Source: an uncultured Candidatus Binatia bacterium
Lineage (GTDB): Bacteria > Desulfobacterota > Binatia > Bin18
Assembly (NCBI GenBank): GCA_958296235.1
Contig: OY282457.1
Coordinates: 699,769 to 763,768 of the forward strand
Direction of reading: 5' to 3'
DNA: 64,000 bases
How positions within the stretch are numbered: the stretch's first letter is position 1; every line of letters starts with the position of its first letter. The notes below the pieces were generated by a model. The model had not been told where the DNA came from. It saw nothing but the letters and a program-made list of their open reading frames with translations, and ran no database searches. Positions 1-64,000 of this stretch are shown piece by piece. The position numbers and the translations under genes are program-made.

Positions 1-172
1 CAATCGCCACATCGGCGCGCATCAGGCTGGTCTCGTCTTCGCGTTGAAACGACTGGAGTTGCCCGGTTTCATCCAGTACCGCGACAGCGAGGGGGGAGGC
101 GTTCATGGCATGCGCCTTTTGAAGTGCCGCCGTGACAATCGTATTTGCCGTTTCCAGGTGTAAGCGGGCCAT
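1..172 (-). CDS. GlcG/HbpS-type (DUF336) protein, N-terminal part
   Basis: Only the first 57 codons are inside the window; the gene runs off the left edge. The ATG is at 170-172. The protein begins MARLHLETANTIV, then has ALQKA, PLAVAVLDETGQL and MRADVAI. This is the usual N-terminus of the GlcG/HbpS (DUF336) fold: an amphipathic helix, a beta strand with V-D-x-x-G, then the helix that starts R-x-D-x-A. Family members are small cytoplasmic or exported proteins, some of which bind haem or cobalamin; many sit in catabolic operons with no proven role. It is the last visible gene of the minus-strand operon, about 56 bases after the MetE-like gene, and is probably cotranscribed with it. Family assignment is fairly secure, function is not. 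Confidence 0.7.
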   Translation of the reverse strand, partial: MARLHLETANTIVTAALQKAHAMNASPLAVAVLDETGQLQSFQREDETSLMRADVAI

Positions 173-228
173 AGTGTCCCCCCATCCCTCCGACGATCCT
201 ATTATTGATTCTCTCATTGATCCTATCA

Positions 229-1335
229 TTACAGGTGGGCAACTGCCTCGCGGTGGATACGCATGAGTGCCGGTATGGTTTCGGGTGAGCGACGCCCAAA
301 CCCGCACTCGGTCGCAATGCCAAATCCACTCGCATGTTTCTGAGCGGTCTCTAAGCGTTTCAGGGTCCCCCGAATACCGTCCGTGTGGTGAACAAGGCCC
401 AAGAAGAGCTTGGCATCGGCAATGGCAAGGTCGGCCAAGGGGGCAAAGTAGCCATCATCGTTCCGATTTCTGGGTACAGGCATATGAACGAAATCGACCG
501 GACGGCTGACCGCAGCAACTCCGGCATTCGCCATCCGCACAACCACCCCCAGATCTTGGGGCTGCTTGAAATGTTTGTGGCCCAAGTCGCCATAACACAG
601 ATGGAGTCCAAGCAGGGTCTCGTCCGCAACGTGTTGAGACAGGTCCACCAGCGCCTGCACATAGCGCTCGAACGGGTCACCCGGAGCATCCCAGGGAAGC
701 CCCAGCATGGGATCATGATCGTTGCTTTCAATGCTGGCCACCTCAGCCGCAATATCCCATTGGACGGCGAGATCACGCGGAGGAATCTCCTGACTGAGAC
801 GCATGACCTCTCGCCGCATGGCATCCCGATAGGTGTCCCACATGGGTTGGAACGACTCGGGGGAATGCCCAAGGAAGAGGCGCGTGCCGCTTTCGATCAA
901 TGGTAAGGATACCTGAAAGCGCACGCCCTGAGGAATAATCCCCTGGTCGCGGAGCGTACAGAACGTTTGGTAGGAGTTCCTGGCTTCCTGCGCATAGCCG
1001 AGGTGTTCGAAGTGGAGGGGACCTGTTCCCTCTTTTACCTTGAACTGCCAGTGATCCTGAAAACCACGTGGCATCCAGTCCATGCCTGGAGCACGCCACT
1101 CATCAGGATCGTCGGGATCGACCGGCTGCGGACGGGTGATACTTTCCAACTGCTCAGATGCTGCATACGTTTTTGCAGCCAGGAAGTTAATCCAGCCTTG
1201 TCGGTAGCCCGTTTCACCGTCAGGCAAAGCAAACAGGCTGTCGCCTAAGCCCTTGGCACAGCTGTCCATAACAGCATGCGCATTGTTCCCCGGCACACTT
1301 CCGACCAACAACACAGAACCCGTAACACGAGACAT
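229..1335 (-). CDS. MetE-like / UROD-superfamily protein (possible methyltransferase)
   Basis: About 368 residues with the TIM-barrel look of cobalamin-independent methionine synthase C-terminal domains. The glycine-rich start (GSVLLVGSVPGNNAH), the D-G-E-T-G stretch and the terminal ATECGFGRR motif match the region that carries the last zinc cysteine of MetE. It is half the length of true MetE and lacks the N-terminal half, so it is a stand-alone MetE_C/UROD-like protein. Such proteins occur in catabolic clusters, where they may demethylate or move one-carbon groups. The start was set at the ATG at 1333-1335, preceded by AAAGG at good spacing; an upstream TTG at 1360-1362 is less likely. It lies 33 bases after the flavoprotein gene, in the same operon. 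No substrate can be inferred. Confidence 0.6.
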   Translation of the reverse strand: MSRVTGSVLLVGSVPGNNAHAVMDSCAKGLGDSLFALPDGETGYRQGWINFLAAKTYAASEQLESITRPQPVDPDDPDEWRAPGMDWMPRGFQDHWQFKVKEGTGPLHFEHLGYAQEARNSYQTFCTLRDQGIIPQGVRFQVSLPLIESGTRLFLGHSPESFQPMWDTYRDAMRREVMRLSQEIPPRDLAVQWDIAAEVASIESNDHDPMLGLPWDAPGDPFERYVQALVDLSQHVADETLLGLHLCYGDLGHKHFKQPQDLGVVVRMANAGVAAVSRPVDFVHMPVPRNRNDDGYFAPLADLAIADAKLFLGLVHHTDGIRGTLKRLETAQKHASGFGIATECGFGRRSPETIPALMRIHREAVAHL

Positions 1336-1368
1336 TATGATTTGCCTTTCTGATTCACTCAAACCAGC

Positions 1369-2535
1369 TTATCGCATGGGATCGACAGCGGGCAGACCGA
1401 GCAGAAACTGCCCATAGTTTTCATAGGCTGAATCATTGACCATCAAATGGGCCGCGGCCGTATGCAAATCCCGCAGGCAGCGCTGCAAGACATGCTCCAA
1501 ACGCACGGCGCTGCCGGCACCAGCGCGAAAGGCTTTGGTCGTGATCTCAAGCGCGACGTCCGTGGCCAAGGCCGCGACGCTGCGCATTTCAGCCTGGAGC
1601 GCCGGACCCGGCAGCTGGCCGGCACGAGCCGTCTGCCAGGCTTTTTCGAGGATGTCGATAACGACCAGGCGTGTTCCGCGCAGCCGGAGGTCTGCCTGGG
1701 CGATCATCCTTTGAATGACGGCTCTGTCACTCAAGCGCCGTTGGGGTCCATAGCCTCGTTTTTTCGATTGGGCCAGCTCAATAATCGCGTCAAGCGCACA
1801 GCGGGCAATCCCCAGTGCAAAGGCCGCGTGTTCATTCGCCACATAGCCCGGCCAGCCCATGAGATATAAGGGCCCGCCGCGCTGTGGCGGTGTACTGCCT
1901 ACTGCAAAAGTAAACGCCTCGGGAACAAACAGACCCGCAACCGCGTAGTCACAACTCCCGGTGCCCTTCATGCCCAGCACATGCCAGTTGTCGATGACCT
2001 GAGCTTGGGCAACGGGGAAGACCACGGCCCGCACCTCAGGCGTCTGGGAGCCACGCTCGACCAGGGTTTGGACCAACACCCACTCGGCATGACGGATGCC
2101 ACTGCCCCACGACCAGCGGCCGGTGACACGGTAGCCACCCTGCTCGGGCACAGCCCGGCCGGGCATCAATCCGCCCGCCATGGTCGGGACGCGGCCCTGT
2201 GGAAACACGCTGGCGATGGTTTCGTCCGGCAGAAAGGCACCCGCCATGCCGACAATGGCAGCACCGATGAACATGCACCAGCCCGCAGACGGATTGATCG
2301 TCGTCACGGCCTCAATCACTTCCAGTTGCGTCACCGGGTCGGCCTCGGCCCCACCGAGTTCCGCCGGTAGTTTCAGCCTGAACAGGCCGGCCTCGCGCAG
2401 GGCTACCACGGAGGCGTCGGGCAGCGTCCGAGCTTCCTCGGCTTGGTCTATCTGGGCGGCAAGCGTCCCACGCACCTGTTCGACCGCCTGTAGGAGCACC
2501 TGCCGCTTCTCAGCTCGGTCTGCGGGGAAAGACAT
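1369..2535 (-). CDS. Acyl-CoA dehydrogenase-fold flavoprotein monooxygenase/dehydrogenase
   Basis: About 388 residues of the acyl-CoA dehydrogenase superfamily: N-terminal helical domain (ALREAGLFRLKLPAELGG), middle beta domain (GRWSWGSGIRHAEWVLV, then GTGSCDYAVAGLFVPE) and C-terminal helical bundle (ALGIARCALDAIIELAQ, then a helix with RLGxxV-like spacing). The W-x-W-G-S-G block and the short N-terminus are typical of the oxygenase branch (HsaA, DszC and two-component flavin hydroxylases) rather than true acyl-CoA dehydrogenases, so a reduced-flavin-dependent hydroxylase is likely; no partner reductase is visible. The second of two close ATGs (2533-2535) was chosen because AAGGGGG lies 8 bases upstream of it. 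It follows the PhlG-like gene by 13 bases, so the two are almost certainly cotranscribed. The exact reaction is unknown. Confidence 0.72.
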   Translation of the reverse strand: MSFPADRAEKRQVLLQAVEQVRGTLAAQIDQAEEARTLPDASVVALREAGLFRLKLPAELGGAEADPVTQLEVIEAVTTINPSAGWCMFIGAAIVGMAGAFLPDETIASVFPQGRVPTMAGGLMPGRAVPEQGGYRVTGRWSWGSGIRHAEWVLVQTLVERGSQTPEVRAVVFPVAQAQVIDNWHVLGMKGTGSCDYAVAGLFVPEAFTFAVGSTPPQRGGPLYLMGWPGYVANEHAAFALGIARCALDAIIELAQSKKRGYGPQRRLSDRAVIQRMIAQADLRLRGTRLVVIDILEKAWQTARAGQLPGPALQAEMRSVAALATDVALEITTKAFRAGAGSAVRLEHVLQRCLRDLHTAAAHLMVNDSAYENYGQFLLGLPAVDPMR

Positions 2536-2548
2536 CGGCATGTCCCCC

Positions 2549-3214
2549 TTACTCCTCTGCGTGCGCATGGGCAAAGAGCGCGGGAACAAACTTTTCCGTC
2601 TCGCCGCTCTCCTCGATGTTGTGCAATATCCAGTCCTGGAACATCTCCTTGCTGAAGGCAACCTTGCGGATGATCCAGTTGAGGACGGGACCAATGAGCG
2701 GCGTGGTTATGCCAATCTCAACACAGGTATAAAACGAGACACCATCTTCAACCGGGGCATACTCGTGCACAACCTGGCCGACCGGCAGCAGCCCGCCCAA
2801 GAGCGGCTCAAAATTGAACGCCTCTTCGTCGAACTTCGTCACTCGTGCCTTGGCGCGCACGGGGTGTTTGGCTGCGATGTTTTCTTGGATGGCAATCACG
2901 CTGCCCGGTCCAAGCCGACCGTCGGAGCCGTTTACGCGTTTAGCCCACCGAATCGCAATATGGTCGAACGGATGCCAGAAGCGGTACACCGGCACGAACG
3001 GGCCTGAGAAATCCTGGCCATTATACGACGAAAACGTGTCAATATGCTCAAACCACCAGCGGAGGATGGGCGGCGTCACGCCCTTCATGGTGTCGTGTTT
3101 GATCCAGGCGCGGAAGCGTCCACCGGGAAGCTCCTCAAAGCCATATTGGGCAGAGTCGAGGGTTTTCATCGGTCCGAAGAAGCCGAGTTTTGGACCGGTC
3201 TTTGCCTCAGCCAT
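2549..3214 (-). CDS. PhlG-like (2,4-diacetylphloroglucinol hydrolase family) C-C hydrolase
   Basis: A 221-residue protein of the DAPG hydrolase (PhlG) family. PhlG is a zinc enzyme that cleaves the C-acetyl bond of 2,4-diacetylphloroglucinol; its zinc is held, from memory, by His-Glu-His-Glu, the last two as H-x-x-x-E. Here the equivalents appear to be H81 (in FWHPFDH), E111 (AIQENI), H198 and E202 (LHNIEESG). WWFEHID near residue 53 is also typical. The protein is shorter than characterised PhlG (about 290 aa), mainly at the N-terminus. The ATG at 3212-3214 has AAAGGAG seven bases upstream and overlaps the end of the hydrolase gene by 8 bases, indicating translational coupling. A related acyl-phenol or beta-diketone substrate is plausible but unproven. 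Confidence 0.7.
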   Translation of the reverse strand: MAEAKTGPKLGFFGPMKTLDSAQYGFEELPGGRFRAWIKHDTMKGVTPPILRWWFEHIDTFSSYNGQDFSGPFVPVYRFWHPFDHIAIRWAKRVNGSDGRLGPGSVIAIQENIAAKHPVRAKARVTKFDEEAFNFEPLLGGLLPVGQVVHEYAPVEDGVSFYTCVEIGITTPLIGPVLNWIIRKVAFSKEMFQDWILHNIEESGETEKFVPALFAHAHAEE

Positions 3215-3701
3215 CACTCGCTCCTTTCTCCTCTCCAGAGCCGGCGAGCCTGGCAATCGCCCTGAGTAAACTGTCCAGCGAATCGGGGTCAATCAGGCGA
3301 TGTTCGCTGCCGGTCCGAATCAAGGCCGAATCGGGCAGGCCGCTCCTGCGGACCAATTCGACACTGTGAGCAAAAGGAACCGCTTCATCAGCCTCGGCGT
3401 GAAGGATCAGGGTATTCGACTTGACCGTTGGCGCCCTCCCCCAGCGTTTCCAGGCCGGGCAGAGCAGCACGAGCGGCGTCTGTCCGCTGTCGATATTGAG
3501 CGCGACCGCACCGCCTCGACTGGAACCTACGATCACGTCGGGCTGATAACGCTCACACTCGGCCTGCGCAATACGGACACAGGCGTCAAAGTCATCATTC
3601 GGCAGAAGAGGATTACAGACTGCAAAACCATTGGCCTTGAGAAACGTCGGCTTGGTCCCTCCAGGAGTTGCGCCAAAGCCGTGCAGGAAGAGAATTTTCA
3701 T
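3207..3701 (-). CDS. Small alpha/beta hydrolase (esterase-like)
   Basis: A 164-residue single-domain alpha/beta hydrolase starting MKILFLHGFGATPGGTKP. HGFG forms the oxyanion hole, VGSSRGGAVAL holds the nucleophile (G-S-S-R-G), LHAEADEAVPF gives the acid, and SEHRLID the histidine. It belongs to the short YqiA/UPF0227-like group of hydrolases that lack a cap domain. The ATG is at 3699-3701 with only a weak AGGTG upstream. It sits between the cyclase and PhlG-like genes, so it probably hydrolyses an ester or thioester in the same pathway. The substrate is not predictable. Confidence 0.72.
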   Translation of the reverse strand: MKILFLHGFGATPGGTKPTFLKANGFAVCNPLLPNDDFDACVRIAQAECERYQPDVIVGSSRGGAVALNIDSGQTPLVLLCPAWKRWGRAPTVKSNTLILHAEADEAVPFAHSVELVRRSGLPDSALIRTGSEHRLIDPDSLDSLLRAIARLAGSGEEKGASDG

Positions 3702-3748
3702 TGCGTGGCACCTGTGCTGCGGGAATTGAGCCGGGCGGAGCGTAAAAA

Positions 3749-3776
3749 CGGGGCGGGAGACTCTCTCCCCGCCCCG
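3749..3776 (-). other. GC-rich hairpin between cyclase and hydrolase genes
   Basis: An inverted repeat, CGGGGCGGGAGA paired with TCTCCCCGCCCCG, lies between the cyclase stop and the hydrolase start. No U-tract follows on the minus strand, so it is more likely an attenuator or mRNA-stabilising structure inside the operon than a full terminator. Confidence 0.45.
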
Positions 3777-3787
3777 CAGCAGCATGG

Positions 3788-4726
3788 CTAAAACATGGCA
3801 ATGGGATTCACCGGTGAGGCCGTCCCCTTGACCAGAACCAGTGGCGCCACGGTGAGCATGAATGTCCAGCGTGAGCGTGCGGCACAGGCCGCGCTCAGGT
3901 CGTCCAACATGCAGTTGTCAAGCAGATGGATGCCCATAGCCACCAGGGTGCATGAATGGATGGGCATGATGAGATTGTCGTAGCCACTCGGCACAACGTC
4001 ACTCACCCCGTCACAGCCGAGCACGGCAATTTTCCGCTCGTGTATCCAGGGCAGACAGGCCGCGCCCAGCCCGGCCAGGCCGTCCTGAAGCGCATCCCAG
4101 TTGCCCTGGGCTTTTTGGCGCACATGGCGTCCAGTCCGCACAAAAAGCACATCGCCTTCTTCAACTTTGAAGTTTCCGGCCTGCTCCGCAGCTTCCAGGT
4201 CCGCCGGCGTGATCGCCTCACCCGGTTCCAGATAGTCACGGTTCTTGAGCGACGGAATATCGATCAACACCCCGCGCGACACAATGCCGTTTTTAATCGA
4301 ATGGATCGCCCCGTTCAGCGCGCCCTGGGCGGTCACGTCAGAGGAGGGATAGCCGTTATACATCTTATCGTTATGAAACACGTGGCACAGGGCGTCGATA
4401 TGCGTATTCGCGACCCCATGCGGGGCAATGGCAAAATAGTCGGCGCTATACGGCAGGGGGACCAGGCTCTCCTCACCCGGCGCGCCGGTCTTCATCATCA
4501 AATGCATGACCGGGGTCGGATTATCCGGCCCGTGATGCGTCGCCAACGGCAGAGACAACGACACGGAGTGTCCGTCTTTGACCTCGGCCGCGGCCTGAGA
4601 GCGTTTCTCAGGTGTAATATAGTTGAGCGCGCCAAGCTGATCGTCCGTTCCCCATTTTCCCCAGTTGCTCAAGGTCGAGAAGAACTCCTCCACTTGGGCT
4701 TCACTCAGATCGTCGTTGACTGCCAT
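3788..4726 (-). CDS. Cyclase family protein (kynurenine-formamidase-like, PF04199)
   Basis: 312 residues of the metal-dependent putative cyclase family, which contains kynurenine formamidase and isatin hydrolase. The signature is HGVANTHIDALCHV near residue 103, matching the H-x-G-T-H-x-D-x-x-x-H metal motif with A-N in place of G-T. Further family blocks are SRGVLIDIP, the long GDVLFVRTGRH and the closing GCDGVSD. Substrates in the family are cyclic or acylated amides. It is the first gene of the minus-strand operon: AAAGGAGG precedes the ATG at 4724-4726, and the 167-base divergent gap to the hydantoinase gene holds the regulatory sites. It probably opens a ring or removes an acyl group. 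Confidence 0.8.
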   Translation of the reverse strand: MAVNDDLSEAQVEEFFSTLSNWGKWGTDDQLGALNYITPEKRSQAAAEVKDGHSVSLSLPLATHHGPDNPTPVMHLMMKTGAPGEESLVPLPYSADYFAIAPHGVANTHIDALCHVFHNDKMYNGYPSSDVTAQGALNGAIHSIKNGIVSRGVLIDIPSLKNRDYLEPGEAITPADLEAAEQAGNFKVEEGDVLFVRTGRHVRQKAQGNWDALQDGLAGLGAACLPWIHERKIAVLGCDGVSDVVPSGYDNLIMPIHSCTLVAMGIHLLDNCMLDDLSAACAARSRWTFMLTVAPLVLVKGTASPVNPIAMF

Positions 4727-4759
4727 AACATCCTCCTTTTTTCATTTCGTCTCGTTCCA

Positions 4760-4778
4760 CGCTTTTAGCGTAAAAGCG
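4760..4778. promoter_or_regulatory. Perfect inverted repeat in divergent promoter region
   Basis: CGCTTTTA, then GCG, then TAAAAGCG form a perfect palindrome with 8-base arms in the gap between the divergent cyclase and hydantoinase operons. Its place, 34-52 bases upstream of the cyclase ATG and upstream of the hydantoinase -35 box, fits an operator for a dimeric repressor controlling one or both operons. No regulator gene is nearby. Confidence 0.45.
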
Positions 4779-4819
4779 CGGAAAAGCAAAAGAGGCCCGG
4801 AGAGGCACTCGTTTTTACA

Positions 4820-4849
4820 TTGACAGGCTGCCCCGTTTGGTTCGATAAT
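4820..4849 (+). promoter_or_regulatory. Sigma-70-type promoter of the hydantoinase operon
   Basis: A perfect -35 box TTGACA (4820-4825) is followed 18 bases later by GATAAT (4844-4849). It lies 44 bases before the GTG start of the hydantoinase gene and points at it. Five of six -10 bases match consensus, so this should be a strong housekeeping promoter. Confidence 0.65.
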
Positions 4850-4893
4850 CGCCGCGGACCTGTTTTATCCACATACCTAAAAAGGAGGCTGCT

Positions 4894-6312
4894 GTGTCAC
4901 ATGACATCGTCCTGAAGAACGGCCTGGTCGTCACGCCGAACGGCGTGATCCGGGGCGGGATTGCCGTTGAGGGGGAACAGATCGTCGCGGTCGGCGCGAG
5001 TTCAGAACTCGGGCAGGCCAAACGTGAGATCGACGTTGAGGGCAAAATCCTGTTTCCCGGGACGTTTGACCCCCACGTCCACTTCGGCATCTCAGATCGC
5101 TTTGGCGATGAGGCTATGGTCGAAGATTTCTTGCGCGACACCAGGGATTGTCTGATCGGCGGGGTCACGACAATTGCCACCACCACCTTGATTGGCAAGG
5201 AGCCGATGCTTGACCTGTTTGACCAGGCCGTCGAGTGCGGCACAAATCATTCGTGGTGCGATTTTAAGGTGACCTGCGTGGTCAATACGCTCGATCAGGT
5301 CGCCCAAATCCCGGCCGTGGCCGCAAAGGGCGGCGTGTCGTATAAATTCTTTACTGGCTATGCCGGCCCGCAGGCCGAAGCCTTTGGCATGAATCCAGAC
5401 GGTATCACCCCCTCATTTTTTCATGCGGCGTGCGAGCAGTTGGCCCACTGTGGACCCCCGACCTTTGCCAAAATTCACGCCGAAGACCCGCACGTCCGCG
5501 GCCTCCTCATCGATCGCTTGCGCGCAATGGGCCGAGCCGACCAGCTCACAGCCTGGGCCGAGTCCAGCCCGGAATGGGCCGAAAGTGTCCAGGTCTATAC
5601 CTATGGGATGATTGCCAACCAACTTCGCGTCCCGATCTATCCGGTTCACATCAGCGCCGCGCATACCGTGGAAACAGTCAAACGTCTGCACGCCGAAGGG
5701 CTGAACGTGGTTGGAGAAACGGTGGCCTGTTTTCTCAACACCACGGCCCCGGAAATGGATGCGCAGGGCATGGGCGGAAAAGCGAAAATTCAGCCACCGA
5801 TTCGTTTTGAGAAAGACAAAGAGCGGCTGTGGCGCGGTCTTCAGGAAGGCACGTTATCTGTCGTTGGAACGGACAGCCTAACCTACTCTTCATCGTTCAA
5901 GACCGATGGAGATTTCTGGGACTGTCGGGTTGGCATTAACCTTCAGGTTGCCGATACCCTGCCCCTCATATTCCACGAAGGGGTGAACAAGGGCCGGATC
6001 GATCTGGTAACGCTCTCAAAAATCCTGTCCGAAAATGCGGCCAAGCTGTATGGCCTCTACCCCAAGAAGGGGGCCCTGGCCATTGGTTCTGACGCGGACA
6101 TCGTGGTCCTCGACCCGGAAAAGGAAGCTGTGCTTGGGGTCGACCGGATGCGGTCGCGCGCGGACTACTCGTTATGGGAGGGCCGTCAGGTCAAGGGTCT
6201 CCCGGTCAAAACCTTCCTGCGCGGCCAGCTGGTTATGGAGGACGGTGAGATTGTGGCCGAACAACCAAGCGGCCGATTTGTTGAGCAGGTTGTTCGACCG
6301 CGAGGATTATAA
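4894..6312 (+). CDS. Dihydropyrimidinase / hydantoinase family amidohydrolase
   Basis: 472 residues of the cyclic amidohydrolase family that opens hydantoin or dihydropyrimidine rings to N-carbamoyl amino acids. Metal-site residues are visible in order: H61 and H63 (FDPHVHF), K151 (SYKFF, the lysine normally carboxylated to bridge two metals), H195 (KIHAE), H252 (PVHISAAH) and D327 (GTDS). The block after D327 differs from the usual G-S-D-H-C-P-x in true dihydropyrimidinases, so substrate range may be unusual. The GTG start at 4894 has AAAGGAGG five bases upstream. The isochorismatase-type gene follows after 14 bases and may act on the N-carbamoyl product. Confidence 0.85.
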   Translation: MSHDIVLKNGLVVTPNGVIRGGIAVEGEQIVAVGASSELGQAKREIDVEGKILFPGTFDPHVHFGISDRFGDEAMVEDFLRDTRDCLIGGVTTIATTTLIGKEPMLDLFDQAVECGTNHSWCDFKVTCVVNTLDQVAQIPAVAAKGGVSYKFFTGYAGPQAEAFGMNPDGITPSFFHAACEQLAHCGPPTFAKIHAEDPHVRGLLIDRLRAMGRADQLTAWAESSPEWAESVQVYTYGMIANQLRVPIYPVHISAAHTVETVKRLHAEGLNVVGETVACFLNTTAPEMDAQGMGGKAKIQPPIRFEKDKERLWRGLQEGTLSVVGTDSLTYSSSFKTDGDFWDCRVGINLQVADTLPLIFHEGVNKGRIDLVTLSKILSENAAKLYGLYPKKGALAIGSDADIVVLDPEKEAVLGVDRMRSRADYSLWEGRQVKGLPVKTFLRGQLVMEDGEIVAEQPSGRFVEQVVRPRGL

Positions 6313-6326
6313 CAAAGGAGACGGTG

Positions 6327-6965
6327 ATGGCTCAGACGGAAGACAAACAGGCGATTTATGAACATGCCCAACTCGGCCACAGACTCGGCTTTGGGAAAAA
6401 GCCGGCGCTGATTGTAGTCGACTTTCAGCTGGGCTTTACCGTTCCAGAACAGTCTCCACTTGCCGGCAATCTCGACGGCGAAGTCGCGGCGACGAACGAA
6501 CTTATCGCCGCGGCTCGCAAGAAAGACATTCCGGTTATTTTTACAGTCGTGGGCTATGATCCCCACCGGCAGGACGATGCCGGCCTGTGGCCCGAAAAGG
6601 CGCCCTCGCTGCGTATGCTCACTATCGGGAGCGATTTGGTCAAGCTCGACCCGCGCCTTAACCACGAGCCCGGCGATCTGGTAATTACCAAAAAATACGC
6701 CTCCGGCTTCTTCGGCACCTATCTGGCCTCGACCCTGACCATGCAGTCGGTTGATACCGCCATCGTCACCGGCTGCACAACGAGCGGCTGCGTCCGCGCA
6801 ACGGTGATGGATGCCCTGGCCAACGGCTTTCGGCCCATTGTGCCGATTGAGTGTGTCGGCGACCGCGCCCAAGAGCCACACCAGGCCAATCTGTTCGATA
6901 TCGGCGCAAAGTATGGGGATGTCATGCCGCTTCAGGAGGTGTTGGCGTATCTGGAGCAGTTGTAA
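6327..6965 (+). CDS. Isochorismatase-family amidohydrolase (N-carbamoylsarcosine-amidase-like)
   Basis: 212 residues of the cysteine hydrolase family. The catalytic triad is visible: Asp32 (IVVDFQ), Lys122 or 123 (VITKKYASGF) and Cys155 (TTSGCVRATVMDA). The T-S-G-C-V-R-A-T-x-x-D-A block is that of N-carbamoylsarcosine amidohydrolase and related ureidohydrolases. Placed right behind a hydantoinase, it most likely removes the carbamoyl group from the ring-opened product, giving a two-step route from a cyclic ureide to an amino acid, CO2 and ammonia. The ATG at 6327 was chosen for its spacing from AAAGGAG; a GTG lies one codon earlier. Confidence 0.82.
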   Translation: MAQTEDKQAIYEHAQLGHRLGFGKKPALIVVDFQLGFTVPEQSPLAGNLDGEVAATNELIAAARKKDIPVIFTVVGYDPHRQDDAGLWPEKAPSLRMLTIGSDLVKLDPRLNHEPGDLVITKKYASGFFGTYLASTLTMQSVDTAIVTGCTTSGCVRATVMDALANGFRPIVPIECVGDRAQEPHQANLFDIGAKYGDVMPLQEVLAYLEQL

Positions 6966-7064
6966 CTCCACAGCATGTTGAAGGCCCTGCTCAGGCACTT
7001 CCCTTCGTCCCCAGGCTGGGTTAGATTGTCGGGCGGTTGCAGTTGAGTATTGGGAGGAAAATCA

Positions 7065-7685
7065 ATGTGGGGAATGAAGCAGTTCGTTATTTTTTCGGTC
7101 GTCTTACTGCTCAACCTGCCGGGGTGTTCGGAGGCCGGTGGCGGAGCGGCCGGCGGGCCGGTGGTGCTCATGGCAACATCTCAGGGAGAGGTCAAGATCG
7201 AGCTGTTTGAGAAAGAGGCGCCGGAAACGGTCAAAAACTTTCTCACCTATGTCAACGACGGCTTTTATGATGGGACGATTTTCCATCGGGTGATTCCCGG
7301 CTTCATGATCCAAGGGGGAGGCTTTACCGAGGCCATGCAGCAAAAGCCGACCAAGCCGGCCATCAAAAACGAAGCCGCTAATGGCCTGACCAACGATACC
7401 GGAACGCTGGCCATGGCCCGTACGAATATGGTTGATTCCGCCACCTCTCAGTTCTTTATCAATGTGAATGATAATGACTTTCTGAACCATAAGGATACCT
7501 CAACGCAGGGCTTCGGGTATTGCGTCTTTGGCCGGGTCATAGAGGGCATGGATGTCGTGAGTGCCATCGAGCGGGCGCAAACCGGGCGGAGAGGCATGCA
7601 CGCCGACGTGCCGCAGGAGCCCATTATTATTCAGTCAATGAAAGTCGTCTCCGAGGCGCAGTATGACGCCAGAAGTGAGTCGTAA
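7065..7685 (+). CDS. Cyclophilin-type peptidyl-prolyl isomerase, lipoprotein
   Basis: 206 residues. A short signal ([16 protein letters not shown]) ends in a lipobox L-P-G-C with C21 as the lipidated residue, followed by a Gly-rich linker. The cyclophilin domain begins at about residue 38 with [20 protein letters not shown] and contains [35 protein letters not shown] and [14 protein letters not shown]. The catalytic arginine (FHRVIP) and Q-F-F-I-N are present, so an active isomerase anchored in the periplasm is expected, helping proteins fold there. The ATG at 7065 was chosen because GGGAGG lies just upstream. Confidence 0.9.
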
Positions 7686-7708
7686 ATCCAATCCGTAGCG
7701 GAGGTAGT

Positions 7709-8194
7709 ATGCGTTTACACACACGTTTCCATTGGTCGCCCTGGGTTCTCCTGGCTGTGCTGAGTGGCACGTTCTTTTTCGTCGCCCCCCAGCAGTCCGC
7801 AGCCGAATTCGCCCCGGAACTGCAACAGGCGCTGGACTCCAGCAAATATGTCTATATCCAGTCCGAGCGTAAGAGCGGCGCGTTCGGCTCAAAGGCCGAA
7901 ATCTGGTTTTTCCGACATGACGGGGCCGTCTGGGTTGGGACGCCGGTGTCTACCTACCGCGTCAGGCGTATCCAGGCCGGACGCACAAAAGCCAAGGTCT
8001 GGATCGGCTCGCGCGATGGGCAGTCGTTTGAGGCGACCGGGTCTCTGGTGAAGGACGAGGCCGTCAACGAACTCATGTATAAGAGCTTTGCTCAGAAATA
8101 CCCGGACGGCTGGCCGACCTATGAAGAGGGCTTTCGGAGCGGTTTTGCCGACGGCTCGCGCACCCTGGTGCGCTATGACCCAGCGGGCATGTAG
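7709..8194 (+). CDS. Secreted protein of unknown function, possibly split-barrel fold
   Basis: 161 residues with a clear signal peptide (hydrophobic core WVLLAVLSGTFFFVA, likely cleavage after SAA). The mature part has YIQSERKSGAFGSKAEIWFFRHDGAVWVGT, then RIQAGRTKAKVWIG and a C-terminal helix. The strand order and the W-F pattern recall pyridoxamine-oxidase/F420-type split barrels, but that is only a fold guess. An AGCGGAGG site precedes the ATG. It starts 23 bases after the cyclophilin gene and is followed by a good terminator, so it is probably the last gene of that unit. Confidence 0.65.
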   Translation: MRLHTRFHWSPWVLLAVLSGTFFFVAPQQSAAEFAPELQQALDSSKYVYIQSERKSGAFGSKAEIWFFRHDGAVWVGTPVSTYRVRRIQAGRTKAKVWIGSRDGQSFEATGSLVKDEAVNELMYKSFAQKYPDGWPTYEEGFRSGFADGSRTLVRYDPAGM

Positions 8195-8232
8195 GGTCAG
8201 CGAAACTTCCGTAGCAAAGGCAGCAAGCTGAC

Positions 8233-8260
8233 AAGGGCGGGGAAAGTCTCCGCCCTTTTT
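8233..8260 (+). terminator. Rho-independent terminator after the secreted-protein gene
   Basis: AAGGGCGG-G-GA pairs with TC-T-CCGCCCTT around an AAG loop and runs directly into five Ts. It lies 39 bases after the stop codon and separates this unit from the SNF transporter gene. Confidence 0.8.
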
Positions 8261-8304
8261 CTGTTTCCCCGCGGATAGACTCAAAAGGGGAATGACGGAG
8301 AAGA

Positions 8305-9621
8305 ATGGCGATGGCGCAAAGCAGGGGCAACTGGTCGGGAACGTTGGGATTCGTGCTTGCCGCTATGGGGTCGGCGGTCGGCTTGGGCAATATCTGGCGC
8401 TTTTCGTATATCACCGGTGAAAACGGCGGGGCTGCGTTTATTCTCGTATATGTTGGCTGCGTAGCCGCGGTCGGCATCCCACTGCTGATTGCCGAATTGC
8501 TCATCGGTCGACGTACGCAGCGAAACGTCGTCGGCGCACTCTCCGCGTTGCGGCCCGGCTCGGTGTGGCCCGTCACCGGCTGGCTGGGCGTGGCCACCGG
8601 CTTTTTCATTTTATCGTATTATTCGGTCGTCGGCGGCTGGGTTTTGGACTACATCGTGCTGTCCGGCCTGGGCAGCTTCAGCGGGCAGTCGGCACCAGCC
8701 ATCGGAGAGCTGTTTGACTCGCTGAGGCTAAACGGGCCGCGGCAGGTGTTCTGGCACGCCGTGTTCATGGGCCTGACCATCTGGTTTGTCTCGCACGGTG
8801 TGGCGCGCGGCATCGAGCTGGCCAATCGGGTCATGATACCCACCCTCCTCCTGTTGTTGGTTTTTTTGCTCGTATACGCGTGCACGACCGGCGGAGCCGC
8901 GCAGGGCATTGCGTTTTTGATGACACCGGACTGGAGCAAGATCGGCCCCCAGACGATGCTACAAGCGATTGGACAGGCGTTTTTCTCTATCGGGGTGGGC
9001 ATGGGCGTCATGATCACCTACGGCAGCTATCTGCAACGCCAGACCAGCCTGCCGCGCGCGGCGCTGATCGTAGCCGGCTGCGACACGGGTGTCGCGATCC
9101 TGGCCGGGTTCATGATTTTTCCGCTGGTGTTCACATTCGCGCTGCAACCCGACGCCGGGCCGGCGCTGATTTTCAAGACCCTACCGGTCGCGTTTGGTCG
9201 TCTTCCGTTCGGCAACCTGCTCGCCGTCCTCTTTTTCCTGCTGCTGACGTTTGCGGCGCTGAGTTCGGCCATCTCCATGCTGGAAGTCGTTGTCGCCTAT
9301 TTTGTCGATGAGCGGGGTTGGAGCCGCGTGGCGGCCAGTTGGATAGTCGGCGGCGTGATCTTCGCTCTCGGTATTCCCTCGGCGCTGGAGGGAAAAGTCT
9401 TCGACTTTATCAACATCGTGACAAGCGACTATATGTTGCCCGCCGGCGGGCTACTGATCGCCGTATTTACCGGGTGGTGGCTCACGCATCAAGAGCGGCA
9501 AGCGGAAGTCCCGGCGAGCGATCTGAGGCCGATCCTCTATCTGGGGTGGGTCTTTCTGCTGCGCTTTGTTGCGCCGATTGCCGTGACGATTATTTTGTTG
9601 CAATCGATCGGGTTGTTCTAG
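8305..9621 (+). CDS. Sodium-dependent transporter, SNF (NSS) family
   Basis: 438 residues, the usual length of bacterial neurotransmitter:sodium symporters such as MhsT and LeuT relatives. The sodium/substrate site of TM1 is intact: GSAVGLGNIWRFSYITGENGG at about 22-42, with the unwound G-L-G-N-x-W-R-F. About 11 hydrophobic helices follow, including the TM6 region IGQAFFSIGVGMGVMITYGSYL. These carriers import amino acids or amines by sodium symport across the inner membrane. The ATG follows GGAGAAG. The FAD monooxygenase gene starts one base after the stop, so the two are cotranscribed and the imported compound may be its substrate. Confidence 0.92.
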   Translation: MAMAQSRGNWSGTLGFVLAAMGSAVGLGNIWRFSYITGENGGAAFILVYVGCVAAVGIPLLIAELLIGRRTQRNVVGALSALRPGSVWPVTGWLGVATGFFILSYYSVVGGWVLDYIVLSGLGSFSGQSAPAIGELFDSLRLNGPRQVFWHAVFMGLTIWFVSHGVARGIELANRVMIPTLLLLLVFLLVYACTTGGAAQGIAFLMTPDWSKIGPQTMLQAIGQAFFSIGVGMGVMITYGSYLQRQTSLPRAALIVAGCDTGVAILAGFMIFPLVFTFALQPDAGPALIFKTLPVAFGRLPFGNLLAVLFFLLLTFAALSSAISMLEVVVAYFVDERGWSRVAASWIVGGVIFALGIPSALEGKVFDFINIVTSDYMLPAGGLLIAVFTGWWLTHQERQAEVPASDLRPILYLGWVFLLRFVAPIAVTIILLQSIGLF

Positions 9622-9622
9622 C

Positions 9623-10837
9623 GTGGGTACGCACGACACCGCGTGCTGCATCGTTGGCGGTGGTCCGGCCGGGGCCATGCTCGCCCTCCTGCTGGCGCGT
9701 CAGGACGTGCCGGTCACGCTCCTTGAAAGCCAGCTTAATTTTGATCGTGATTTTCGCGGCGATACGCTCCATCCGTCGGTCATGGAGATATTGGCTTCGA
9801 TTGGCCTGGCCGAGCGTCTGCTGAGCCGGCGCCATGCCAGGATCGACCGACTCTCCATCCAGACGCCTGAAGAGTCGCTCCCGTTGATTGACCTGCGCCG
9901 CCTCAGGACGCCATACCCGTATATCACGCTGATTCCACAAGTCGATTTCCTCGATTTCATCACTACCGAGGCCCAACACTATCCCCATTTTCAGCTTCAG
10001 ATAGGAGCCAATGTCCAGGAGTTAGTCAAAAAGAACGGGAGCGTCCGGGGCCTCCGCTATCGGACCACGAATGGGGACTGGCGCGAGGTGCGCGCTCAGC
10101 TCACGATTGGGGCGGACGGCCGTTTCTCTCGGCTACGCCGTCTTGCCAAGCTGGAACCGCAGACGGCCCGGCCACCGATGGATATACTGTGGTTCCGGTT
10201 GCCGCGGCAGCCGAACGACCCGGTGGATGCCGGCGCGACGCTCCGCATCGGACAGGGACATCTGCTCGTCCTTCAGAATCGGCATGCCTATTGGCAAATC
10301 GGCTATGCCATCCTCAAAGGCAGCTACAGCCACGTCCGCGCGGCTGGTCTGGAGGCCCTGCAACGCTCCGTTGGCGAGCTTGTTCCCTGGGCTCACGACC
10401 GCGTGGGCTCTCTCTCGACCTGGCAGGATATTGCCGTCCTGTCCGTTGGTGCCGACCGGCTTTCGCAGTGGTATCAAGCCGGCCTGCTGCTGATAGGCGA
10501 CGCTGCCCATGTCATGTCTCCAGTCGGCGGTATCGGCATTAACTATGCTATCCATGATGCCGTGGTCGCGGCAAATATCCTGGCTCGGCCCCTGCGGAGC
10601 CACACGGTCCAGGAGCATCACCTGGCGGACATACAGCGGCAACGCGCCTGGCCAACGCGCGTTATCCAGGCGTTTCAGGCCCAGATTCAGCAGCGCATTA
10701 TTGCCCCGGCATTACGCGGCAGCGCGTCGTTTCGGCTCCCCCTGTCCATGCGGCTGGTCGCGCGGATTCCGCTGCTGCGCACTATTCCCGCCGCGCTGCT
10801 TGCCTTTGGACCAAAACGGGTCCGCGTAGAAGCGTAG
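9623..10837 (+). CDS. FAD-dependent monooxygenase (PHBH/UbiH-like)
   Basis: 404 residues with the three class A flavoprotein hydroxylase motifs: the Rossmann G-G-G-P-A-G at 12-17, the D-G motif in TIGADGRFSRLRR near residue 170, and LLIGDAAHVMSPVGGIGIN near 292. The C-terminus is short, as in UbiH and aromatic hydroxylases. It would hydroxylate an aromatic or quinone-like substrate using NAD(P)H and oxygen. The GTG start lies one base after the transporter stop, so translation is probably coupled. The sequence does not say whether it serves ubiquinone synthesis or catabolism; the transporter partner favours catabolism or specialised metabolism. Confidence 0.82.
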   Translation: MGTHDTACCIVGGGPAGAMLALLLARQDVPVTLLESQLNFDRDFRGDTLHPSVMEILASIGLAERLLSRRHARIDRLSIQTPEESLPLIDLRRLRTPYPYITLIPQVDFLDFITTEAQHYPHFQLQIGANVQELVKKNGSVRGLRYRTTNGDWREVRAQLTIGADGRFSRLRRLAKLEPQTARPPMDILWFRLPRQPNDPVDAGATLRIGQGHLLVLQNRHAYWQIGYAILKGSYSHVRAAGLEALQRSVGELVPWAHDRVGSLSTWQDIAVLSVGADRLSQWYQAGLLLIGDAAHVMSPVGGIGINYAIHDAVVAANILARPLRSHTVQEHHLADIQRQRAWPTRVIQAFQAQIQQRIIAPALRGSASFRLPLSMRLVARIPLLRTIPAALLAFGPKRVRVEA

Positions 10838-10977
10838 AGGCCGCAAAGGACGCCATTTCCCCGCATGAGTTGGCCGTGCTACTACTCTGATTACCGGAGC
10901 CCTGCGTATGGCTGAATCAAGAGCGCGCGCCCGACCAATAGACCGCTTTGTCTGGGCTGGGGGAGTGAGGAGGAGTC

Positions 10978-11781
10978 ATGGATTGGAATGCCCTGATGGC
11001 GGCAACGCTCACCATCTATAGACGCGCAGCAAAAGAGACGGTCGAGAAACTCGGAAGAGGCTGGTGGGTCGCCCTCCTGCCCTTGGTGTACACGCCGCTC
11101 ATCTTTCTTGCGGCGACTTTTTTTGGGCGGATGGGTTTTGCCGGGGGGCTCCTGGTTGGGCTGGTCATGGCCCTGTGCACCAGCTCGTACTTGTACTTTA
11201 TTGACGGCATTGTGCACGGCCAGCGCGTGCAGCCCCAAGAATTACTCGATAGTTGGCGGCCCCACTTTGGCTCGGTTATCAGCATTGTATTCTTCCTGAT
11301 GCTGATCCGCCTGCTGTTCTCTATAATGCCCGGCGGGGCTGGCTCTCAGGCCCTGTATGTGCTCGTCCATCTCGTTCTTCCGATCCTGCTCAGCCCGGTC
11401 ACGGAGGTCATCTACCAAGGCCGGACTGACGGATGGGCCATGATACAGGAGAGCTTTGAGTTTCTGCGTGAAAGTGGCGTGGAGTGGTTTGCGCCCCTGG
11501 TTGGGCTGGTTGTGGTGGTGTCGATTAGCGGTGGTTTCCCGCCAATTGCCCTGGCCTCGTCGCTCTTCTTTCCGCTCGATATTCTGGCTATGCCGATGCA
11601 GCTTGGTCGATCTATGCTGCTGCCCTTTGGCATCGGGTTTTGGAATTCGTCGGCGGAAATCATCTGGGCCGCAGGCAGTTCTTTTTTCCTCTACGTGGTC
11701 ATGGTTTTTCGCGGTCTGTTGTTTCGGGCGCTTGCCGCGGGGACCCGCCGGCAGCGTATTTTCCGCTCCCGCCTGGACTAG
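10978..11781 (+). CDS. Polytopic membrane protein of unknown function
   Basis: 267 residues with about six predicted membrane helices (for example WWVALLPLVYTPLIFLAATFF, GGLLVGLVMALCTSSYLYFI, IVFFLMLIRLLFSI and APLVGLVVVVSISGG). No family motif is recognised. It has a strong GAGGAG site seven bases before the ATG, a conserved-looking amphipathic N-terminus and a basic C-terminal tail, so it is likely a real inner-membrane protein. It stands alone, 140 bases after the monooxygenase, and ends 9 bases from the convergent lipoprotein gene. Confidence 0.7.
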   Translation: MDWNALMAATLTIYRRAAKETVEKLGRGWWVALLPLVYTPLIFLAATFFGRMGFAGGLLVGLVMALCTSSYLYFIDGIVHGQRVQPQELLDSWRPHFGSVISIVFFLMLIRLLFSIMPGGAGSQALYVLVHLVLPILLSPVTEVIYQGRTDGWAMIQESFEFLRESGVEWFAPLVGLVVVVSISGGFPPIALASSLFFPLDILAMPMQLGRSMLLPFGIGFWNSSAEIIWAAGSSFFLYVVMVFRGLLFRALAAGTRRQRIFRSRLD

Positions 11782-11790
11782 CAACAAACC

Positions 11791-12507
11791 TTACTCAACA
11801 GGACCGAGTTCTATTCCCTCTAATAGCTCCTCTTCTTCAGGACTCAGCTCGATATCTTCCAGGGCGTCGTCTGCCACAGAATCGGAGCCCAGAGCTTCCT
11901 CTAAAGCGCTGAATTCCGTTTCCTCAAATTCGTTCTGCTCTTCCAGCTCTGCTTCGCTCTCTTCTCCAAAATTTTCGCCCAAGGCTTCTTCTAAAGGACT
12001 TGGCTCCGTTTCGACTTCTACGGTCTCGAATGTCTCGTCGACCTCTCCCGTCCATTCGGCAACAGCCGCCAGCATGGGTCTGACCAGGGCGGTCGGAATG
12101 CCATAGGCCGCTTCGGGTCCGGGCTTGCCCATAGTTACATGGGACGCCTCATCGTCATCTTTTTCTTTGAAGAACACGCCGGACATGATCCTGCGCCCAC
12201 CGACAAACTGAACCGTCTCAACGCGGAAAAACTTCCCAGTCACCTCACCATTGATATTCCTTTGGTCGCCTCTGTTGCTGACTTCCCAGCCGTTTTCCGT
12301 TGCCACGTCCTGAAACAGCATGAGCGCCACTTGCGGCGGAACCTTCAGATTCAGCTTCTCACCCGCCTTGATCCGCTCTTCTTTTTTCGGCTCTACACCC
12401 GGAATGATGGCTGACATGGATGACACTGTTGATTTCACAGAGCCGCAGCTCACGAGGCCGAGGAAGCTCAGGCTGACCGTCCAGACTAGGTAGCGCATTA
12501 TTTTCAT
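11791..12507 (-). CDS. Lipoprotein with long acidic tail
   Basis: 238 residues. The N-terminus MKIMRYLVWTVSLSFLGLVSCGS is a lipoprotein signal with C21 in the lipobox. Residues 45-150 form a compact domain (LNLKVPPQVALMLFQDVATENGWEV, then VETVQFVGGRRIMSGVFFKEK). From about 165 onwards the protein is almost all Glu/Asp with two copies of an L-E-E-A-L-G motif and a final EELLEGIELG. Such acidic tails are often flexible partner- or metal-binding segments. A GAGGAAAAG site supports the ATG at 12505-12507. One copy of the 21-bp islet repeat lies directly upstream, at 12535-12555. Function unknown. Confidence 0.65.
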   Translation of the reverse strand: MKIMRYLVWTVSLSFLGLVSCGSVKSTVSSMSAIIPGVEPKKEERIKAGEKLNLKVPPQVALMLFQDVATENGWEVSNRGDQRNINGEVTGKFFRVETVQFVGGRRIMSGVFFKEKDDDEASHVTMGKPGPEAAYGIPTALVRPMLAAVAEWTGEVDETFETVEVETEPSPLEEALGENFGEESEAELEEQNEFEETEFSALEEALGSDSVADDALEDIELSPEEEELLEGIELGPVE

Positions 12508-12534
12508 GACCACTTTTCCTCTCACATACGGGCT

Positions 12535-12555
12535 GACGCTTATACGTGTTGGGCC
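12535..12555. repeat. 21-bp direct repeat, left copy (islet boundary)
   Basis: Starts GACGCTTATACG and ends TGGGCC. It is identical over 21 bases to 14978-14998 and in the same orientation. The right copy covers the last codons and stop of the luciferase-like oxidoreductase gene; this left copy is outside any gene, 28 bases upstream of the lipoprotein start. The two copies bracket the HEPN/nuclease block, like attachment-site duplications of small islands. Confidence 0.75.
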
Positions 12556-12649
12556 CGGAAGACTTGGAGGCAGGAGCTTTTTGGATAGTTCATCGAGGCG
12601 TCATCCAGGATACCGTTCATTCAGACTTACTTACTGGCTTCGGATCACC

Positions 12650-13228
12650 TTATATATTGATACCCAATGTCTTCAATACGCTCCGAATTGCTTCCTTCAA
12701 AAAAACAGGCTGTGCGTAAGGTATGACGTTACCCTCCGCCATGTATCTCCAATCGAGGAAATAGTTATTCGCTGATTGGAATGCTTGCTCCGCTGTTTTC
12801 CAGCCCTCATCAGGTAGACGTTTATGCTGCTGGATTCGTACCGCATAGTCAGCTTCTATTTCGTTTCTCCTCTTGACAGGCAATTCACTATACAGATCAT
12901 CGTACAGTTTGTGTGTCTGTGGAGCGACGGCATCGGGACGTTCAATTTCGTATACGTACTTAAGCGCTAATTCTGCGGCCAGGCCGGCAAGCACTTGGGC
13001 GGACTGAATCATACCAATAGAGTATCCGCCTGAAATGACTGTGAATTCACGCATCTCTCCATACTGGTCTTGTTGCCATTCCCGCCGACTAGATTTTGCA
13101 GCTTCAATTTTTTGTCTTTCCGCGGCGAGGCTGTCGATGTGATCAGAACTTTCCAACATTCCTACAACTAACGACTCAATCACCGGCGCTTTTCGGGTAG
13201 GTCTTTTTCGCCCCTTCATACTGGACAT
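12650..13228 (-). CDS. HEPN-like helical protein
   Basis: 192 residues, mainly helical. The stretch from about 70, GMIQSAQVLAGLAAELALKYVYEIERP, followed by QTHKLYDDLYSELP, is the typical HEPN-domain layout: a helix with A-x-E-x-x-L-K, a loop, then H-x-L-x-x-L. The classical R-x(4-6)-H RNase motif is not met (the Arg and His are eight residues apart), so catalytic activity is doubtful. HEPN proteins are common in toxin-antitoxin and antiphage systems. GAGGAG lies 10 bases before the ATG at 13226-13228. Base composition is clearly more AT-rich than the flanks. It follows the nuclease gene by 112 bases on the same strand. Confidence 0.55.
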   Translation of the reverse strand: MSSMKGRKRPTRKAPVIESLVVGMLESSDHIDSLAAERQKIEAAKSSRREWQQDQYGEMREFTVISGGYSIGMIQSAQVLAGLAAELALKYVYEIERPDAVAPQTHKLYDDLYSELPVKRRNEIEADYAVRIQQHKRLPDEGWKTAEQAFQSANNYFLDWRYMAEGNVIPYAQPVFLKEAIRSVLKTLGINI

Positions 13229-13340
13229 GGTCGTCAAACTCCTCTTCTGCTAACTTAAAGTAGCTTCTCGCCCTGAGAATATGTCTTTCGCCACCCTTCT
13301 CGTTTAGTCCAAAGCCCCTCGGACCGATTTTGACCTCTAC

Positions 13341-14513
13341 TTATTCGTTAGCTTTATTTTCGTTCCTCCACGTCGTCCAGAGGAGACCTCTTTTATGCCT
13401 TTTATTTGCAAGGTCTTTTTTCTCACGTCGTTGGTCAAGTATGCTCTTCTTCACAAGAGGGTACAGATGCCATCGTCGTTTCACTTTCAGCCGTTCCTTC
13501 TCCTCTTCTTCCTTTAGACGTTTCTGCTCCTCTTGATATCTTTGCTGTTCCTCCTGCCAGCGTTCTTCTTCCTCACGCCTCTTCCTTTCCATTTCGGCTT
13601 TTAGCTGCTGCTTCTCTTCCCAATTTACCCATTTTCGATCCGTTGCTTTAGACCGGATTTTGGCTTCCGTAGTCGAGAACCATGATCGAATCTCCTCCCA
13701 ACTGTCAATTTCACCAAGATCGATCGGCTTCTTAATCTTGAGAATATTCCTACCCGTCTCATTATATTGCCACTCTTGTTTTCTATTTACTTGTGGAAAA
13801 TCCGTACTTAATTTCTCCGAATAAATATCAACGGCTCCTCTATCATTTCTCTGACGTCTTCCACGAAACACCCGGGCGGAAACATCTATTTCCGCTTCAT
13901 TCATACTAACTTTTCTGGCTATCACAGCGTTTACGTACTCTATTTTGAAATGAGTTATACTTTTATACCTTTCTTCTCCCCGTCCCCACTGATTCCAAAA
14001 TTCTTCGATCAATTTGGTGTTTTTCACTCTCTCGTCTTCGGTATATAAAACTCTTTCTAGTTGCGCTGGTGTCGGCCCTAACTCCAGCAAGAGGAAAACC
14101 TGATCGTTGTCTTCATTTTTTCGATCGATCTTCAACAAATAGTATACCGCTCCTTCTGTCTTGGCCGCTTCTTTTCTGTTCGTTTCAGAGACTAACCTTC
14201 GAAATTTTCTATCGAAAGCTGACGCAACCCAAATTCTAATCCTCGCCTCCAAACTCTCTCCATACGCAACCAACTGGTGCCAATGTCTGGTGTTCGCCGG
14301 TTCGAGTTGATTCTCGATTACTACTTTCGTTTTGCTTTTCGCTTCCCACGCGACAATATCTGCCCGGCCGCCTGCTGCACGGACCTCTCGTCCTAATGAG
14401 GACAGTTCGAGCCCTGTTGCTTTTGATACAGACTCAATGTTGTCCTTCAGCCAGGGAGTGAAATCCTCAGCCTCGTGGGGCCATTTTTCTCTAATCCATC
14501 CATCTTGTCTCAT
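13341..14513 (-). CDS. PD-(D/E)XK nuclease-like protein (DUF4268-type) with coiled-coil tail
   Basis: 390 residues. The N-terminal 120 residues carry a restriction-nuclease core: GREVRAAGGRADIVAWEAKSKTKVVIENQLE gives D52 and the E67-N-Q69 variant of the E-x-K motif, followed by HWHQLVAYGESLEARIRIWVAS. This matches DUF4268/RecB-like families found beside restriction and abortive-infection genes. Residues 150-290 form an uncharacterised domain, and 298-346 a long Glu/Lys/Arg-rich coiled coil. Base composition is AT-rich. The ATG at 14511-14513 has only a weak GAGAA site. With the HEPN-like gene it forms a two-gene unit, likely defensive. Confidence 0.65.
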   Translation of the reverse strand: MRQDGWIREKWPHEAEDFTPWLKDNIESVSKATGLELSSLGREVRAAGGRADIVAWEAKSKTKVVIENQLEPANTRHWHQLVAYGESLEARIRIWVASAFDRKFRRLVSETNRKEAAKTEGAVYYLLKIDRKNEDNDQVFLLLELGPTPAQLERVLYTEDERVKNTKLIEEFWNQWGRGEERYKSITHFKIEYVNAVIARKVSMNEAEIDVSARVFRGRRQRNDRGAVDIYSEKLSTDFPQVNRKQEWQYNETGRNILKIKKPIDLGEIDSWEEIRSWFSTTEAKIRSKATDRKWVNWEEKQQLKAEMERKRREEEERWQEEQQRYQEEQKRLKEEEEKERLKVKRRWHLYPLVKKSILDQRREKKDLANKRHKRGLLWTTWRNENKANE

Positions 14514-14564
14514 GCGGACACTCAGTTCTCTTTACCGAAAGAATGGGCGAACGATGCCTTTGGA

Positions 14565-14780
14565 TCAAAGGCAAGTGAGATTTCCTCGTTTAAGGTTTCG
14601 TCCACTGATTCTTTCGCTCTTTTCGCGTAGCCCGTCAAGGCAACGCTGCTGAGCGGCAGGATTGCGGTCGATGGCCATGCAGGCTTCCCGTGCGTGGATA
14701 CGGTCCTCGGTGTCGCGTTCTAGCCACTCCACGAGCGGGTCGCGCTGGAAGGGCCGCATAGTATCTTCAAGGATTTTGTT
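14565..14780 (-). pseudogene. In-frame continuation after an amber stop (or separate 64-aa ORF)
   Basis: Reading on past the TAG at 14781-14783 in the same frame gives NKILEDTMRPFQRDP, then WLERDTEDRIHAREACM and QQRCLDGLREKSERISGR, ending at 14565. It has its own ATG at 14757-14759 with a poor ribosome site. The composition (charged, helical, two cysteines 12 residues apart) looks like a natural protein tail. Either the secreted-protein gene was split by a nonsense mutation, the stop is read through, or this is an independent small gene. Confidence 0.4.
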
Positions 14781-14942
14781 CTAGCGGTCTCGGCGCTCGT
14801 AGTACTCATCCATACTCCGTCGATAGCTTTCTCCTGGATCGTGGGTGTCAAAGTCAAAAGGGTCGTACTGAGCCAAGACCACGCTGGGCAGCCCGAGGCA
14901 GGCTACCAGACACACGCCCGTCAAAGCGGTTCCTCTCGTCAT
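14781..14942 (-). CDS. Small secreted protein, 53 aa, possibly truncated
   Basis: The ATG at 14940-14942 has an excellent AAGGAGGAG site. The product MTRGTALTGVCLVACLGLPSVVLA is a signal peptide, followed by QYDPFDFDTHDPGESYRRSMDEYYERRDR, so the mature part is only about 30 residues, rich in Asp and Tyr. Translation ends at an amber codon, and the same frame stays open for 72 more codons. No family is recognised. It lies just inside the 21-bp repeat at the right end of the islet, though its base composition is closer to the host. Confidence 0.55.
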   Translation of the reverse strand: MTRGTALTGVCLVACLGLPSVVLAQYDPFDFDTHDPGESYRRSMDEYYERRDR

Positions 14943-14977
14943 ACTCGGCTCCTCCTTCTGGTCCTTTGGAAATTCTG

Positions 14978-14998
14978 GACGCTTATACGTGTTGGGCC
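14978..14998. repeat. 21-bp direct repeat, right copy (islet boundary)
   Basis: Identical to 12535-12555 over 21 bases. On the minus strand it encodes the final A-Q-H-V and the TAA of the luciferase-like oxidoreductase, plus a few bases beyond, so the intact gene contains this copy. Insertion at a gene's 3' end with the end regenerated is the typical signature of site-specific integration. Confidence 0.75.
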
Positions 14999-15858
14999 AA
15001 CTCAACAATAGGCGCGAGTTGCTTAACGGCTTCAACGCCATTACGGAAAGCGGCCTGGGCCGCGGCCAGTATCACCCGAGTGACGCCGGCTTCCTGGTAG
15101 TGTTTGAGCGTATCGCCATCCAGGCCGCCTTCGGGCGAAGAGAGCAGGAGGACGGAGAATTCAAGGGCTTCGGGGTCACGACCGGCCTCCAGGGCCAGTT
15201 GTTTGATGACAGGAATATCTTCCTTGGCCTGCTCGGGCGTGAGCCCCCCAGGGCACCAGCCATCGGCATAGCGGGCCACCCGCTTGAGCGCGTAGCGCCG
15301 GTCATGCGCGCCAAGAAAGATCGGCGGGGTTGGCTTTTGGACCGGCTTGGGAAAGAGTTTGACTGACGGGAAACGGACAAACTCGCCGTCATAGCTGGCT
15401 TCCTCTTTGGTCCACAGCTCTCGGAGGGCTTCAACCGATTCACGCAGATGTTGCCAGCGTTTGGCAAACTGCACACCCATGATTGCGGCTTCCTCAGGCA
15501 GCCAGCCGGCCCCGACCCCGAGCAGGAGGCGCCCGTTTGAGTATAGATCAATACTCGCCGCAGCCTTTGCAGTCGTGATCGTGTCACGCTCCGGCAGGAG
15601 GCAGATACCCGTCCCCAGACGAATCGTCTGTGTCGCCTGCGCTGCCGCGGCCAAGGCCACAAACGGATCAACCAGATGCGCATAGAATTCAGGTATTTTT
15701 CCATCCGGTGAGCGGGGATAATAGGTCGTAGAGTGCGTCGGTATGACTAAATGCTCGGCAACCCAAAATGACTCAAACCCGAGACGCTCGGCCTCGTGAG
15801 CAAGAGTCCCCGGTTCTCCAGACTGTTCGGTTAAAAAAGCGAGTACCCCGACCTGCAT
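14983..15858 (-). CDS. LLM-class (luciferase-like) F420/flavin-dependent oxidoreductase
   Basis: 291 residues of the bacterial-luciferase TIM-barrel superfamily. Typical features are FESFWVAEHLVIP near residue 30, ATQTIRLGTGICLLPERD near 80, SNGRLLLGVGAGWLPEE and the YADGWCPGG block near 200. It fits the TIGR03619-type F420-dependent subgroup, whose members reduce or oxygenate small hydrophobic substrates; the cofactor (F420 or FMN) cannot be fixed from sequence. A GGGAGG site precedes the ATG at 15856-15858. Its last codons lie in the 21-bp repeat that bounds the islet, so this gene is probably the integration target. Confidence 0.85.
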   Translation of the reverse strand: MQVGVLAFLTEQSGEPGTLAHEAERLGFESFWVAEHLVIPTHSTTYYPRSPDGKIPEFYAHLVDPFVALAAAAQATQTIRLGTGICLLPERDTITTAKAAASIDLYSNGRLLLGVGAGWLPEEAAIMGVQFAKRWQHLRESVEALRELWTKEEASYDGEFVRFPSVKLFPKPVQKPTPPIFLGAHDRRYALKRVARYADGWCPGGLTPEQAKEDIPVIKQLALEAGRDPEALEFSVLLLSSPEGGLDGDTLKHYQEAGVTRVILAAAQAAFRNGVEAVKQLAPIVELAQHV

Positions 15859-15979
15859 GGCTAACCTCCCTTACCTGGTATCAGTTTTTCTGTAAGAATC
15901 TGACTTTAATAGGAAATGGCCGGAGACTCAATTGCGGCATCCATTCCACTACCCAAAACGCCGGTCTTCTCTTCCCCTG

Positions 15980-18127
15980 ATGCAGCCTCGTATGCGCGTT
16001 CTCTGCCTTTTTCTGCTGTGCCTCATTAGTGGCTCAGCCCTTGTCTGGTCTCAAGGCAATGCTGACGAAGCCTCGGTTGGCTCACCAGGCTTGAAGCAGA
16101 AACCTGATTCGCCAGATGATTCAGGAGTTTCAGCAGACGCCTCCCCTTCCGCGGACCTATCGCCCTCCTCCGTCTTTCTGCACGGCTATCGCGCGTTTCA
16201 AAACAAAGACTGGAGGACTGCGCGCACGGCTTTTGAACATGAGCGGCAACACGAACCCCTGCTGGCCGATTACCGCTTGTATTTTTTAGGGGAACTCCAC
16301 CTCAAATCTGGTCACCCGGAGAAAGCGCGCGCTGTTTTCGAGCGGCTTTTGGACAAGTACCCAACGACAGTCTGGCAGAGCAACGCAGCCCTGGCCTTAG
16401 CCCGGCTCACCTTTGCGGAAGAACGCTGGGAACGCGCTCGGGCCTATGCTCGGCAAGCGCAACAAGCCCCACTGGCGACCGACACGGTTCGGCATCAATG
16501 TATGCTCCTCATTGCCCAAACCGACGAACGACAAGGAAATCGGTCTCTCGCCTATCAACGCTATCAAGCCCTGCGAGCAAGCGCACCGCGAACAACAGTC
16601 GGAAAAACGGCCAAGGCCCGAGTCATCGCGCTTCGCGAGCAGTACCCGGAGGATTTTCCACTCCAGACGGCCCAGGCGCACTACGACGAGGCGCGGCTGT
16701 TGGTGAAAGAGGAAGATGTTGAAACGGCACAGAACCTCGTTGAGCGGTTTCAAACGCGCTTCGCCACCAGCAGCCTACGCCCGGCCAGTCTGCTCTTGCT
16801 CGCCGGGCTCTATAAAAGCCAGGGACAACAAGAGGCGGCCATCGCACAGTGGCAGGAGATTGTCGGACGCTATCCCAACACTCCATTTGCTCCTAAAGCC
16901 CTGTACCGCTGGGCGCGGTTTTTCTGGAATCAAGACGAGGATGATGCGGCCCTAGTGCTCTTCAAACGGCTGACCAAAGAGTATCCACGCCACGACCTAG
17001 CTGCGGAGGCGTGGAATGCCCTGGGGCGTATCTTTCAATCCAGGCAGGACCATGCCAACGCCGCTTCGGCCTATCAATATCTCAGGCAGCAGTTCTCTCG
17101 CACCCCATTGGCCCTTGAAGCGCACTGGCGTCAAGGCTGGATGGCCTATAGCCAGGGGGAGTATCGAACCGCGCAGGAGGTCTTTCAAAAACTCGCTCAG
17201 GCCGCGCCCGGAACCGTCGAAGGCATACGCGCCCTGTACTGGCAGGCGCGCGCAACCGGGCGTTCAGGTCAATCCGAGGAAGCGGCCACCGTGTATCGAC
17301 GGCTGCTGCGTCGCTATCCGCATGGCTATTATGCGCTGTGGGCGGAAAGGCGCCTGGGCACAACGCTATCGGCCCTCCCCCGCCAGACCCCGCCGGCCTC
17401 CCCTCTCCCTCGCCTGTCTGCGGTCCAGGACGCACACTATCAGCGCTACACCACCCTCGTAGCCCTTGGACTCCTGGATATGGCGCGGCGTGAGCTCGAC
17501 TTCGTCCGCCACCGCGCCCAAAAGGGAACATCCTGGACAAAATTTTTCTTATCCGAATATCAGCGCGTCAATGACTATGCCTCGGTGTTTCGGTTGCTGC
17601 CGCGGCTGAACCTGGATAGCGCAGTCAGACAGGCATATCTCTACCCCCAAGCCTATTGGGACCTCATCCTCACACACGCCGAAAAGAACGACCTTGACCC
17701 CTATCTCATTATTTCCCTCATTCGACAGGAAAGTCTGTTTCATGCCGCGGCAGTCTCACCGGCAAATGCCTATGGACTGATGCAGCTACTGCCTGCCACC
17801 GCAGCTCAACTCACCGACCTGCCGTTGAACGGAGGGAGCGCCTTAACCGACCCGGCCCTCAATATCCATCTCGGGACAACCTACCTATACCGGCTCCTGG
17901 AGCGCTATCAGGGGAGCCTTATTTTGGCTTTAGGCGCCTACAATGCCGGTGAAAAGGCAGCCGACAAATGGCTCGCTCGCTTTGGAGAGCTGGAACCGGA
18001 CGAGTTTGTTGAGAACATCAGTTACGGCGAGACACGCCGGTATGTAAAGCTGGTCCTGCGCAACTATCGAACATACGTGCAGATGTACGGGAATGGAGCA
18101 ACGGTCGCTGACATCCTCTTGCCTTAA
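15980..18127 (+). CDS. slt: Soluble lytic murein transglycosylase with TPR-like N-terminus
   Basis: About 715 residues. A signal peptide (VLCLFLLCLISGSALVWSQ) is followed by a long superhelix of tetratricopeptide-like repeats (residues 80-450, e.g. LHLKSGHPEKARAVFERLLDKYP) and a C-terminal SLT domain from about 565. The catalytic glutamate is in LIRQESLFHAAAVSP (E584), with YGLMQLLPATA, GTTYLYRLL and ALGAYNAG following, as in Slt70. It cleaves peptidoglycan glycan strands to 1,6-anhydro-muropeptides in the periplasm. The start is uncertain: ATGs at 15980 and 15992 both give a good signal peptide and neither has a clear ribosome site. Its stop overlaps the convergent mpl stop by 4 bases. Confidence 0.9.
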   Translation: MQPRMRVLCLFLLCLISGSALVWSQGNADEASVGSPGLKQKPDSPDDSGVSADASPSADLSPSSVFLHGYRAFQNKDWRTARTAFEHERQHEPLLADYRLYFLGELHLKSGHPEKARAVFERLLDKYPTTVWQSNAALALARLTFAEERWERARAYARQAQQAPLATDTVRHQCMLLIAQTDERQGNRSLAYQRYQALRASAPRTTVGKTAKARVIALREQYPEDFPLQTAQAHYDEARLLVKEEDVETAQNLVERFQTRFATSSLRPASLLLLAGLYKSQGQQEAAIAQWQEIVGRYPNTPFAPKALYRWARFFWNQDEDDAALVLFKRLTKEYPRHDLAAEAWNALGRIFQSRQDHANAASAYQYLRQQFSRTPLALEAHWRQGWMAYSQGEYRTAQEVFQKLAQAAPGTVEGIRALYWQARATGRSGQSEEAATVYRRLLRRYPHGYYALWAERRLGTTLSALPRQTPPASPLPRLSAVQDAHYQRYTTLVALGLLDMARRELDFVRHRAQKGTSWTKFFLSEYQRVNDYASVFRLLPRLNLDSAVRQAYLYPQAYWDLILTHAEKNDLDPYLIISLIRQESLFHAAAVSPANAYGLMQLLPATAAQLTDLPLNGGSALTDPALNIHLGTTYLYRLLERYQGSLILALGAYNAGEKAADKWLARFGELEPDEFVENISYGETRRYVKLVLRNYRTYVQMYGNGATVADILLP

Positions 18128-19560
18128 CCGTCCTGCAAAGCCGCGAGGAACTTACGGGGCAGCCCCCCAAATGCGCCGTTCGACATCACCAGCACGACAT
18201 CACCGGCCCGGCACTCCGCGATGAGGCGTAGACAAAGGTCCTGCACACTGAGACCGGCATAGGCATATTTGCCACGAGCCTGGAGGTCGGCGACAAGTTC
18301 CGCCGGGGCGAACAGGTCAGCGGCGGCAAGCGGGTCTTGCGGTTTGGTGAACACCGGGCCAAGCAGGATGCGGTCGGCGCGCCCAAGCGCCTCGGTCAGG
18401 GGTTTTTGAAAAATCTTTCTCCGACACGTATTGGAGCGCGGCTCAAAGACGGCCCAGACTCGACGCCCGGGATAACGCAGTTGGACGGCTTCGAGCGCCA
18501 CAGTGACGGCAGTGGGATGATGCGCAAAGTCGTCAATAATAGTAATCCCCTCGGCTTCTCCGACCAGCTCCTGGCGACGCTCGACTCCGAGAAAGCTGGC
18601 CATACCAGGCGCAACCTCGTGGGCGGACAACCCGAGCATCGAAGCCAGGGCACTCACCCCCAAGGCATTCCGTACATTCATCCGTCCCATCAGCGGACAG
18701 GTGAAATGCCCCCAGGCATGTTGGCCGCGTGTAATTGTAAAAGCCAGTTGGCGACCGTCGTCCTGTATGTCGCGCGCCTGCCAGTCGGCGTGTTCGTTCA
18801 AACCAAACGTCACAAACGGTTTGCCTGCCGACCGCGCAACGTGCAGCGCCTCCGGGAAATCGTTACAGGCGACAATGGGAGCGCCAGACGGGAGGATGTC
18901 AAGCAGCCGTCGAAAGGCGGATTTAATCTGGTCGAGGTCCTGATAAATGTCAGCATGATCGAATTCAATGGCGTTCAGGAGAACCGCCTGCGGGCGGTAG
19001 TGCAGGAATTTCGGGCCCTTGTCAAAAAAGGCCGAGTCGTATTCGTCGCCCTCAATCACAAAATCTCGCCCGCTGCCCAAACAATAGCCTTGGCCGAAAT
19101 TCCGGCTGATCCCACCAACCAGCAGTCCTGGTGCCCGGCCGGCCTGGGCCAGGACCCAGGCTAATAGCGCCGTTGAGGTGGTCTTGCCATGCGTTCCAGC
19201 CACAACCAACGGGCGCTTGTCCGCAAGAAAGAAAGCGCCAACCGCCTGCGGGAAAGAGATGTAGGGAATATTCGTGTTCAGTAAGACCGCAACTTCGGGG
19301 TTCGTGCGGGAGACCGCATTCCCAACCACGACGAGGTCTGGCGCGGGACGCAGGTTCTCCCCGTGATAGCCCTGGATGACGGGGATGTCCGCCTGCGCGA
19401 GAAAATCACTCATCGGGGGGTAGATTTCCCGGTCCGAGCCGGTCACCCGATAGCCACGCGCTTTCAGCATGGCAGCCAGCGTTGCCATACCAACGCCGGC
19501 TATAGCGATGCAATGGATGTGACGGATTCCCCTCAGGTCCGGTTCAGTGACATGCGGCAT
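18124..19560 (-). CDS. mpl: UDP-N-acetylmuramate:L-alanyl-gamma-D-glutamyl-meso-diaminopimelate ligase
   Basis: 478 residues, the length of Mpl. The Mur-ligase N-domain begins HIHCIAIAGVGMATLAAMLKARGY; the ATP P-loop is AGTHGKTTS at 121-129; VIEGDEYDSAFFDKGPKF and NAIEFDHADIYQD are Mpl-type blocks, as is the C-terminal IDDFAHHPTAV and FEPRSNTCRRK. The enzyme attaches recycled L-Ala-gamma-D-Glu-meso-DAP tripeptide to UDP-MurNAc in the cytoplasm. It is the last gene of a four-gene operon with the DAHP synthase, LD-carboxypeptidase and serine hydrolase. ATG start, weak ribosome site, 38 bases after the serine hydrolase. This implies meso-DAP peptidoglycan. Confidence 0.95.
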   Translation of the reverse strand: MPHVTEPDLRGIRHIHCIAIAGVGMATLAAMLKARGYRVTGSDREIYPPMSDFLAQADIPVIQGYHGENLRPAPDLVVVGNAVSRTNPEVAVLLNTNIPYISFPQAVGAFFLADKRPLVVAGTHGKTTSTALLAWVLAQAGRAPGLLVGGISRNFGQGYCLGSGRDFVIEGDEYDSAFFDKGPKFLHYRPQAVLLNAIEFDHADIYQDLDQIKSAFRRLLDILPSGAPIVACNDFPEALHVARSAGKPFVTFGLNEHADWQARDIQDDGRQLAFTITRGQHAWGHFTCPLMGRMNVRNALGVSALASMLGLSAHEVAPGMASFLGVERRQELVGEAEGITIIDDFAHHPTAVTVALEAVQLRYPGRRVWAVFEPRSNTCRRKIFQKPLTEALGRADRILLGPVFTKPQDPLAAADLFAPAELVADLQARGKYAYAGLSVQDLCLRLIAECRAGDVVLVMSNGAFGGLPRKFLAALQDG

Positions 19561-19598
19561 ACAGGGCTCGGCTCACGCAGCCGTGTTCAGCCTGCGAT

Positions 19599-20834
19599 TC
19601 ACGAAGCTAGAGGGAGGGCGCCAGAGTCTCCGGGGGCTGCTGCGCTTTGCGTAGCCGGCTGTCCTGTTATCTCAGACGCGCGCTCACTCGTCCCCTGACG
19701 CTCGGCATCAAGCAGGGTCTTCATAACTGCATTATGCAGGATGGGTCGAAAAGCGGCGATCTTTTCGTTCTTCCGACGTGGATGGACTCGGTTACTCAGC
19801 ATAATGATGTGGATGTTCCGTTCCAGATCAATCCACACCGAGGTTCCAGTAAAGCCCAAGTGGCCAATGGAGCGGGGCGAGAAAAATTCGCCAGCGCTTG
19901 ATCCCTGCGATGAGGGAGTGTCCCATCCACAGGCCCAGGTCGAGTTCGGCACTGCGCTGTTCACAGTCCAAAAGTCGCGCACGACATCCGCGGGTAGAAA
20001 GGGATGGGCGCCAGCATGACATGCGACCAACGTGCTGACTAACCGGTCGACCTCATCAACGGGCGCAAAGAGACCGGCATGGCCAGCGACTCCGCCCATG
20101 GCATAGGCGTTGCCGTCGTGGACCTCACCACACAAGATACGTTTGCGCCATGGACAGCGTTCGGTCGGAGCGATCATCTCGGTGACTGGCTCATATTTTT
20201 TCTGGCGCAGCGTCTCAAGATTGACAAACCCAATCTCCTGCAGACCGAGTGGGCGATAAATTTTGTTCCAGCAATACTGGTCAAGACTCGCGCCACTCAT
20301 ATCCTCAATCAATGCGCCGAGCAGCATAAAGCCGAGATCGCTGTACAGCGCGCGCGCGCCCGGTTCATAGGCAGCCTTTTCGCGCTGGATTTGGGCATAG
20401 ATAAAATCCCGCGCACTTTGTGTGCCCAGCGTCGCAGGCCGGGTGATCTTCTGTTTTTGCGTTCTGAGCTCTTCATAGTACGGCTGCCAGGCTGGCAGCC
20501 CGGATGAATGAGAGAGCAGTTGCCGTATCGTCGTCGCTGTTTTACCGCACGTCCCAAAATTCGGGAAGAAGCGACTGATCCGATCATCGAGTCGGACCTT
20601 TTTTTCTGCCACAAAGCGCATCAGGGCCACTGTGGTTGCCAGCGGCTTGGTAAGGGAAGCCAGATCAAAAACCATCTCTTCGCTGAGTGGCGTGCGATCA
20701 GGCTCTATGCTCCGATATCCATGCGCCTTGCGATAGACGACCTCTCCGGCCCGATTGACTAAGACAACAGCTCCAGGAAACGTCCCATCTCGCACCGCCT
20801 CTTCCAACACCACATCCACCGCCGAGAAGTCCAT
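19599..20834 (-). CDS. Serine hydrolase, class C beta-lactamase / DD-peptidase family
   Basis: 411 residues, no signal peptide. The S-x-x-K motif is DLASLTKPLA with S60 and K63; the second motif is ALYSDLGF (Y164-S-D, in place of Y-x-N), and a third-motif-like HLGFTGTS lies near the C-terminus. Family members include EstB-type esterases, DD-carboxypeptidases and D-aminopeptidases. Sitting between the LD-carboxypeptidase and mpl genes (15 and 38 bases), it most likely acts on muropeptides in murein recycling, in the cytoplasm given the absence of a signal. The last 30 residues are low-complexity. Precise substrate unknown. Confidence 0.85.
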   Translation of the reverse strand: MDFSAVDVVLEEAVRDGTFPGAVVLVNRAGEVVYRKAHGYRSIEPDRTPLSEEMVFDLASLTKPLATTVALMRFVAEKKVRLDDRISRFFPNFGTCGKTATTIRQLLSHSSGLPAWQPYYEELRTQKQKITRPATLGTQSARDFIYAQIQREKAAYEPGARALYSDLGFMLLGALIEDMSGASLDQYCWNKIYRPLGLQEIGFVNLETLRQKKYEPVTEMIAPTERCPWRKRILCGEVHDGNAYAMGGVAGHAGLFAPVDEVDRLVSTLVACHAGAHPFLPADVVRDFWTVNSAVPNSTWACGWDTPSSQGSSAGEFFSPRSIGHLGFTGTSVWIDLERNIHIIMLSNRVHPRRKNEKIAAFRPILHNAVMKTLLDAERQGTSERASEITGQPATQSAAAPGDSGALPLAS

Positions 20835-20849
20835 CTTCCCTCCCTCCGC

Positions 20850-21767
20850 TTATGTTACTGCAGACTCAAGGAATACGAGCTGTTGCTGCCTGGCATCGAG
20901 ACGAACACGGGTCCCCAACGGTAGGGCGAAGTTCTCTCCGCCGTGCCCGGCCGGCAGACCAAACCCAACTGGATAGGAGTAATCTGCAAATACGTCAGCA
21001 ATAACAGACAAGAGCAGGGTCGGATCATCTTCCGTTCCCCAACACCCTTGCATATCCCCAAACACAACCCCTGCGAGATGCTTCAACACACCACCCTGCT
21101 TGAGCTGAACTAACATTCTATCAATACGATACGGCTTTTCACCAATGTCTTCAAGGAATAGAATAGCGCCTCGCGGGTCAAAAACAAAGGGCGTCCCCAG
21201 TGTTGCGACAAGAACAGATAAACATCCGCCCACTAACGGCCCCTCAGCAACACCTGTCCGCAGGGTCGTCGAGAAGGGCAGAGATTCCTCTCCTGTACCG
21301 TGAGCCAGAAGATTGAACAGATGCGAGCGGGAGCGGGCAGATAAACCTTCGGCGAATTCTCCGGCGACAAGGGGGCCGTGAAAACAGACCAAACCGGCCC
21401 TTTGGACAAACGCATTCAGCAGCAGGGTGACATCGCTATAGCCGACGAAAATTTTCGGCTGCCGCGAGAAGGGCGTAAAATCGAGCAGAGGCAGGAGACG
21501 CCCGGAGCCATAACCGGCCCGGCTACAAAAGACAGCCTGAACACTCGGGTCAGTGAGCATGGCGGTCAACTCCTCAGCCCGGGTCTGGTCCGTCCCCGCG
21601 AAGAATCGGTCACGTTGGAGCGCTTGGGCTCCAACCTGGACTGAAAATCCGTACTGCTGAAGCGCAAGACAACCGCGCTCCAGCTTTTCCGCCTGGACGG
21701 CAGCCGCGGGAGAGACAATGCCAATCCGATCGCCTGTCTTGAGCCGGGGCGGTTTGTGCATGGTCAT
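20850..21767 (-). CDS. Muramoyltetrapeptide LD-carboxypeptidase (peptidase S66)
   Basis: 305 residues of the S66 family (LdcA/MccF). The Ser-Glu-His triad is visible: S111 in VGYSDVT, E206 in FLEDIGE and H275 in LPAGHGGEN, with the usual order and spacing. N-terminal GDRIGIVSPAA and AVFCSRAGYGSGRLL are family blocks. It removes the terminal D-Ala from murein tetrapeptides in the cytoplasm, which yields the tripeptide that Mpl uses. The start codon lies 3 bases after the DAHP synthase stop, so translation is coupled. The role is well supported by both motifs and neighbours. Confidence 0.9.
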   Translation of the reverse strand: MTMHKPPRLKTGDRIGIVSPAAAVQAEKLERGCLALQQYGFSVQVGAQALQRDRFFAGTDQTRAEELTAMLTDPSVQAVFCSRAGYGSGRLLPLLDFTPFSRQPKIFVGYSDVTLLLNAFVQRAGLVCFHGPLVAGEFAEGLSARSRSHLFNLLAHGTGEESLPFSTTLRTGVAEGPLVGGCLSVLVATLGTPFVFDPRGAILFLEDIGEKPYRIDRMLVQLKQGGVLKHLAGVVFGDMQGCWGTEDDPTLLLSVIADVFADYSYPVGFGLPAGHGGENFALPLGTRVRLDARQQQLVFLESAVT

Positions 21768-21770
21768 CCG

Positions 21771-22907
21771 TTATCGTGCGCCAAAGAAGCGGCGTTTGTC
21801 CTCGATGACCCGCGTCTCGTAGTCCCGTTCGAGTACGGCACTTGGCACGTAGAGCGGGGCGAGGCGTTGGCGTGTTTCCCAGACTTGTTCGCAGGCAGTG
21901 ACGAGATGTTTCAGTTGTTCTGGGAACAGCCCCTGGAAGCCGTCCGATTTGGCAATGAGCGGATTAGGATGGCATTCAACCAAAACGATAGAGGCTCCGG
22001 CCATGATACCGGCCAGTGTCATGGGATGCACCAAATCGCGCAGCCCGGTTCCGTGCGAGGCGTCTATGGCGATCGGCAGACAGGACAATTGATAGTGGAA
22101 GGCTGCCACCCCGCCGAGGTCTAAGGTATTGCGCGTATACTTGTTGGCGCTCATGATTCCACGCTCACACAGGATGACATTTTCCTTGCCCAGGGCCATC
22201 ACCCGCTCGACCCACAGTAAATAGGCTTCCATGTCCAGCGAGTTGCCGCGTTTATGGATGATGGGCAGCGGCGTGTCGCGCAAGCGGTTCAGCAAGGCCT
22301 GATTTTTGGCGTTGGGTTCCCCAATTTGGAAACAGTCCACTCCCAAGTCTTCATACAGGGACACGTCGCCCGGATCGAGGATTTCAACAACAGTCGGCAA
22401 CTCGAATGCCCGGCCGGCTTTGACAATCAAATTGAGTCCGTTGCGCAGGGCGTCGTCAGAGCGCGACCCGATCCCCTCCCAGCCGCTATACGGGCTGGAG
22501 CGGTATTTGACCACCCCGCCACGCAGCACTTTCCCCCCAGCTTCTTTGACAATCCGGGCGGCTTCCATAATCTGGGCTTCACTCTCAACCGAACACGGGC
22601 CGGCAATAACCGTAATGTCGTCGCCCCCAACCTCGACTTCACCGACCCGGACGCGCTGATGAATCAGGTTGCCGGGCGCGCCTTTTTGCGCCGCGCGTTT
22701 ATACGCCCGCGAAATAGGAATCAAGCTCTCCACCCCTCCCATTTCCTGGACTTCACCCGTCGGCAGACGAGTAATATCCCCATACACCCCGATCAGGGTA
22801 ATCTCCTCGCCAACCATTTTGCCGGTTTTATAGCCCCAGCCATGCAGCTTGTTTTCAACAGCGGCAACCTCGTCTTGGGTTGCCCGCTTCGTCATTTTAA
22901 TCAGCAT
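21771..22907 (-). CDS. DAHP synthase-like protein (class I-beta), divergent active site
   Basis: 378 residues: an N-terminal ferredoxin-like regulatory domain (MLIKMTKRATQDEV to about 85) and a TIM barrel starting DITVIAGPCSVES at about 97. The layout is that of 3-deoxy-7-phosphoheptulonate synthase, first enzyme of the shikimate pathway. Several substrate-binding blocks differ from the family: RGGVVKYRSSPY (129-140) instead of RGGAxKPRTSPY, QIGEPNAKN (194-202) instead of QIGARNxQN, and IDASHGTGLR instead of VDPSHxxGxR. KRG (219-221) and CERG remain. It may be a variant DAHP synthase or have a new aldol substrate. GAGG precedes the ATG. It heads the murein-recycling operon. Confidence 0.8.
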   Translation of the reverse strand: MLIKMTKRATQDEVAAVENKLHGWGYKTGKMVGEEITLIGVYGDITRLPTGEVQEMGGVESLIPISRAYKRAAQKGAPGNLIHQRVRVGEVEVGGDDITVIAGPCSVESEAQIMEAARIVKEAGGKVLRGGVVKYRSSPYSGWEGIGSRSDDALRNGLNLIVKAGRAFELPTVVEILDPGDVSLYEDLGVDCFQIGEPNAKNQALLNRLRDTPLPIIHKRGNSLDMEAYLLWVERVMALGKENVILCERGIMSANKYTRNTLDLGGVAAFHYQLSCLPIAIDASHGTGLRDLVHPMTLAGIMAGASIVLVECHPNPLIAKSDGFQGLFPEQLKHLVTACEQVWETRQRLAPLYVPSAVLERDYETRVIEDKRRFFGAR

Positions 22908-23097
22908 AGTTGTACCTCAGCGGTTGCTTGCTCCAGCAAGAGAATAGAAAGACACAAATGGACGCGATAAGAACAAAAAAGATGTGCCCCCTAGGGGGCA
23001 AAATAGAAAGCGAAGGAAAATAGGAAAGGAGCGAGCTGGTCCGCCATCATCTTGCTACCACTACCGCTTCTGTTGAAGCGTTGTCAATATGGCGGGC

Positions 23098-23383
23098 CGT
23101 GGGGTAGTGTCTCGGCTTGAAATTCCCCCTCACCCCAGCCCTCTCCCCTTCGACCGGCTCAGGACAGGGCTCCAGGGGAGAGGGAGCAGATATGCCCTCC
23201 CCCTGGAGGACGTGCGATGCAGATTCCAGGGCGCGGCCCCCAGACGGTTCGGCCCTCCCCCACCCGCTCCCAGCGGGAGCGGGCCTCTTGTCCTTCCCTT
23301 GTCTTTCCCCTGTCTTTCCCTCTCCCCTGGAGGGAGAGGGTGGCCCTGAGCTTGTCGAAGGGCCGGGTGAGGGGGCCTTCCCC
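23098..23383. repeat. Composite intergenic palindromic repeat region
   Basis: The 476-base gap between the DAHP synthase and LRR genes holds no convincing gene. From 23098 on it is packed with repeats: a TAGTGTCTCGG motif (23105), a core beginning GGACGTGCGATGCAG (23208-23257), a perfect 21-base palindrome (23263-23283) and a 23-base palindrome CCCTCTCC..GGAGAGGG (23318-23340). TTCGACC..CTCAGG at 23148 and CCTGAG..GTCGAAG at 23345 face each other. The same elements recur at 42384-42536 with the core inverted. They resemble REP/REPIN-type elements and may also end transcription of the LRR gene. Confidence 0.7.
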
Positions 23384-26300
23384 CTACTGCCGGTCCGTAA
23401 TGACAAAGTTCTGGAGGCTCTGTTGCCACTCCACCGTCACCGTCTGGCCCGCAGTCGGGAAATCAGCCAAATCCGCCTCGCCCTCCAACCCCCGCGCAAA
23501 CTCCTCCCCTAATGTCGTCACCGTGAAGATGCTGTGGGCAAACTCTTCCCCATCGGCGAAGGCCCGCACCGTATGTTGCCCCGCCCCCAGCCGGTTCCAG
23601 TTCCACAGCAACCCGAAGCCGTTGTCCGTGTCCCCACACTTGTCTGCTGTGTCAGTCCGGCTCGTGCCATAGCTAGCCGGCTCCGTGAAGGTCGCGCCCG
23701 TCACCCCGTTCTCAAACCTCAACTCAACGGTCTCCGCATCACACACCCAGCCTGAGAGGACACTGATCCCACTCTGGAAGGAGCCGGGCTGCGGATTGCC
23801 CAAGTAGGCCGTGAGGGCGTCGCCGGCATCACCGCCGCCCCCGCCCGCCCCGGACACGATGGCGAAGTTCTGTTGCGCTTCCTGCCACTGGAGCATGGTC
23901 GTCTCCCCTTCCTCAGGAAAGTCAGTCACCTCGTAGGTCCCGCTGAGACCGCGCGGGAATTCGAAGTCTTTGCCTGACCCTAACCTGGTTACGGTAATGG
24001 TATGTTCGGCTAACACGATATCATCCACCACCGCCCGGACGGTCTGCGGCCCATCCCCCAGCTTGTTCCAGTTCCATAACAACCCGAAGCCACTGTTCGA
24101 GTCTGCACACACGGAGGCCGTGTCGGGTCGGCTCGTGCCATAGGCCGCCGGCTCACGCCATACATCACCGTTGGGCCGGTCAAACTCAATGACCACGCGC
24201 TCGGCATTACACACCCAGCCGGACAGGACGCCGATGCCACTCTGGAAGGTGGTATCGCCGGGGTTCCCCAAGAAGCCGGGGCTGTAATGTACCGTCAGGC
24301 GGTAGGCCCCCGTGGCTCCACTCTTGCCGCTGACGGCGAGCGTGTACGTGCCTGTGATGACAGCTTGGGCGAGGCGGAAGTTGCGCCGCACCCCGCTGTC
24401 GTCGTCGGTCGCCACCGCTTCTTCTTCGTCCGCGTGCCACAGCGTCCCGACGGTGTTGGTGAAGCCGGTCGTCTCGATACGCAGGACGCCGGGCAGAGGC
24501 AGGGTGAAGCGGAAGTAGTCGACGTCGCTGCTGGACACCAGACGGCCCCTGGCGATGGTGCCGGGTGTCAGCGCGGTGGCCGTTGCCGGCGTGTTGCCGT
24601 GGGTGTCGGTGGGAGTGCCGCCGCCGCCGCCCCCACCACCGCCGCCACCACCGCCGACATCACCGGACCGGAGCTCCTTCCCGACGGTGAAGTACGAGAA
24701 CTGGAAGACGTTGACGCAGACCTGGCTGCTGGAGACGGTGCGGCCCGCGGTCAGCCGCTCCCAGGTGGCGGTGGCCGCGTTGTAGCGCAACACATGGGCC
24801 TGGCTGGCCGGAACATCCAAGGGGCGGGGTAAACACACCCGGACGGGCGTGGTCAGCCGGGTGGTGACGTCCGCCCCCATCAGCGACACGGTGATGTCGA
24901 AGACGTGCTTGCCGGTGGAGAACTCCGTGTTTAACGGGGGCCCCGCGCTGGGAACCAGACTGGCAGGGACCGGCGTCATGGTGAAGGCATCGACTTCGGC
25001 GTCGGCGGGGTTGGCAGGGGCGGGGGGCAGGGTCACGAAGGTGCCGGGGGCGTCGAGCGGGCGGCCCATGTCGTTGTCGAACAGGTCCTTCATGTCGGGG
25101 TCGGTAATGGTGGGGACGGCGCTGGTAAGCCGATTCTGGTTGGCGAAGATGGTGCCGGTCAGGCGGTCGGTCAGGGTGTTGCCGGTTCGAGTGGCGTTGT
25201 TGTTCTGTTGCCGGAAAATGTCGTAGTGGCTGGTGTCCCCGGTGTTGCGCGTGAGGGCGATGAGGTTTCCCTGCCCGGAGACGGTCAGCGTGTTAGCGCT
25301 GGAGGTGGAATTCGTGGGGACAGCCGCGGCCGCGAGCAACGCCAGCCCGTGCCCGGCGCTCCCGCTGGTGAGCATGGGATGCCGGGCCACGAGATTGTTG
25401 GTCAGGGTGGCCGTCACGGTATTGGCGTCCGCGCTGCGCGTGCCGCCGGTGAGGGCCAGGCCAGCGACACCGCTCCGCCAGACGGTGTTCCCGGTGAGCG
25501 TGGCCGTCACGGTGTTGCGGTCCGCATTGGTCGTGCCGCCGGTGACGGCCAGACCGATGTCCGGCGTGTCTTCGGACAGGTTGTTGGTCAGGGTGACGTC
25601 CAGGCGGTTCTCCGTGGTGGTGGCCATCGGCGTGGGGCAGGTGGTCCCGGCGTTGGACCCGCCGGTCACGGCGATGTCCGGGAAGGTATTGGCCTGGCCA
25701 TTCCTGGACAGGGTGTTGTCGGCGAGGGTGGCCTGCACCCGGTTGTAGCGCCCGCCGCAGAATCCGCCGGTGACGGCAATGCCGATACCCGCGGTGTGGT
25801 CATGGACGTGGTTGTCCCGGATGGTCAGCCCGGTGATGCTGCTCACCAGTGCGGTGTTGACCGACCCGGACCAGGCGGAGATGCCGTGGACGGCATTCGC
25901 GTAGACTTCGTTCTGCTCAATGGTCGTGGCGGTGAGGGTGGACCCGGGCCCAAAGGTCGCGACCGCGATCCCTACTGTGGTGGTGCCGGTAACGGTGTTG
26001 CCGCGTATCGTGGTGTGTGAGAGGGCCCCGGTGATGCTCTCGCCACCAACCTGAAGAACAATGCCGTACTTTCCACCGGTGATGGCGTTGTTGGTAATCT
26101 GGGTGCGGGTTACAGGGCCAGAAGTGACGGCGAGGGCGAGGATGCCGTCATTAGGAAAATTTTCGAGCCTGAAACCGTTGACGGTGGTGTTGGAGGCGAG
26201 GATGAGCAGCCCATTCGTGGTCATGGGCGTCCCGGTCCCGTCCAGGGTGATGTCGGGCGTCCCGTCTCCATTCACGTCGCCGTCCAGGGCGGTGCTGGCA

Positions 26301-29300
26301 TCACACAGCCACGGTAAGGGGTCGGGGTCGGTACCGGTGTCGGTACCGTCGGCCAAGGTGATGGTCTGGCCGCGCAGACGGCGGGCAAAGGTAATGGCCT
26401 CGTCCTCTGTTGTAGAGTTGGCGTAGATCAGGGCTTCGCGCAGGGTGGGCTGGGTCGGAAGGCTGGCCGGGACGCCGCCGGCATCTTCTACGACGCTCCC
26501 ACACTGGTCGCTGCTCGGATCAAAGGTCGCAAAGGCGGCGGCCAGGGTATCATCAGTGGTGGTGATGGTGATTTCCTTGACCCGGCCGAAAGTGCTCGGG
26601 TTGTTCCCGAGCCGCAGGACCAGGGAGGGCCGGTTGCGCAGCCCGGACGGCAGATTGCCGGTGAGTTGGTTGTGGTGCAGGTAGAGGGCCTGCAAGGGCG
26701 GGCTGCGCAGGGTCGAGGGAATGGGGCCGGTCAACAAGTTGTTGCTCAGGTCCAGAATCCGCAAGTTGCTCAGACCGCCCAAAGTCGACGGGATGGTCCC
26801 ATTCCGGTTGGTGCTGTCGAGATACAACTCCGTCAAGTTGACCAAGGCGCTCAAGTCCGGGATAACGTCTGCGGTGAAGGCGTTGTTGCCGAGGTCCAGA
26901 ACTACCAAGTTGAGCAGGGCGCTCAAATCCGGGAAGGTGCCGGTCCGGTTGGTGTTGTTGAGATACAGGTGCGTCAACGTGGTCCGGTTTTCCACCCAGG
27001 TCGGGACCACTCCGGCGGTGAAGGCGTTATTGCTGAGATCAAGAACCTGCAAGTCTTCCAGGTCGCTCAAGTCCGGGAAGGCCCCATTCCGGTTGGTGCT
27101 GGCGAGCCGCAGCTGCGTCAAACTGGTCAGGTCGTCGTTCACCCAGGTCGGGATCGCTCCGAGGGTGAAGGCGTTGTCGCTGAGGTCAAGAATCTGCAAG
27201 TCTTCCAGGCCGCTCAAGGTCGGGAAGGCCCCATTCCGGTTGGTGTTGTTGAGCCGCAGATCCGTCAAACTGGTCAGGTTGGCATTCACCCAGGTCGGGA
27301 CCACTCCGGCGTCGAAGGCGTTGTCGCTGAGATCAAGCCACGTCAACGCGGTCCGGCCGCTCAAGGTCGGGAAGGCCCCATTCCGGTTGGTGTTGCTGAG
27401 CCGCAGCTCCGTCAAACTAGTCAGGTTGGCATTCACCCAGGTCGGGACCACTCCGGCGTCGAAGGCGTTGTCGCTGAGATCAAGAACCCTCAACGCGGTC
27501 AGGCCGCTCAAGTCCGGGAAGGGGCCAGTCCGGTTGGTGTTGTTGAGCCAAAGCTGCTGCAAACTGGTCAGGTCGTCGTTCACCCAGGTCGGGACCGCTC
27601 CGGCGGTGAAGGCGTTGTTGCTGAGAGTAAGAGCCGTCAAGTCGGTCAGGCCGCTCAAGTTCGGGATGGGGCCAGTCAACTGGTTGCCGTGCAGAACAAG
27701 GTGTCGCAACGTGGTCAGGTTGGTGTTCACCCAGGCCGGGATGGAGCCGCTCAACTGGTTGTTGGACAGATGCAGGATCGTCAACTCGGTCAGGGCGCTC
27801 AAGTCCGGGATGGGGCCAGTCAACTGGTTGGTGCGCAGAAGCAGCCATTCCAACGCGGTCAGGGCGCTCAAGTCCGGGATGGGGCCGCTCAACTGGTTGG
27901 TGCCGAGCCGAAGCTGCTCCAACGTGGTCAGAGCGTTCAGGGTGGGCGGGATGGGGCCGCTCAACTGGTTTTCGTGCAGATATAGCTGCGTCAACGCGGG
28001 CAGGCCGCTCAAGTCCGGGATGGGGCCGCTCAACTGGTTGTCTTGCAGCCGCAGCCACTCCAACGCGGGCAGGTCGCGCAAGGCCGGGATGCTGGTCAAC
28101 TGGTTGTCGTACAGATCAAGAACCCGCAACGCGCGCAGGCCGCTCAAGTCCGGGATGGGACCGCTCAACTCGTTTTCGCTCAGATCAAGCTGCTCCAACG
28201 CGGGCAGGTTGCTCAAGTCCGGGATGGGACCGCTCAACTGGTTCTTGTGCAGAAGAAGATTCCGCAACGCGGGCAGGTTGCTCAAGTCCGGGATTTCCTC
28301 GCTCAACTGGTTGTTGTTCAGATAAACAAGCGTCAACGCGGTCAGGCCGCTCAAGTCCGGGACTCTGCCGGTCAACTGGTTGTTCTGCAGCCACAGCCAC
28401 TTCAACGCGGTCAGGTCGCTCAAGTCCGGGATGGGGCCGGTCAACTGGTTGTTCTGCAGATACAGAATCCGCAACGCGGGCAGGTTGCTCAAGTCCGGGA
28501 TTTCCTCGCTCAACTGGTTGTCGTTCAGATATAGCTGCTGCAACGCGGTCAGGGCGCTCAAGTCCCGGATTTCGCCGGTCAACCGGTTGCTGTGCAGATG
28601 AAGATTCCGCAACGCGGTCAGAGCACTCAAAACCGGGATGCGGCCGGTCAACTGGTTGCTGCTCAGATGAAGAGTCTGCAACGCGGTCAGGGCGCTCAAG
28701 GCCGGGATTGTGCCGGTCAACTGGTTGTCGCTCAGATGAAGAGTCTGCAACGCGGTCAGGGCGCTCAAGGCCGGGATTGTGCCGGTCAACTGGTTGTTGC
28801 TCAGATGAAGAGTCTGCAACGCGGTCAGGGCGCTCAAGGCCGGGATTGTGCCGGTCAACCGGTTGTTGAACAGAGCAAGAGACTGCAACCCGGTCAGACT
28901 GTTCAGAGCGGCCGGCAGGGTGCCAGTCAGGCTCTTGTTTGGGAGGTCCAGACTGGTCACCCGTGGCGGGGTCCCCGACACGGTGACGCCCGTCCACGAG
29001 TCCATATCGAGCGTGTTAACCCAGTTCAGGGGATCGGTAGCGCCCATAGCCAAGGTTCCGCGCAGCGCCGCCTTGAGATTCAGCAGGGTGTTGCAATCGG
29101 TGGCCAGATCGCCGGTCACGGTTGCGGGTGGGTCGCCTCGGGTACAGGTCTGGGTTTGCGCGCCGCCAGTCCCGGGCCAGCCCAGGACGAGGCCCCCCAG
29201 CAGCAGGCTGCTCACTACTGAGCGCAGGAACCGCCGGGCTGGCGCGGGGCTTTTCCGGGAAGGCGCTAACTGGCGATTTTTATTGAGGTTTTTCGGGGGG

Positions 29301-29368
29301 GGGGGGGGGTAAAGTGAGACGACTTGGGTGTGACATGGCTTTTCCGCTCCGGTGCTTATGTTCTGCAT
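23384..29368 (-). CDS. Giant leucine-rich-repeat / beta-helix surface protein
   Basis: About 1994 residues. An extended N-terminus with poly-Pro (21-25) precedes a signal peptide (core VVSSLLLGGLVLG, cleavage near 70). Residues 90-130 look like a plant-type LRR cap (NLKAALRG..DSWTGV). About 30 LRRs of L-x-x-N-x-L-T-G-x-I-P type follow, first with 23-residue spacing, then a W-V-N-x-N-L-T-S type with about 49-residue double repeats (roughly 550-850). A right-handed beta-helix (N-x-V-T-x-T-L-T-N-N repeats, about 930-1420) comes next, then a domain ending at a 13-Gly linker (about 1585), a PPC domain (about 1600-1700) and two related C-terminal domains (SGWVC..YGTSR.DTA..GFGLLWNWN, about 1700-1855 and 1860-1994). 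The ATG at 29366-29368 has AGGAG six bases upstream. Probably exported and surface-exposed; likely adhesin or host/particle-binding. Expression may be switched by the poly-C tract. Confidence 0.85.
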   Translation of the reverse strand: MQNISTGAEKPCHTQVVSLYPPPPPKNLNKNRQLAPSRKSPAPARRFLRSVVSSLLLGGLVLGWPGTGGAQTQTCTRGDPPATVTGDLATDCNTLLNLKAALRGTLAMGATDPLNWVNTLDMDSWTGVTVSGTPPRVTSLDLPNKSLTGTLPAALNSLTGLQSLALFNNRLTGTIPALSALTALQTLHLSNNQLTGTIPALSALTALQTLHLSDNQLTGTIPALSALTALQTLHLSSNQLTGRIPVLSALTALRNLHLHSNRLTGEIRDLSALTALQQLYLNDNQLSEEIPDLSNLPALRILYLQNNQLTGPIPDLSDLTALKWLWLQNNQLTGRVPDLSGLTALTLVYLNNNQLSEEIPDLSNLPALRNLLLHKNQLSGPIPDLSNLPALEQLDLSENELSGPIPDLSGLRALRVLDLYDNQLTSIPALRDLPALEWLRLQDNQLSGPIPDLSGLPALTQLYLHENQLSGPIPPTLNALTTLEQLRLGTNQLSGPIPDLSALTALEWLLLRTNQLTGPIPDLSALTELTILHLSNNQLSGSIPAWVNTNLTTLRHLVLHGNQLTGPIPNLSGLTDLTALTLSNNAFTAGAVPTWVNDDLTSLQQLWLNNTNRTGPFPDLSGLTALRVLDLSDNAFDAGVVPTWVNANLTSLTELRLSNTNRNGAFPTLSGRTALTWLDLSDNAFDAGVVPTWVNANLTSLTDLRLNNTNRNGAFPTLSGLEDLQILDLSDNAFTLGAIPTWVNDDLTSLTQLRLASTNRNGAFPDLSDLEDLQVLDLSNNAFTAGVVPTWVENRTTLTHLYLNNTNRTGTFPDLSALLNLVVLDLGNNAFTADVIPDLSALVNLTELYLDSTNRNGTIPSTLGGLSNLRILDLSNNLLTGPIPSTLRSPPLQALYLHHNQLTGNLPSGLRNRPSLVLRLGNNPSTFGRVKEITITTTDDTLAAAFATFDPSSDQCGSVVEDAGGVPASLPTQPTLREALIYANSTTEDEAITFARRLRGQTITLADGTDTGTDPDPLPWLCDASTALDGDVNGDGTPDITLDGTGTPMTTNGLLILASNTTVNGFRLENFPNDGILALAVTSGPVTRTQITNNAITGGKYGIVLQVGGESITGALSHTTIRGNTVTGTTTVGIAVATFGPGSTLTATTIEQNEVYANAVHGISAWSGSVNTALVSSITGLTIRDNHVHDHTAGIGIAVTGGFCGGRYNRVQATLADNTLSRNGQANTFPDIAVTGGSNAGTTCPTPMATTTENRLDVTLTNNLSEDTPDIGLAVTGGTTNADRNTVTATLTGNTVWRSGVAGLALTGGTRSADANTVTATLTNNLVARHPMLTSGSAGHGLALLAAAAVPTNSTSSANTLTVSGQGNLIALTRNTGDTSHYDIFRQQNNNATRTGNTLTDRLTGTIFANQNRLTSAVPTITDPDMKDLFDNDMGRPLDAPGTFVTLPPAPANPADAEVDAFTMTPVPASLVPSAGPPLNTEFSTGKHVFDITVSLMGADVTTRLTTPVRVCLPRPLDVPASQAHVLRYNAATATWERLTAGRTVSSSQVCVNVFQFSYFTVGKELRSGDVGGGGGGGGGGGGGTPTDTHGNTPATATALTPGTIARGRLVSSSDVDYFRFTLPLPGVLRIETTGFTNTVGTLWHADEEEAVATDDDSGVRRNFRLAQAVITGTYTLAVSGKSGATGAYRLTVHYSPGFLGNPGDTTFQSGIGVLSGWVCNAERVVIEFDRPNGDVWREPAAYGTSRPDTASVCADSNSGFGLLWNWNKLGDGPQTVRAVVDDIVLAEHTITVTRLGSGKDFEFPRGLSGTYEVTDFPEEGETTMLQWQEAQQNFAIVSGAGGGGGDAGDALTAYLGNPQPGSFQSGISVLSGWVCDAETVELRFENGVTGATFTEPASYGTSRTDTADKCGDTDNGFGLLWNWNRLGAGQHTVRAFADGEEFAHSIFTVTTLGEEFARGLEGEADLADFPTAGQTVTVEWQQSLQNFVITDRQ
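28701..28838 (-). repeat. Near-identical 69-bp tandem repeats inside the LRR gene
   Basis: Two full 69-base units (28701-28769 and 28770-28838), with flanking partial copies from 28640 and to about 28860, differ by only one or a few bases; each encodes one 23-residue LRR (LQTLHLSxNQLTGTIPALSALTA). Such close DNA identity points to recent duplication and probable copy-number variation between strains. Confidence 0.8.
29295..29309 (-). repeat. Poly-C (15) homopolymer tract, candidate phase-variation switch
   Basis: Fifteen consecutive C residues on the coding strand, 20 codons after the chosen ATG and before the signal peptide. With 15 C the frame is open. With 14 the reading ends at TAG and with 16 at TAA, each within about ten codons of the tract. 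This is the layout of slipped-strand contingency loci in surface proteins. Confidence 0.7.
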
Positions 29369-29433
29369 CTGTTGCTCCTGTGTGGATGCGGAGTAATACA
29401 ACATAGTCAGACAACTCAGGCAAGACTTGTGGT

Positions 29434-29660
29434 TCAGCGGGGGGGGTCAGTTTCACATCTCCCTCCCCCGCTGCCGGCTCAGCGCCCCCCCACCCTGACC
29501 CTCCCCCTCAGAGGGGGGAGGGAATAGGAGGCGCAGGGCGCGCCGAGGGTGCTTCGACTTCGCCCTTCCAGGGCTCCGCTCAGCACGAACGGTCTCTCTG
29601 TTCACCCTGAGCGTAGCGCCAGCGCAGTCGAAGGGCCGGGAAGGACGCGACGGGTGGGCT
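29434..29660. repeat. Intergenic repeat region upstream of the LRR gene
   Basis: The 449-base gap between the divergent LRR and htpG genes (29369-29817) has no gene I can support. 29434-29660 is C/G-rich with the palindrome CCTCCCCCTCAGAGGGGGGAGG (about 29498-29520) and facing GCTTCGAC / GTCGAAG motifs (29551 and 29627) linked to CTCAGC / CCTGAGC. It is related to, but more degenerate than, the repeats downstream of the LRR gene. 29660-29817 should hold the htpG promoter; I see no clear heat-shock consensus. Confidence 0.55.
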
Positions 29661-29817
29661 GAGGGCCTCATCGGCATTGGGTCGCAGGTCCCGCGGGCGG
29701 TCCGTCTTCTCCTGAATTTGCGTTCCGAAAAAGAATGATTATTGAAGAGAATGGAACGCTATAGGCGCCGGAGGGCGGATTCTGCCTAATTTCGCGCTGG
29801 AAGAGGAGAAAAAAACA

Positions 29818-31782
29818 ATGGGTGAGCAATCGAATCAAACCGCTGAGACTTTTGCCTTTCAAGCGGAAACCAAACAACTGCTGCATCTCGTTATTCATTC
29901 GCTCTATACCAATAAGGATATTTTTCTGCGCGAACTGATCTCGAACGCCTCGGATGCCTTGGACAAACTGCGCTTTGAGTCGCTGACGAAACCGGAGATG
30001 TTGCCAGACGCGGCCGCGCTCGAAATTCGTCTGGAAGTGGACAGGCAGAACCGCACCCTCACCATTACCGACAATGGTATTGGCATGAGCCGGGACGAGG
30101 TGGTGAGCAATATCGGGACGATTGCCAAATCCGGTACACGCGCTCTGCTCGAACAAGTGCGGCAGGACGGGCAGTCGCCGGAAGCCCTATCAGAGTTGAT
30201 TGGCCGTTTTGGCGTAGGCTTTTACTCGGCGTTTATGGTGGCGGATAAGGTCACTCTGATCACCCGCCGCGCCGGCGAGGACACCGCTACGGAGTGGGAA
30301 TCCACGGGAGACGGCGAGTATGCGCTACGCGCAGCCGAGCGTTCCCAGAGCGGAACCTCGATCACCCTCCAGCTCAAGCCGGCCGACCCGGAAAACGGGA
30401 TTGAGGATTTCACGGACTCTTGGGTGCTGAGCAGTATTGTGAAACGGCACTCCGATTTTGTGACCTATCCGATTAAGAACAAACAGGAGCGCGAAGAAAT
30501 CGAACGGGACGATGAGGGCAAGCCCAAGGAAGGCGCGCAACCGACTATTGTGGTGGAGGATAAAACCCTCAACTCCATGAAACCCATCTGGACGCGGCCA
30601 CCGTCCGAGGTCACGCAGGACGAATATACCGAGTTCTACAAGCATATTGCCCACGACTGGAATCCTCCGCTCAAGACGCTCAATTTTCGGGCCGAGGGAC
30701 GCTTTGAGTTTCAGGCCCTGGTCTTTTTACCCGCACAAGCCCCTTTTGATCTCGCGTTTCATGCCTCGCCGTTCGGGCTCCAACTCTACGCCCAACGGGT
30801 CATGATTATGGAGCAGTGCGAAGACCTCATTCCACGCTATCTCCGTTTTCTGAAAGGCGTGGTTGATTCCGCTGACCTGCCGCTGAATGTTTCACGCCAA
30901 CGGCTCCAGCAGGACCGGCATATTACCCAAATTCGCAATTGGCTGACCAAGAAAGTGCTGGATGCGTTGAGCAGCCTTGCTCAACAGGACGCGGAGACCT
31001 ATCTCACGTTTTGGGAACAATTCGGGCGGGTGCTCAAGGAGGGACTGAGTACGGACTTTGAGAATAAAGACCGTATCGCCTCGCTGCTGCTCTTCCCGTC
31101 CTCCAAAGACCCGGAAAAGCTCGTCAGCTTGAAAGACTACGTCGAACGCATGCCCCTCGCTCAGCCGGAGATCTTTTATTTAACCGGAGAGTCGCGTAAC
31201 GCCGTTGAGCATTCTCCGCATGTGGAAGCCTTTCAGGAAAAAGGACACGAAGTCCTGTATTTGATTGACCCGGTGGATGAGCTCGTCGTGCAGTCCCTGA
31301 CCGAGTTCGAGGGGAAAAAGCTCAAGTCCATTGGAAAAGGCACAGTCCACATCGGTAGCGAGAGCGAACGGCAGGCCGCGGAACAGGCGCTCAAGCAGAA
31401 GTCCGAGAGTTATACGGATTTACTCCAAACGCTCCAGAAAACGCTGGACGAACATATTAAAGAAGTCCGCTTGTCCAATCGGCTGACGGCCTCTCCAGCC
31501 TGTCTGGTGAGTGAGGAGAACGACCCCAGCCCCCAAATGGAGCGGCTGTTACGCCAAGCTCAGCAGGACCTGCCCAAGCAAAAGCGGATCATGGAGCTGA
31601 ATCCGACCCATCCCCTCTTGGAGAAACTCCAGGCGTGTTTTCAACAGGACACCGACGACCCACGCCTGAAGACCTACGCCGAATTGCTGTTTGGCTATGG
31701 CCTGCTGGCCGAGGGTTCGGAACTCCCTGACCCGGTGCGTTTCAATACCCATCTGGTGGCGCTGATGGCGACCAATCTGTAG
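29818..31782 (+). CDS. htpG: Molecular chaperone HtpG (Hsp90 family)
   Basis: 654 residues. The GHKL ATPase domain shows LISNASDALDKLRF (catalytic Glu in RELISNASD), ITDNGIGMSRDEV and GRFGVGFYSAFMVAD. The middle domain has LKGVVDSADLPLNVSRQRLQQ with the catalytic-loop Arg, and the C-terminal dimerisation domain closes the protein. It is slightly longer than E. coli HtpG (624). It remodels client proteins in the cytoplasm with ATP. GAAGAGGAG precedes the ATG by about nine bases. ispF begins 13 bases after the stop and is probably cotranscribed. Confidence 0.97.
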   Translation: MGEQSNQTAETFAFQAETKQLLHLVIHSLYTNKDIFLRELISNASDALDKLRFESLTKPEMLPDAAALEIRLEVDRQNRTLTITDNGIGMSRDEVVSNIGTIAKSGTRALLEQVRQDGQSPEALSELIGRFGVGFYSAFMVADKVTLITRRAGEDTATEWESTGDGEYALRAAERSQSGTSITLQLKPADPENGIEDFTDSWVLSSIVKRHSDFVTYPIKNKQEREEIERDDEGKPKEGAQPTIVVEDKTLNSMKPIWTRPPSEVTQDEYTEFYKHIAHDWNPPLKTLNFRAEGRFEFQALVFLPAQAPFDLAFHASPFGLQLYAQRVMIMEQCEDLIPRYLRFLKGVVDSADLPLNVSRQRLQQDRHITQIRNWLTKKVLDALSSLAQQDAETYLTFWEQFGRVLKEGLSTDFENKDRIASLLLFPSSKDPEKLVSLKDYVERMPLAQPEIFYLTGESRNAVEHSPHVEAFQEKGHEVLYLIDPVDELVVQSLTEFEGKKLKSIGKGTVHIGSESERQAAEQALKQKSESYTDLLQTLQKTLDEHIKEVRLSNRLTASPACLVSEENDPSPQMERLLRQAQQDLPKQKRIMELNPTHPLLEKLQACFQQDTDDPRLKTYAELLFGYGLLAEGSELPDPVRFNTHLVALMATNL

Positions 31783-31795
31783 GTTCGGGACCGGT

Positions 31796-32287
31796 ATGTC
31801 TTTTCGTATTGGTCAGGGCGTAGACATTCACCGGCTCGTGCCGGGCCGTAAGCTGATTCTCGGCGGCGTGGAGGTCCCGTGGGAGAAGGGACTTCTGGGT
31901 CACTCCGACGCCGATATCGTCTGTCATGCCCTGAGCAACGCGTTCTTGGGCGCCTTGGGCGAGGGGGACATCGGCCAGCATTTCCCGGATTCCGACCCGC
32001 GCTATCGTGGCGCGTCAAGCCTTGCCCTGCTGGGTGTTGTTATGGAGAAAGTCAAAACCCGGGGCTACCGCGTGGGCAATGCGGATGTGACCATCCTGGC
32101 ACAACAGCCCAAGCTCGCTGCCTATAAAGAAGCCATGCGTCAAAACCTGGCGGAAGTTCTGGAGGTTGAGCCCTCGGCGATGAATATCAAAGCGACCACG
32201 GGCGAGGGTCTGGGCTTTATCGGGCGTGCAGAAGGCATGCGGGCTGAGGCCGTGGTCCTGCTGGAGACCGCGCACCGGGACGCCTGA
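31796..32287 (+). CDS. ispF: 2-C-methyl-D-erythritol 2,4-cyclodiphosphate synthase
   Basis: 163 residues, standard for IspF. Zinc ligands D10 and H12 lie in GQGVDIHRL and H44 in IVCHALSNA; the H36-S-D-A-D motif and the closing AEAVVLLE are typical, as is the TTGEGLGFIGRAEG block. It makes the cyclic diphosphate intermediate of the non-mevalonate isoprenoid pathway in the cytoplasm. It is not fused to IspD, which is elsewhere. It overlaps nothing and lacks a strong ribosome site of its own, so coupling to htpG is likely. Confidence 0.96.
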   Translation: MSFRIGQGVDIHRLVPGRKLILGGVEVPWEKGLLGHSDADIVCHALSNAFLGALGEGDIGQHFPDSDPRYRGASSLALLGVVMEKVKTRGYRVGNADVTILAQQPKLAAYKEAMRQNLAEVLEVEPSAMNIKATTGEGLGFIGRAEGMRAEAVVLLETAHRDA

Positions 32288-32349
32288 CTAGGGCCATGCC
32301 GCCCCGTCTCCAATATCTTCCCAAAATGTGAGCGGGGCAGGACCGAGCG

Positions 32350-33780
32350 CTATTTGAGCGGTTTGGCGGAAAATCCGTCGTCGCTGTACGACAGGAGCGC
32401 CCGTTTGCCATTGACCACCGTCTCCAATACGACCTCGTGGCCCCACAGGCGATGCAGGTAGGAAATCGCTTTCTCCGCATATTCGAGCTGGAGGTCGCGG
32501 CCCTCGTGGTAATGCTTGACATACAGGCTGCGGTTCTGATTGTAGTCCGCGTCTTCAACTTTAATGACCGGCACCCCGCCCATACCCACGCTCTTGATCA
32601 GGGTTTCTTTGATGTCGCGCCAGTCTTCTTTATCTGAAACCTTGGAGATCACGAGATCCTCGCCGCGCGGCTCATATTCGAACATGTCCATCTCACGCAT
32701 GAGTTCTTCGGTCAGAAAACGGCGCAGGAAAGAGGCGTCCCGGTCCACTTCACGGGCTTCAAAAAGCGCTTGGGTTCCGGTTTTGGTTGGCCGGCCATAT
32801 TTCTCAATCTCCTCCGGGGTCGGATCGTCGTGGCGACGTTTCATATCATCCCACACTTTGAGACCCAGGTAATACGGGTTCAGGCCCTTGGGGAAGGGGC
32901 GCACAACCTGATTATGGCGGACGAGAAATTCAAGATACAGGTCTTGGGGCAGATCGAGGCTGTTCATGATTTCGCGGTGCCAGTAGCTGGCCCAGCCCTC
33001 GTTCATGATCTTCGTCTCCATCTGGGGGATGAAGTATTGTGAGGTCTCGTGCACGATGGTCAGCAGATCCCGCTCCCAGTCACTCAGGTGAGGGTTATAG
33101 TCACGGATGAACAGCAAGATGTCCTCTTCTGGAGAAGCTGGCAGTTTGTTGAGGTTCGGGGCTTCGATATCTTCCTGCTGGTGCAGGTCTGCAAATGGGT
33201 CAGCCGCGGGACGCGCGGCCTCTAGCATTCGTTCTCGCTGCCCTTGGAGCGTGAGCTTTTTGATCGCAAGATTCCGCCGGCACTGCAACGAGAGGCCATG
33301 CGCGGCGTCCAGAATCCGTTCGACCTTTTCAACCCCAATGGAAGGGTCTTCAAGATAGGAGCGGACCCGGTCGGCATGGACCTTAAACCGGCTGATGGTG
33401 TACTCGGCCTGTGTACTTTTGAAGGTGAAATTATTTTTGAAAAAATCGTTATGGCCGTAGACATGGGCAATCGTCAGGACCTGGAGACAGAACGAGTTGT
33501 CAGTCATCAGGTAGGCGATCGACGGGTCAGAGTTAATGACCATTTCATACGGCAAGCCGGACACCCCGTAGTCGTACATGGTTTTGAGCTTCTCAAAGCT
33601 TTTCCCGTAGGACCAGTGTGGATAATGCGACGGCATACCCGAATAGGCCATATAGCCCAGCATCTGGTTATGGTCACAGACTTCAAACTCTTGATCAAAA
33701 CAGGATAAGCCGAACTCCTGGACTTTGGCCCGAATTTTTTCGTCCCAGCCTTCCAGGTCTTTTACATCCCACTCAGCCAT
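32350..33780 (-). CDS. SpoVR family protein
   Basis: 476 residues, the length of SpoVR/YcgB proteins. Typical blocks are CDHNQMLGYMAYSGMPSHYPHWSYGKSFE, GLPYEMVINSDPSIAYLM, AHVYGHNDFFKNN, ETKIMNEGWASYWHREIM and NPYYLGLKVWDDM. In Bacillus the protein affects spore cortex formation; in non-spore-formers such as E. coli it is linked to the YeaG kinase and stationary phase. It follows the yeaH-type gene by 30 bases and completes the prkA-yeaH-spoVR operon. No spore genes are seen, so a stress or quiescence role is more likely. The His/Glu content suggests metal binding, but this is inference. Confidence 0.95.
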   Translation of the reverse strand: MAEWDVKDLEGWDEKIRAKVQEFGLSCFDQEFEVCDHNQMLGYMAYSGMPSHYPHWSYGKSFEKLKTMYDYGVSGLPYEMVINSDPSIAYLMTDNSFCLQVLTIAHVYGHNDFFKNNFTFKSTQAEYTISRFKVHADRVRSYLEDPSIGVEKVERILDAAHGLSLQCRRNLAIKKLTLQGQRERMLEAARPAADPFADLHQQEDIEAPNLNKLPASPEEDILLFIRDYNPHLSDWERDLLTIVHETSQYFIPQMETKIMNEGWASYWHREIMNSLDLPQDLYLEFLVRHNQVVRPFPKGLNPYYLGLKVWDDMKRRHDDPTPEEIEKYGRPTKTGTQALFEAREVDRDASFLRRFLTEELMREMDMFEYEPRGEDLVISKVSDKEDWRDIKETLIKSVGMGGVPVIKVEDADYNQNRSLYVKHYHEGRDLQLEYAEKAISYLHRLWGHEVVLETVVNGKRALLSYSDDGFSAKPLK

Positions 33781-33810
33781 ACCTGCTCCTCGGCTGTTGC
33801 CGTGGCGTCC

Positions 33811-35034
33811 CTATTGTTCAGCCGTCTCGCGCGTTTCCGTGGCGATCGGCGTGCGCTCTTTGGACATAAACGTCTTAAAGCTCGTCCAGATGTCTTCTTT
33901 ACGTTCGATCAGCACCGTCTGAAAGTTCTCGACTTCCAGGCGGCGAAAAATATTGAGCATGGAACTTTCGTAATAGCGCGACCCGAGCGGCTTGATTTCA
34001 CCATAGCCAAACAGGTTGCAGATATCACACAGCTCCTTGGCGGCCTTGAGGGCCGCGGGGTTGTCAGAGTCAAAATTATCTCCATCCGAACAGTGAAAGG
34101 CGTACAGATTCCACAAGGACGGATGATAGCGTTCCTGAATCACTTCGAGCGCTTTATTGTAGCCGGAAGAGATAAACGTCCCGCCAGACTCCCCCTTATA
34201 GAAAAATTCTTCCTCGGTGACTTCTTTCCCCTCGGTATGATGGGCGATAAAGGCAATCTCGACATTGCGGTATTTCGTACAGACAAATTGATACAACAAG
34301 AAGAAGAAGCTCCGCGCCAGATACTTTTTCAGGGTATCCATAGAGCCCGAGGTATCCATGATGCACAGAACCGCGGCGTTGGATTCCGGGCGGATATCTT
34401 CGACCATATGGCGGTAGACGAGATCTTCTTTGCGAAAGGGAAAGCGTTGCTCCTCATCCGCTTCAGAGCCGTCCCGTTTGGCGGCAGCCAAGCGGCGTTT
34501 AATGCGTGATTTGACGGTCCGTTTTTTGTCCAGCCGAATCCGAATGCCCGCTTTTCGAAAGCCCTTGCGCTTGCTGATGCGGTCGGACATGACCTCGCGC
34601 AAAATTTTGCGTTCCATATCCGGCAGTTCGAGGTCCTCGAACATGATCTCGACGAGTTCCTCCAGAGTCACATCAGTCTCATAATAGTCAACCCCGGGCT
34701 GGTCGCCGGCTTTATCCTCACCCTGCCCTTGGCCGGTTCCATCGGTCTTGCCAATGACCTGGCCTTTTTCTGAGTTGCCGTCTCCCTGTCCGACGCCGGA
34801 CGAGTTTTCGCCATAAATAAAGCGGTATTCCTTGACCCCTCGGATGGGGACTTTGATGACTCTATCTTTGTTCTTGCCGATGATGGACTCTTCGGCAATC
34901 AAGTCAGCGATGTTCTCGCGCACCGCCTCTCGGACTTTCTGTCGGTGCCGTTGCCGGTCGCCAGCGCTACGGTCGGAACGGAGCGCATCGGACGAAGAGT
35001 ACGGACGAAAAATCGCGTTGATTGTCGGTTTCAT
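33811..35034 (-). CDS. yeaH: YeaH-type protein (DUF444, von Willebrand factor A-like)
   Basis: 407 residues. A disordered Gly/Gln/Asp-rich segment at 75-112 follows the N-terminal helical part; the C-terminal half is a vWA-like domain with a metal-ion-dependent adhesion site DTSGSM at 227-232, and SGGTFISSGYNKALEVI and FHCSDGDNF as further MIDAS-type loops. DUF444 proteins pair with PrkA kinases and SpoVR. The partner role is inferred: probably a scaffold or substrate of the kinase. Start ATG at 35032-35034; it lies 61 bases after prkA. Confidence 0.93.
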   Translation of the reverse strand: MKPTINAIFRPYSSSDALRSDRSAGDRQRHRQKVREAVRENIADLIAEESIIGKNKDRVIKVPIRGVKEYRFIYGENSSGVGQGDGNSEKGQVIGKTDGTGQGQGEDKAGDQPGVDYYETDVTLEELVEIMFEDLELPDMERKILREVMSDRISKRKGFRKAGIRIRLDKKRTVKSRIKRRLAAAKRDGSEADEEQRFPFRKEDLVYRHMVEDIRPESNAAVLCIMDTSGSMDTLKKYLARSFFFLLYQFVCTKYRNVEIAFIAHHTEGKEVTEEEFFYKGESGGTFISSGYNKALEVIQERYHPSLWNLYAFHCSDGDNFDSDNPAALKAAKELCDICNLFGYGEIKPLGSRYYESSMLNIFRRLEVENFQTVLIERKEDIWTSFKTFMSKERTPIATETRETAEQ

Positions 35035-35095
35035 ACCAGGCGGTGCCTCAACTTACCTCCGAAGATTAAACCATAGAGGAGTAGCAAGTTGCAGA

Positions 35096-37027
35096 TCAAT
35101 CTTTCCACAAATGATTGGCCGCGTATTTTAGGATCACGTCGACACTGTCCTCCGGGTAACCGAGTTCGATCAAGCGCTGCACCATGGCCGCGTGCTTTTG
35201 CTGCTGTTCTTCGTCTCGCGTGCGCGCCTTGGTAATAATGCGGCTGATATCGCGCACGGAACTCATCAGTTTTTTCTCAATCGCGTCCTTCAGCGGCTCA
35301 TAGCTCTCATACCCAACCTTCTCACTCCGCCGTAATGACGCCCAGAGATAGGCAATGACCTCCTGGCGGAAGCCGTCGGCTGCCGAGCCGATAATCGCAA
35401 TCTGCTCCTCAATGGATTTGAGAAAACCTTCGTCCGGCAAGAGTTCTTCCTTGGTATTGCGGTCTTTGACCTTCGTCTGGTTCACATACGCTTCGGCGTG
35501 GTCCAGATAGTTTTGAAAGAGGGATTCGGCCTGTTCCTGATAGGAATAGACAAAGGCTTTGGTGATCTCTTTCTCCAGAATTTCGAGATATTCTTTATGG
35601 ATGGCGTCTTGGAGAAACTCGAGATACTGCTTGCGCGTATCGTCGGCAATTTCCATTTCCTTGACCATCCGAATCAGGGCCTCGCGCACACTGATCGGAT
35701 TAATCGAGGACCCCCCGTCCGACAGGGCATTATCAAGCGCTTTCATGACAAAGCGGGTGGATATGCCGGACATGCCTTCGCGCTTGGCATCCTCGCGCAG
35801 CTCTTTGACGGTGATCTTTTTGGTTCGGCCTTTTTCAACCACTTCCTCGCCGTTGTACAGGCGCAGCTTGGTCATCAGGTCGCATTTTGGCGAGGGCTCC
35901 AAGCGCGACAGGATGGCGAACATCGCCGCTATTTCGAGCGTATGCGGCGCCACGCTGGCCCGGAAGTCGGAATTGTGCAGCATCTTCTGGTAGATTTTGA
36001 CTTCTTCCGACTGACGTAAATTATAGGGCACCTTGACCACAACGATGCGGTCTAAAATCGCCTCGTTAGTATGGTCAGCCTTGAACTTTTGCCACTCCGC
36101 CTCGTTCGAATGGGCAACAATGACCGTATCGACAAACACCGTCCCGTGGCGGCCCGGCGCTGGCACAAACTTCTCCTGGGTGGCCGTAATCATTGCGTGC
36201 AGGTATTCCGTCTCGTTCTTAAAGACCTCAATGAACTCGACCATGCCGCGGTTGCCCACGTTAAAGGCCCCATTCAGTTCGAGCACACGCGGGTCGCCTT
36301 CTGAGTAGCGGTCCAATTTTGAGATGTCCTCCGAGCCTATCAGCACCGAGGTGTCCTGATTGTTGGGGTCAACGGGCGGCACGACCCCAATTCCGCGCCG
36401 ATTCCGCTTGGAAAAACCGACCGTGGTAACCGGCATCTCCTCATACCGGTTTTTGAACTCCTCCCGCAGACGCCAGCGGGTGACCGGACAGAGGTCGCCC
36501 TCAATCCGCACGTCAAGCATCTTCTCGAATTCTTTGCGCAAATGGCGCGGGATGAGCAGGAGCGGCTCTTCGTGCATGGGCGAGCCCGCAATCGCATAGA
36601 CCGGGTCGAGTCCTTCGAGTCCGCGCTGGAGCTTCTCAACCAGCGAACTCTTTCCGGCCCCAACCGGTCCCATAAGATAGAGGACCTGGCGACTTTCTTC
36701 GCCGCGCATGGCTGCGGACTGGAAGTAGCGCACAATCTGGGCCAGGGCTTCCTCAATGCCGAAGAATTCGTCCTTGAAGAAATTATACACTTTGAGGGAT
36801 TCGTCTTTGAACAGCCGTCTGATGCGTGGATCATCGGTCTCGTTGATATGAGAGACCCCTTCGCGCAGGATCATGTCATAGGTGCGCGCATGGGCGTGCT
36901 TCACCAGCGAAGGGTCTTTACGGATCTTTTCCAAATACTCAATGAAGGTCCCGCTCCAGTGTCTGCTCTCTTGATTTTCACGGTCTGCCTTGATCATGCG
37001 CTCAAAGACATTTTGTTCTGGTGCCAT
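35096..37027 (-). CDS. prkA: PrkA (YeaG) AAA-type serine protein kinase
   Basis: 643 residues, the family length. The AAA domain has the P-loop GPVGAGKSSLVEKL at about 120-133, preceded by YFQSAAMRGEESRQVLYLMG; NRGMVEFIEVFKNETEYLHAMITATQE is the Walker-B region. The C-terminal third is the PrkA kinase-like domain (EKITKAFVYSYQEQAE, then KVGYESYEPLKDAIEKKLM). In Bacillus and E. coli it governs stationary-phase or nitrogen-starvation responses. The ATG at 37025-37027 was preferred because AAGGAA lies eight bases upstream and the product starts like other PrkA proteins. First gene of the triad, behind a sigma-70-like promoter. Confidence 0.95.
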   Translation of the reverse strand: MAPEQNVFERMIKADRENQESRHWSGTFIEYLEKIRKDPSLVKHAHARTYDMILREGVSHINETDDPRIRRLFKDESLKVYNFFKDEFFGIEEALAQIVRYFQSAAMRGEESRQVLYLMGPVGAGKSSLVEKLQRGLEGLDPVYAIAGSPMHEEPLLLIPRHLRKEFEKMLDVRIEGDLCPVTRWRLREEFKNRYEEMPVTTVGFSKRNRRGIGVVPPVDPNNQDTSVLIGSEDISKLDRYSEGDPRVLELNGAFNVGNRGMVEFIEVFKNETEYLHAMITATQEKFVPAPGRHGTVFVDTVIVAHSNEAEWQKFKADHTNEAILDRIVVVKVPYNLRQSEEVKIYQKMLHNSDFRASVAPHTLEIAAMFAILSRLEPSPKCDLMTKLRLYNGEEVVEKGRTKKITVKELREDAKREGMSGISTRFVMKALDNALSDGGSSINPISVREALIRMVKEMEIADDTRKQYLEFLQDAIHKEYLEILEKEITKAFVYSYQEQAESLFQNYLDHAEAYVNQTKVKDRNTKEELLPDEGFLKSIEEQIAIIGSAADGFRQEVIAYLWASLRRSEKVGYESYEPLKDAIEKKLMSSVRDISRIITKARTRDEEQQQKHAAMVQRLIELGYPEDSVDVILKYAANHLWKD

Positions 37028-37115
37028 GAGAGAGTTCCTTGTATGCGTCCAACGGGTTGCGTTGACAGTTACGTACCACCGCTTCCTCTGAAGGACATTA
37101 TAGGAAGTCTGGGGC

Positions 37116-37145
37116 ATTATAGAAAGCCTAGAAGCGGTGAATCAA
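37116..37145 (-). promoter_or_regulatory. Promoter of the prkA-yeaH-spoVR operon
   Basis: On the minus strand a -35-like TTGATT (37140-37145) is followed by an 18-base spacer and a perfect TATAAT (37116-37121). A second TATAAT sits 13 bases further downstream at 37097-37102, each followed by G-C/T-C-C. The pair may give two start sites. Distance to the prkA ATG is about 70-90 bases. Confidence 0.55.
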
Positions 37146-37187
37146 GCCTTGGGTTTTCAGGCCCACACAAACAGGAGATATGAGGAA

Positions 37188-37262
<75 letters not shown>

Positions 37263-37272
37263 GCAGGAAAAG

Positions 37273-37345
37273 CTGAGGTGGTAGGACTCGAACCTACAAT
37301 CGCCTGATCCAGAGTCAGGTGGCTTACCAATTAGCCCACACCTCA
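37273..37345 (-). tRNA. tRNA-Gln (anticodon CTG)
   Basis: Acceptor stem TGAGGTG pairs with CACCTCA, discriminator G. Anticodon stem CCTGA/TCAGG with loop CTCTGGA, giving anticodon CTG (Gln, CAG). T-loop TTCGAGT. It is 10 bases from tRNA-Glu(CTC) and 34 bases downstream of gltX on the same strand, so gltX, tRNA-Gln and tRNA-Glu are probably one transcript. Confidence 0.95.
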
Positions 37346-37379
37346 GTGGTGTTCAAAATAAATAAGCAACCGGAGGAAG

Positions 37380-38795
37380 TCAAGATTCAGCTGCGACCGG
37401 CGGCTCCGCTAAGACGCGGTCAATCCGGGCAAGACAGCGCTCCTTTCCCAACACCTCCATGACTTCAAAGATACCAGGGCTGGCCGTCTTTCCGGTGAGC
37501 GCGACCCGGACCGGTTGTGCAATTTTGCCCAATTTGACCTGCTCGGTTTCCATAAACGCGGTGAATACCCTATGGAGTGCCGGTTCATCCCATATTGTCA
37601 CGTCACGCAGTTGGGTACGCAAGCGCGCCAGCAGCGGGAGAGTGGCAGCCTTCAGAAATTTCTTCGCCGCCTTCGCCTCCAAGGTAATATTGTCTGTCAG
37701 GTAGAATTGGGACTGCGCGCCCAAATCCAAGAGCGTCTTTGCCCGGGGTTGAAGCGTTGCCACCATACGCGCCAACCAGTCATCAGCAGGCACAGGACGT
37801 TCGGTTGCCGGCAGAAAGGGCTTTACTTCTTGCGTCAGTTGCTCGGCAGGCCGCGCGTTGAGGTAGTGCGCATTCAGCCACTCCAGCTTTTCCGGGTTAA
37901 AGACGCCGGCTGAGGCCCCAACATCTTCGAGTTTGAATTTTTCCTCAAGTTCTTGCCACGAAAAGACCTCGTCGTCTCCATGTGCCCATCCCAGACGAGC
38001 CAGAAAATTAATCAGCGCATCTGGTAAATAGCCGGCTTCTCGATACGCGCGTACCGCGGTCGCTCCATGACGCTTGCTGAGCGGTGCCCGGTCACTGCCT
38101 AAAATCAGAGGCAGGTGAGCGAAATGGGGGAGCGAGGCGTCCAGGGCCTGAAAGAGCAGCACCTGACGCGGCGTATTCGTCAGATGGTCATCGCCCCGAA
38201 CGATATGGGAGATATGAAGATCGGCATCATCGAAGACCGAGCAAAAGTTATATGTTGGTGAGCCGTCGGAGCGCACAAGAATCAGATCATCCAGCTCCTG
38301 ATTCTGAAATACCACCCGTCCCTTCAGCAGATCGTCAACAACCGTCTCACCTGCTTTGGGACTCCGGAAACGCACCGTGTAGGGGCGAGACTCGCCCGGC
38401 TCGGGCAGAGAGTCCCGACAGGTCCCGTCGTAGGCCGGGCTTCTCCCGGCAGCGAGAGCGGCTTTCCGTTTTGCCTCAAGCTCCTCAGGCGTACAAAAAC
38501 AGCGAAAGGCCCTGCCTTGGCTGAGCAGCCGTTCCCCCATGTCCTGATACTGCGCCGAGCGCTGGCTCTGGTAGTACGGGCCCTCATCCCACGCCAGACC
38601 AAGCCACTGCATCGAATCCAGAATATCGTCGTGGAATTCTTGAGTAGAGCGCCGCATGTCGGTGTCATCGATACGCAGCACAAAGGTCCCAGATTGTTGC
38701 CGCGCAGCCAGGAGGGCAAACAGGGCGGTCCGCGCTCCGCCAATATGCAGGAAGCCGGTCGGACTCGGGGCAAAACGTGAACGCACGGTCGTCAT
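37380..38795 (-). CDS. gltX: Glutamate--tRNA ligase
   Basis: 471 residues of class I aminoacyl-tRNA synthetase. The HIGH motif is PSPTGFLHIGGARTAL (17-20), the KMSKS motif is APLSKRHGA. A C-x-C pair (CFCTPEEL) and a later Cys (YDGTCR) match the zinc-binding insert of proteobacterial-type GluRS. It charges tRNA-Glu in the cytoplasm and could be non-discriminating (also charging tRNA-Gln), which would need GatCAB; the sequence here cannot decide. It is transcribed into tRNA-Gln and tRNA-Glu genes and is flanked on both sides by tRNA-Glu copies. ATG at 38793-38795. Confidence 0.96.
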   Translation of the reverse strand: MTTVRSRFAPSPTGFLHIGGARTALFALLAARQQSGTFVLRIDDTDMRRSTQEFHDDILDSMQWLGLAWDEGPYYQSQRSAQYQDMGERLLSQGRAFRCFCTPEELEAKRKAALAAGRSPAYDGTCRDSLPEPGESRPYTVRFRSPKAGETVVDDLLKGRVVFQNQELDDLILVRSDGSPTYNFCSVFDDADLHISHIVRGDDHLTNTPRQVLLFQALDASLPHFAHLPLILGSDRAPLSKRHGATAVRAYREAGYLPDALINFLARLGWAHGDDEVFSWQELEEKFKLEDVGASAGVFNPEKLEWLNAHYLNARPAEQLTQEVKPFLPATERPVPADDWLARMVATLQPRAKTLLDLGAQSQFYLTDNITLEAKAAKKFLKAATLPLLARLRTQLRDVTIWDEPALHRVFTAFMETEQVKLGKIAQPVRVALTGKTASPGIFEVMEVLGKERCLARIDRVLAEPPVAAES

Positions 38796-38895
38796 GTCCG
38801 AACGCTACCCACGGACAGCCGGCAAGTCAACGCCGGGCGGGATGGCTCGTGCGACTCCTGGCAGCGGTCCACATATCCCGCACAGCGAAGGGGGT

Positions 38896-38924
38896 TTGAG
38901 TTCTTGAGGGGTATCAGCTAAAGT
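38896..38924 (+). promoter_or_regulatory. Promoter of the tRNA-Lys / tRNA-Glu unit
   Basis: TTGAGT (38896-38901), a 17-base spacer, then TAAAGT (38919-38924). The -10 box ends 10 bases before the mature 5' end of tRNA-Lys, the usual short leader for a tRNA operon. Confidence 0.5.
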
Positions 38925-38934
38925 GCGCCGAGCT

Positions 38935-39007
38935 GAGCCGATAGCTCAGTTGGTAGAGCATCTGCCTTTTAAGCAGAGGGTCCCGGGTTCGAGACCCGGT
39001 CGGCTCA
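38935..39007 (+). tRNA. tRNA-Lys (anticodon TTT)
   Basis: Acceptor stem GAGCCGA pairs with TCGGCTC, discriminator A. Anticodon stem TCTGC/GCAGA with loop CTTTTAA, giving anticodon TTT (Lys). D-loop AGTTGGTAGA and T-loop TTCGAGA are standard. CCA is not encoded. Confidence 0.96.
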
Positions 39008-39029
39008 TCCCTCTTTTACAATCCATTCT

Positions 39030-39104
<75 letters not shown>

Positions 39105-39110
39105 CTCTCC

Positions 39111-40385
39111 TTACACAAACATCCCGAGCGTTTCGAACTCCTCTCGGAGCAACGCTTTCGTATCAGCGTAGCCCAGCCACTCCTGAATCAGCGTGGCGTA
39201 GACCCGACGGAAGTCGGTCGTATAGCGCAGATTACCGTCATCCAAATCGGTCAGACTGGGTGGAGTGCTATAGAAGCCGCCTTTGACTTTCTCGCCGATG
39301 ACGTACACTGGCGTGGCCGTCCCGTGGTCTGTGCCTTTGCTGGCGTTCTCGGGGACGCGCCGGCCAAATTCGGTAAAGACCATGATCGCAACATCATCGG
39401 CCCGACCGAGGCGGTTGAGGTCTTCCATAAACCCCCGCAACGCGTCAGTGGTGTAGGTCAGGAGACGGAAGTGGAGATCGTTTTGATGGACATGCGTATC
39501 AAAGACATTGCCCGCATAACTGACGTAGTACAGCCGGGTCGGTATCTCGGCCTGGATGAGTGCCGCGACCTTGCGCAAATCAAGCCCGAGACCGGCAGCC
39601 CGCACGCCATAGTCGACCGGGGTCTGATAGTCCGCCCACGCCTGGCGCACAAAGGCCGCGCTTTCTGTCGCGTTTTCAGCCAGGCCAGTCAGGAAGTCCA
39701 AGGAAGCGTTGGAGGTGTCCCGCTTGTCACTCAGCCGCGGGAAGAGCGGTTGTTGCTGGTGAACCCCGTTCCGCTTAAATCCTTCGGGGTCATAGAAGAC
39801 CAGGGGCGAGTGATGGCGACTCCGTACGGCCAGCGATTGCGCGGTGGCAATATTGACCAGATAGTTGCGCTGCACTTCAGGGTCAAGCGTATCAGCCAGG
39901 CGACCTAACCAGCCGAGTTTTTCCCCGGCATGGGGACTGCCCGTATGCCAGAAGCCCATTGACGCAAAATGCGACAGGATCGGATTTTCATATCCGCAGG
40001 CGTGTACAATGGCCAGCTTGCCGTTTTTGTATAAGTGCTCGAAGCCGGCCATGGCCGGATGAAAACCAAAGTACGCGTCGATCTTCCGCACGTCTTGGGC
40101 CGGAATCCCAATGGTCGGACGCTGTTGGTAATAGGCATCATCACCATACGGAATGACCGTATTCACCCCGTCGTTCCCACCTGAGAGTTCGACCACAACA
40201 AGAATGCGTTCTGGATGCGCATGGGGTGACGGCGCGGCATCGGCTTGCTTTGCCAGTACACGGGACACAAGAGGGGTACCGAGCAGTCCCGCCCCAACGC
40301 CAAGGCTGTACATGCCTGCTCGAAGCGCATCGCGCCGGGTGAGTGGCCTATGCAGGAAAGATGTTTTTATCACGGTCTTAGCCAT
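39111..40385 (-). CDS. DUF1501 protein with Tat signal
   Basis: 424 residues. The N-terminus has a twin-arginine signal (LTRRDALRAGMYSLGVGAGLLG) and the body has the DUF1501 blocks ILVVVELSGGNDGVNTVIPYGDDAYYQQRPT, GYENPILSHFASMGFWHTGSPHAG, MVFTEFGRRVPENASKGTDHGTATPVYVIG. The fold is that of alkaline-phosphatase/sulfatase-like enzymes, with D-G-x-N and D-H-G as likely metal ligands; activity is not established. DUF1501 and DUF1800 genes almost always occur together, as here (17 bases apart), and are exported folded. It ends seven bases from tRNA-Glu on the opposite strand. Confidence 0.9.
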   Translation of the reverse strand: MAKTVIKTSFLHRPLTRRDALRAGMYSLGVGAGLLGTPLVSRVLAKQADAAPSPHAHPERILVVVELSGGNDGVNTVIPYGDDAYYQQRPTIGIPAQDVRKIDAYFGFHPAMAGFEHLYKNGKLAIVHACGYENPILSHFASMGFWHTGSPHAGEKLGWLGRLADTLDPEVQRNYLVNIATAQSLAVRSRHHSPLVFYDPEGFKRNGVHQQQPLFPRLSDKRDTSNASLDFLTGLAENATESAAFVRQAWADYQTPVDYGVRAAGLGLDLRKVAALIQAEIPTRLYYVSYAGNVFDTHVHQNDLHFRLLTYTTDALRGFMEDLNRLGRADDVAIMVFTEFGRRVPENASKGTDHGTATPVYVIGEKVKGGFYSTPPSLTDLDDGNLRYTTDFRRVYATLIQEWLGYADTKALLREEFETLGMFV

Positions 40386-40402
40386 ACGTCTTATCCTTTA
40401 TA

Positions 40403-42313
40403 CTAGCCCAACTGATATTCCGGCGTGCTCATAAGGAGATGGACCAGATGACGGACCGGTTCCTCCAGATAGGACAGGGCCGGTTTTATCCTGTCAGTCC
40501 CTAACTCCTGAGTGAGGAAGTCAATAAGCGCTTGCCGGTCGTCTGCCGCCAGGGGAACCCGCAGCAGACGCTCAAGAAAATAATCAACAACTTCAGACGT
40601 TGAGGCGAGCGCAGCCTGGCGAACGATAGTGGTCATGGAGAGCTGGGCCGCAAAACGAGGAATGGGTTTCACCCGCCGAAAAGCTTCCTGCCAGCCGTGG
40701 GTGCTCCCGTAGCGCGTGTTATAGTCTTCGTCCGCTCCCGCCATCATATTAAACATGGACATGGACTCGGAGCCTGACGGGCTCATGGCGTTGCCCGACA
40801 TGGCGTTATCAGCGGTCTCGATCGTTGCCGCCGTGATTTCATAGCCTTGGGCGATCTTGGTTGCGACCTTTTGGTTGGTCACCGGCATGAAGCGGTCCGG
40901 CGGCCGAAAATTGACCATATCGGGAAAGAAGACCGCCCGGGCGAAGTTCCCCCGTTCCAGCAGCAAAGCCGGCGTAATCCAGCTCCGTCCCCCCTCCCAG
41001 CCGGCGACGTTCGGCGGATGAAATAATTCCTGGCCCAGGTCGCGGGTGGTGGTGTTGAAATCGGGCACTCCGGGAATGGCGGTCAACCCGAGCTTGCGAT
41101 AGGTCGAAACCACGAGATGCACTGGGCTTTTGATCTGCGTTGCGTAGGCGGGCGGACTGTAGAAGTCGCGCGCGAGAAAAAGCGTCGTCAGCAGTGGCGC
41201 GATTTCGTAGTGATGCTCTCGCAGGATCGCGCCGAGCTGCGCCACTAGCTCAGGCGCGGGATTTTGCCGGACAAAATAGCGATATAACTTGGCCGCAATA
41301 AAGCGGGCCGTCACATCCTGTTCCAGAACAATATCGATAATATCGATGCCGTTGTAATTCCCGGTGCGTCCGAGGAAGGTCTTCTGCCCTTCGTCGTGCA
41401 GCTCGGGCTTAACGACAAAGTCCAGCCCACTGTGAGTCCAGCCGGTAAACGCCCGGGAGGCCTCGCGAATGTCGGTCTCAGTATAGTTGCCCACACCCAG
41501 GGTAAAGAGTTCCAGGATTTCTCTGCCAAAGTTCTCGTTGGGGTGGCCTTTGATGTTCTCTCCGGCATCCAGATAGACCAGCATGGCCGGGTCCTGGGCA
41601 ACGCCGATGAGAAGATCACGAAAATTTCCATTCCCCTGTTGCCAGAATAATTCGAGCTGTTTGAGGAGCTTGCGGTAGTCCCGAACCTTGGTATCCGAGG
41701 TCGCAAAATGGCCGTGCCAGAACAGGGCGAGTTTTTCCTGGAGCGGGCGCTTTGTCACCAGCATACGCTGGGCCCACCACTGTCCGGCCCGCCGCATTTC
41801 CAGCGCGTCGGCCCGCAGCCAATAGAAAAACCGATCGACAACGGGCTGCAGGGGGCGACTCCCGCCGGGTTTGACCTTGACCCCCATGGATTCGCCCTTG
41901 GCGCGAGCAATGCGCACGGCATCCGCCCGGCTTTTGGGAAACGGGTCCAGCGTCGAATCGAACACGCCCGATTCGTCAAACGTCGGTATATGGCTATTGT
42001 CTGCGTCCTGGTAGTGAACCAGATGGCGGACCGCGGCTTCTGGTGTCATCGCCGCCAGTTGGTCCACTTCTTGGGGTGGGCCGCCGAAACCGGCCCGCTC
42101 CAAGAGATGGGCGGCCCGGTCATGACTCCATTCCTGGACAGTGATGGGCGTCAGGTCGCCCGTCCATGAATGTGGCCCGGCCCGCAGATTTTGCTGCTGG
42201 GAGCGGGCCTCCTCGGCAAGCGGGGTAGTCGCACTAAGGACAAGGAGGATACAGGTTCCAGTCCCTGCCCTGCTTACGAGCCTGCGCAGTCTCTTGTTCC
42301 AAATCCATTCCAT
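40403..42313 (-). CDS. DUF1800 protein, exported
   Basis: About 636 residues. A signal peptide (CILLVLSATTPLAEE) precedes the DUF1800 body: HLLERAGFGGPPQEVDQL, QRMLVTKRPLQEKLALFWHGHFATS, LDAGENIKGHPNENFGREILELFTLGVGNYTETDIREASRAFTGW and FHPPNVAGWEGGRSWI are family signatures. The function of the family is unknown; it is the constant partner of DUF1501. The ATG at 42311-42313 has GGGAGAGGA upstream and gives a better signal than the earlier ATG. First gene of the pair. Confidence 0.9.
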   Translation of the reverse strand: MEWIWNKRLRRLVSRAGTGTCILLVLSATTPLAEEARSQQQNLRAGPHSWTGDLTPITVQEWSHDRAAHLLERAGFGGPPQEVDQLAAMTPEAAVRHLVHYQDADNSHIPTFDESGVFDSTLDPFPKSRADAVRIARAKGESMGVKVKPGGSRPLQPVVDRFFYWLRADALEMRRAGQWWAQRMLVTKRPLQEKLALFWHGHFATSDTKVRDYRKLLKQLELFWQQGNGNFRDLLIGVAQDPAMLVYLDAGENIKGHPNENFGREILELFTLGVGNYTETDIREASRAFTGWTHSGLDFVVKPELHDEGQKTFLGRTGNYNGIDIIDIVLEQDVTARFIAAKLYRYFVRQNPAPELVAQLGAILREHHYEIAPLLTTLFLARDFYSPPAYATQIKSPVHLVVSTYRKLGLTAIPGVPDFNTTTRDLGQELFHPPNVAGWEGGRSWITPALLLERGNFARAVFFPDMVNFRPPDRFMPVTNQKVATKIAQGYEITAATIETADNAMSGNAMSPSGSESMSMFNMMAGADEDYNTRYGSTHGWQEAFRRVKPIPRFAAQLSMTTIVRQAALASTSEVVDYFLERLLRVPLAADDRQALIDFLTQELGTDRIKPALSYLEEPVRHLVHLLMSTPEYQLG

Positions 42314-42380
42314 TGGCTGTCCTCTCCCCCACCGATACATACTAGCTGACCCGGCTACCGGGACAAGAGGTAGGAATTTC

Positions 42381-42560
42381 AGATAGTGTCTCGGTTTGAA
42401 TTTTCCCCCCGCCCCACCCCCGCTCCCAGCGGGAGCGGGACCCCTTTCTTACCCTCTCCCCTGGAGGGAGAGGGGTTGGGGTGAGGGCCGAACCGGCTGG
42501 GGGCCGCCGAACCAGGTAATCTGCATCACACGTCCCAGAGGGAGAGGGACTGGGTGGGAG
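42381..42560. repeat. Second copy of composite intergenic repeat
   Basis: The 395-base gap before acnA (42314-42708) contains the same units as 23098-23383: TAGTGTCTCGG at 42384, the 21-base palindrome at 42419-42439, the 23-base palindrome at 42452-42474, and the core (GAGGGCCGAACCGGCTGG to CGTCCC, 42483-42536) in inverted orientation. No gene is seen in it; the rest of the gap to acnA shows nothing special. Confidence 0.7.
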
Positions 42561-42708
42561 CCGCCCTCCAGGCCGGCGCCCGGCTATGGGTTTCAAACTG
42601 ACGCCCTACCCCGCTCTCTTGCCTTGATTGACCAGAGAATATATCCGCTTAACCAAGCATACAGTTGTCCTTCGGTAATGGGAGCCGAAGACGGAGAGGG
42701 ATTTTCAT

Positions 42709-45420
42709 ATGGCGCACAACCTTTTTCATTCTTTGCAAACGTTTACGACCACGACCGGAAAAACCGGCCAGTTTTACGCCCTGCCCCAGCTCGAAAAAGA
42801 GGACGTCGGACCGATTTCCCGGCTTCCGGTCAGTATCCGTATCGTGCTTGAGTCTGTCTTGCGCAATTATGACGGTCAGAAAATTACCGAAGACGACGTC
42901 CGGGCACTCGCGACCTGGAAACCGACAGAGACCCGCACCGCGGAAATTCCCTTTGTGGTGGCGCGGATTATCCTGCAAGACTTTACTGGTGTTCCCCTGC
43001 TGGTCGACTTGGCTGCGATGCGCTCAGCCGTGGCCAGGCTGGGCAAAGACCCCAAATTGATTGAGCCGCTGGTGCCCGTGGACCTGGTGGTCGACCACTC
43101 TATTCAGGTCGATCATTCAGGGGTTGGGAATGCGTTACAACAGAATATGGAGATCGAATTCGAGCGCAATCAGCCTCGATATCAATTCCTGAAATGGGGC
43201 ATGCAGGCGTTTGACAGTTTTCAGGTCGTGCCGCCGGGTATTGGCATTGTCCACCAGGTCAATCTGGAATACCTGGCCAAAGGCGTCCTCAATAGAAACG
43301 GCGTCTATTACCCGGATACCCTGGTCGGAACAGACTCCCATACCACCATGATTAACGGCCTTGGAGTTGTCGCCTGGGGTGTGGGCGGGATTGAGGCAGA
43401 GGCCGGCATGTTAGGCCAGCCGGTCTACTTTCTCACCCCGGATGTCGTTGGCGTGCATCTGACTGGTCGCCTGCGTGAGGGGGTCACCGCGACCGACTTG
43501 GTGCTGCACTGTACCGAGATGCTCCGCGCGGCCAAGGTCGTTGGGAAGTTCGTAGAATATTTTGGAGAAGGCGCGGCCTCCCTGGCCCTGACCGATCGAG
43601 CGACGATTGCCAATATGGCACCGGAGTATGGCGCGACCATGGGGTTTTTTCCGATTGATGAGGAAACCTGCACCTACCTGACGGCGACGGGTCGAACCGC
43701 GGAACAGGTTGATGCGTTCCGCAGCTATTTCCAGGCTCAGCAGATGTTTGGCATTCCGCGTCAGGGCGAGGTGGACTACAGCCAAGCGCTCGAACTCGAT
43801 TTGGCCGATGTGCAGCCAGGTCTGGCCGGTCCACGCCGCCCGCAGGATCGGATCGACCTGCCGGATATGAAGGAGACGTTTCAGCGACTCCTCACAACCC
43901 CGCTCGACGAGGGTGGTTTTCAGGCCGACCGCTCGACGCTCGACCAGCGTCACGCGGTACCGAAAGACGAACCTTCGGATTTTGGCGCTATCGGGCATGG
44001 CGATGTGCTCATTGCCGCCATTACCTCGTGTACAAACACCTCAAACCCGAGTGTCATGCTGGCAGCCGGACTCGTGGCCAAGAAGGCGGTCGAGCGCGGC
44101 ATGACGGTCAAACCAGCGGTCAAAACCTCTTTGGGTCCGGGCTCGCGGGTCGTAACGGAATATCTGGAGAAAACCGGCTTACAACAGTATCTCAACCAAG
44201 TCGGCTTTCAGACAGTAGGCTATGGCTGTACTACCTGTATCGGGAACTCCGGCCCCCTCAATCCGGCTATCGAACAGACGGTGATACAGAATAATCTGGT
44301 GGCCGCCAGCGTATTGAGCGGCAATCGCAACTTTGAGGCGCGCGTCCATCAAAATATTCGGGCCAATTTTCTGATGAGCCCGCCGCTGGTCGTGATATTT
44401 GCCCTGGCGGGCCGCATTGATATTGATCTGTCCGAGGAGCCTGTGGGCCAGGACAAAGACGGAAACGCCGTCTACTTGCGTGACCTGTGGCCGAACACGA
44501 GTGAAATTCAAGACCTCATAGCGTCCGCCACGGACTCGGCGACCTATCGCAGATTATATGCCGATTTTGAAGAGCAAAATCCGCTCTGGAATGACATTTC
44601 AAGCGCAACCGGCGCGGTATACGAGTGGAATGCTGAATCGACCTATATTCAGGAACCGCCCTTCTTTGATGCTTTCGACCTCCGGGCCGGGACGATTCAA
44701 GACATTACCGGTGCCCGTCCGCTGGCCGTGCTGGGCGATTCCGTTACCACCGACCACATCAGTCCCGCGGGAGCTATTAAGCCGGATGCGCCAGCCGGAC
44801 AATATCTCCAGGAGCAGGGAGTTGCGGTCAAAGACTTCAATAGTTATGGCTCACGGCGTGGCAATGACCGCATCATGACCCGCGGCACGTTTGCCAACGT
44901 GCGGATTAAGAACTTGATGGTGCCCGGAGTTGAAGGTGGGGTCACGCAGTATCATGCGGCTCACGGGAATGGTAGCGAACAAATGGCAATCTACGATGCG
45001 GCCATGAAATATCAGTCCGCTGGCATCCCTCTGATCGTGTTGGCCGGGCAGGAGTACGGCACGGGAAGTTCGCGTGACTGGGCCGCCAAAGGGACGCGAC
45101 TGCTTGGGGTGCAAGCGGTCGTTGCCCAAAGCTTTGAGCGGATTCACCGTAGCAATCTGGTCTTTATGGGTGTGGTCCCCTGTCAGTTCAAAGAGGGGAC
45201 CAGCGTGCAGACATTGCGTCTTGACGGGACGGAGACCTTTGATCTCATCGGACTCAAAACCGACCTCAAACCTCTCCAGGACGCGACCCTGGTCGTTCAC
45301 CGCGCCAATGGACAGTCAACAGCTGTCCAGGTTACCGTTCGTATCGATACCTCTATTGAGGTCGAATACTACCGGCATGGGGGTATTTTGCCCTATGTGT
45401 TGCGGCAGTTGGTTGCCTGA
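42709..45420 (+). CDS. acnA: Aconitate hydratase A
   Basis: 903 residues, the AcnA/IRP1 type. The [4Fe-4S] ligands are C441 ([11 protein letters not shown]), C507 and C510 ([12 protein letters not shown]). [40 protein letters not shown] and [15 protein letters not shown] are active-site blocks, and [14 protein letters not shown] lies in the swivelling domain 4. It isomerises citrate and isocitrate in the TCA cycle and in this family can act as an iron-responsive RNA binder. Start ATG at 42709 follows GGAGAGG. It stands alone between a repeat region and the DsbA-like gene. Confidence 0.97.
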
Positions 45421-45427
45421 GGCTACC

Positions 45428-45447
45428 GGGCGATTCAAGAATCGCCC
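45428..45447 (+). terminator. Short hairpin after acnA
   Basis: GGGCGATT-CAAG-AATCGCCC forms an 8-bp stem seven bases after the acnA stop. No U-tract follows, so it is a weak or Rho-assisted terminator at best. Confidence 0.4.
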
Positions 45448-45532
45448 CTCTCCAGGTCGTCCCTTCACAGCAGGCTCGTATTAAGCGCTGTCGACAGGCA
45501 TTTTGCACTTGCAAAGTGCCCGTTTGCTTCCT

Positions 45533-46201
45533 ATGATCCGGCCATACATGGCCTTACGAATCTTCTCTTTTCTTCTGAGCTTCTTCCTCGTTTGCCTCGC
45601 TTTCCCACCACAGAGCCGGCCAACGACTGATCTGATGGATCAGTATCTCTCCTTATCGGGCGCGTTTTCTTTCGTGCGACGGGCCCCAGAGGGAACGGTC
45701 TCAAAAAAGATCGTGCTCACCGTCTTTGAGGATTTTCTGTGTCCACATTGCTATGACGTCTTCTCCCACCTCATCCCTGCCCTCAAGCAGAAATATCCGA
45801 ATCAGCTCGACATCCACTTTCGCGCGCTCCCGCTTGTCCACGCCTCCTCTCAAATTCCGGCCCGGGCCTATGCCATCTCTCAAGCATTAGGGCTGCGTGA
45901 AGAAATGCAGCGTGCATTATTTCACGCACGCTTTGAGGAGGATATTGATACGGGCAGCCGGGACGGCATCGCCCATGTCGCCCAGCGCATCGGCCTCGAT
46001 CCTGAATTGCTCCTGAGCCAGCTCGATACAGACGGGGGGAAGGCCGAGCTTGAAGCCACCGTTGCCCTGGGGAATAGCTATCATATTGAGAGTGTGCCGA
46101 CCCTCATCATCGATGGTTGGATCCGGGTGCAGGACCTCTCTCCTCAGAACATCGAAACGATTATTGACGAGCTACTTGAGCGGAAACGGGGAGAACAGTG
46201 A
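45533..46201 (+). CDS. DsbA-family thiol:disulfide oxidoreductase
   Basis: About 222 residues. An N-terminal signal or anchor (LRIFSFLLSFFLVCLAFP) is followed by a thioredoxin-like domain with the C70-P-H-C73 active site (FEDFLCPHCYDVF), an inserted helical domain (ARAYAISQALGLREEMQRALF) and the cis-proline loop VPTLIID. C-P-H-C is the DsbA motif, so it probably oxidises or reshuffles cysteines of exported proteins in the periplasm. The start is uncertain: ATGs at 45533 and 45548 are both possible. It precedes the first MMPL transporter by 94 bases and may act on that envelope system; the DUF1302 protein at 61297 has several cysteine pairs. Confidence 0.85.
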   Translation: MIRPYMALRIFSFLLSFFLVCLAFPPQSRPTTDLMDQYLSLSGAFSFVRRAPEGTVSKKIVLTVFEDFLCPHCYDVFSHLIPALKQKYPNQLDIHFRALPLVHASSQIPARAYAISQALGLREEMQRALFHARFEEDIDTGSRDGIAHVAQRIGLDPELLLSQLDTDGGKAELEATVALGNSYHIESVPTLIIDGWIRVQDLSPQNIETIIDELLERKRGEQ

Positions 46202-46295
46202 GTCCAGAGCAGCACTGACCTTTACTATCTGGAGAGACACTCCTGTCTTCGTCAGCATCCGCCAGGACGACAGTGCAACGCAAAAAGGGAGCGAC

Positions 46296-48719
46296 ATGAG
46301 CACTGCAGAGCGCAGCTATCTATATACACTGGGGGAGCAGATTATTGCGCGGCGCAAGCTGGTTTTACTGTTCGTTACCCTCGCCACCCTGATTTTTGCC
46401 TCATTTGCTGTGCAGCTTGACCTCGTCACGCGGTTCGACGAACAACTGCCGGAGAACCACCCTTTCATCCAGGTCCATAAAACCTACGCGCCCACTTTCG
46501 GCGGAGCCAACACCATCATGCTGATGTTGGAGGTCCAGGAGGGCACCATTTTCAATCAGGCCACGTTAACCAAAATTTTCAATATGACCCAGGCACTGGA
46601 GCGGGTGTATGGCGTGAATAATGAATTGGTCAACTCCATCGCCCACCGGACCAACCGGCGCGTGATCATGAAAAGTGGCGGGATGCAGGAAGTCGAACCG
46701 GTCATGGAACGGGCGCCCGAGACCGAGGCAGAAGTCGAACGCATACGCCGCATCGTGCATTCCTCACGGAATTTATACGGCGTGCTCGTTTCGCTGGACG
46801 AAAAAGCCGCCCTGCTGAATGCCACCTTTATCGAGCAGCGGCTCGATTACCGGCGTCTGTTTGAAGAAATCCGGCGCTCTGTGGTTGAACCGTATGAAGA
46901 TGACAACACACGGATTCATATGGCCGGCCAACCCGCTCTGTACGGCTGGGTGTATTTCTACGCCAAGCAGGTCTACGTCATTTTTCTGGCAACGACGGTG
47001 CTGATGTGGCTGCTGCTGTACTGGTATTTTCACGATGTCCGCGGGGCCTTGCGACCCACCTTGACGGGTGTCATCTCGGCTATTTGGGGTCTGGGGTTTA
47101 TCAAGATGATCGGCTTCAGCCTGGACCCGCTCACCCTCGTCATTCCGTTCTTTATTACCGCCCGAGCGGTCAGTCACTCCGTCCAGATGCACGAACGCTA
47201 TTATGAGGAATACCGCAAGGCAAAAGGGCAAAAAGAACCAGCCATTATTGCCTCGTTCGCCGAACTGTTTGTGCCGACCCTGTCGGGTATCCTGACTGAT
47301 GCCCTGGGCCTGCTGGTGATCCTGTTCGTGCCCATTGTCCTCTTGCAGAAACTCGCCATTAGCGCGGCGGTGTGGATTCTCGCCATTACCGTGAGCGAAC
47401 TCTTGCTGAACCCGATCGTGTACCACTACCTGCGAGAACCCGACATTCGAGTCGTTGAGCGGCGCGAGAACGGCATCTTCAAACGGATTGTCTCGACTGC
47501 GGCGCACTTTCTCGTCTCGCCGGCGGGCAAAGGAGTGACGCTTGCCAGTTGGGCTGTTGTTTTGGGCGTCAGCGTTTACTTCTGGCAAAATCTGGTGATT
47601 GGCGACCCGACCGCGGCCACCCCGCTCCTGTACCGTGATTCTCCGCACAATACCGCCCATGCGCGCATTCAAGACACCTTTGGCGGGGTCGAGCAGCTCA
47701 TGGTTGTGGTTGAACGCAAAGAGCCAGAGAAAAAAGAAGACGCCGGCAAAAGCATGAATCCAATCGACCGATTTCGTCAGCAAAGCCAGGAGCCTTCATT
47801 GGCAACTCCTGAGGTCTTGCCCTGGATCGAACAATTTCAGCGTGCGCTCGAACGCGACCCAGCGGTCGGGTTGAGCTTCTCATTTGTGGATATTTTGTCG
47901 GTCGTAAATGGAGCCATTCATGAACAAGAGCCCAAATGGGAGGTCCTTCCCCGACGCACGAGTGAAGTCCGGCTCCTGCTCGCCTCCTACTTCTTCGGCA
48001 CCTCATTTCAGGAAAGCGCACAGGTCATTGATCACCAGTATCGCTCAGCGCCCATCCGCTTCTTTCTGACCGACCATCAGGGCGAAACCATTCGACGGGT
48101 TATTCAGCGGGCCCGCGACTATATCGATGCCCATCCCAGTGACGTCGCTCAGTTCCGGCTCGCCGGTGGCCCGATTGGCGTGTTGGCCGCTGCCAACGAA
48201 GAGTTGTTTCGGAATGATATTCTGGTCAATATTCTTGGTTTTGGCACGATCTTCCTCGTCCTCGTCATCACCTACCGCTCGGTCATGGCCGGGGTGTATA
48301 TGATTATTCCACTCCTCGTAGCCAATGCCGTGATTAACGCCTATATGGGCGCCCGCGATATTGGCATTAATATCCATACTCTGCCGGTGGTGACGGTCGG
48401 CGTCGGATTTGGCATTGACTATGCCCTGTATATTGTGAGTCGCATTATCGAAGAACATCGGCTGGGCAGGGGGCTGGATGACGCGGTCAGAACCGCCCTC
48501 GCAACATCCGGGAAAGCGGTGACCTTTACCGCCCTGACCATGCTCCTCGGTACGCTGTTCTGGACCATGTCCAGCCTCCGCTTTAGCGCCGAGATGGGGC
48601 TGCTGCTCGCGCTCTGGATGGGCGTCAGCTTCTTGGCAACCATGACGCTGTTACCCGTTCTGGTCGCGCTCTTCAAACCGCGCTTTGTCACGGCACAAGC
48701 AACCGCGGCCACGCATTGA
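46296..48719 (+). CDS. MMPL/RND family transporter, copy 1
   Basis: 807 residues. One helix at 22-41, a large periplasmic loop (about 42-225), five helices, a second helix-loop half from about 430, and five final helices: the 12-TM, two-fold layout of RND exporters. Blocks shared with the second copy at 58125 are ARAVSHSVQMHERYYEEYRK near residue 300 and TVGVGFGIDYALYIVSR near 700. It belongs to the MMPL-like branch (COG1033) that moves lipids and other hydrophobic molecules by proton motive force. The ATG at 46296 follows AAAAAGGGAG. The DUF1329 gene comes 245 bases downstream. Cargo unknown. Confidence 0.88.
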   Translation: MSTAERSYLYTLGEQIIARRKLVLLFVTLATLIFASFAVQLDLVTRFDEQLPENHPFIQVHKTYAPTFGGANTIMLMLEVQEGTIFNQATLTKIFNMTQALERVYGVNNELVNSIAHRTNRRVIMKSGGMQEVEPVMERAPETEAEVERIRRIVHSSRNLYGVLVSLDEKAALLNATFIEQRLDYRRLFEEIRRSVVEPYEDDNTRIHMAGQPALYGWVYFYAKQVYVIFLATTVLMWLLLYWYFHDVRGALRPTLTGVISAIWGLGFIKMIGFSLDPLTLVIPFFITARAVSHSVQMHERYYEEYRKAKGQKEPAIIASFAELFVPTLSGILTDALGLLVILFVPIVLLQKLAISAAVWILAITVSELLLNPIVYHYLREPDIRVVERRENGIFKRIVSTAAHFLVSPAGKGVTLASWAVVLGVSVYFWQNLVIGDPTAATPLLYRDSPHNTAHARIQDTFGGVEQLMVVVERKEPEKKEDAGKSMNPIDRFRQQSQEPSLATPEVLPWIEQFQRALERDPAVGLSFSFVDILSVVNGAIHEQEPKWEVLPRRTSEVRLLLASYFFGTSFQESAQVIDHQYRSAPIRFFLTDHQGETIRRVIQRARDYIDAHPSDVAQFRLAGGPIGVLAAANEELFRNDILVNILGFGTIFLVLVITYRSVMAGVYMIIPLLVANAVINAYMGARDIGINIHTLPVVTVGVGFGIDYALYIVSRIIEEHRLGRGLDDAVRTALATSGKAVTFTALTMLLGTLFWTMSSLRFSAEMGLLLALWMGVSFLATMTLLPVLVALFKPRFVTAQATAATH

Positions 48720-48964
48720 CCACATTGTCTTTGGAACCCTTATGGAGCAGAATCGAAAGAGGCTCTTTACCCTGGCCAGACAACGCAACCCCTCCCGGAG
48801 GATGTGGAAAAAGCCTCTTCTGAAACTATTGACGAAATATGCACGCTTATAAAGATAAAGCCGTCTGACAGAAAGGAGACAACGATGAGTCGGGCTCCCC
48901 CGTGCCGACCGAACAGTCGCCACCAGGCATTTCACAGGAATGTTCTAAAAAAAGGAGAGGTTTT

Positions 48965-50290
48965 ATGAGAACTTATTGGTGGACCAGAACGACCTGCGCA
49001 CTCACGCTTGTGGGCGCTATGGGCCTGTCAGCCCCGAGTTGGGTGGCTGCCGATGTCAACCCAGGGGACACTGTTACCAAAGACAATATGGCTGAGGCCG
49101 GTGATCTTCTTATCCCAGGTATCCAGTGGTTTGTCGAAAACGGCATGCCGATTCAGGTCGGTGAGTATAAGAAAGTCAATTTGCCGAAACTCTATGCGGA
49201 AGCGACCGAGAAATACTCCGGGCAGGTGCAACTCTCGGCAGATGGCCGTGAGATGTTTAACTACGTGGCCGGTGTGCCGTTCCCAAATATCGACCCCAAC
49301 GATCCCATGGCTGGGTCAAAGATCATGTGGAACCAGGAGCAGAAACCGGCCTATGTTGACAATGTCGGGACGGAATGGATCGTCGAACTTGTCAATGCCA
49401 GAGGCGAAATGGAGCGTATGTACGGCTCCCAGTTCTGGCGCCGGATGATGTGGACCGGTCGTCTGTACACCGACCCCAAACCGATTGTCCCCAACAACCC
49501 GCCAATGCGCTATACGGAGCAGTTTGGCCCCCTCTTTATCCCGAATGACCTGAAGGGCGCCGGCGTGCTGAACACGCGCTATCTGCCGACGAACATTCCA
49601 GACGACTCGTATATGTATCTGCCTGAGCTGCGTCGGGTGCGGCGTATCAGTGTTGCGAACCGCTCTGACGCCTTCTGGGGTACGGATATGGACCTGGATT
49701 CCCTGTGGGGCATGAATTCCAAGGTAGCGTATTGGAAGTTCCGCCTCCTGGCCGACAAGCAGATCCTGGCCCCGGTCCACATGGGCAAGTACGGAACCCG
49801 GGATGTCTGGTGTGCACAGCCGGACGGCAGAAGCGGCCCGATTGCGTTTATGCCGTGCAATATCAACTGGGAAAAGCGGAACGTCTACGTCGTTGAGGGT
49901 ATCCCGGCGGCCTACAGCCAGTATGCCTACTCCAAACGCATCTTCTATGTCGACAAAGACTTCTGGGCGCAGAATTTTTCCGAAATGTACGACAACGGTG
50001 GCGAACTGTGGAAGCTCTGGTTTAATATGTATGAGTATGGCCCGAAGCCGTATGAGGGCTATCCCACAAAACCCCTCCGGGGCGGTGCCTACAACTACAC
50101 AGATGACTGGGCCTTTACCCCGCACGGAATGATGGCCGACCTCCAGGTTGTCCACTCTACCAAGTGGGACGCGCCGTCCGGTTATGAGAAGAGAGAAGAC
50201 TGGGTCAACGAGTGGTATTTCAACGAAGCGGTCGAAATCAACACGGCCGCAGCGTTTTCGGTGAACTTCCTCATCCAAAGCGCCCGTTAA
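48965..50290 (+). CDS. DUF1329 periplasmic protein, copy 1
   Basis: 441 residues. A signal peptide (TTCALTLVGAMGLSAPSWVAA, cleaved near 29) precedes a DUF1329 domain that covers the rest: AEATEKYSGQVQLSADGREM, NYVAGVPFPNIDPNDP, DDSYMYLPELRRVRRISVANRSDAFWGTDMDLDS and YVVEGIPAAYSQYAYSKRIFYVD. From memory, this family is placed with LolA/LolB-like lipid-carrier folds, which would fit a periplasmic shuttle for a hydrophobic cargo. It is about half identical to the copy at 55386. AAAAGGAGAGG lies ahead of the ATG. It lies downstream of MMPL copy 1 and ends at a strong hairpin. Confidence 0.9.
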   Translation: MRTYWWTRTTCALTLVGAMGLSAPSWVAADVNPGDTVTKDNMAEAGDLLIPGIQWFVENGMPIQVGEYKKVNLPKLYAEATEKYSGQVQLSADGREMFNYVAGVPFPNIDPNDPMAGSKIMWNQEQKPAYVDNVGTEWIVELVNARGEMERMYGSQFWRRMMWTGRLYTDPKPIVPNNPPMRYTEQFGPLFIPNDLKGAGVLNTRYLPTNIPDDSYMYLPELRRVRRISVANRSDAFWGTDMDLDSLWGMNSKVAYWKFRLLADKQILAPVHMGKYGTRDVWCAQPDGRSGPIAFMPCNINWEKRNVYVVEGIPAAYSQYAYSKRIFYVDKDFWAQNFSEMYDNGGELWKLWFNMYEYGPKPYEGYPTKPLRGGAYNYTDDWAFTPHGMMADLQVVHSTKWDAPSGYEKREDWVNEWYFNEAVEINTAAAFSVNFLIQSAR

Positions 50291-50303
50291 CCCGACAACC
50301 ACC

Positions 50304-50331
50304 AACGGGGGAACCTGGCGGTTCCCCCGTT
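50304..50331 (+). terminator. Hairpin after DUF1329 copy 1
   Basis: AACGGGGGAACC, loop TGGC, GGTTCCCCCGTT: a perfect 12-bp stem 13 bases after the stop. It lacks a U-tract but is very stable, so it probably limits readthrough or protects the 3' end. Confidence 0.6.
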
Positions 50332-50420
50332 CACTCGTGACAGACGAACCGGCAGCTTTTTCTCTATTTCCTTTTTTGTTAGGGTGCCCGCACTTTCATT
50401 TTGCGGAGGGGGAGGGATTC

Positions 50421-50786
50421 ATGGCGAGTGATACGGAACAGACCGGAGAGGACAGCGGTCTTTCAAAAGCAGTCTGGCATTATATCAGTGTGGGGGTGCT
50501 GTGGCTTGGGTTAGTCTTCACTGGGGTCGCCTTTGAACGCCTCGGACTGACCACGTCCTACCTGACAGGCCTGCTCCCAGGTGAGGTCAACACGCTCAAG
50601 GCACAGATTAGTGAATATGAGAGTATGAATCAAAATCTGACGCACGAGAGAGACCAGGCGGTAAAAACGAGCGACACCCGTGGGCTTGAGTTGAGTAAGC
50701 TCAGACGAGTCCAGCGGGAGCTTGAAGCGGAAATTGAGGCATTAAAAGTAGCGCCCGCCGCAATGACCACACCCTCAGCATCATAG
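50421..50786 (+). CDS. Small membrane-anchored coiled-coil protein
   Basis: 121 residues. One membrane helix (about 23-41, YISVGVLWLGLVFTGVAF) is followed by a charged coiled coil from about 55 to 110 (LKAQISEYESMNQNLTHERDQ, then RRVQRELEAEIEAL). The start was moved to the ATG at 50421, which has GGAGGGGGAGGG just upstream. No family is recognised. It sits between the first DUF1329 gene and the Gld-like ABC genes and may be a structural or partner subunit of either. Confidence 0.65.
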   Translation: MASDTEQTGEDSGLSKAVWHYISVGVLWLGLVFTGVAFERLGLTTSYLTGLLPGEVNTLKAQISEYESMNQNLTHERDQAVKTSDTRGLELSKLRRVQRELEAEIEALKVAPAAMTTPSAS

Positions 50787-50868
50787 ACAAGCACGCGCAG
50801 TGAATGCGCTTCCCTTGCAGTCAGAGACGGTGAAACCGTTGGGCTGTGAGGGCCTTTGCAAGGTTTTT

Positions 50869-51825
50869 ATGATTGGAGTTCAGAACGTTACCAAATACTA
50901 TGGCCAGGTATGCGCCCTGGACGGCGTTTCCTTTTCGGTCAAAAGCGGGGAAATCGTCGGGCTGTTAGGGCCGAATGGTTCGGGTAAAACTACGCTCATG
51001 CGTATCCTGACCGGATTTTTTCCCGCCACCGAAGGGTCGGTTCACGTCGCAGGACTTGATGTGGCCACGTCTTCGCTCGAAGTCCGCAACCGTCTGGGCT
51101 ATCTGCCGGAAAGTGTTGTCCTCTACCCGGACATGTCCGTCCGTGCATTTCTGCACTTCTGCGCCCGGGTCAAGATCGATGGGACGGTACAGCGTCGCGC
51201 CAATGTTGAGCGCGTCCTCAGCGAGTGTGCCCTCGAACCGATGGCCCACCGTCAGATGGGTACGCTCTCAAAAGGCTACCGTCAGCGGGTCGGGCTCGCC
51301 CAAGCCCTGCTGGGCAAGCCCGAAGTCCTCATCCTGGACGAGCCGACGGTGGGCCTTGATCCGAACCAGGTTATCGACATCCGCGAGCTCATCAAGGGCC
51401 TGGGCGGAAAGGTCACCATCTTGCTGTCCAGCCACATCCTGCACGAGGTGGAGCTGATGTGTGAACGAGTGGTGATTATTGACAAAGGCCATATTCTTGC
51501 CGAGGACACGACCGATCGTTTAAGCGAGCGCATCCAGGGAGCGGCAAATGTGCGGGTTCGGGCAAGCGGACCGCGTCCCAGCATGCTCAACGCGCTCCGC
51601 GCGCTCAAAGAAGTCGCCCAGGTCACCGAACACGACCAGGAAGACAGTGACGGGCCGGAGGGGGCAGTTTTTACGGTTCGGTCTTCAAATCACGCTATCG
51701 CTCGGGAGATTGCCCAGACGATCATCCATAATGGCTGGGCGCTGCATGAGCTCAGACCGGTCACCCTTGACCTTGAGGCTCTTTTTGTCCGCTTGACCAG
51801 AGAGGAACAAAAGGAGGCGGCATAA
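50869..51825 (+). CDS. ABC transporter ATP-binding protein (GldA-like)
   Basis: 318 residues. Walker A GLLGPNGSGKTT at 31-42, signature LSKGYRQRVGLAQAL near 139, Walker B VLILDEPTVGLDPNQ near 156, and the switch His in LLSSHILHE. The C-terminal 90 residues form an extra domain, as in drug- and gliding-type (GldA/NatA) ATPases. It would power the permease encoded next (51922) at the inner membrane. The ATG at 50869 follows AAGG by six bases and is preferred over an upstream ATG. First gene of a compact ABC operon. Confidence 0.92.
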   Translation: MIGVQNVTKYYGQVCALDGVSFSVKSGEIVGLLGPNGSGKTTLMRILTGFFPATEGSVHVAGLDVATSSLEVRNRLGYLPESVVLYPDMSVRAFLHFCARVKIDGTVQRRANVERVLSECALEPMAHRQMGTLSKGYRQRVGLAQALLGKPEVLILDEPTVGLDPNQVIDIRELIKGLGGKVTILLSSHILHEVELMCERVVIIDKGHILAEDTTDRLSERIQGAANVRVRASGPRPSMLNALRALKEVAQVTEHDQEDSDGPEGAVFTVRSSNHAIAREIAQTIIHNGWALHELRPVTLDLEALFVRLTREEQKEAA

Positions 51826-51921
51826 ATCGCCCCAGCGCCCGTCATGTTTCAGCGTTGGAGTCCGGCGCTCAGCGTCGGCAGGCGGAGTATGGATAAGATA
51901 TCTTGATAAGAGGGTGGAACG

Positions 51922-52671
51922 ATGTTTGCGAACTTTTGGGCCGTTCTGAATAAGGAACTGCGCTCGTATTTTCTGTCGCCGTTCATTTATCTGATCTCGG
52001 CGGTCTTCCTGTTGCTGAGTGGCTATTATTTTTACTCAGACCTGGTTTTCTATGTCCAGTTCGGCTTTGGGCTGAATATCATGGAAAACTTTTGGCAGTT
52101 GATGTTCACCGACCTGCGTCTGGTCATCATGCTCACCGTTCCCTTCCTGACCATGCGTCTCTTTGCCGAAGAAAAGCGCCTCGGCACGATCGAGCTCTTA
52201 CTGACCTATCCGATGCGCGACACCGACCTCTTTTGGGGCAAATTTGTCGCGTGTGCGATCGCCACCCTGTTTATGCTGTCGTTTACCCTGATCTATCCCG
52301 TGTTGATGTCTTCCCTCCAGCCGTTTGACTGGACGCTGGTCGTACCCGGCTACGTTGGGCTGGTGATGCTCTCCCTGTCGTTTATTGCCTGTGGCCTGTT
52401 TATTTCGTCGCTCACGGATAACATCGTTGTTGCCGGTTTGGGCTCGCTTGGGACGCTGCTCTTTTTTTGGATTCTGAGCTGGAACGACGGGGCGACGCAA
52501 TTCGGGCTCATCAGCACGATTGCCTCCGTCTCCATGGTCACCCACTTCCAGAGCTTTGCCCTTGGGTTCATCGATACAAAAGAAATCACCTTCTTTTTGC
52601 TCTTTATTATCTTTTTCAGTTTTCTGACCCTTCGCTCCCTGGAAGCGCGGCAGTGGAGGGGACGCCGATGA
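51922..52671 (+). CDS. ABC-2 type permease (GldF-like)
   Basis: 249 residues with six membrane helices. NKELRSYFLSPFIYLISAVFLLLSGYYFY at the N-terminus, FLTMRLFAEEKRLGTIELLLTYPMRDTDLFWGKF and the last helix near FFLLFIIFFSFL are typical of GldF/ABC-2 permeases. It forms the channel with the ATPase at 50869. AGGGTGG precedes the ATG. Its stop overlaps the GldG-like start by 4 bases (ATGA), so the proteins are made together. Confidence 0.9.
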   Translation: MFANFWAVLNKELRSYFLSPFIYLISAVFLLLSGYYFYSDLVFYVQFGFGLNIMENFWQLMFTDLRLVIMLTVPFLTMRLFAEEKRLGTIELLLTYPMRDTDLFWGKFVACAIATLFMLSFTLIYPVLMSSLQPFDWTLVVPGYVGLVMLSLSFIACGLFISSLTDNIVVAGLGSLGTLLFFWILSWNDGATQFGLISTIASVSMVTHFQSFALGFIDTKEITFFLLFIIFFSFLTLRSLEARQWRGRR

Positions 52672-54032
52672 ATGCCAACGTTCGCAACACGATTAAACTC
52701 GTTATGGGAACCCTGGGCTTCTTCGCCCTGATTGTGGCGGTCCAGTCTCTCCTGTCCGAACGTAATCAGCGGCTTGACCTGACCCCACAGAAAAAGTTCA
52801 CACTCTCGCCACGAGCGCAACGGGTCGTGTCCGACCTGCAACGCGATGTCCAGGTCATGGCCTTTGTTCACAGTGACCGTCCGGAAAATTTCTTTATCAA
52901 GGACATGCTCAGCCGCATGGCCAACCTCTCGCCGCACTTCAACTACAGTATTGTTGACATCAATCGGAATCCTGCCCTGGCCCGAGAATACCAGGCGACC
53001 CAATACGGAACGCTGGTGTTTGAGTCGGGCGGGATACGCAAAGGGACGCTGCTGGGAAGAGGCGAGTCCGCGGCCATTGCCACCCTGCTTCAGGTCTCGC
53101 GCGCGCAGGGAGACAAAGTCATTTACTTCCTGACTGGGCATGGGGAGGCCGCCCTGCCCGATGCGTCTCCGACTCGGGGCTACAGCAAACTCCGGGGAGC
53201 CCTGGTTGATGAATTTTATGATGAGCAAACCCTCTCGCTCGGCGAGAGCGGAGCGGTTCCAGAGGATGCCACCGTGGTGGTTATCTTCGGCCCGACATCG
53301 AGTTTTCTCCCATTCGAACTCGAAGCGCTGGACGCCTATGTGCGGCGTGGGGGTGCCCTGTTTGTCCTGCTCGACCCGGACAGCTCACCCTCATTCGTCA
53401 CTTTTCTTGAGCGCTACGGCATTCACCTGCCCCCCCTCATTGCCGTCGATCCTACCAAGCGTCTCTTTGCTGGCGAGATGCTGACCTTCCGGGCTTCCGC
53501 TACCAATAAACCGCACCCGATGATCCGCTCGGTTAATGCGCCGCCTATTTTTTCACTCGCCCGCGTTGTGGAGATGGAACCGGATAGGGCACAGGGTCTG
53601 AGTGCGACCGCTATTCTTGCGACCTCGCCCCAGGGCTGGGCCAGCGCCCAGGAAAACATCCCGCGCACTGGGGTGACGACATTCGAGCAGGACCGGGACG
53701 TGCGCGGTCCTATTCCTATTGCCGGTGAAATGGCCATTCAGACCGGCGAGGCGCTCGGACGCATTGTCGTGTTCGGCGATGCGGACTTCGCCAATAATAC
53801 TTTAGTCGAACAGGGCGGCAATAAAGACCTCTTCATCAATGCCATTAATTGGCTCGCGGAAGACCAAGGGCAGATGGCAGCCAGACCGGAGACCCAACAG
53901 TCTGGTGTCAATCAACTCTTTCTCTCCTCAGATCAAATTCAGACCGTTCTTGTCACAAGCACCGTCATTATACCGGGCTTTTTCTTGCTCATCGGGGTAG
54001 GCATCTTTCTGGGGCGGAGGTATCGCGGATGA
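52668..54032 (+). CDS. GldG-like (ABC-type uncharacterised transport) protein
   Basis: 454 residues. An N-terminal membrane helix (10-30, VMGTLGFFALIVAVQSL), a large periplasmic region with LTPQKKFTLSPRAQRVVSDLQRDVQVMAF and VIYFLTGHGEA (GldG/DUF4350-like), and a C-terminal membrane helix (FFLLIGVGIFLGRR). In Bacteroidetes the related GldG works with GldA and GldF in gliding; outside that phylum the set is common with unknown cargo. The start is fixed by the ATGA overlap with the permease gene and has GGAGGGGACG upstream. Confidence 0.88.
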   Translation: MNANVRNTIKLVMGTLGFFALIVAVQSLLSERNQRLDLTPQKKFTLSPRAQRVVSDLQRDVQVMAFVHSDRPENFFIKDMLSRMANLSPHFNYSIVDINRNPALAREYQATQYGTLVFESGGIRKGTLLGRGESAAIATLLQVSRAQGDKVIYFLTGHGEAALPDASPTRGYSKLRGALVDEFYDEQTLSLGESGAVPEDATVVVIFGPTSSFLPFELEALDAYVRRGGALFVLLDPDSSPSFVTFLERYGIHLPPLIAVDPTKRLFAGEMLTFRASATNKPHPMIRSVNAPPIFSLARVVEMEPDRAQGLSATAILATSPQGWASAQENIPRTGVTTFEQDRDVRGPIPIAGEMAIQTGEALGRIVVFGDADFANNTLVEQGGNKDLFINAINWLAEDQGQMAARPETQQSGVNQLFLSSDQIQTVLVTSTVIIPGFFLLIGVGIFLGRRYRG

Positions 54033-54607
54033 CGTGGCGGCGTGTTGGCCTGTACTATCTTTTTGCTATTGTCCTCGGGGGGTATTACCTCCTTTTTGAA
54101 TGGCGTCCGGGCGGCCCGGACGCACCGATCTTTGAACGCCGTCCCGGCCAGGAGAGTACGTTTCTGGCACTCAAACGTGATACGATTCACAAACTTTCCA
54201 TCAAGCGCCAGCAGCACACCTTTGTCTCGCAACGCCGCGAGGCACAACCGGGTGAGGAGATCGCTGAGTGGCAGGTGCTTGAGCCGACCGGGGCACCGGT
54301 TACCTCTGCGCTGGTAAGCAGCTTTATCGAAAATCTCACCCCGGATAGAAAGATCCCCATCGTTCACGAGGCCCCGGAGGACTTGGCTGCGTACGGTCTG
54401 GCCCCACCCGATTCAACGGTTATCATCGAGGGCGAAGGCGAGCCCGGCACGGAAACCATCTTCATTGGAGGCTATAATCCGACAAAAACGGCTGTTTATG
54501 CCCGTAAGGATGGCTCTCCCGAAGTGGTCCTGTTGGGTTATAATGTGAAATATTATGAAGATCTGATCTTTCAGGCGGCACAGCGTGGTACAGAAGAGCG
54601 TTCCTAG
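54029..54607 (+). CDS. DUF4340 domain protein, membrane-anchored
   Basis: 192 residues. One N-terminal membrane helix (VGLYYLFAIVLGGYYLLF), then a periplasmic DUF4340-type domain: RDTIHKLSIKRQ, LSSFIENLTPDRKI-like and AAYGLAPPDSTVIIEG, FIGGYNPTKTAVYARKDG. DUF4340 genes usually follow gldG-type genes. The ATG overlaps the GldG stop by 4 bases (ATGA), so the two are coupled. It is shorter than most DUF4340 proteins, probably carrying one repeat of the domain. Function unknown; presumed accessory subunit of the ABC system. Confidence 0.85.
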   Translation: MTWRRVGLYYLFAIVLGGYYLLFEWRPGGPDAPIFERRPGQESTFLALKRDTIHKLSIKRQQHTFVSQRREAQPGEEIAEWQVLEPTGAPVTSALVSSFIENLTPDRKIPIVHEAPEDLAAYGLAPPDSTVIIEGEGEPGTETIFIGGYNPTKTAVYARKDGSPEVVLLGYNVKYYEDLIFQAAQRGTEERS

Positions 54608-54650
54608 CCGACGGCCAGTCTTCAGCCGCCGACCGAGCAAGAAGAGCCAC

Positions 54651-55208
54651 ATGAACCGGCGCGCTCGTTCAAGACTGCTCAGCGTGCCTGTCCTGTGTCT
54701 CTGGTGCGTCGTGCTGCCGGGCTGCCTGCCCGAAGCCGTCAGCGTCCAGGACGACCTGACGGCGTATATGGACCAGGCCCGTTTATGGGCGGCGACCGAG
54801 GCAAAAATCAACAACGCGATTGCAAGCGCCAGAAAAGACCAGTTTGTTCATGACGACTTTGTGCTGGAAACCATGCGCCCGGCGGTCGGGGTCGCCCGGG
54901 AGTATGTTGTCGAATTGGAGCGCTATGAACCAAAGTCTCCGGCCCTGGCGCAGGTCCATCAAGGCTATATCGAATCCTGGCGCGCCCATGAGTTTGCTCT
55001 GGTGTCGGTCGTTGATGCCGTTGAACGCCAGGATTATGTTCAGCTTTCACGGGCGAATGATGAGTTGTTGGAGGCACAGCGCTCGGTTTCGGACGTTCTT
55101 GCCGCTCTTGCGCGGCTGCTGCGTGAGGCTGGCCTGGCCCCGGACACGCCGACCGGACGGCCTCTCACACCCCCCCGTGAGGGGTTCAGCATTGACCCTT
55201 CTGCCTAG
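54651..55208 (+). CDS. Lipoprotein of unknown function, helical
   Basis: 185 residues. A lipoprotein signal (LLSVPVLCLWCVVLPGC, C26 or so) is followed by an all-helical domain rich in Glu/Asp/Arg (YMDQARLWAATEAKINNAIA, LVSVVDAVERQDYVQLSRANDELLEAQRSVSDVLAALARLLREAG) and a Pro-rich tail. No family recognised. The ATG at 54651 was chosen because it gives the lipobox; the longer GTG start at 54585 would not. It lies 43 bases after the DUF4340 gene and so belongs to the ABC operon. A periplasmic or outer-membrane lipoprotein partner is plausible. Confidence 0.7.
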   Translation: MNRRARSRLLSVPVLCLWCVVLPGCLPEAVSVQDDLTAYMDQARLWAATEAKINNAIASARKDQFVHDDFVLETMRPAVGVAREYVVELERYEPKSPALAQVHQGYIESWRAHEFALVSVVDAVERQDYVQLSRANDELLEAQRSVSDVLAALARLLREAGLAPDTPTGRPLTPPREGFSIDPSA

Positions 55209-55385
55209 AGATACCGCCTTCAGGACGGCAACATCAGAGCACGGCAAAAGACCTGGCAGCTCCTCCCCTTCCGCAGTAGTAGAAAAAAACCTGCCGTTGA
55301 GCTATTGATCCTTATCCCCACGCTCCATATGACAGTGGGAGGAAATTTCACCCAGGGCAGAGGTTCTCGAAAGGAGGCTTGTATT

Positions 55386-56684
55386 ATGAAGCTGAAAGCA
55401 TATTTTTCCGCCGCGCTCGTATGCGCGGCAGTGGGGGGCTGGGTCGTCCCGGCCGCCGCTAACTTCCCCCAACCGGGGGACGTTGTCGATAAGAGCAATA
55501 TGGCCGAGGCGGCGGATGTCCTCAATCCCACGGCAAACTGGATGCTCAACCAGGGCATGAGCATGAAGGTCATTGAGTACCGCAAGTATGAATGGCCCAG
55601 GGCGTACGCAGAGGCCACAGAAAAATTTGCCGGCCAGGTGCAGTTGTCAGAAGATGGTCGGCAGATGTTCAACTACGTCGCTGGGTGTCCGTTTCCCAGC
55701 ATCGACGTCAACGACCCCCTCGCCGGTGCCAAGGCCATGTGGAACCACGAGTACTTTCCTGATTTTACGGACAACGTGGGCTGTCCCTGGATTCTCGAAC
55801 TGGTGAACTACAAGGGCGAGATGGAGCGCTTTTATGCCTCGCACTTCTGGCGGCGTATGAAGTGGGAAGGCCGGCTGCACATGGACCCGAAGCCGATCGC
55901 GCCGTTTAACCCACAGATTACTTATACCGAGCAATGGGGGCCACTATACGCCCCGAACGATCTGAAGGGCGCGGGCGTGCTGAACTTCCGGTATACCCCG
56001 CTCGAAAATCCGGATGACTCGTATATGTATCTGCCTGAGCTGCGCCGTGTGCGTCGTATCAGCGTGGCGAACCGCTCGGACGCCTTCTGGGGCACGGACA
56101 TCGATATCGACTCGATTTGGGGCTTCAACGCCAAGCCTGGATACTGGACCTGGCGCGTCTTGGCCGAGAAAGAGACCCTCATGGCTGCCCACTCAGGCCA
56201 TTACCAGAATCGAGAAGTCTGGGCTGCTGCACCGGACGGTCGCTCCGGTGCGACCGCCTTTCTCTGGTCGGACACAGTGCAGTGGGAACGCCGGCCGGTA
56301 TGGGTCGTCGAAGGCATCCCGACCGGGTATAACCAGTATGCCTACTCCAAACGGGTTATCTACCTCGACAAAGAGTATTTCAACACCTCATGGTCAGAGA
56401 CGTATGACCAGGGTGGTGAGATCTGGAAAACCTGGACTCAGCTCATGAACATCTCGAAGAAGCCCTCAGACAAGTATATTGCCGCGGACTACGACGAGGA
56501 ACAGGTCTTTACCCACAACGGGCAGGTGGTCGATATGCAGATTACCCATAGCTCCAAGTGGGACTGCCCTCCAGGCTATGACGAGTACTACGTGCCGAAG
56601 TATGACTGGTACTTCAATACCGCCAAGGAGTGGAACACGCCTGAGGCGTTCACCGTGAATTTTCTGATCCAGAGCGCCCGCTAA
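55386..56684 (+). CDS. DUF1329 periplasmic protein, copy 2
   Basis: 432 residues. Signal peptide (YFSAALVCAAVGGWVVPAAA, cleaved near 25) then a DUF1329 domain similar to copy 1: AYAEATEKFAGQVQLSEDGRQMF, CPFPSIDVNDP, DDSYMYLPELRRVRRISVANRSDAFWGTDIDIDS, EGIPTGYNQYAYSKRVIYLD. The DNA is also highly similar in the central block (49602-49687 vs 56010-56095). The ATG at 55386 follows AAAGGAGG. It precedes the YCF48 gene and ends at a strong bidirectional terminator. Confidence 0.9.
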   Translation: MKLKAYFSAALVCAAVGGWVVPAAANFPQPGDVVDKSNMAEAADVLNPTANWMLNQGMSMKVIEYRKYEWPRAYAEATEKFAGQVQLSEDGRQMFNYVAGCPFPSIDVNDPLAGAKAMWNHEYFPDFTDNVGCPWILELVNYKGEMERFYASHFWRRMKWEGRLHMDPKPIAPFNPQITYTEQWGPLYAPNDLKGAGVLNFRYTPLENPDDSYMYLPELRRVRRISVANRSDAFWGTDIDIDSIWGFNAKPGYWTWRVLAEKETLMAAHSGHYQNREVWAAAPDGRSGATAFLWSDTVQWERRPVWVVEGIPTGYNQYAYSKRVIYLDKEYFNTSWSETYDQGGEIWKTWTQLMNISKKPSDKYIAADYDEEQVFTHNGQVVDMQITHSSKWDCPPGYDEYYVPKYDWYFNTAKEWNTPEAFTVNFLIQSAR

Positions 56685-56716
56685 ACGTCACAGCCCCCTG
56701 CCCTGCTGTGATGAAG

Positions 56717-56755
56717 AAAATCCCCCGTACAACCCTGTACGGGGGATTTTTATTT
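56717..56755. terminator. Strong intrinsic terminator after DUF1329 copy 2
   Basis: AAAATCCCCCGTAC, loop AACCCT, GTACGGGGGATTTT, then T-rich DNA. The stem has 14 base pairs and poly-A and poly-T ends on both sides, so it can act on either strand. It separates DUF1329 copy 2 from the YCF48 gene. Confidence 0.9.
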
Positions 56756-56924
56756 TGATAAGAGGAACCTTCATTCTGAGGAGGGAAGCGACGGCAAGGT
56801 CAAGATTTCATACCCCATCGTCCCTTGACTTTTGTCGGAAAAAAATGCAAAGGACGGAAGGCACGAAATCTTGTTGGGGAAGCTTAGTGCAAGTCGTCCA
56901 CACCAAAAGGGAGGTCACTACGTT

Positions 56925-58061
56925 ATGAATACTGAGAGGGCCGGCTTGGCCCGGAGATGCACCAGCCTTTTCGCCTCGCTGTTTACCGCTGCGACCCTAC
57001 TCGGTTTGGCGGGCTGCCACGGAGAGCAGCCAACCGCCTGGAGCACATCGCTGCTGGCGCGGACCGACAAATTTTTTGGTGCCGCCCACGTCACGGGCGA
57101 CACCTTTGTGGCCGTAGGCTACGCCGGCCGCATATTGCGGAGTGAGGATGCAGGCAAAACCTGGGCAGATGTTGACAGCGGCGTGTCCTGGACGCTCAAC
57201 AACGTCAACTTCGCCGGCGAGCATGGCTGGGCAGTCGGCCATAATGGAGCCGTCATCCACTCCCGGGACAGCGGCAAAACCTGGACAGCGCAAACCGCGG
57301 ACACGGACAAGACCCTGATGGCGGTCTCCTTTGTTGACCAACTGCACGGCTGGGTGTGTGGCGATGAATCAACCTGGATGTGGACCGACAACGGTGGAGA
57401 GACCTGGAACGTCGAGCGCATGGACGTGGCTCAGATCGGCTTGTCCGAGTTCACCAGTCTCGCCGTGCCTGACATCATCTATTACAGCGTACAGTTTCTG
57501 GACAAAAACACCGGCTGGATGGTGGGTGAATACGGCAATGTCCGCTACACCACAGACGGTGGCAAAACCTGGGGGTCACAGCACGGGAGTTTGCTTGATG
57601 AACTCGTTGAGCAGGGGGGCGTGCGGGACGTCATGGTGATGGGCGCGTTTTTTAAGGTGCACTTCAGCGATCCCAATAATGGGGTGATGGTCGGCGCTGG
57701 TGGGGCGGTTGCAAAAACCAGTGACGGCGGTCAGGCCTGGACCTGGGTGGCGCGTGAGGGTAGCAATGCGGATGTTCCGGCGCTGCATCTCTACGATATT
57801 GATACGCCGGGCGAGAATGGTCGTCTCGTCCTCGCCGGCATGAATGCGGTCGTGCTTGATACCACCGACGGCGGAACCAACTGGGGCCCGACCAAGACAC
57901 CGGAAGGCGTATACACCTGGATCAATTCGGTTGCCTTTGGAGAAAACGGCAAGGGCGTTCTGGTGGGCGGGAAAGGCACCATTATGATCACCAGCGATGG
58001 CGGCAAGAGTTGGGAGATGGTTGAGCAGGAAATAACCGAGGAGCCGGCTGACGCGCATTAG
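56925..58061 (+). CDS. YCF48/HCF136-like seven-bladed beta-propeller lipoprotein
   Basis: 378 residues. A lipoprotein signal (FTAATLLGLAGCHG, lipobox L-A-G-C) is followed by seven repeats of the BNR/Ycf48 type, each ending G-x-x-x-x-x-x-x-D-x-G-K/Q-x-W (for example ILRSEDAGKTW, VIHSRDSGKTW, VRYTTDGGKTW, IMITSDGGKSW). Seven blades make a full propeller. In plants and cyanobacteria the relative assists photosystem II assembly; in heterotrophs it is linked to MMPL transporters and DUF1329/DUF1302 genes, and its role there is unknown. GGGAGG is upstream of the ATG at 56925. MMPL copy 2 follows after 63 bases. Confidence 0.9.
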   Translation: MNTERAGLARRCTSLFASLFTAATLLGLAGCHGEQPTAWSTSLLARTDKFFGAAHVTGDTFVAVGYAGRILRSEDAGKTWADVDSGVSWTLNNVNFAGEHGWAVGHNGAVIHSRDSGKTWTAQTADTDKTLMAVSFVDQLHGWVCGDESTWMWTDNGGETWNVERMDVAQIGLSEFTSLAVPDIIYYSVQFLDKNTGWMVGEYGNVRYTTDGGKTWGSQHGSLLDELVEQGGVRDVMVMGAFFKVHFSDPNNGVMVGAGGAVAKTSDGGQAWTWVAREGSNADVPALHLYDIDTPGENGRLVLAGMNAVVLDTTDGGTNWGPTKTPEGVYTWINSVAFGENGKGVLVGGKGTIMITSDGGKSWEMVEQEITEEPADAH

Positions 58062-58124
58062 TCCGGCGTCTGAGCGCCTGCTCAGCATCACGCAGAGTGA
58101 AAAATCATCAAAAAGGAGAGAACC

Positions 58125-60518
58125 GTGGCTGACAAGAAGAAGTTGCCGACTATCGAAGAGCTCGAAGCGCATTCCAGAGACCGCGCCGCTCTCTATCGTT
58201 TGGGAGAAGGCCTGATCCGGAATCGCTTTCTGATCACGCTCGGGGTATTGCTTGTAACCGGTTTCATGGCCTGGCAGGCGTTATCGATTGAAATGTCTAC
58301 CAGCTTTAACGACCTGCTTCCGTACCGTCATCCGTTCGTCCGGGTGCATTTCCGCTTTGCTGATCAATTCGGCGGGGCGAATAACGTCAACGTGATGCTG
58401 AAAGTGGAGAAGGGCGACGTCTTTTCAGTCGGTGCGATGCGAAAAATCTACGATATGACGCAGGCCATGGACCGCGTCACCGGGGTAAACCACGACCAGA
58501 TTGAGTCGGTCGGTCATCGCACGACACGCTATCTCACGGTGTCAGGCGGGACGATAGCCACCCCCCCGGTCATGCGTCGTCCACCCAAGTCAGACCGAGA
58601 AGTCGATGAGATCAAGGAAATTTGCTATAACACCGAAACCATCTATGGCCAGCTGGTCGCCCTGAACGGTCAGGCCCTCCTGCTGAAAGCCAATTTCATT
58701 GAGGGCAAGCTCGACTATAAGACCGTCTTTGAGCAGATCCGCCGGACCGTCAAAGAACCCTTTGAGACCGCTGAGGAGACGATCTGGGTGGCTGGCGAGC
58801 CCCAGCTCTACGGCTGGATATACTACTACGCGAACGAGGTGTTTTACATTTTCCTGGCCGCGACGGTGGTGTGCTGGATCTTGCTCTACCTCTACTTCCA
58901 CGATTGGCGCGGAGCACTGCGCCCGACCATCACCGGCATTGTGTCGGCTTTTTGGGGTCTGGGTATTCAGGCCATGATGGGCTTCTCCATGGACCCGCTT
59001 GCCCTGGTGATTCCCTTCTTTGTCACGGCCCGAGCCGTGAGTCACTCGGTGCAGATGCACGAGCGCTATTACGAGGAATACCGCAAGTGGCAGTGGAATA
59101 AAGAAAAGGCGATTGTCGCCGCGTTTGCCGAATTATTCGTGCCAACCCTGAGCGGGATTATTACCGACTCGTTGGGCATGCTCGTCATCGTGGTTGTGCC
59201 GGTGGTCATCCTGCAAAAGATCGCCATCTCGGCTTCGATCTGGGTCGCCTCGGTTGCGATCAGCGAACTGCTCATGAACCCGGTGGTGTACTACTACCTC
59301 AAAGCGCCCGAACCGGAAAAGGTCATGCAGCGCGAGGAAGGCTGGCTCCAACGTTTTGCTGACCGCTGCGCAGCCTGGATCACGACTCCCAAAAACGCCA
59401 AGATGATTGTTATTTTCTGGGTCGCGTCCTTTCTGGTTGCCCTGACCCAGATTCGGCACCTCACCATCGGCGATCCAACCGCGGCCACGCCGCTATTGCA
59501 TCTGGAGTCTCCGTATAATCAGGCCCATATCGAGATTCAAAAGTACTTTGGTGGGATTGAACCGCTCATCATTGTGGTCGAGGGGCGTGACAAAGAAGTA
59601 CTCAAGAACCCTGATTTATTGCGCCAACTCGAAAAATTCCAGCGTCATATGGAGCGCGATAAAGATATCGGCTACAGCTTCTCGCTGGCTGACATCATTC
59701 AAGCCATTAATATGACTTTCTATGATATGCAGCCACGCTGGGGCTCCATCCCGGCCAGTGCCCGGCGGGTGAGTTCGCTCTTCTTTTACTATTTTGCCGG
59801 CACACCGCCCGGCGAGTCGTCGAAATTCCTCGACCCGAGCTATACGGTCTCGCGGGTGACGTTCTACTGCTCCAATCACCAGGGGGATAATATCGCCCGG
59901 ATTATTCAGGAAGCGCGAAAATTCGTTGCTGACAACCCGCTGCCCAATGCGGACTGGCGTCTGGCCGGTGGTTTGATCGGGGTGACAGCCGCAGCGAATG
60001 AAGAGATTATCAAAAACAACCTGTATATGCACGGCCTGGGCTTCGGGACGATCTTCCTGATCGTGATGTTTACCTACCGTTCCCCGGTCGCCGCAATCGT
60101 GATGATGATCGGCCTGTTTCTGGCCGACGGCGTTGTAAACGCGTATATGGGTGTCCGTAATATCGGTATCAACTTGCAGTCTCTGCCGGTGGTGACCGTC
60201 GGGGTTGGATTTGGCATTGACTACGCCTTATACATCGTCAGTCGAGCGGTGGAAGAATACGACGGCGATATTAACGACGCAGTCCGGTTAGGGCTCTCGA
60301 CCGCGGGGAAAGCGGTTGCCTTCACCGCGGCAACCCTGATCACGGCGACGGTTCTGTGGGCGTTCTCGAACATCCGTTTCTGCTCGGAAATGGGCCTGCT
60401 GTTGGCATTGTGGATGGGCATCAGCTTCCTTGGCGCCTGTACCTTTGTGCCGGCGGCATTGGTGCTCTGGCATCCGAAGTTCTTTGTTCGTGCTGCCAGA
60501 GAAGGTATTATTGCCTAA
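58125..60518 (+). CDS. MMPL/RND family transporter, copy 2
   Basis: 797 residues with the same 12-TM layout as copy 1. N-terminal helix at about 36-52, periplasmic loop to about 225, then ARAVSHSVQMHERYYEEYRKW near 310 and TVGVGFGIDYALYIVSRAVEEY near 695. The two copies are roughly half identical and differ mostly in the periplasmic loops, which suggests different cargo or partner contacts. The GTG start at 58125 is supported by AAAAGGAGAG. It follows the YCF48 gene by 63 bases and is ended by a perfect terminator. Confidence 0.9.
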   Translation: MADKKKLPTIEELEAHSRDRAALYRLGEGLIRNRFLITLGVLLVTGFMAWQALSIEMSTSFNDLLPYRHPFVRVHFRFADQFGGANNVNVMLKVEKGDVFSVGAMRKIYDMTQAMDRVTGVNHDQIESVGHRTTRYLTVSGGTIATPPVMRRPPKSDREVDEIKEICYNTETIYGQLVALNGQALLLKANFIEGKLDYKTVFEQIRRTVKEPFETAEETIWVAGEPQLYGWIYYYANEVFYIFLAATVVCWILLYLYFHDWRGALRPTITGIVSAFWGLGIQAMMGFSMDPLALVIPFFVTARAVSHSVQMHERYYEEYRKWQWNKEKAIVAAFAELFVPTLSGIITDSLGMLVIVVVPVVILQKIAISASIWVASVAISELLMNPVVYYYLKAPEPEKVMQREEGWLQRFADRCAAWITTPKNAKMIVIFWVASFLVALTQIRHLTIGDPTAATPLLHLESPYNQAHIEIQKYFGGIEPLIIVVEGRDKEVLKNPDLLRQLEKFQRHMERDKDIGYSFSLADIIQAINMTFYDMQPRWGSIPASARRVSSLFFYYFAGTPPGESSKFLDPSYTVSRVTFYCSNHQGDNIARIIQEARKFVADNPLPNADWRLAGGLIGVTAAANEEIIKNNLYMHGLGFGTIFLIVMFTYRSPVAAIVMMIGLFLADGVVNAYMGVRNIGINLQSLPVVTVGVGFGIDYALYIVSRAVEEYDGDINDAVRLGLSTAGKAVAFTAATLITATVLWAFSNIRFCSEMGLLLALWMGISFLGACTFVPAALVLWHPKFFVRAAREGIIA

Positions 60519-60545
60519 AACCTCTCTCCCTTCTTATCTGAAGGC

Positions 60546-60580
60546 AAAAGAGGCAGCCTCATGAGGCTGCCTCTTTTTTT
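60546..60580 (+). terminator. Intrinsic terminator after MMPL copy 2
   Basis: AGGCAGCCTC and GAGGCTGCCT form a perfect palindrome extended by AAAAG / CTTTT, then a run of seven Ts. It lies 28 bases after the stop codon. Confidence 0.92.
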
Positions 60581-60754
60581 GTCCAAAGACGGCGGAGAAG
60601 AACTGATGAGTATAGTAGTAGCCCCCTCATCGTCGGGACCAGTCGGACGGGGCGTCTATTCGGGGGAACAGGCCGGTGGGGAGAGGCGCGCAGTTGGCAA
60701 TAACCACGCGCGAGTCATTGATGAGATGGGCGGCGAGGGGGCAATCTGGAGAAT

Positions 60755-60769
60755 AAAGCGAAACGCTTT
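60755..60769 (-). terminator. Small hairpin downstream of the minus-strand lipoprotein gene
   Basis: AAAGCG-TTT-CGCTTT on the minus strand, two bases after the lipoprotein stop, followed by ATTCTCC. Weak. The rest of the 252-base gap (60519-60770) holds only the MMPL terminator and no recognisable gene. Confidence 0.35.
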
Positions 60770-60770
60770 A

Positions 60771-61055
60771 CTACTGATCTTCCAGGTCTTCACCACCCTT
60801 TTGCATCGCCCCTTCAGGGTTTGTCAACAGCGACTCACCAAGGGCTTTCGGGTTCGCAGCCAATCCGGGTTCTTGGCTATCCTTACTGGCTTGCTTGTAC
60901 TGGTCAACCAAAGACGGTTTGGGCTCAGCATCCTTGACTTCATCGATTGGTGGAGCGCCGAGTTCACACCCGCCCAGCACAACAATCGATCCAATTCCAC
61001 ACGCGACAAGCCCGTGCCGCAGCCATTTACTGTAACGAGAAAAAATATCTTGCAT
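60771..61055 (-). CDS. Small lipoprotein
   Basis: 94 residues. MQDIFSRYSKWLRHGLVACGIGSIVVLGGCELG carries a lipobox L-G-G-C (C30), and the short mature part is polar and disordered (KPSLVDQYKQASKDSQEPG). It is the only minus-strand gene in this 18-kb block, and its 3' end faces MMPL copy 2. No family recognised. Start at the ATG 61053-61055, weak ribosome site; an extra ten-residue extension with a non-ATG start is also possible. Confidence 0.6.
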   Translation of the reverse strand: MQDIFSRYSKWLRHGLVACGIGSIVVLGGCELGAPPIDEVKDAEPKPSLVDQYKQASKDSQEPGLAANPKALGESLLTNPEGAMQKGGEDLEDQ

Positions 61056-61296
61056 GGAGCGGTCTATTAAAGAAAGCCGTCGCATTTGTCAAGAGCGGAA
61101 ACACAGGGAAGTGCCGCCTTGGGCCGTTGCAAAATATAAAGAATAACGCTAGAAGCAGCCTGGAATACCAAATCATCTTTTGTACGCCGAATTGCACTAG
61201 GGATTTATGGGGAAAGGGGGTGACCTGCTGCAACCAGTGGAAACAGAGCGTGAACAAGGTAGGGAGGATAATTCTTTGTTACAGGAGGGAGAGTTT

Positions 61297-63597
61297 ATGA
61301 CCAAACACAACAGGAAACAGCGCTCGGGCCTGCGAGGACTAGTGGCCGGGTTAGCCATCGTAGCGGGGCTCGTGTGGCTGACGAACCCCGCGCAAGCGGT
61401 GGTCCGAGTGGGCGACTCAGAGATTCAAGTCGTGTACGAGATGCAGCACTCATTTCAGTTTGACGGCAGCCCCGGCGATAACTTCGAGTGGGTGCAGTGG
61501 CGCAACGAGATGCGCGTGGAGTACGAGTATCAAGATTTAGTGTCAACCGAAGGTGGGTTGTTCGGTAAGAACATCAAAATCCCAGGGGTCCGTCGCGCCG
61601 ACTTCTCCTTCATGTATCGGGGTCGCTATGACCCGGTCTACGCGGTACGCGACAAGTATGACGACATGTATCCCCACCGCGTCAAGCAGTTCAAGTCCTT
61701 TTCATTTCCCGAGAACGGGTTTCGAGAAATGAACCTGGATGTGGACTTCGGGGATGTGATGGGCCATCGGCTGTCGATGAAGCTGGGCAAACAGCAGATC
61801 GTGTGGGGAGAATCCGACCTGTTCCGCTCCATTGACATTGCCAACCCGCTACGGCTGGACCAGAACCAGGCCGTGGGCGAAGCCTTTGAGGACTTTCGGA
61901 CACCCATCTGGGCTATCAAGTTCCTGTATGACATCGGCAACGTCGGAACGTTTCTGTCCAACGTCGGTCTGGAGTTCTTCTACACGCCCCGCTGGCGACC
62001 CATCACCCAACACCTGGTGTTGGAAGGTGGCTGGGGTGGCTTGCGTTACGATGACCCGAACTTCATTGGCGATCCGAGCGACTATTTTGAGTCGCCGACC
62101 TCACCAGGCGTGTTGACCACCAAGGGCGTACCCTGGGCACCCTATCGTGACTACGCCCGGATTCGCCATCCGTGGTCGTTGTTCCGGGTCGGACGCAACT
62201 TGGGGAATATGGCCCCCGACAGTGGTTGTAATCCCGATGTCCCCTGTACGGACGACGCTGCCGGTCGGAACGGCAACTTCTTGTACCGGATTGGGGGCGG
62301 TCGCCACACCCACCATATTCGCGGCACGAAGTGGAAAAACAGTATGGTCGGCGTGCGGATGATGGGGAAGGCATTCGACAATTTCGACTTCACCTTGAAT
62401 TATATGTTCAAGCGCACAGACCCGGCCGCTGTGTTTGACCTGCCGTCCTTCTTTGGTAGGGACCACGACGACGGCCTCGGCAGATTGGACCAGTACGGCC
62501 GGCGACTCGGCTCCTTCAGCAATACCCTGCTGGGTTCAGAGGGTGGATTTTATACATATAACCCGACCGACTCGGACGACACGTTGCACTTCCGCCGCGC
62601 CCTGGACCGGTGTTTCAAAGAGAACAAAGCCACGTTTTTCAGTGGGGTCGATTCGTATGGCTACAGCCAGGACGGCAACCGGAACAACGACCGGACTTCG
62701 ACGGCGTGCTTCGAGGTTGCCCACTGGATGCCGTGGACAAACGTGTTTGGCTTCACGGTCACCTATAACGACTTCGACTACACCGGTGCAGTATTCCGCC
62801 TGGAGCAGAGCTGGTCGACTAATGAGCCGCGTAACTACGGTGGCTCGAATGTCGGCGGTCGGTCTCAAGCACACTTTGATGCGAAGTTGCAGGCCGCCCG
62901 GGAGAACTATCTGGCCGGCCTGGATGACAACCCGGAATATGCCGCGGCGGTTGATCAATATGCTGCCGACAACGGGGTTGACCGTCGTGGCGCGGTATTC
63001 GGCGCAGAGGGCGTTGACCCGCTCATCACCGGCCCCCACCACGATACTGAGGGCAACCCCTGCGCACCGGGCGTGAACGTGTGCCCCGGCAAGAGGATCA
63101 ACGGCGATCGGATTAAGACTGGCACGTCTGTATGGCGGAGCATGATCGGCTTTGACCTGATTCAGTCCATTCAGTCCTTTCCGGGCATGGGCTGGACGCG
63201 TGGCCTGCCGGGCGGCATTGGCGACCAGGCAACCTTCTACACCTTCCAGGCCCTGACCACCTACCAGAACAACAACCGCACCGGGGGTGTCAACGCCTTC
63301 ACCAACGCGCCGCGAGACCGGCACCATCGGTTTAATCAGTTGTACACGTTTGGTCTGTCGGGCTTTTACTTCCGAGGCAAGCTGGAGCCGCTGTTTGCAT
63401 TCGCCTACTCCGTGAACGCCAAGCAGCCGCTGATTCTGGCCCAGACCTACTGGCATGGCTTGTTCTTCCGCAACCTTGACCTCTTTGCCGGCACGGTCAT
63501 GTATATGGGCAGTCGCAACGATGTCGATGGTACCTTGCTAAACCTGTGGGCCGATCGCGATCTGTTCTGGATTCGTCTCCAGTACTACCTGCTGTAA
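61297..63597 (+). CDS. DUF1302 outer-membrane protein
   Basis: 766 residues. Signal peptide cut after PAQA (about 34), then a beta-barrel-like body rich in aromatic residues and short amphipathic strands (NEMRVEYEYQD, RRADFSFMYRGRYD, HRLSMKLGKQQIVWGESDLFRSIDIANPLRLDQ) and a final LFWIRLQYYLL. DUF1302 proteins are predicted outer-membrane porin-like barrels that pair with DUF1329. Long loops contain Cys pairs (GCNPDVPCTDD, NPCAPGVNVCPGK), which could form disulphides. An AGGAGGGAG site precedes the ATG at 61297. It may be the outer-membrane entry or exit of the MMPL/DUF1329 system. Confidence 0.88.
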   Translation: MTKHNRKQRSGLRGLVAGLAIVAGLVWLTNPAQAVVRVGDSEIQVVYEMQHSFQFDGSPGDNFEWVQWRNEMRVEYEYQDLVSTEGGLFGKNIKIPGVRRADFSFMYRGRYDPVYAVRDKYDDMYPHRVKQFKSFSFPENGFREMNLDVDFGDVMGHRLSMKLGKQQIVWGESDLFRSIDIANPLRLDQNQAVGEAFEDFRTPIWAIKFLYDIGNVGTFLSNVGLEFFYTPRWRPITQHLVLEGGWGGLRYDDPNFIGDPSDYFESPTSPGVLTTKGVPWAPYRDYARIRHPWSLFRVGRNLGNMAPDSGCNPDVPCTDDAAGRNGNFLYRIGGGRHTHHIRGTKWKNSMVGVRMMGKAFDNFDFTLNYMFKRTDPAAVFDLPSFFGRDHDDGLGRLDQYGRRLGSFSNTLLGSEGGFYTYNPTDSDDTLHFRRALDRCFKENKATFFSGVDSYGYSQDGNRNNDRTSTACFEVAHWMPWTNVFGFTVTYNDFDYTGAVFRLEQSWSTNEPRNYGGSNVGGRSQAHFDAKLQAARENYLAGLDDNPEYAAAVDQYAADNGVDRRGAVFGAEGVDPLITGPHHDTEGNPCAPGVNVCPGKRINGDRIKTGTSVWRSMIGFDLIQSIQSFPGMGWTRGLPGGIGDQATFYTFQALTTYQNNNRTGGVNAFTNAPRDRHHRFNQLYTFGLSGFYFRGKLEPLFAFAYSVNAKQPLILAQTYWHGLFFRNLDLFAGTVMYMGSRNDVDGTLLNLWADRDLFWIRLQYYLL

Positions 63598-63641
63598 TAC
63601 CAACCGGAGAGGTGCAACGCCTCTCCTACAAACGCACTCTC

Positions 63642-63676
63642 AAAACGGGAGGTCTTTTTCAAGGGCCTCCCGTTTT
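63642..63676 (+). terminator. Terminator after the DUF1302 gene
   Basis: AAAACGGGAGG and CCTCCCGTTTT form an 11-bp stem around a 13-base loop, ending in TTTT. An extra small hairpin (GGAGAGG..CCTCTCC, 63606-63626) lies just before it. Confidence 0.8.
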
Positions 63677-63738
63677 GCATTCAGCCCGTGTCTGGACAGT
63701 CGCTTGACATTTCGACCTTCCCGACATTGTATGGGCGC

Positions 63739-64000
63739 ATGAGGAGGGTTCTACTCACCTGTGTACTCTGGGCCGGGGCGCTGGCCGTTTTGCCTGCCCC
63801 TGGCTGGGCTCAAGACCGCTCGGTGAACGCAACCGACCGGGAAATTATTGAGCGCCTGGTTCGCATGGAAACCCGGCTGGAGAGGTTGGAAGACAGCATC
63901 CAGCAACTCCGGGAAGATATGAACCGCCAGAACCAGCAACTCCGGGAGGATATGAACCGCCAGAACCAGCAACTCCGGGAGGACGTGAACCACCAGTTGG
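63739..64000 (+). CDS. Secreted coiled-coil protein, N-terminal part
   Basis: The gene begins with ATG at 63739 and runs off the right edge (87 codons visible). MRRVLLTCVLWAGALAVLPAPGWA is a signal peptide (cut after GWA), and the mature part is a heptad coiled coil: REIIERLVRMETRLERLEDSI, then three copies of the 11-residue unit QQLREDMNRQN encoded by 33-bp tandem repeats (63901-63933, 63934-63966 and a diverging third). The reading is open throughout and has no stop. No Shine-Dalgarno site is obvious. Probably a periplasmic or outer-membrane coiled-coil protein; the rest is needed to name it. Confidence 0.7.
   Translation, partial: MRRVLLTCVLWAGALAVLPAPGWAQDRSVNATDREIIERLVRMETRLERLEDSIQQLREDMNRQNQQLREDMNRQNQQLREDVNHQL
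63901..64000 (+). repeat. 33-bp tandem repeats in a coiled-coil gene
   Basis: Three in-register units starting CAGCAACTCCGGGA; units 1 and 2 differ at one base and unit 3 diverges at its end. The repeat keeps the frame, so copy number can change without breaking the protein. Confidence 0.85.

Follow-up and report, generated by a model that had tools for sequence, protein, structure and literature searches.

Elements that lack integration genes and keep their att sites have been described as CIMEs (PMC5704250). The locus reported here shares with CIMEs and decayed IMEs, as far as these are set out in that source, direct repeats within the 8–60 bp range, insertion at the 3′ end of a gene that is left whole and the lack of an integrase or transfer gene; it differs from them in its size of only 2.4 kb and in showing no parent trace, conjugation genes or accreted neighbour element. 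A further likeness is to the defence cargo of phage satellites and prophages at P2/P4 hotspots (PMC9122126), in that a few probable defence genes travel together as cargo. In contrast to such cargo, no phage or satellite gene was recognised in the insert, and the islet does not lie inside a prophage. Casposons have duplications of up to 27 nt (PMC4046053) and, like the islet, no tyrosine or serine recombinase, whereas the islet is without Cas1, PolB and terminal inverted repeats; neither Cas1 nor PolB was matched by any of the three proteins of the insert. A search of the literature, covering mostly titles and the openings of abstracts, found no report of this islet.

The window analysed here is a stretch of 64,000 bp from the genome of an uncultured Candidatus Binatia bacterium (G000; assembly GCA_958296235.1, contig OY282457.1, positions 699,769–763,768). 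The features of the islet and its surroundings are as follows, in window coordinates.

11791–12507, minus strand: lipoprotein gene, intact, on the other side of the site; its ATG start is common to the same-genus genomes
12535–12555, plus strand: left 21-bp copy, non-coding, in the leader of the lipoprotein gene, 27 bp before its ATG
12556–14977, no strand: inserted DNA, 2422 bp, missing in all six same-genus genomes
12650–13237, minus strand: HEPN-like protein, diverged, 195 aa; its relatives resemble Pfam HEPN
13341–14513, minus strand: PD-(D/E)XK nuclease-like protein, 390 aa; PADLOC candidate family PDC-S11, NucS/EndoMS-like N-terminal domain, long C-terminal helix
14565–14942, minus strand: small secreted-protein gene, a pseudogene or two short ORFs, with an in-frame TAG at 14781–14783
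14978–14998, plus strand: right 21-bp copy, comprising the last 13 coding bases of the luciferase-like gene, its stop and 5 bases beyond
14983–15858, minus strand: luciferase-like monooxygenase (Bac_luciferase, E 4.5e-56), intact, the target gene

The islet is bounded by the direct repeat GACGCTTATACGTGTTGGGCC, present as exact copies on the same strand. Allowing up to 3 mismatches, it occurred at these two places only, both in the window (chance expectation 0.00) and in the whole genome (4,624,001 bases, one contig). The original prediction had noted the 21-base identity in the same orientation, with the right copy forming the end and stop of an oxidoreductase gene and the left copy non-coding; exact matching in the window and the genome confirmed the identity, and both placements were borne out. 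It had also suggested looking for the 21-mer in the rest of the genome, which returned the two known copies alone. No inverted-repeat core was detected in the 21-mer, 1806 of 2000 shuffles scoring as high, and no recognisable recombinase core was found. A resemblance to dif was considered with a Xer-dependent element (IMEX, p-dif module) in mind; the 21-mer has no relative elsewhere in G000 at up to 3 mismatches, and a search of the genome with the dif-site consensus gave no clear dif, a control pattern being at least as frequent. Neither the 21-mer nor a degenerate form of it was found in viral contigs. An integron gene cassette was put aside by eye: GTTGGGC is present in the repeat and no facing partner was seen.

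All three genes of the islet and both flanking genes lie on the minus strand; the assignment of the lipoprotein gene was made by eye from an LVSC lipobox-like start. The insert has a GC content of 47.6%, whereas genome windows of its size average 57.4%; in the segment with the two main genes (12556–14540) the value is 45.7%, to be compared with the same average. The segment with the secreted-protein gene (14541–14977) was host-like at 56.3%. The AT-rich character previously noted for the HEPN-like and nuclease genes was thus upheld, and the description of the cargo needs correction for the secreted-protein gene, which has host-like GC and is broken by the in-frame TAG. Convincing relatives of the secreted protein were found in G005 only, at two places (43–44% identity); one of the G005 contigs carrying such a relative also has an ORF that appears transposase-like by eye. 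Searches of the insert proteins against protein families gave no match to an integrase, transposase or relaxase, and no integrase remnant was found in the insert, in which the non-coding room is less than 300 bp. Terminal inverted repeats were not detected: compared over 20 bases, the two ends scored 12 at best, a value reached by 39 of 300 shuffles, and in this the insert differs from a DNA transposon with inverted ends.

The insert was absent from all six other genomes of the genus (G001–G006), in each of which the luciferase-like gene runs directly into the lipoprotein gene and the site carries a single near-copy of the 21-mer with 1–2 mismatches. The original prediction had expected just such an empty site, with the two genes adjoining at one repeat copy, and all six genomes agreed with it. 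Identities to the orthologues in these genomes were 92–96% for the luciferase-like gene and 83–88% for the lipoprotein gene, which stands directly behind it in each; outside the genus this gene order was not found. When the flanks of the window were joined and aligned with G001, G002, G004, G005 and G006, the alignments passed through the junction without gaps over 166–168 bases at 84–87% identity, with one repeat copy. In G003 the alignment covered 84 bases at 89% identity and stopped where the repeat ends, the leader of the lipoprotein gene beyond it being divergent; the site measures 64 bases there versus 2491 in the window, and the insert is absent. BLAST matches between the window and G001 stopped at 12555 and restarted at 14978, the two matches sharing exactly 21 bases on the G001 side, and the flanking 8 kb was 88–90% identical to the relatives. 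A further place resembling the 21-mer was seen in G003 with 3 mismatches, which is unremarkable since a reversed control gave 4 places in 7 genomes. None of 57 other genomes contained the DNA of the insert, apart from one 31-bp match at chance level, and no match to it was found among plasmids and phages.

These data give good support to a precise single insertion of 2443 bp (2422 bp of new DNA and a 21-bp repeat) that left both neighbours intact. It is placed in the lineage of the window because all six relatives lack the insert and have a single near-copy of the 21-mer. An unrooted tree of the 8 kb next to the site separates G000 and G003 from G001, G004 and G006, and the pairing of the first two recurs, unsupported (0.06), in the luciferase-gene tree. 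Since all six relatives are empty, including G003, the closest by the 8-kb tree, a single gain is the most economical history.

A survey of indels compared G000 300001–1123768 with G001 3196000–4060000, the matches summing to 620,830 bases. It yielded 24 clean insertions of at least 200 bp, 10 in G000 and 14 in G001. Long direct repeats accompanied two of the 24, the islet (21 bp) and G000 662106–663239 (83 bp), and the best repeats of the remaining 22 were 6–11 bases long. A separate survey of 463,768 bases of G000 for exact direct repeats (at least 18 bp, copies 300–12,000 bp apart, flanks less than 50% alike) gave, besides the islet, three repeat-containing stretches (around 336–337, 603–604 and 726–728 kb) and the same 83-bp case at 662,106/663,157.

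The 83-bp case (G000:C1:662106–663239, L107) lies outside the window. It is a 968-bp insert flanked by two copies, identical over 83 bp, of the 5′ end of a pxpC-like gene, and it contains a HipA-N-like ORF, both names having been assigned by eye. The body of the pxpC-like gene is 76–77% like that of three congeners, which are 87–94% alike among themselves, and a further 4.7 kb of extra DNA follows, a messier context than that of the islet. It may represent a replacement by foreign DNA and was not counted as a further example of such an islet.

The locus is best explained, with a probability of about one half, as a small integrase-less integrative islet that is CIME-like. A cargo of 2422 bp would have recombined at the 21-bp site into the 3′ end of the luciferase-like gene, recreating the gene end and leaving the second repeat copy before the lipoprotein gene. 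The repeats would then represent attL and attR of a site-specific recombinase that acted in trans or has since been lost. By analogy with integrative elements as presented in PMC5704250, site-specific recombination at a gene 3′ end would fit best, and the islet shows features of the CIME kind, namely direct repeats, an intact target gene end, a one-copy empty site and no integration or transfer genes. No parent element with the same att sites was found, there being no other site in the genome at up to 3 mismatches and none in viral contigs, and we therefore claim likeness to CIMEs rather than membership. Recombinases of PF00589 number only three in G000, all outside the islet; two look XerC/XerD-like by eye and the third is a 252-aa orphan beside a gene judged Hsp20-like in the same way, so that no resident helper is evident. 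Several absences count against the CIME-like reading: there is no integrase or relaxase, nor a remnant of either, the 21-mer shows no inverted core, and neither a parent nor a helper was found. Of the original prediction, the moving in of a small cargo islet was upheld by the six empty sites and by the absence of its DNA from all 57 genomes, while the part of an integrase, since lost or otherwise, remains a guess compatible with the data; the insert holds no remnant of one. The enzyme, the mobility and the defence function of the islet are likewise inferred.

Its main rival, which is possible and the less probable of the two, is that the repeat arose by target-site duplication. A linear fragment would have been joined into a staggered break or cut in the host DNA, by end joining or through a transposase or Cas1-like enzyme working in trans, and the 21 bp would have been copied when the overhangs were filled in. 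The two copies are identical and each congener differs from them at 1–2 positions, as if both were host-derived; identical copies are compatible with site-specific recombination as well. A repeat of 21 bp exceeds the usual length of transposon duplications, which counts against the duplication, and so does the insert itself, in which there are no terminal inverted repeats, no transposase and no Cas1. The missing recombinase core in the 21-mer speaks for it, as does the other repeat length (83 bp) of the second insert-like event in G000, although that event, set in a region that looks replaced, may be of another kind. Casposon duplications, for which PMC4046053 gives a range of 1 to 27 nt, would accommodate the length seen here.

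Homology-assisted illegitimate recombination appears unlikely. In this scenario incoming DNA shared only the 21 bp, or a related luciferase 3′ end, with the chromosome and entered by a single crossover, for example as a circle; a single crossover of any circle at 21 bp would yield exactly the structure of the islet, and the pxpC-like event at 662–664 kb suggests that G000 does take up foreign segments sharing gene ends with it. Yet the end of the luciferase-like gene shows no divergent patch, identity across the junction being 84–87% in five genomes and, as far as the repeat reaches, 89% in G003, similar to the 88–90% of the flanking 8 kb, and the insert has no replication gene. An ancestral islet lost from the six relatives by recombination between the repeats is very improbable: direct repeats would permit precise loss, but the GC content of the insert differs from that of the host, and repeated losses would be needed because none of the six relatives has the islet, not even G003, which clusters with G000 on the 8-kb tree. 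Least likely of all is an assembly artefact, a short-k join at the repeat, for which the usual smallest k-mer of short-read assemblers, 21, can be adduced, and against which G000 is a single 4.62-Mb contig and a false join would require a foreign fragment that bears the 21-mer terminally, or else a 2443-bp circle that contains it.

The cargo probably includes two anti-virus (defence) genes. The nuclease-like protein matched the PADLOC model PDC-S11 (E 9.7e-30, residues 7–291), a candidate defence family, and protection against phage by the islet nuclease is a prediction from this match. In an alignment of the nuclease (n = 7), D52 and E67-N-Q69 were among the conserved positions. The N-terminal part of its structural model is confident and resembles NucS/EndoMS (2vld, 4.2e-4; 5gke, 5.0e-4), and the C-terminus is a long predicted helix. 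Relatives with E values up to 0.001 were present in six of 296 further genomes sampled from the phylum, and all five relatives scanned, from four of those six genomes, contained DUF4268 (Pfam). The window protein thus agrees with the PADLOC candidate PDC-S11 and DUF4268 nucleases in its own PDC-S11 match and in the DUF4268 of its relatives, and differs from them in having no Pfam DUF4268 match and in ending in the long helix. DUF4268 is present in some GmrSD type IV restriction proteins (PMC4619093). Matches to the nuclease numbered 61 among plasmid records, not one of them over 80% of the protein's length, and 2 in the phage collection; no relatives were found by peptide patterns in named genome contigs and viral contigs.

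The HEPN-like protein of the window itself had no Pfam HEPN or PADLOC match and no convincing family match of its own. Relatives were found in one of 57 other genomes and in two of 147 other genomes of the class, G003 (29% identity) and G406 (33%), with none in viral contigs or plasmids. The G003 relative scored 24.6 bits against Pfam HEPN, above the cut-off of 22, and the G406 relative, which adjoins a DUF499 gene, scored 21.6 bits, just below it. The gene in G003 (L055/L079, G003:C44, around 7990–8590) belongs to a type I restriction locus, where it is flanked by hsdR and hsdS. The catalytic motif of HEPN ribonucleases, R-x4-6-H, is absent from both the window protein and its G003 relative, and occurs once, near the N-terminus, in the G406 relative. 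If active, the window protein may therefore act without RNA cleavage. Its fold model was unusable (pLDDT 38). On the CIME-like reading the NucS-like PD-(D/E)XK nuclease would cut foreign DNA, the HEPN-like protein would be its partner or an independent toxin, and the cargo genes, having the same direction, might be read along with the luciferase-like and lipoprotein genes; a scan for promoters and terminators gave nothing that settles the expression of the islet.

The islet is of an ordinary kind, unusually clean, and by itself shows no new way of moving. It provides a clean before/after pair in which the moved unit is fixed to the base, as 2422 bp plus the 21-bp repeat. Such pairs from small islets are useful because many defence genes sit in large scrambled islands that hide the moved unit. 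The insertion also links a PDC-S11 nuclease and a HEPN-like gene as the cargo of one event, which gives a testable pair. A more specific and rather doubtful proposal is a bare two-gene defence cassette of about 2.4 kb, a NucS-like nuclease with a HEPN-like partner lacking the usual catalytic motif, that was moved by an enzyme encoded elsewhere and left the 21-bp duplication. If true, defence genes could spread in a way that escapes genome surveys keyed to integrases.

Elsewhere in the window, positions 23102–29716 are variable. The window has an ORF of 2006 aa there (23384–29404, minus strand), and G001, G004 and G006 hold 6.8, 3.2 and 7.6 kb of other DNA at the same spot. A 1.3-kb insertion in G001 (G001:C1:3621450–3622764) lies directly behind tRNA-Glu ttc, corresponding to window position 39105; it is without a long repeat and carries an ORF that is methyltransferase-like by eye.

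Follow-up and report, generated by a model that had tools for sequence, protein, structure and literature searches.

An AmeABCD-like envelope gene block with an adjoining ABC/GldG/DUF4340 unit in an uncultured Binatia bacterium

Little is understood of the passage of hydrophobic molecules through the Gram-negative envelope, and the protein families DUF1329 and DUF1302 still bear names that denote an unknown function. A gene block in which both occur together with two MMPL transporters and a YCF48-type propeller raises the question of which envelope system it encodes, how its paired genes arose and what the ABC transporter genes in its middle contribute. An answer may help explain how uncultured Binatia acquire hydrophobic substrates. 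The stretch of DNA analysed, which will be referred to as the window, comprises 64,000 nucleotides (positions 699769-763768 of the genome contig) of a 4.62 Mb genome consisting of a single contig. Candidatus Binatia/Binatota MAGs encode proteins with 95-98% identity to MMPL-2; a Binatota "bin18" is known from the sponge Aplysina aerophoba (PMC9999580), and the host bacterium is probably sponge-associated.

Gene content and conservation of the block

The original prediction had described the locus as one duplicated MMPL/DUF1329 system accompanied by YCF48 and DUF1302. All six genes it named were found where it had placed them, as open reading frames with significant Pfam matches (Table 1), and DUF1302, DUF1329, YCF48 and RND/MMPL genes, in the following called the quartet, thereby occur together at the locus. 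Two parts had been overlooked, namely the ABC/GldG/DUF4340 genes (50800-54607), which belong to the same conserved block and represent its most unusual portion, and a second DUF1302 gene just past the end of the window. An Rfam search gave no match.

Table 1: Features of the locus. Positions refer to the window unless indicated otherwise.
Feature	Position	Strand	Evidence and remarks
DsbA-like thioredoxin, 5′ of MMPL-1	45545..46201	+	Pfam DSBA 9.1e-16
MMPL-1, RND-type inner-membrane transporter, 807 aa, ATG at 46296	46296..48719	+	Pfam MMPL 2.6e-30
DUF1329-1, putative periplasmic LolA-like carrier	48965..50290	+	Pfam DUF1329 5.4e-48; LolA_like 4.1e-16
Small protein, single hydrophobic stretch followed by coiled coil	50370..50786	+	ORF 50337-50786; weak coiled-coil matches only
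ABC transporter ATPase, possible start 50869	50800..51825	+	Pfam ABC_tran 4.8e-34; adjoins MMPL in many Binatia
ABC-2 type permease	51922..52671	+	Pfam ABC2_membrane_2 2.6e-9
GldG-like ABC auxiliary protein	52668..54032	+	Pfam ABC_transp_aux 2.1e-24
DUF4340 protein	54029..54607	+	Pfam DUF4340 6.4e-14; same place in L049
Putative lipoprotein, LPGC near N terminus	54651..55208	+	no Pfam family
DUF1329-2, putative periplasmic LolA-like carrier	55386..56684	+	Pfam DUF1329 7.1e-48; LolA_like 5.3e-16
Terminator-like hairpin, DUF1329-2/YCF48 gap	56716..56751	+	16-pair stem with T run
YCF48-type propeller, lipobox LAGC	56925..58061	+	Pfam PSII_BNR 1.4e-35
MMPL-2, RND-type inner-membrane transporter	58125..60518	+	Pfam MMPL 1.2e-26; AlphaFold model with RND fold, mean pLDDT 73.1
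Small putative lipoprotein (LGGC), uncertain member of the system	60771..61085	-	ORF, lipobox; no Pfam family
DUF1302-1, putative outer-membrane conduit	61297..63597	+	Pfam DUF1302 1.7e-14
DUF1302, second copy	genome 764222-766480, ~450 bases beyond window end		80.7% identity to DUF1302-1

The arrangement is well beyond what chance would give: six congener loci (L009-L014) preserve the block, at about 80-99% protein identity and as far as their contigs extend, in the order MMPL-1, DUF1329-1, ABC, permease, GldG, lipoprotein, DUF1329-2, YCF48, MMPL-2, DUF1302. The second DUF1302 gene is present in all five congener loci with a sufficiently long contig. The LPGC lipoprotein shows 85-91% identity in the congener blocks and 54% in L017. 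In other genera of the family (L017, L054, L059), DUF1302 occupies the position of DUF1329-2. L054, L059 and L060, which represent three further genera of the family, likewise have a DsbA-like gene beside MMPL-1, and folding of DUF1329 or DUF1302 might depend on the product of this gene.

The stem of the hairpin downstream of DUF1329-2 is identical in all six congener loci; in L009 the loop is replaced by its reverse complement (GGGT instead of ACCC). In the window, L009 and L012, MMPL-2 too is followed by a terminator-like hairpin. The hairpin following DUF1329-2 could allow DUF1329 output in excess over MMPL. In the proteome of a benzene-degrading consortium, DUF1329 ranked 4th, YCF48 36th and MMPL 45th (PMC13101534).

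A class-wide survey covered 78 Binatia genomes. Among the 110 best MMPL matches listed, 45 have a GldG match within 10 kb on the same contig, compared to ~1.0 expected for uniform placement. Among the same 110 matches the linkage extends over 30 genomes and 10 families, which share ancestry and do not represent ten independent events. In most of these families the genes run YCF48-MMPL-ABC-permease-GldG. Downstream lie four DUF1329 genes in L040, two each in L042 and L044, and a single one in L041, L053 and L074.

Relation to known systems

DUF1302, DUF1329, YCF48/COG4447 and RND proteins are likewise encoded together, in a catabolic setting, by ameABCD of Castellaniella defragrans (PMC6394551). 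Deletion of these genes lowers yield and tolerance on monoterpenes. Nile Red enters the mutant in larger amounts, pointing to efflux, and the authors proposed AmeABCD to expel toxic hydrophobic substrates or by-products (PMC6394551). In contrast to AmeABCD, the Binatia block has two MMPL, two DUF1329 and two DUF1302 genes as well as the ABC/GldG/DUF4340 unit. The Pseudomonas putida genes PP_0765/0766 and PP_2018/2019 also encode a DUF1302, a DUF1329, a periplasmic and an RND protein, all of which are needed on Tween 20 and whose predicted contacts suggest a single route (PMC10866462). They form two separate gene pairs, whereas the Binatia genes lie in one block including the ABC unit. The predicted participation of these families in one transport route is backed by this published genetics and co-folding (PMC6394551, PMC10866462), and the idea of a trans-envelope route is itself already published. 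The "Nanopod" cluster, which Candidatus Anaerobenzenivorax expresses at a high level while degrading benzene, resembles the block in its porin-like protein, DUF1329, YCF48 and MMPL; it adds a universal stress protein and a hypothetical protein, with no ABC unit among its proteins listed (PMC13101534).

All four families were found side by side in eight out of eight plasmid cassettes read from alpha-, beta- and gammaproteobacteria, in agreement with the prediction that they form one set. The MMPLs of the block are 26-34% identical to those of the nearest cassettes. No ABC/GldG gene is annotated in the eight cassettes, as judged from the annotation of incomplete gene tables and one GldG search, which yielded two distant matches only, both on other plasmids. 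GldA/GldF/GldG constitute an ABC transporter of Flavobacterium. Compared on these genes alone, the Binatia unit resembles it in its ATPase, ABC-2 permease and GldG-like auxiliary protein and differs in being linked to MMPL, YCF48 and DUF1329. A literature search with most subscription papers outside its coverage revealed no paper in which DUF4340 appears alongside MMPL, or "Gldg family" alongside DUF1329; the extension of an AmeABCD-type set by ABC/GldG/DUF4340 genes in Binatia did not turn up in the literature covered. This conserved link provides DUF1329/DUF1302 and the little-understood GldG/DUF4340 group with a testable partner.

Age of the copies and features of the proteins

As predicted, the copies share a conserved core and diverge elsewhere, with overall identities of 49.4% for the MMPLs (~20% to 82% in 40-column blocks) and 57.7% for the DUF1329 proteins. 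The assumption of one system duplicated in two halves, however, did not hold. In the tree of the MMPLs, family f3 contributes a relative to each of the two copies, which dates their split to before the origin of family f1. A single block duplication, represented by an f1-only clade of MMPL-1 and MMPL-2, was rejected (p-AU 0.0003), whereas a clade of f1 and f3 combined was allowed (p 0.63), the groups for this topology test having been named after the first tree was seen. DUF1329-1, DUF1329-2 and a third paralogue at 1.12 Mb formed one f1-only group in a quick tree, and DUF1302 is duplicated in the congeners too. The MMPL split thus predates the family and the DUF1329 split occurred within it, which makes at least three duplication events of different age instead of one.

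The model of MMPL-2 contains 12 long, potentially membrane-spanning helices and matches RND proteins with Z about 40. Since NPC1, Patched, MmpL and AcrB relatives tie in Z, the fold gives no pointer to the cargo. HAE3 (TIGR00921) was the best-scoring NCBIfam family for both MMPLs, the scores of 163.7 and 160.2 bits remaining below its cut-off of 351.9. MMPL-2 shares an RND fold with the lipid exporters HpnN and MmpL3 and matches 5khn and 6n40 in sequence, with 5.6e-20 to MmpL3 and 4e-12 to HpnN. In contrast to these exporters, the MMPLs of the block score far below the NCBIfam cut-offs (at most 57.3 bits versus 751.85 or 1100 for HpnN; far below also for the MmpL3 models) and carry SHxxQ in TM4.

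MMPL-1 has the motifs ARAVSHSVQ in TM4 and GFGIDY in TM10. With small variations, AR..SH..Q was found in TM4 of the quartet-type Binatia MMPLs and their two nearest plasmid relatives, and A/S-I-G-x-SH-x-x-Q in the remaining proteobacterial MMPLs compared; GxGxDY of TM10 is kept in nearly all. In other MMPLs of the host genome, the corresponding TM4 position is taken by GVADGIH, GVANGIH or a similar sequence. SHxxQ together with the single TM10 Asp may be a hallmark of the quartet-type engine, and one might speculate that these residues take part in proton transfer. On the opposite strand, L056 (2564-4849) and L057 (278-2575) contain a diverged MMPL-like gene that has neither the TM4 SHxxQ nor the TM10 Asp-Tyr and may encode a non-transporting relative. 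Tandem MMPL genes of another type are located at G000:C1:2562972-2570605 (L037), with an in-frame TAG reported in one of them.

The predicted lipid-carrier-like nature of DUF1329 gained support from the LolA-like family PF17131, which both copies match above its cut-off (Table 1), and from a match to PDB 3bk5 (E=1.9e-11). The AlphaFold model of DUF1329 reached a pLDDT of 28.7, which is too low for a pocket to be seen. Sequence searches with DUF1302 revealed no relative with a solved structure.

Cargo, direction and number of engines

An acyl-CoA dehydrogenase gene identified by Pfam adjoins the block in L045, L048, L049, L050 and L051, and in L053 the neighbour resembles an acyl-CoA dehydrogenase by its N-terminus; such neighbours occur in families f4, f5, f10, f14 and f16. 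SDR and CoA ligase genes are present in addition in L048 and L051. As the block runs into acyl-CoA dehydrogenase genes in these other Binatia families, hydrophobic growth substrates are a plausible cargo. Neighbours of the plasmid cassettes include beta-oxidation-type genes in Aromatoleum, rubredoxins in Methylibium and benzaldehyde and alcohol dehydrogenases in Azospirillum, and a YCF48 gene of P. veronii has phenol hydroxylase genes in its vicinity. A claim on DUF1329 and phenanthrene quoted in PMC13101534 was not found under the name DUF1329 in the paper cited for it. Steroid catabolism was considered on account of ChsH2-type OB-fold genes near some loci and was dropped, as KshA was not found. 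A lone YCF48 gene (1.263 Mb; G000:C1:1260339-1263500, L036) lies among thiolase, acyl-CoA dehydrogenase and ChsH2-type OB-fold genes, and no MMPL, DUF1329 or DUF1302 was found in its surroundings.

What was observed is a gene set, its conserved order and the co-occurrence of its families. The explanation we favour, with modest confidence, is a Binatia variant of the AmeABCD-type envelope system with hydrophobic cargo, two inner-membrane engines and net inward transport. Judging from the fold families and the work on relatives, DUF1302 would be the outer-membrane conduit, DUF1329 a carrier that is abundant in the periplasm and built around a LolA-like core, YCF48 a lipoprotein propeller docking on MMPL, and MMPL a proton-driven RND engine loading or unloading the DUF1329 carrier. 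The ABC-2 transporter, GldG and DUF4340 would form a second inner-membrane engine, probably for the same hydrophobic molecules as MMPL, and the cargo would most likely be hydrophobic growth substrates or their acids destined for CoA-dependent degradation. Net transport is slightly more probably inward than outward, because the genes are found in catabolic surroundings, and relatives mutated in them cannot grow, or give low yields, on the substrate. Against this explanation, genes that lie together need not function together, and RND and ABC-2 proteins are usually exporters.

With the same parts working outward, toxic hydrophobic substrates or by-products would be removed, a serious if not a probable possibility for which the lowered monoterpene tolerance and raised Nile Red influx of the ameABCD deletion argue (PMC6394551). 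The characterised RND relatives HpnN and MmpL3 are exporters as well. Efflux is less easily reconciled with growth on Tween, which is not known to be toxic to Pseudomonas. It is on Tween 20 that the P. putida set is needed for growth (PMC10866462). Envelope building, in which a lipid or pigment of the cell's own (hopanoid, carotenoid or similar) is carried from the inner to the outer membrane, appears quite improbable. It would agree with the sequence matches of MMPL-2 to MmpL3 and HpnN, its structural matches to sterol or lipid RND folds and the description of Binatota as pigment producers (PMC9999580), but the loci scanned link to catabolic genes and not to lipid or pigment synthesis, and the low NCBIfam HpnN and MmpL3 scores argue against it.

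The ABC/GldG/DUF4340 unit could also be a merely inherited neighbour with an independent function beside an ordinary AmeABCD-type set. The proteobacterial quartet without annotated ABC genes, the quartet-type Binatia MMPLs with none nearby (L067, L069, L071-L073) and the shared ancestry of the genomes, whose families are not independent events, are consistent with such a neighbour. We nevertheless consider it rather unlikely, as the order is maintained across families with MMPLs only 50-60% identical and ABC genes adjoin a second MMPL clade too (L056, L057, L074). A machine with two engines, in which proton-driven MMPL/YCF48 and ATP-driven ABC/GldG/DUF4340 would exchange hydrophobic cargo via an interchangeable DUF1329 pool and DUF1302 pores, is put forward tentatively and with considerable doubt; if true, it would represent an unrecognised class of trans-envelope transporter.

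The co-occurrence analysis called for by the original prediction, run over the 78 Binatia genomes, was in line with a common system: DUF1329 was found in 75, DUF1302 in 71 and strong MMPL matches in 72 of them. The six genomes without a strong MMPL match have 0-1 DUF1329 genes compared to a median of 9 in the others (p=5e-5), and genomes with more DUF1329 genes tend to have more DUF1302 genes (rho 0.54), both values being uncorrected for kinship. The host genome carries 17 DUF1329 and 9 DUF1302 genes versus three quartet-type MMPLs found, which share the TM4 motif: MMPL-1, MMPL-2 and one at 4.24 Mb with its own YCF48-MMPL-DUF1302-DUF1329 cassette. All DUF1302 genes of this genome lie within 10 kb of a DUF1329 gene. 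Since carriers outnumber engines, several DUF1329/DUF1302 pairs probably share few engines, for which the joint action of two pairs with separate locus numbers in P. putida provides a precedent (PMC10866462), and the carrier excess in Binatia suggests a modular design. In three genomes of Binatia family f12 (G024, G060, G072), DUF1329 and DUF1302 score >500 bits against Pfam, far above the other Binatia searched, which suggests that these genes were transferred from another lineage.
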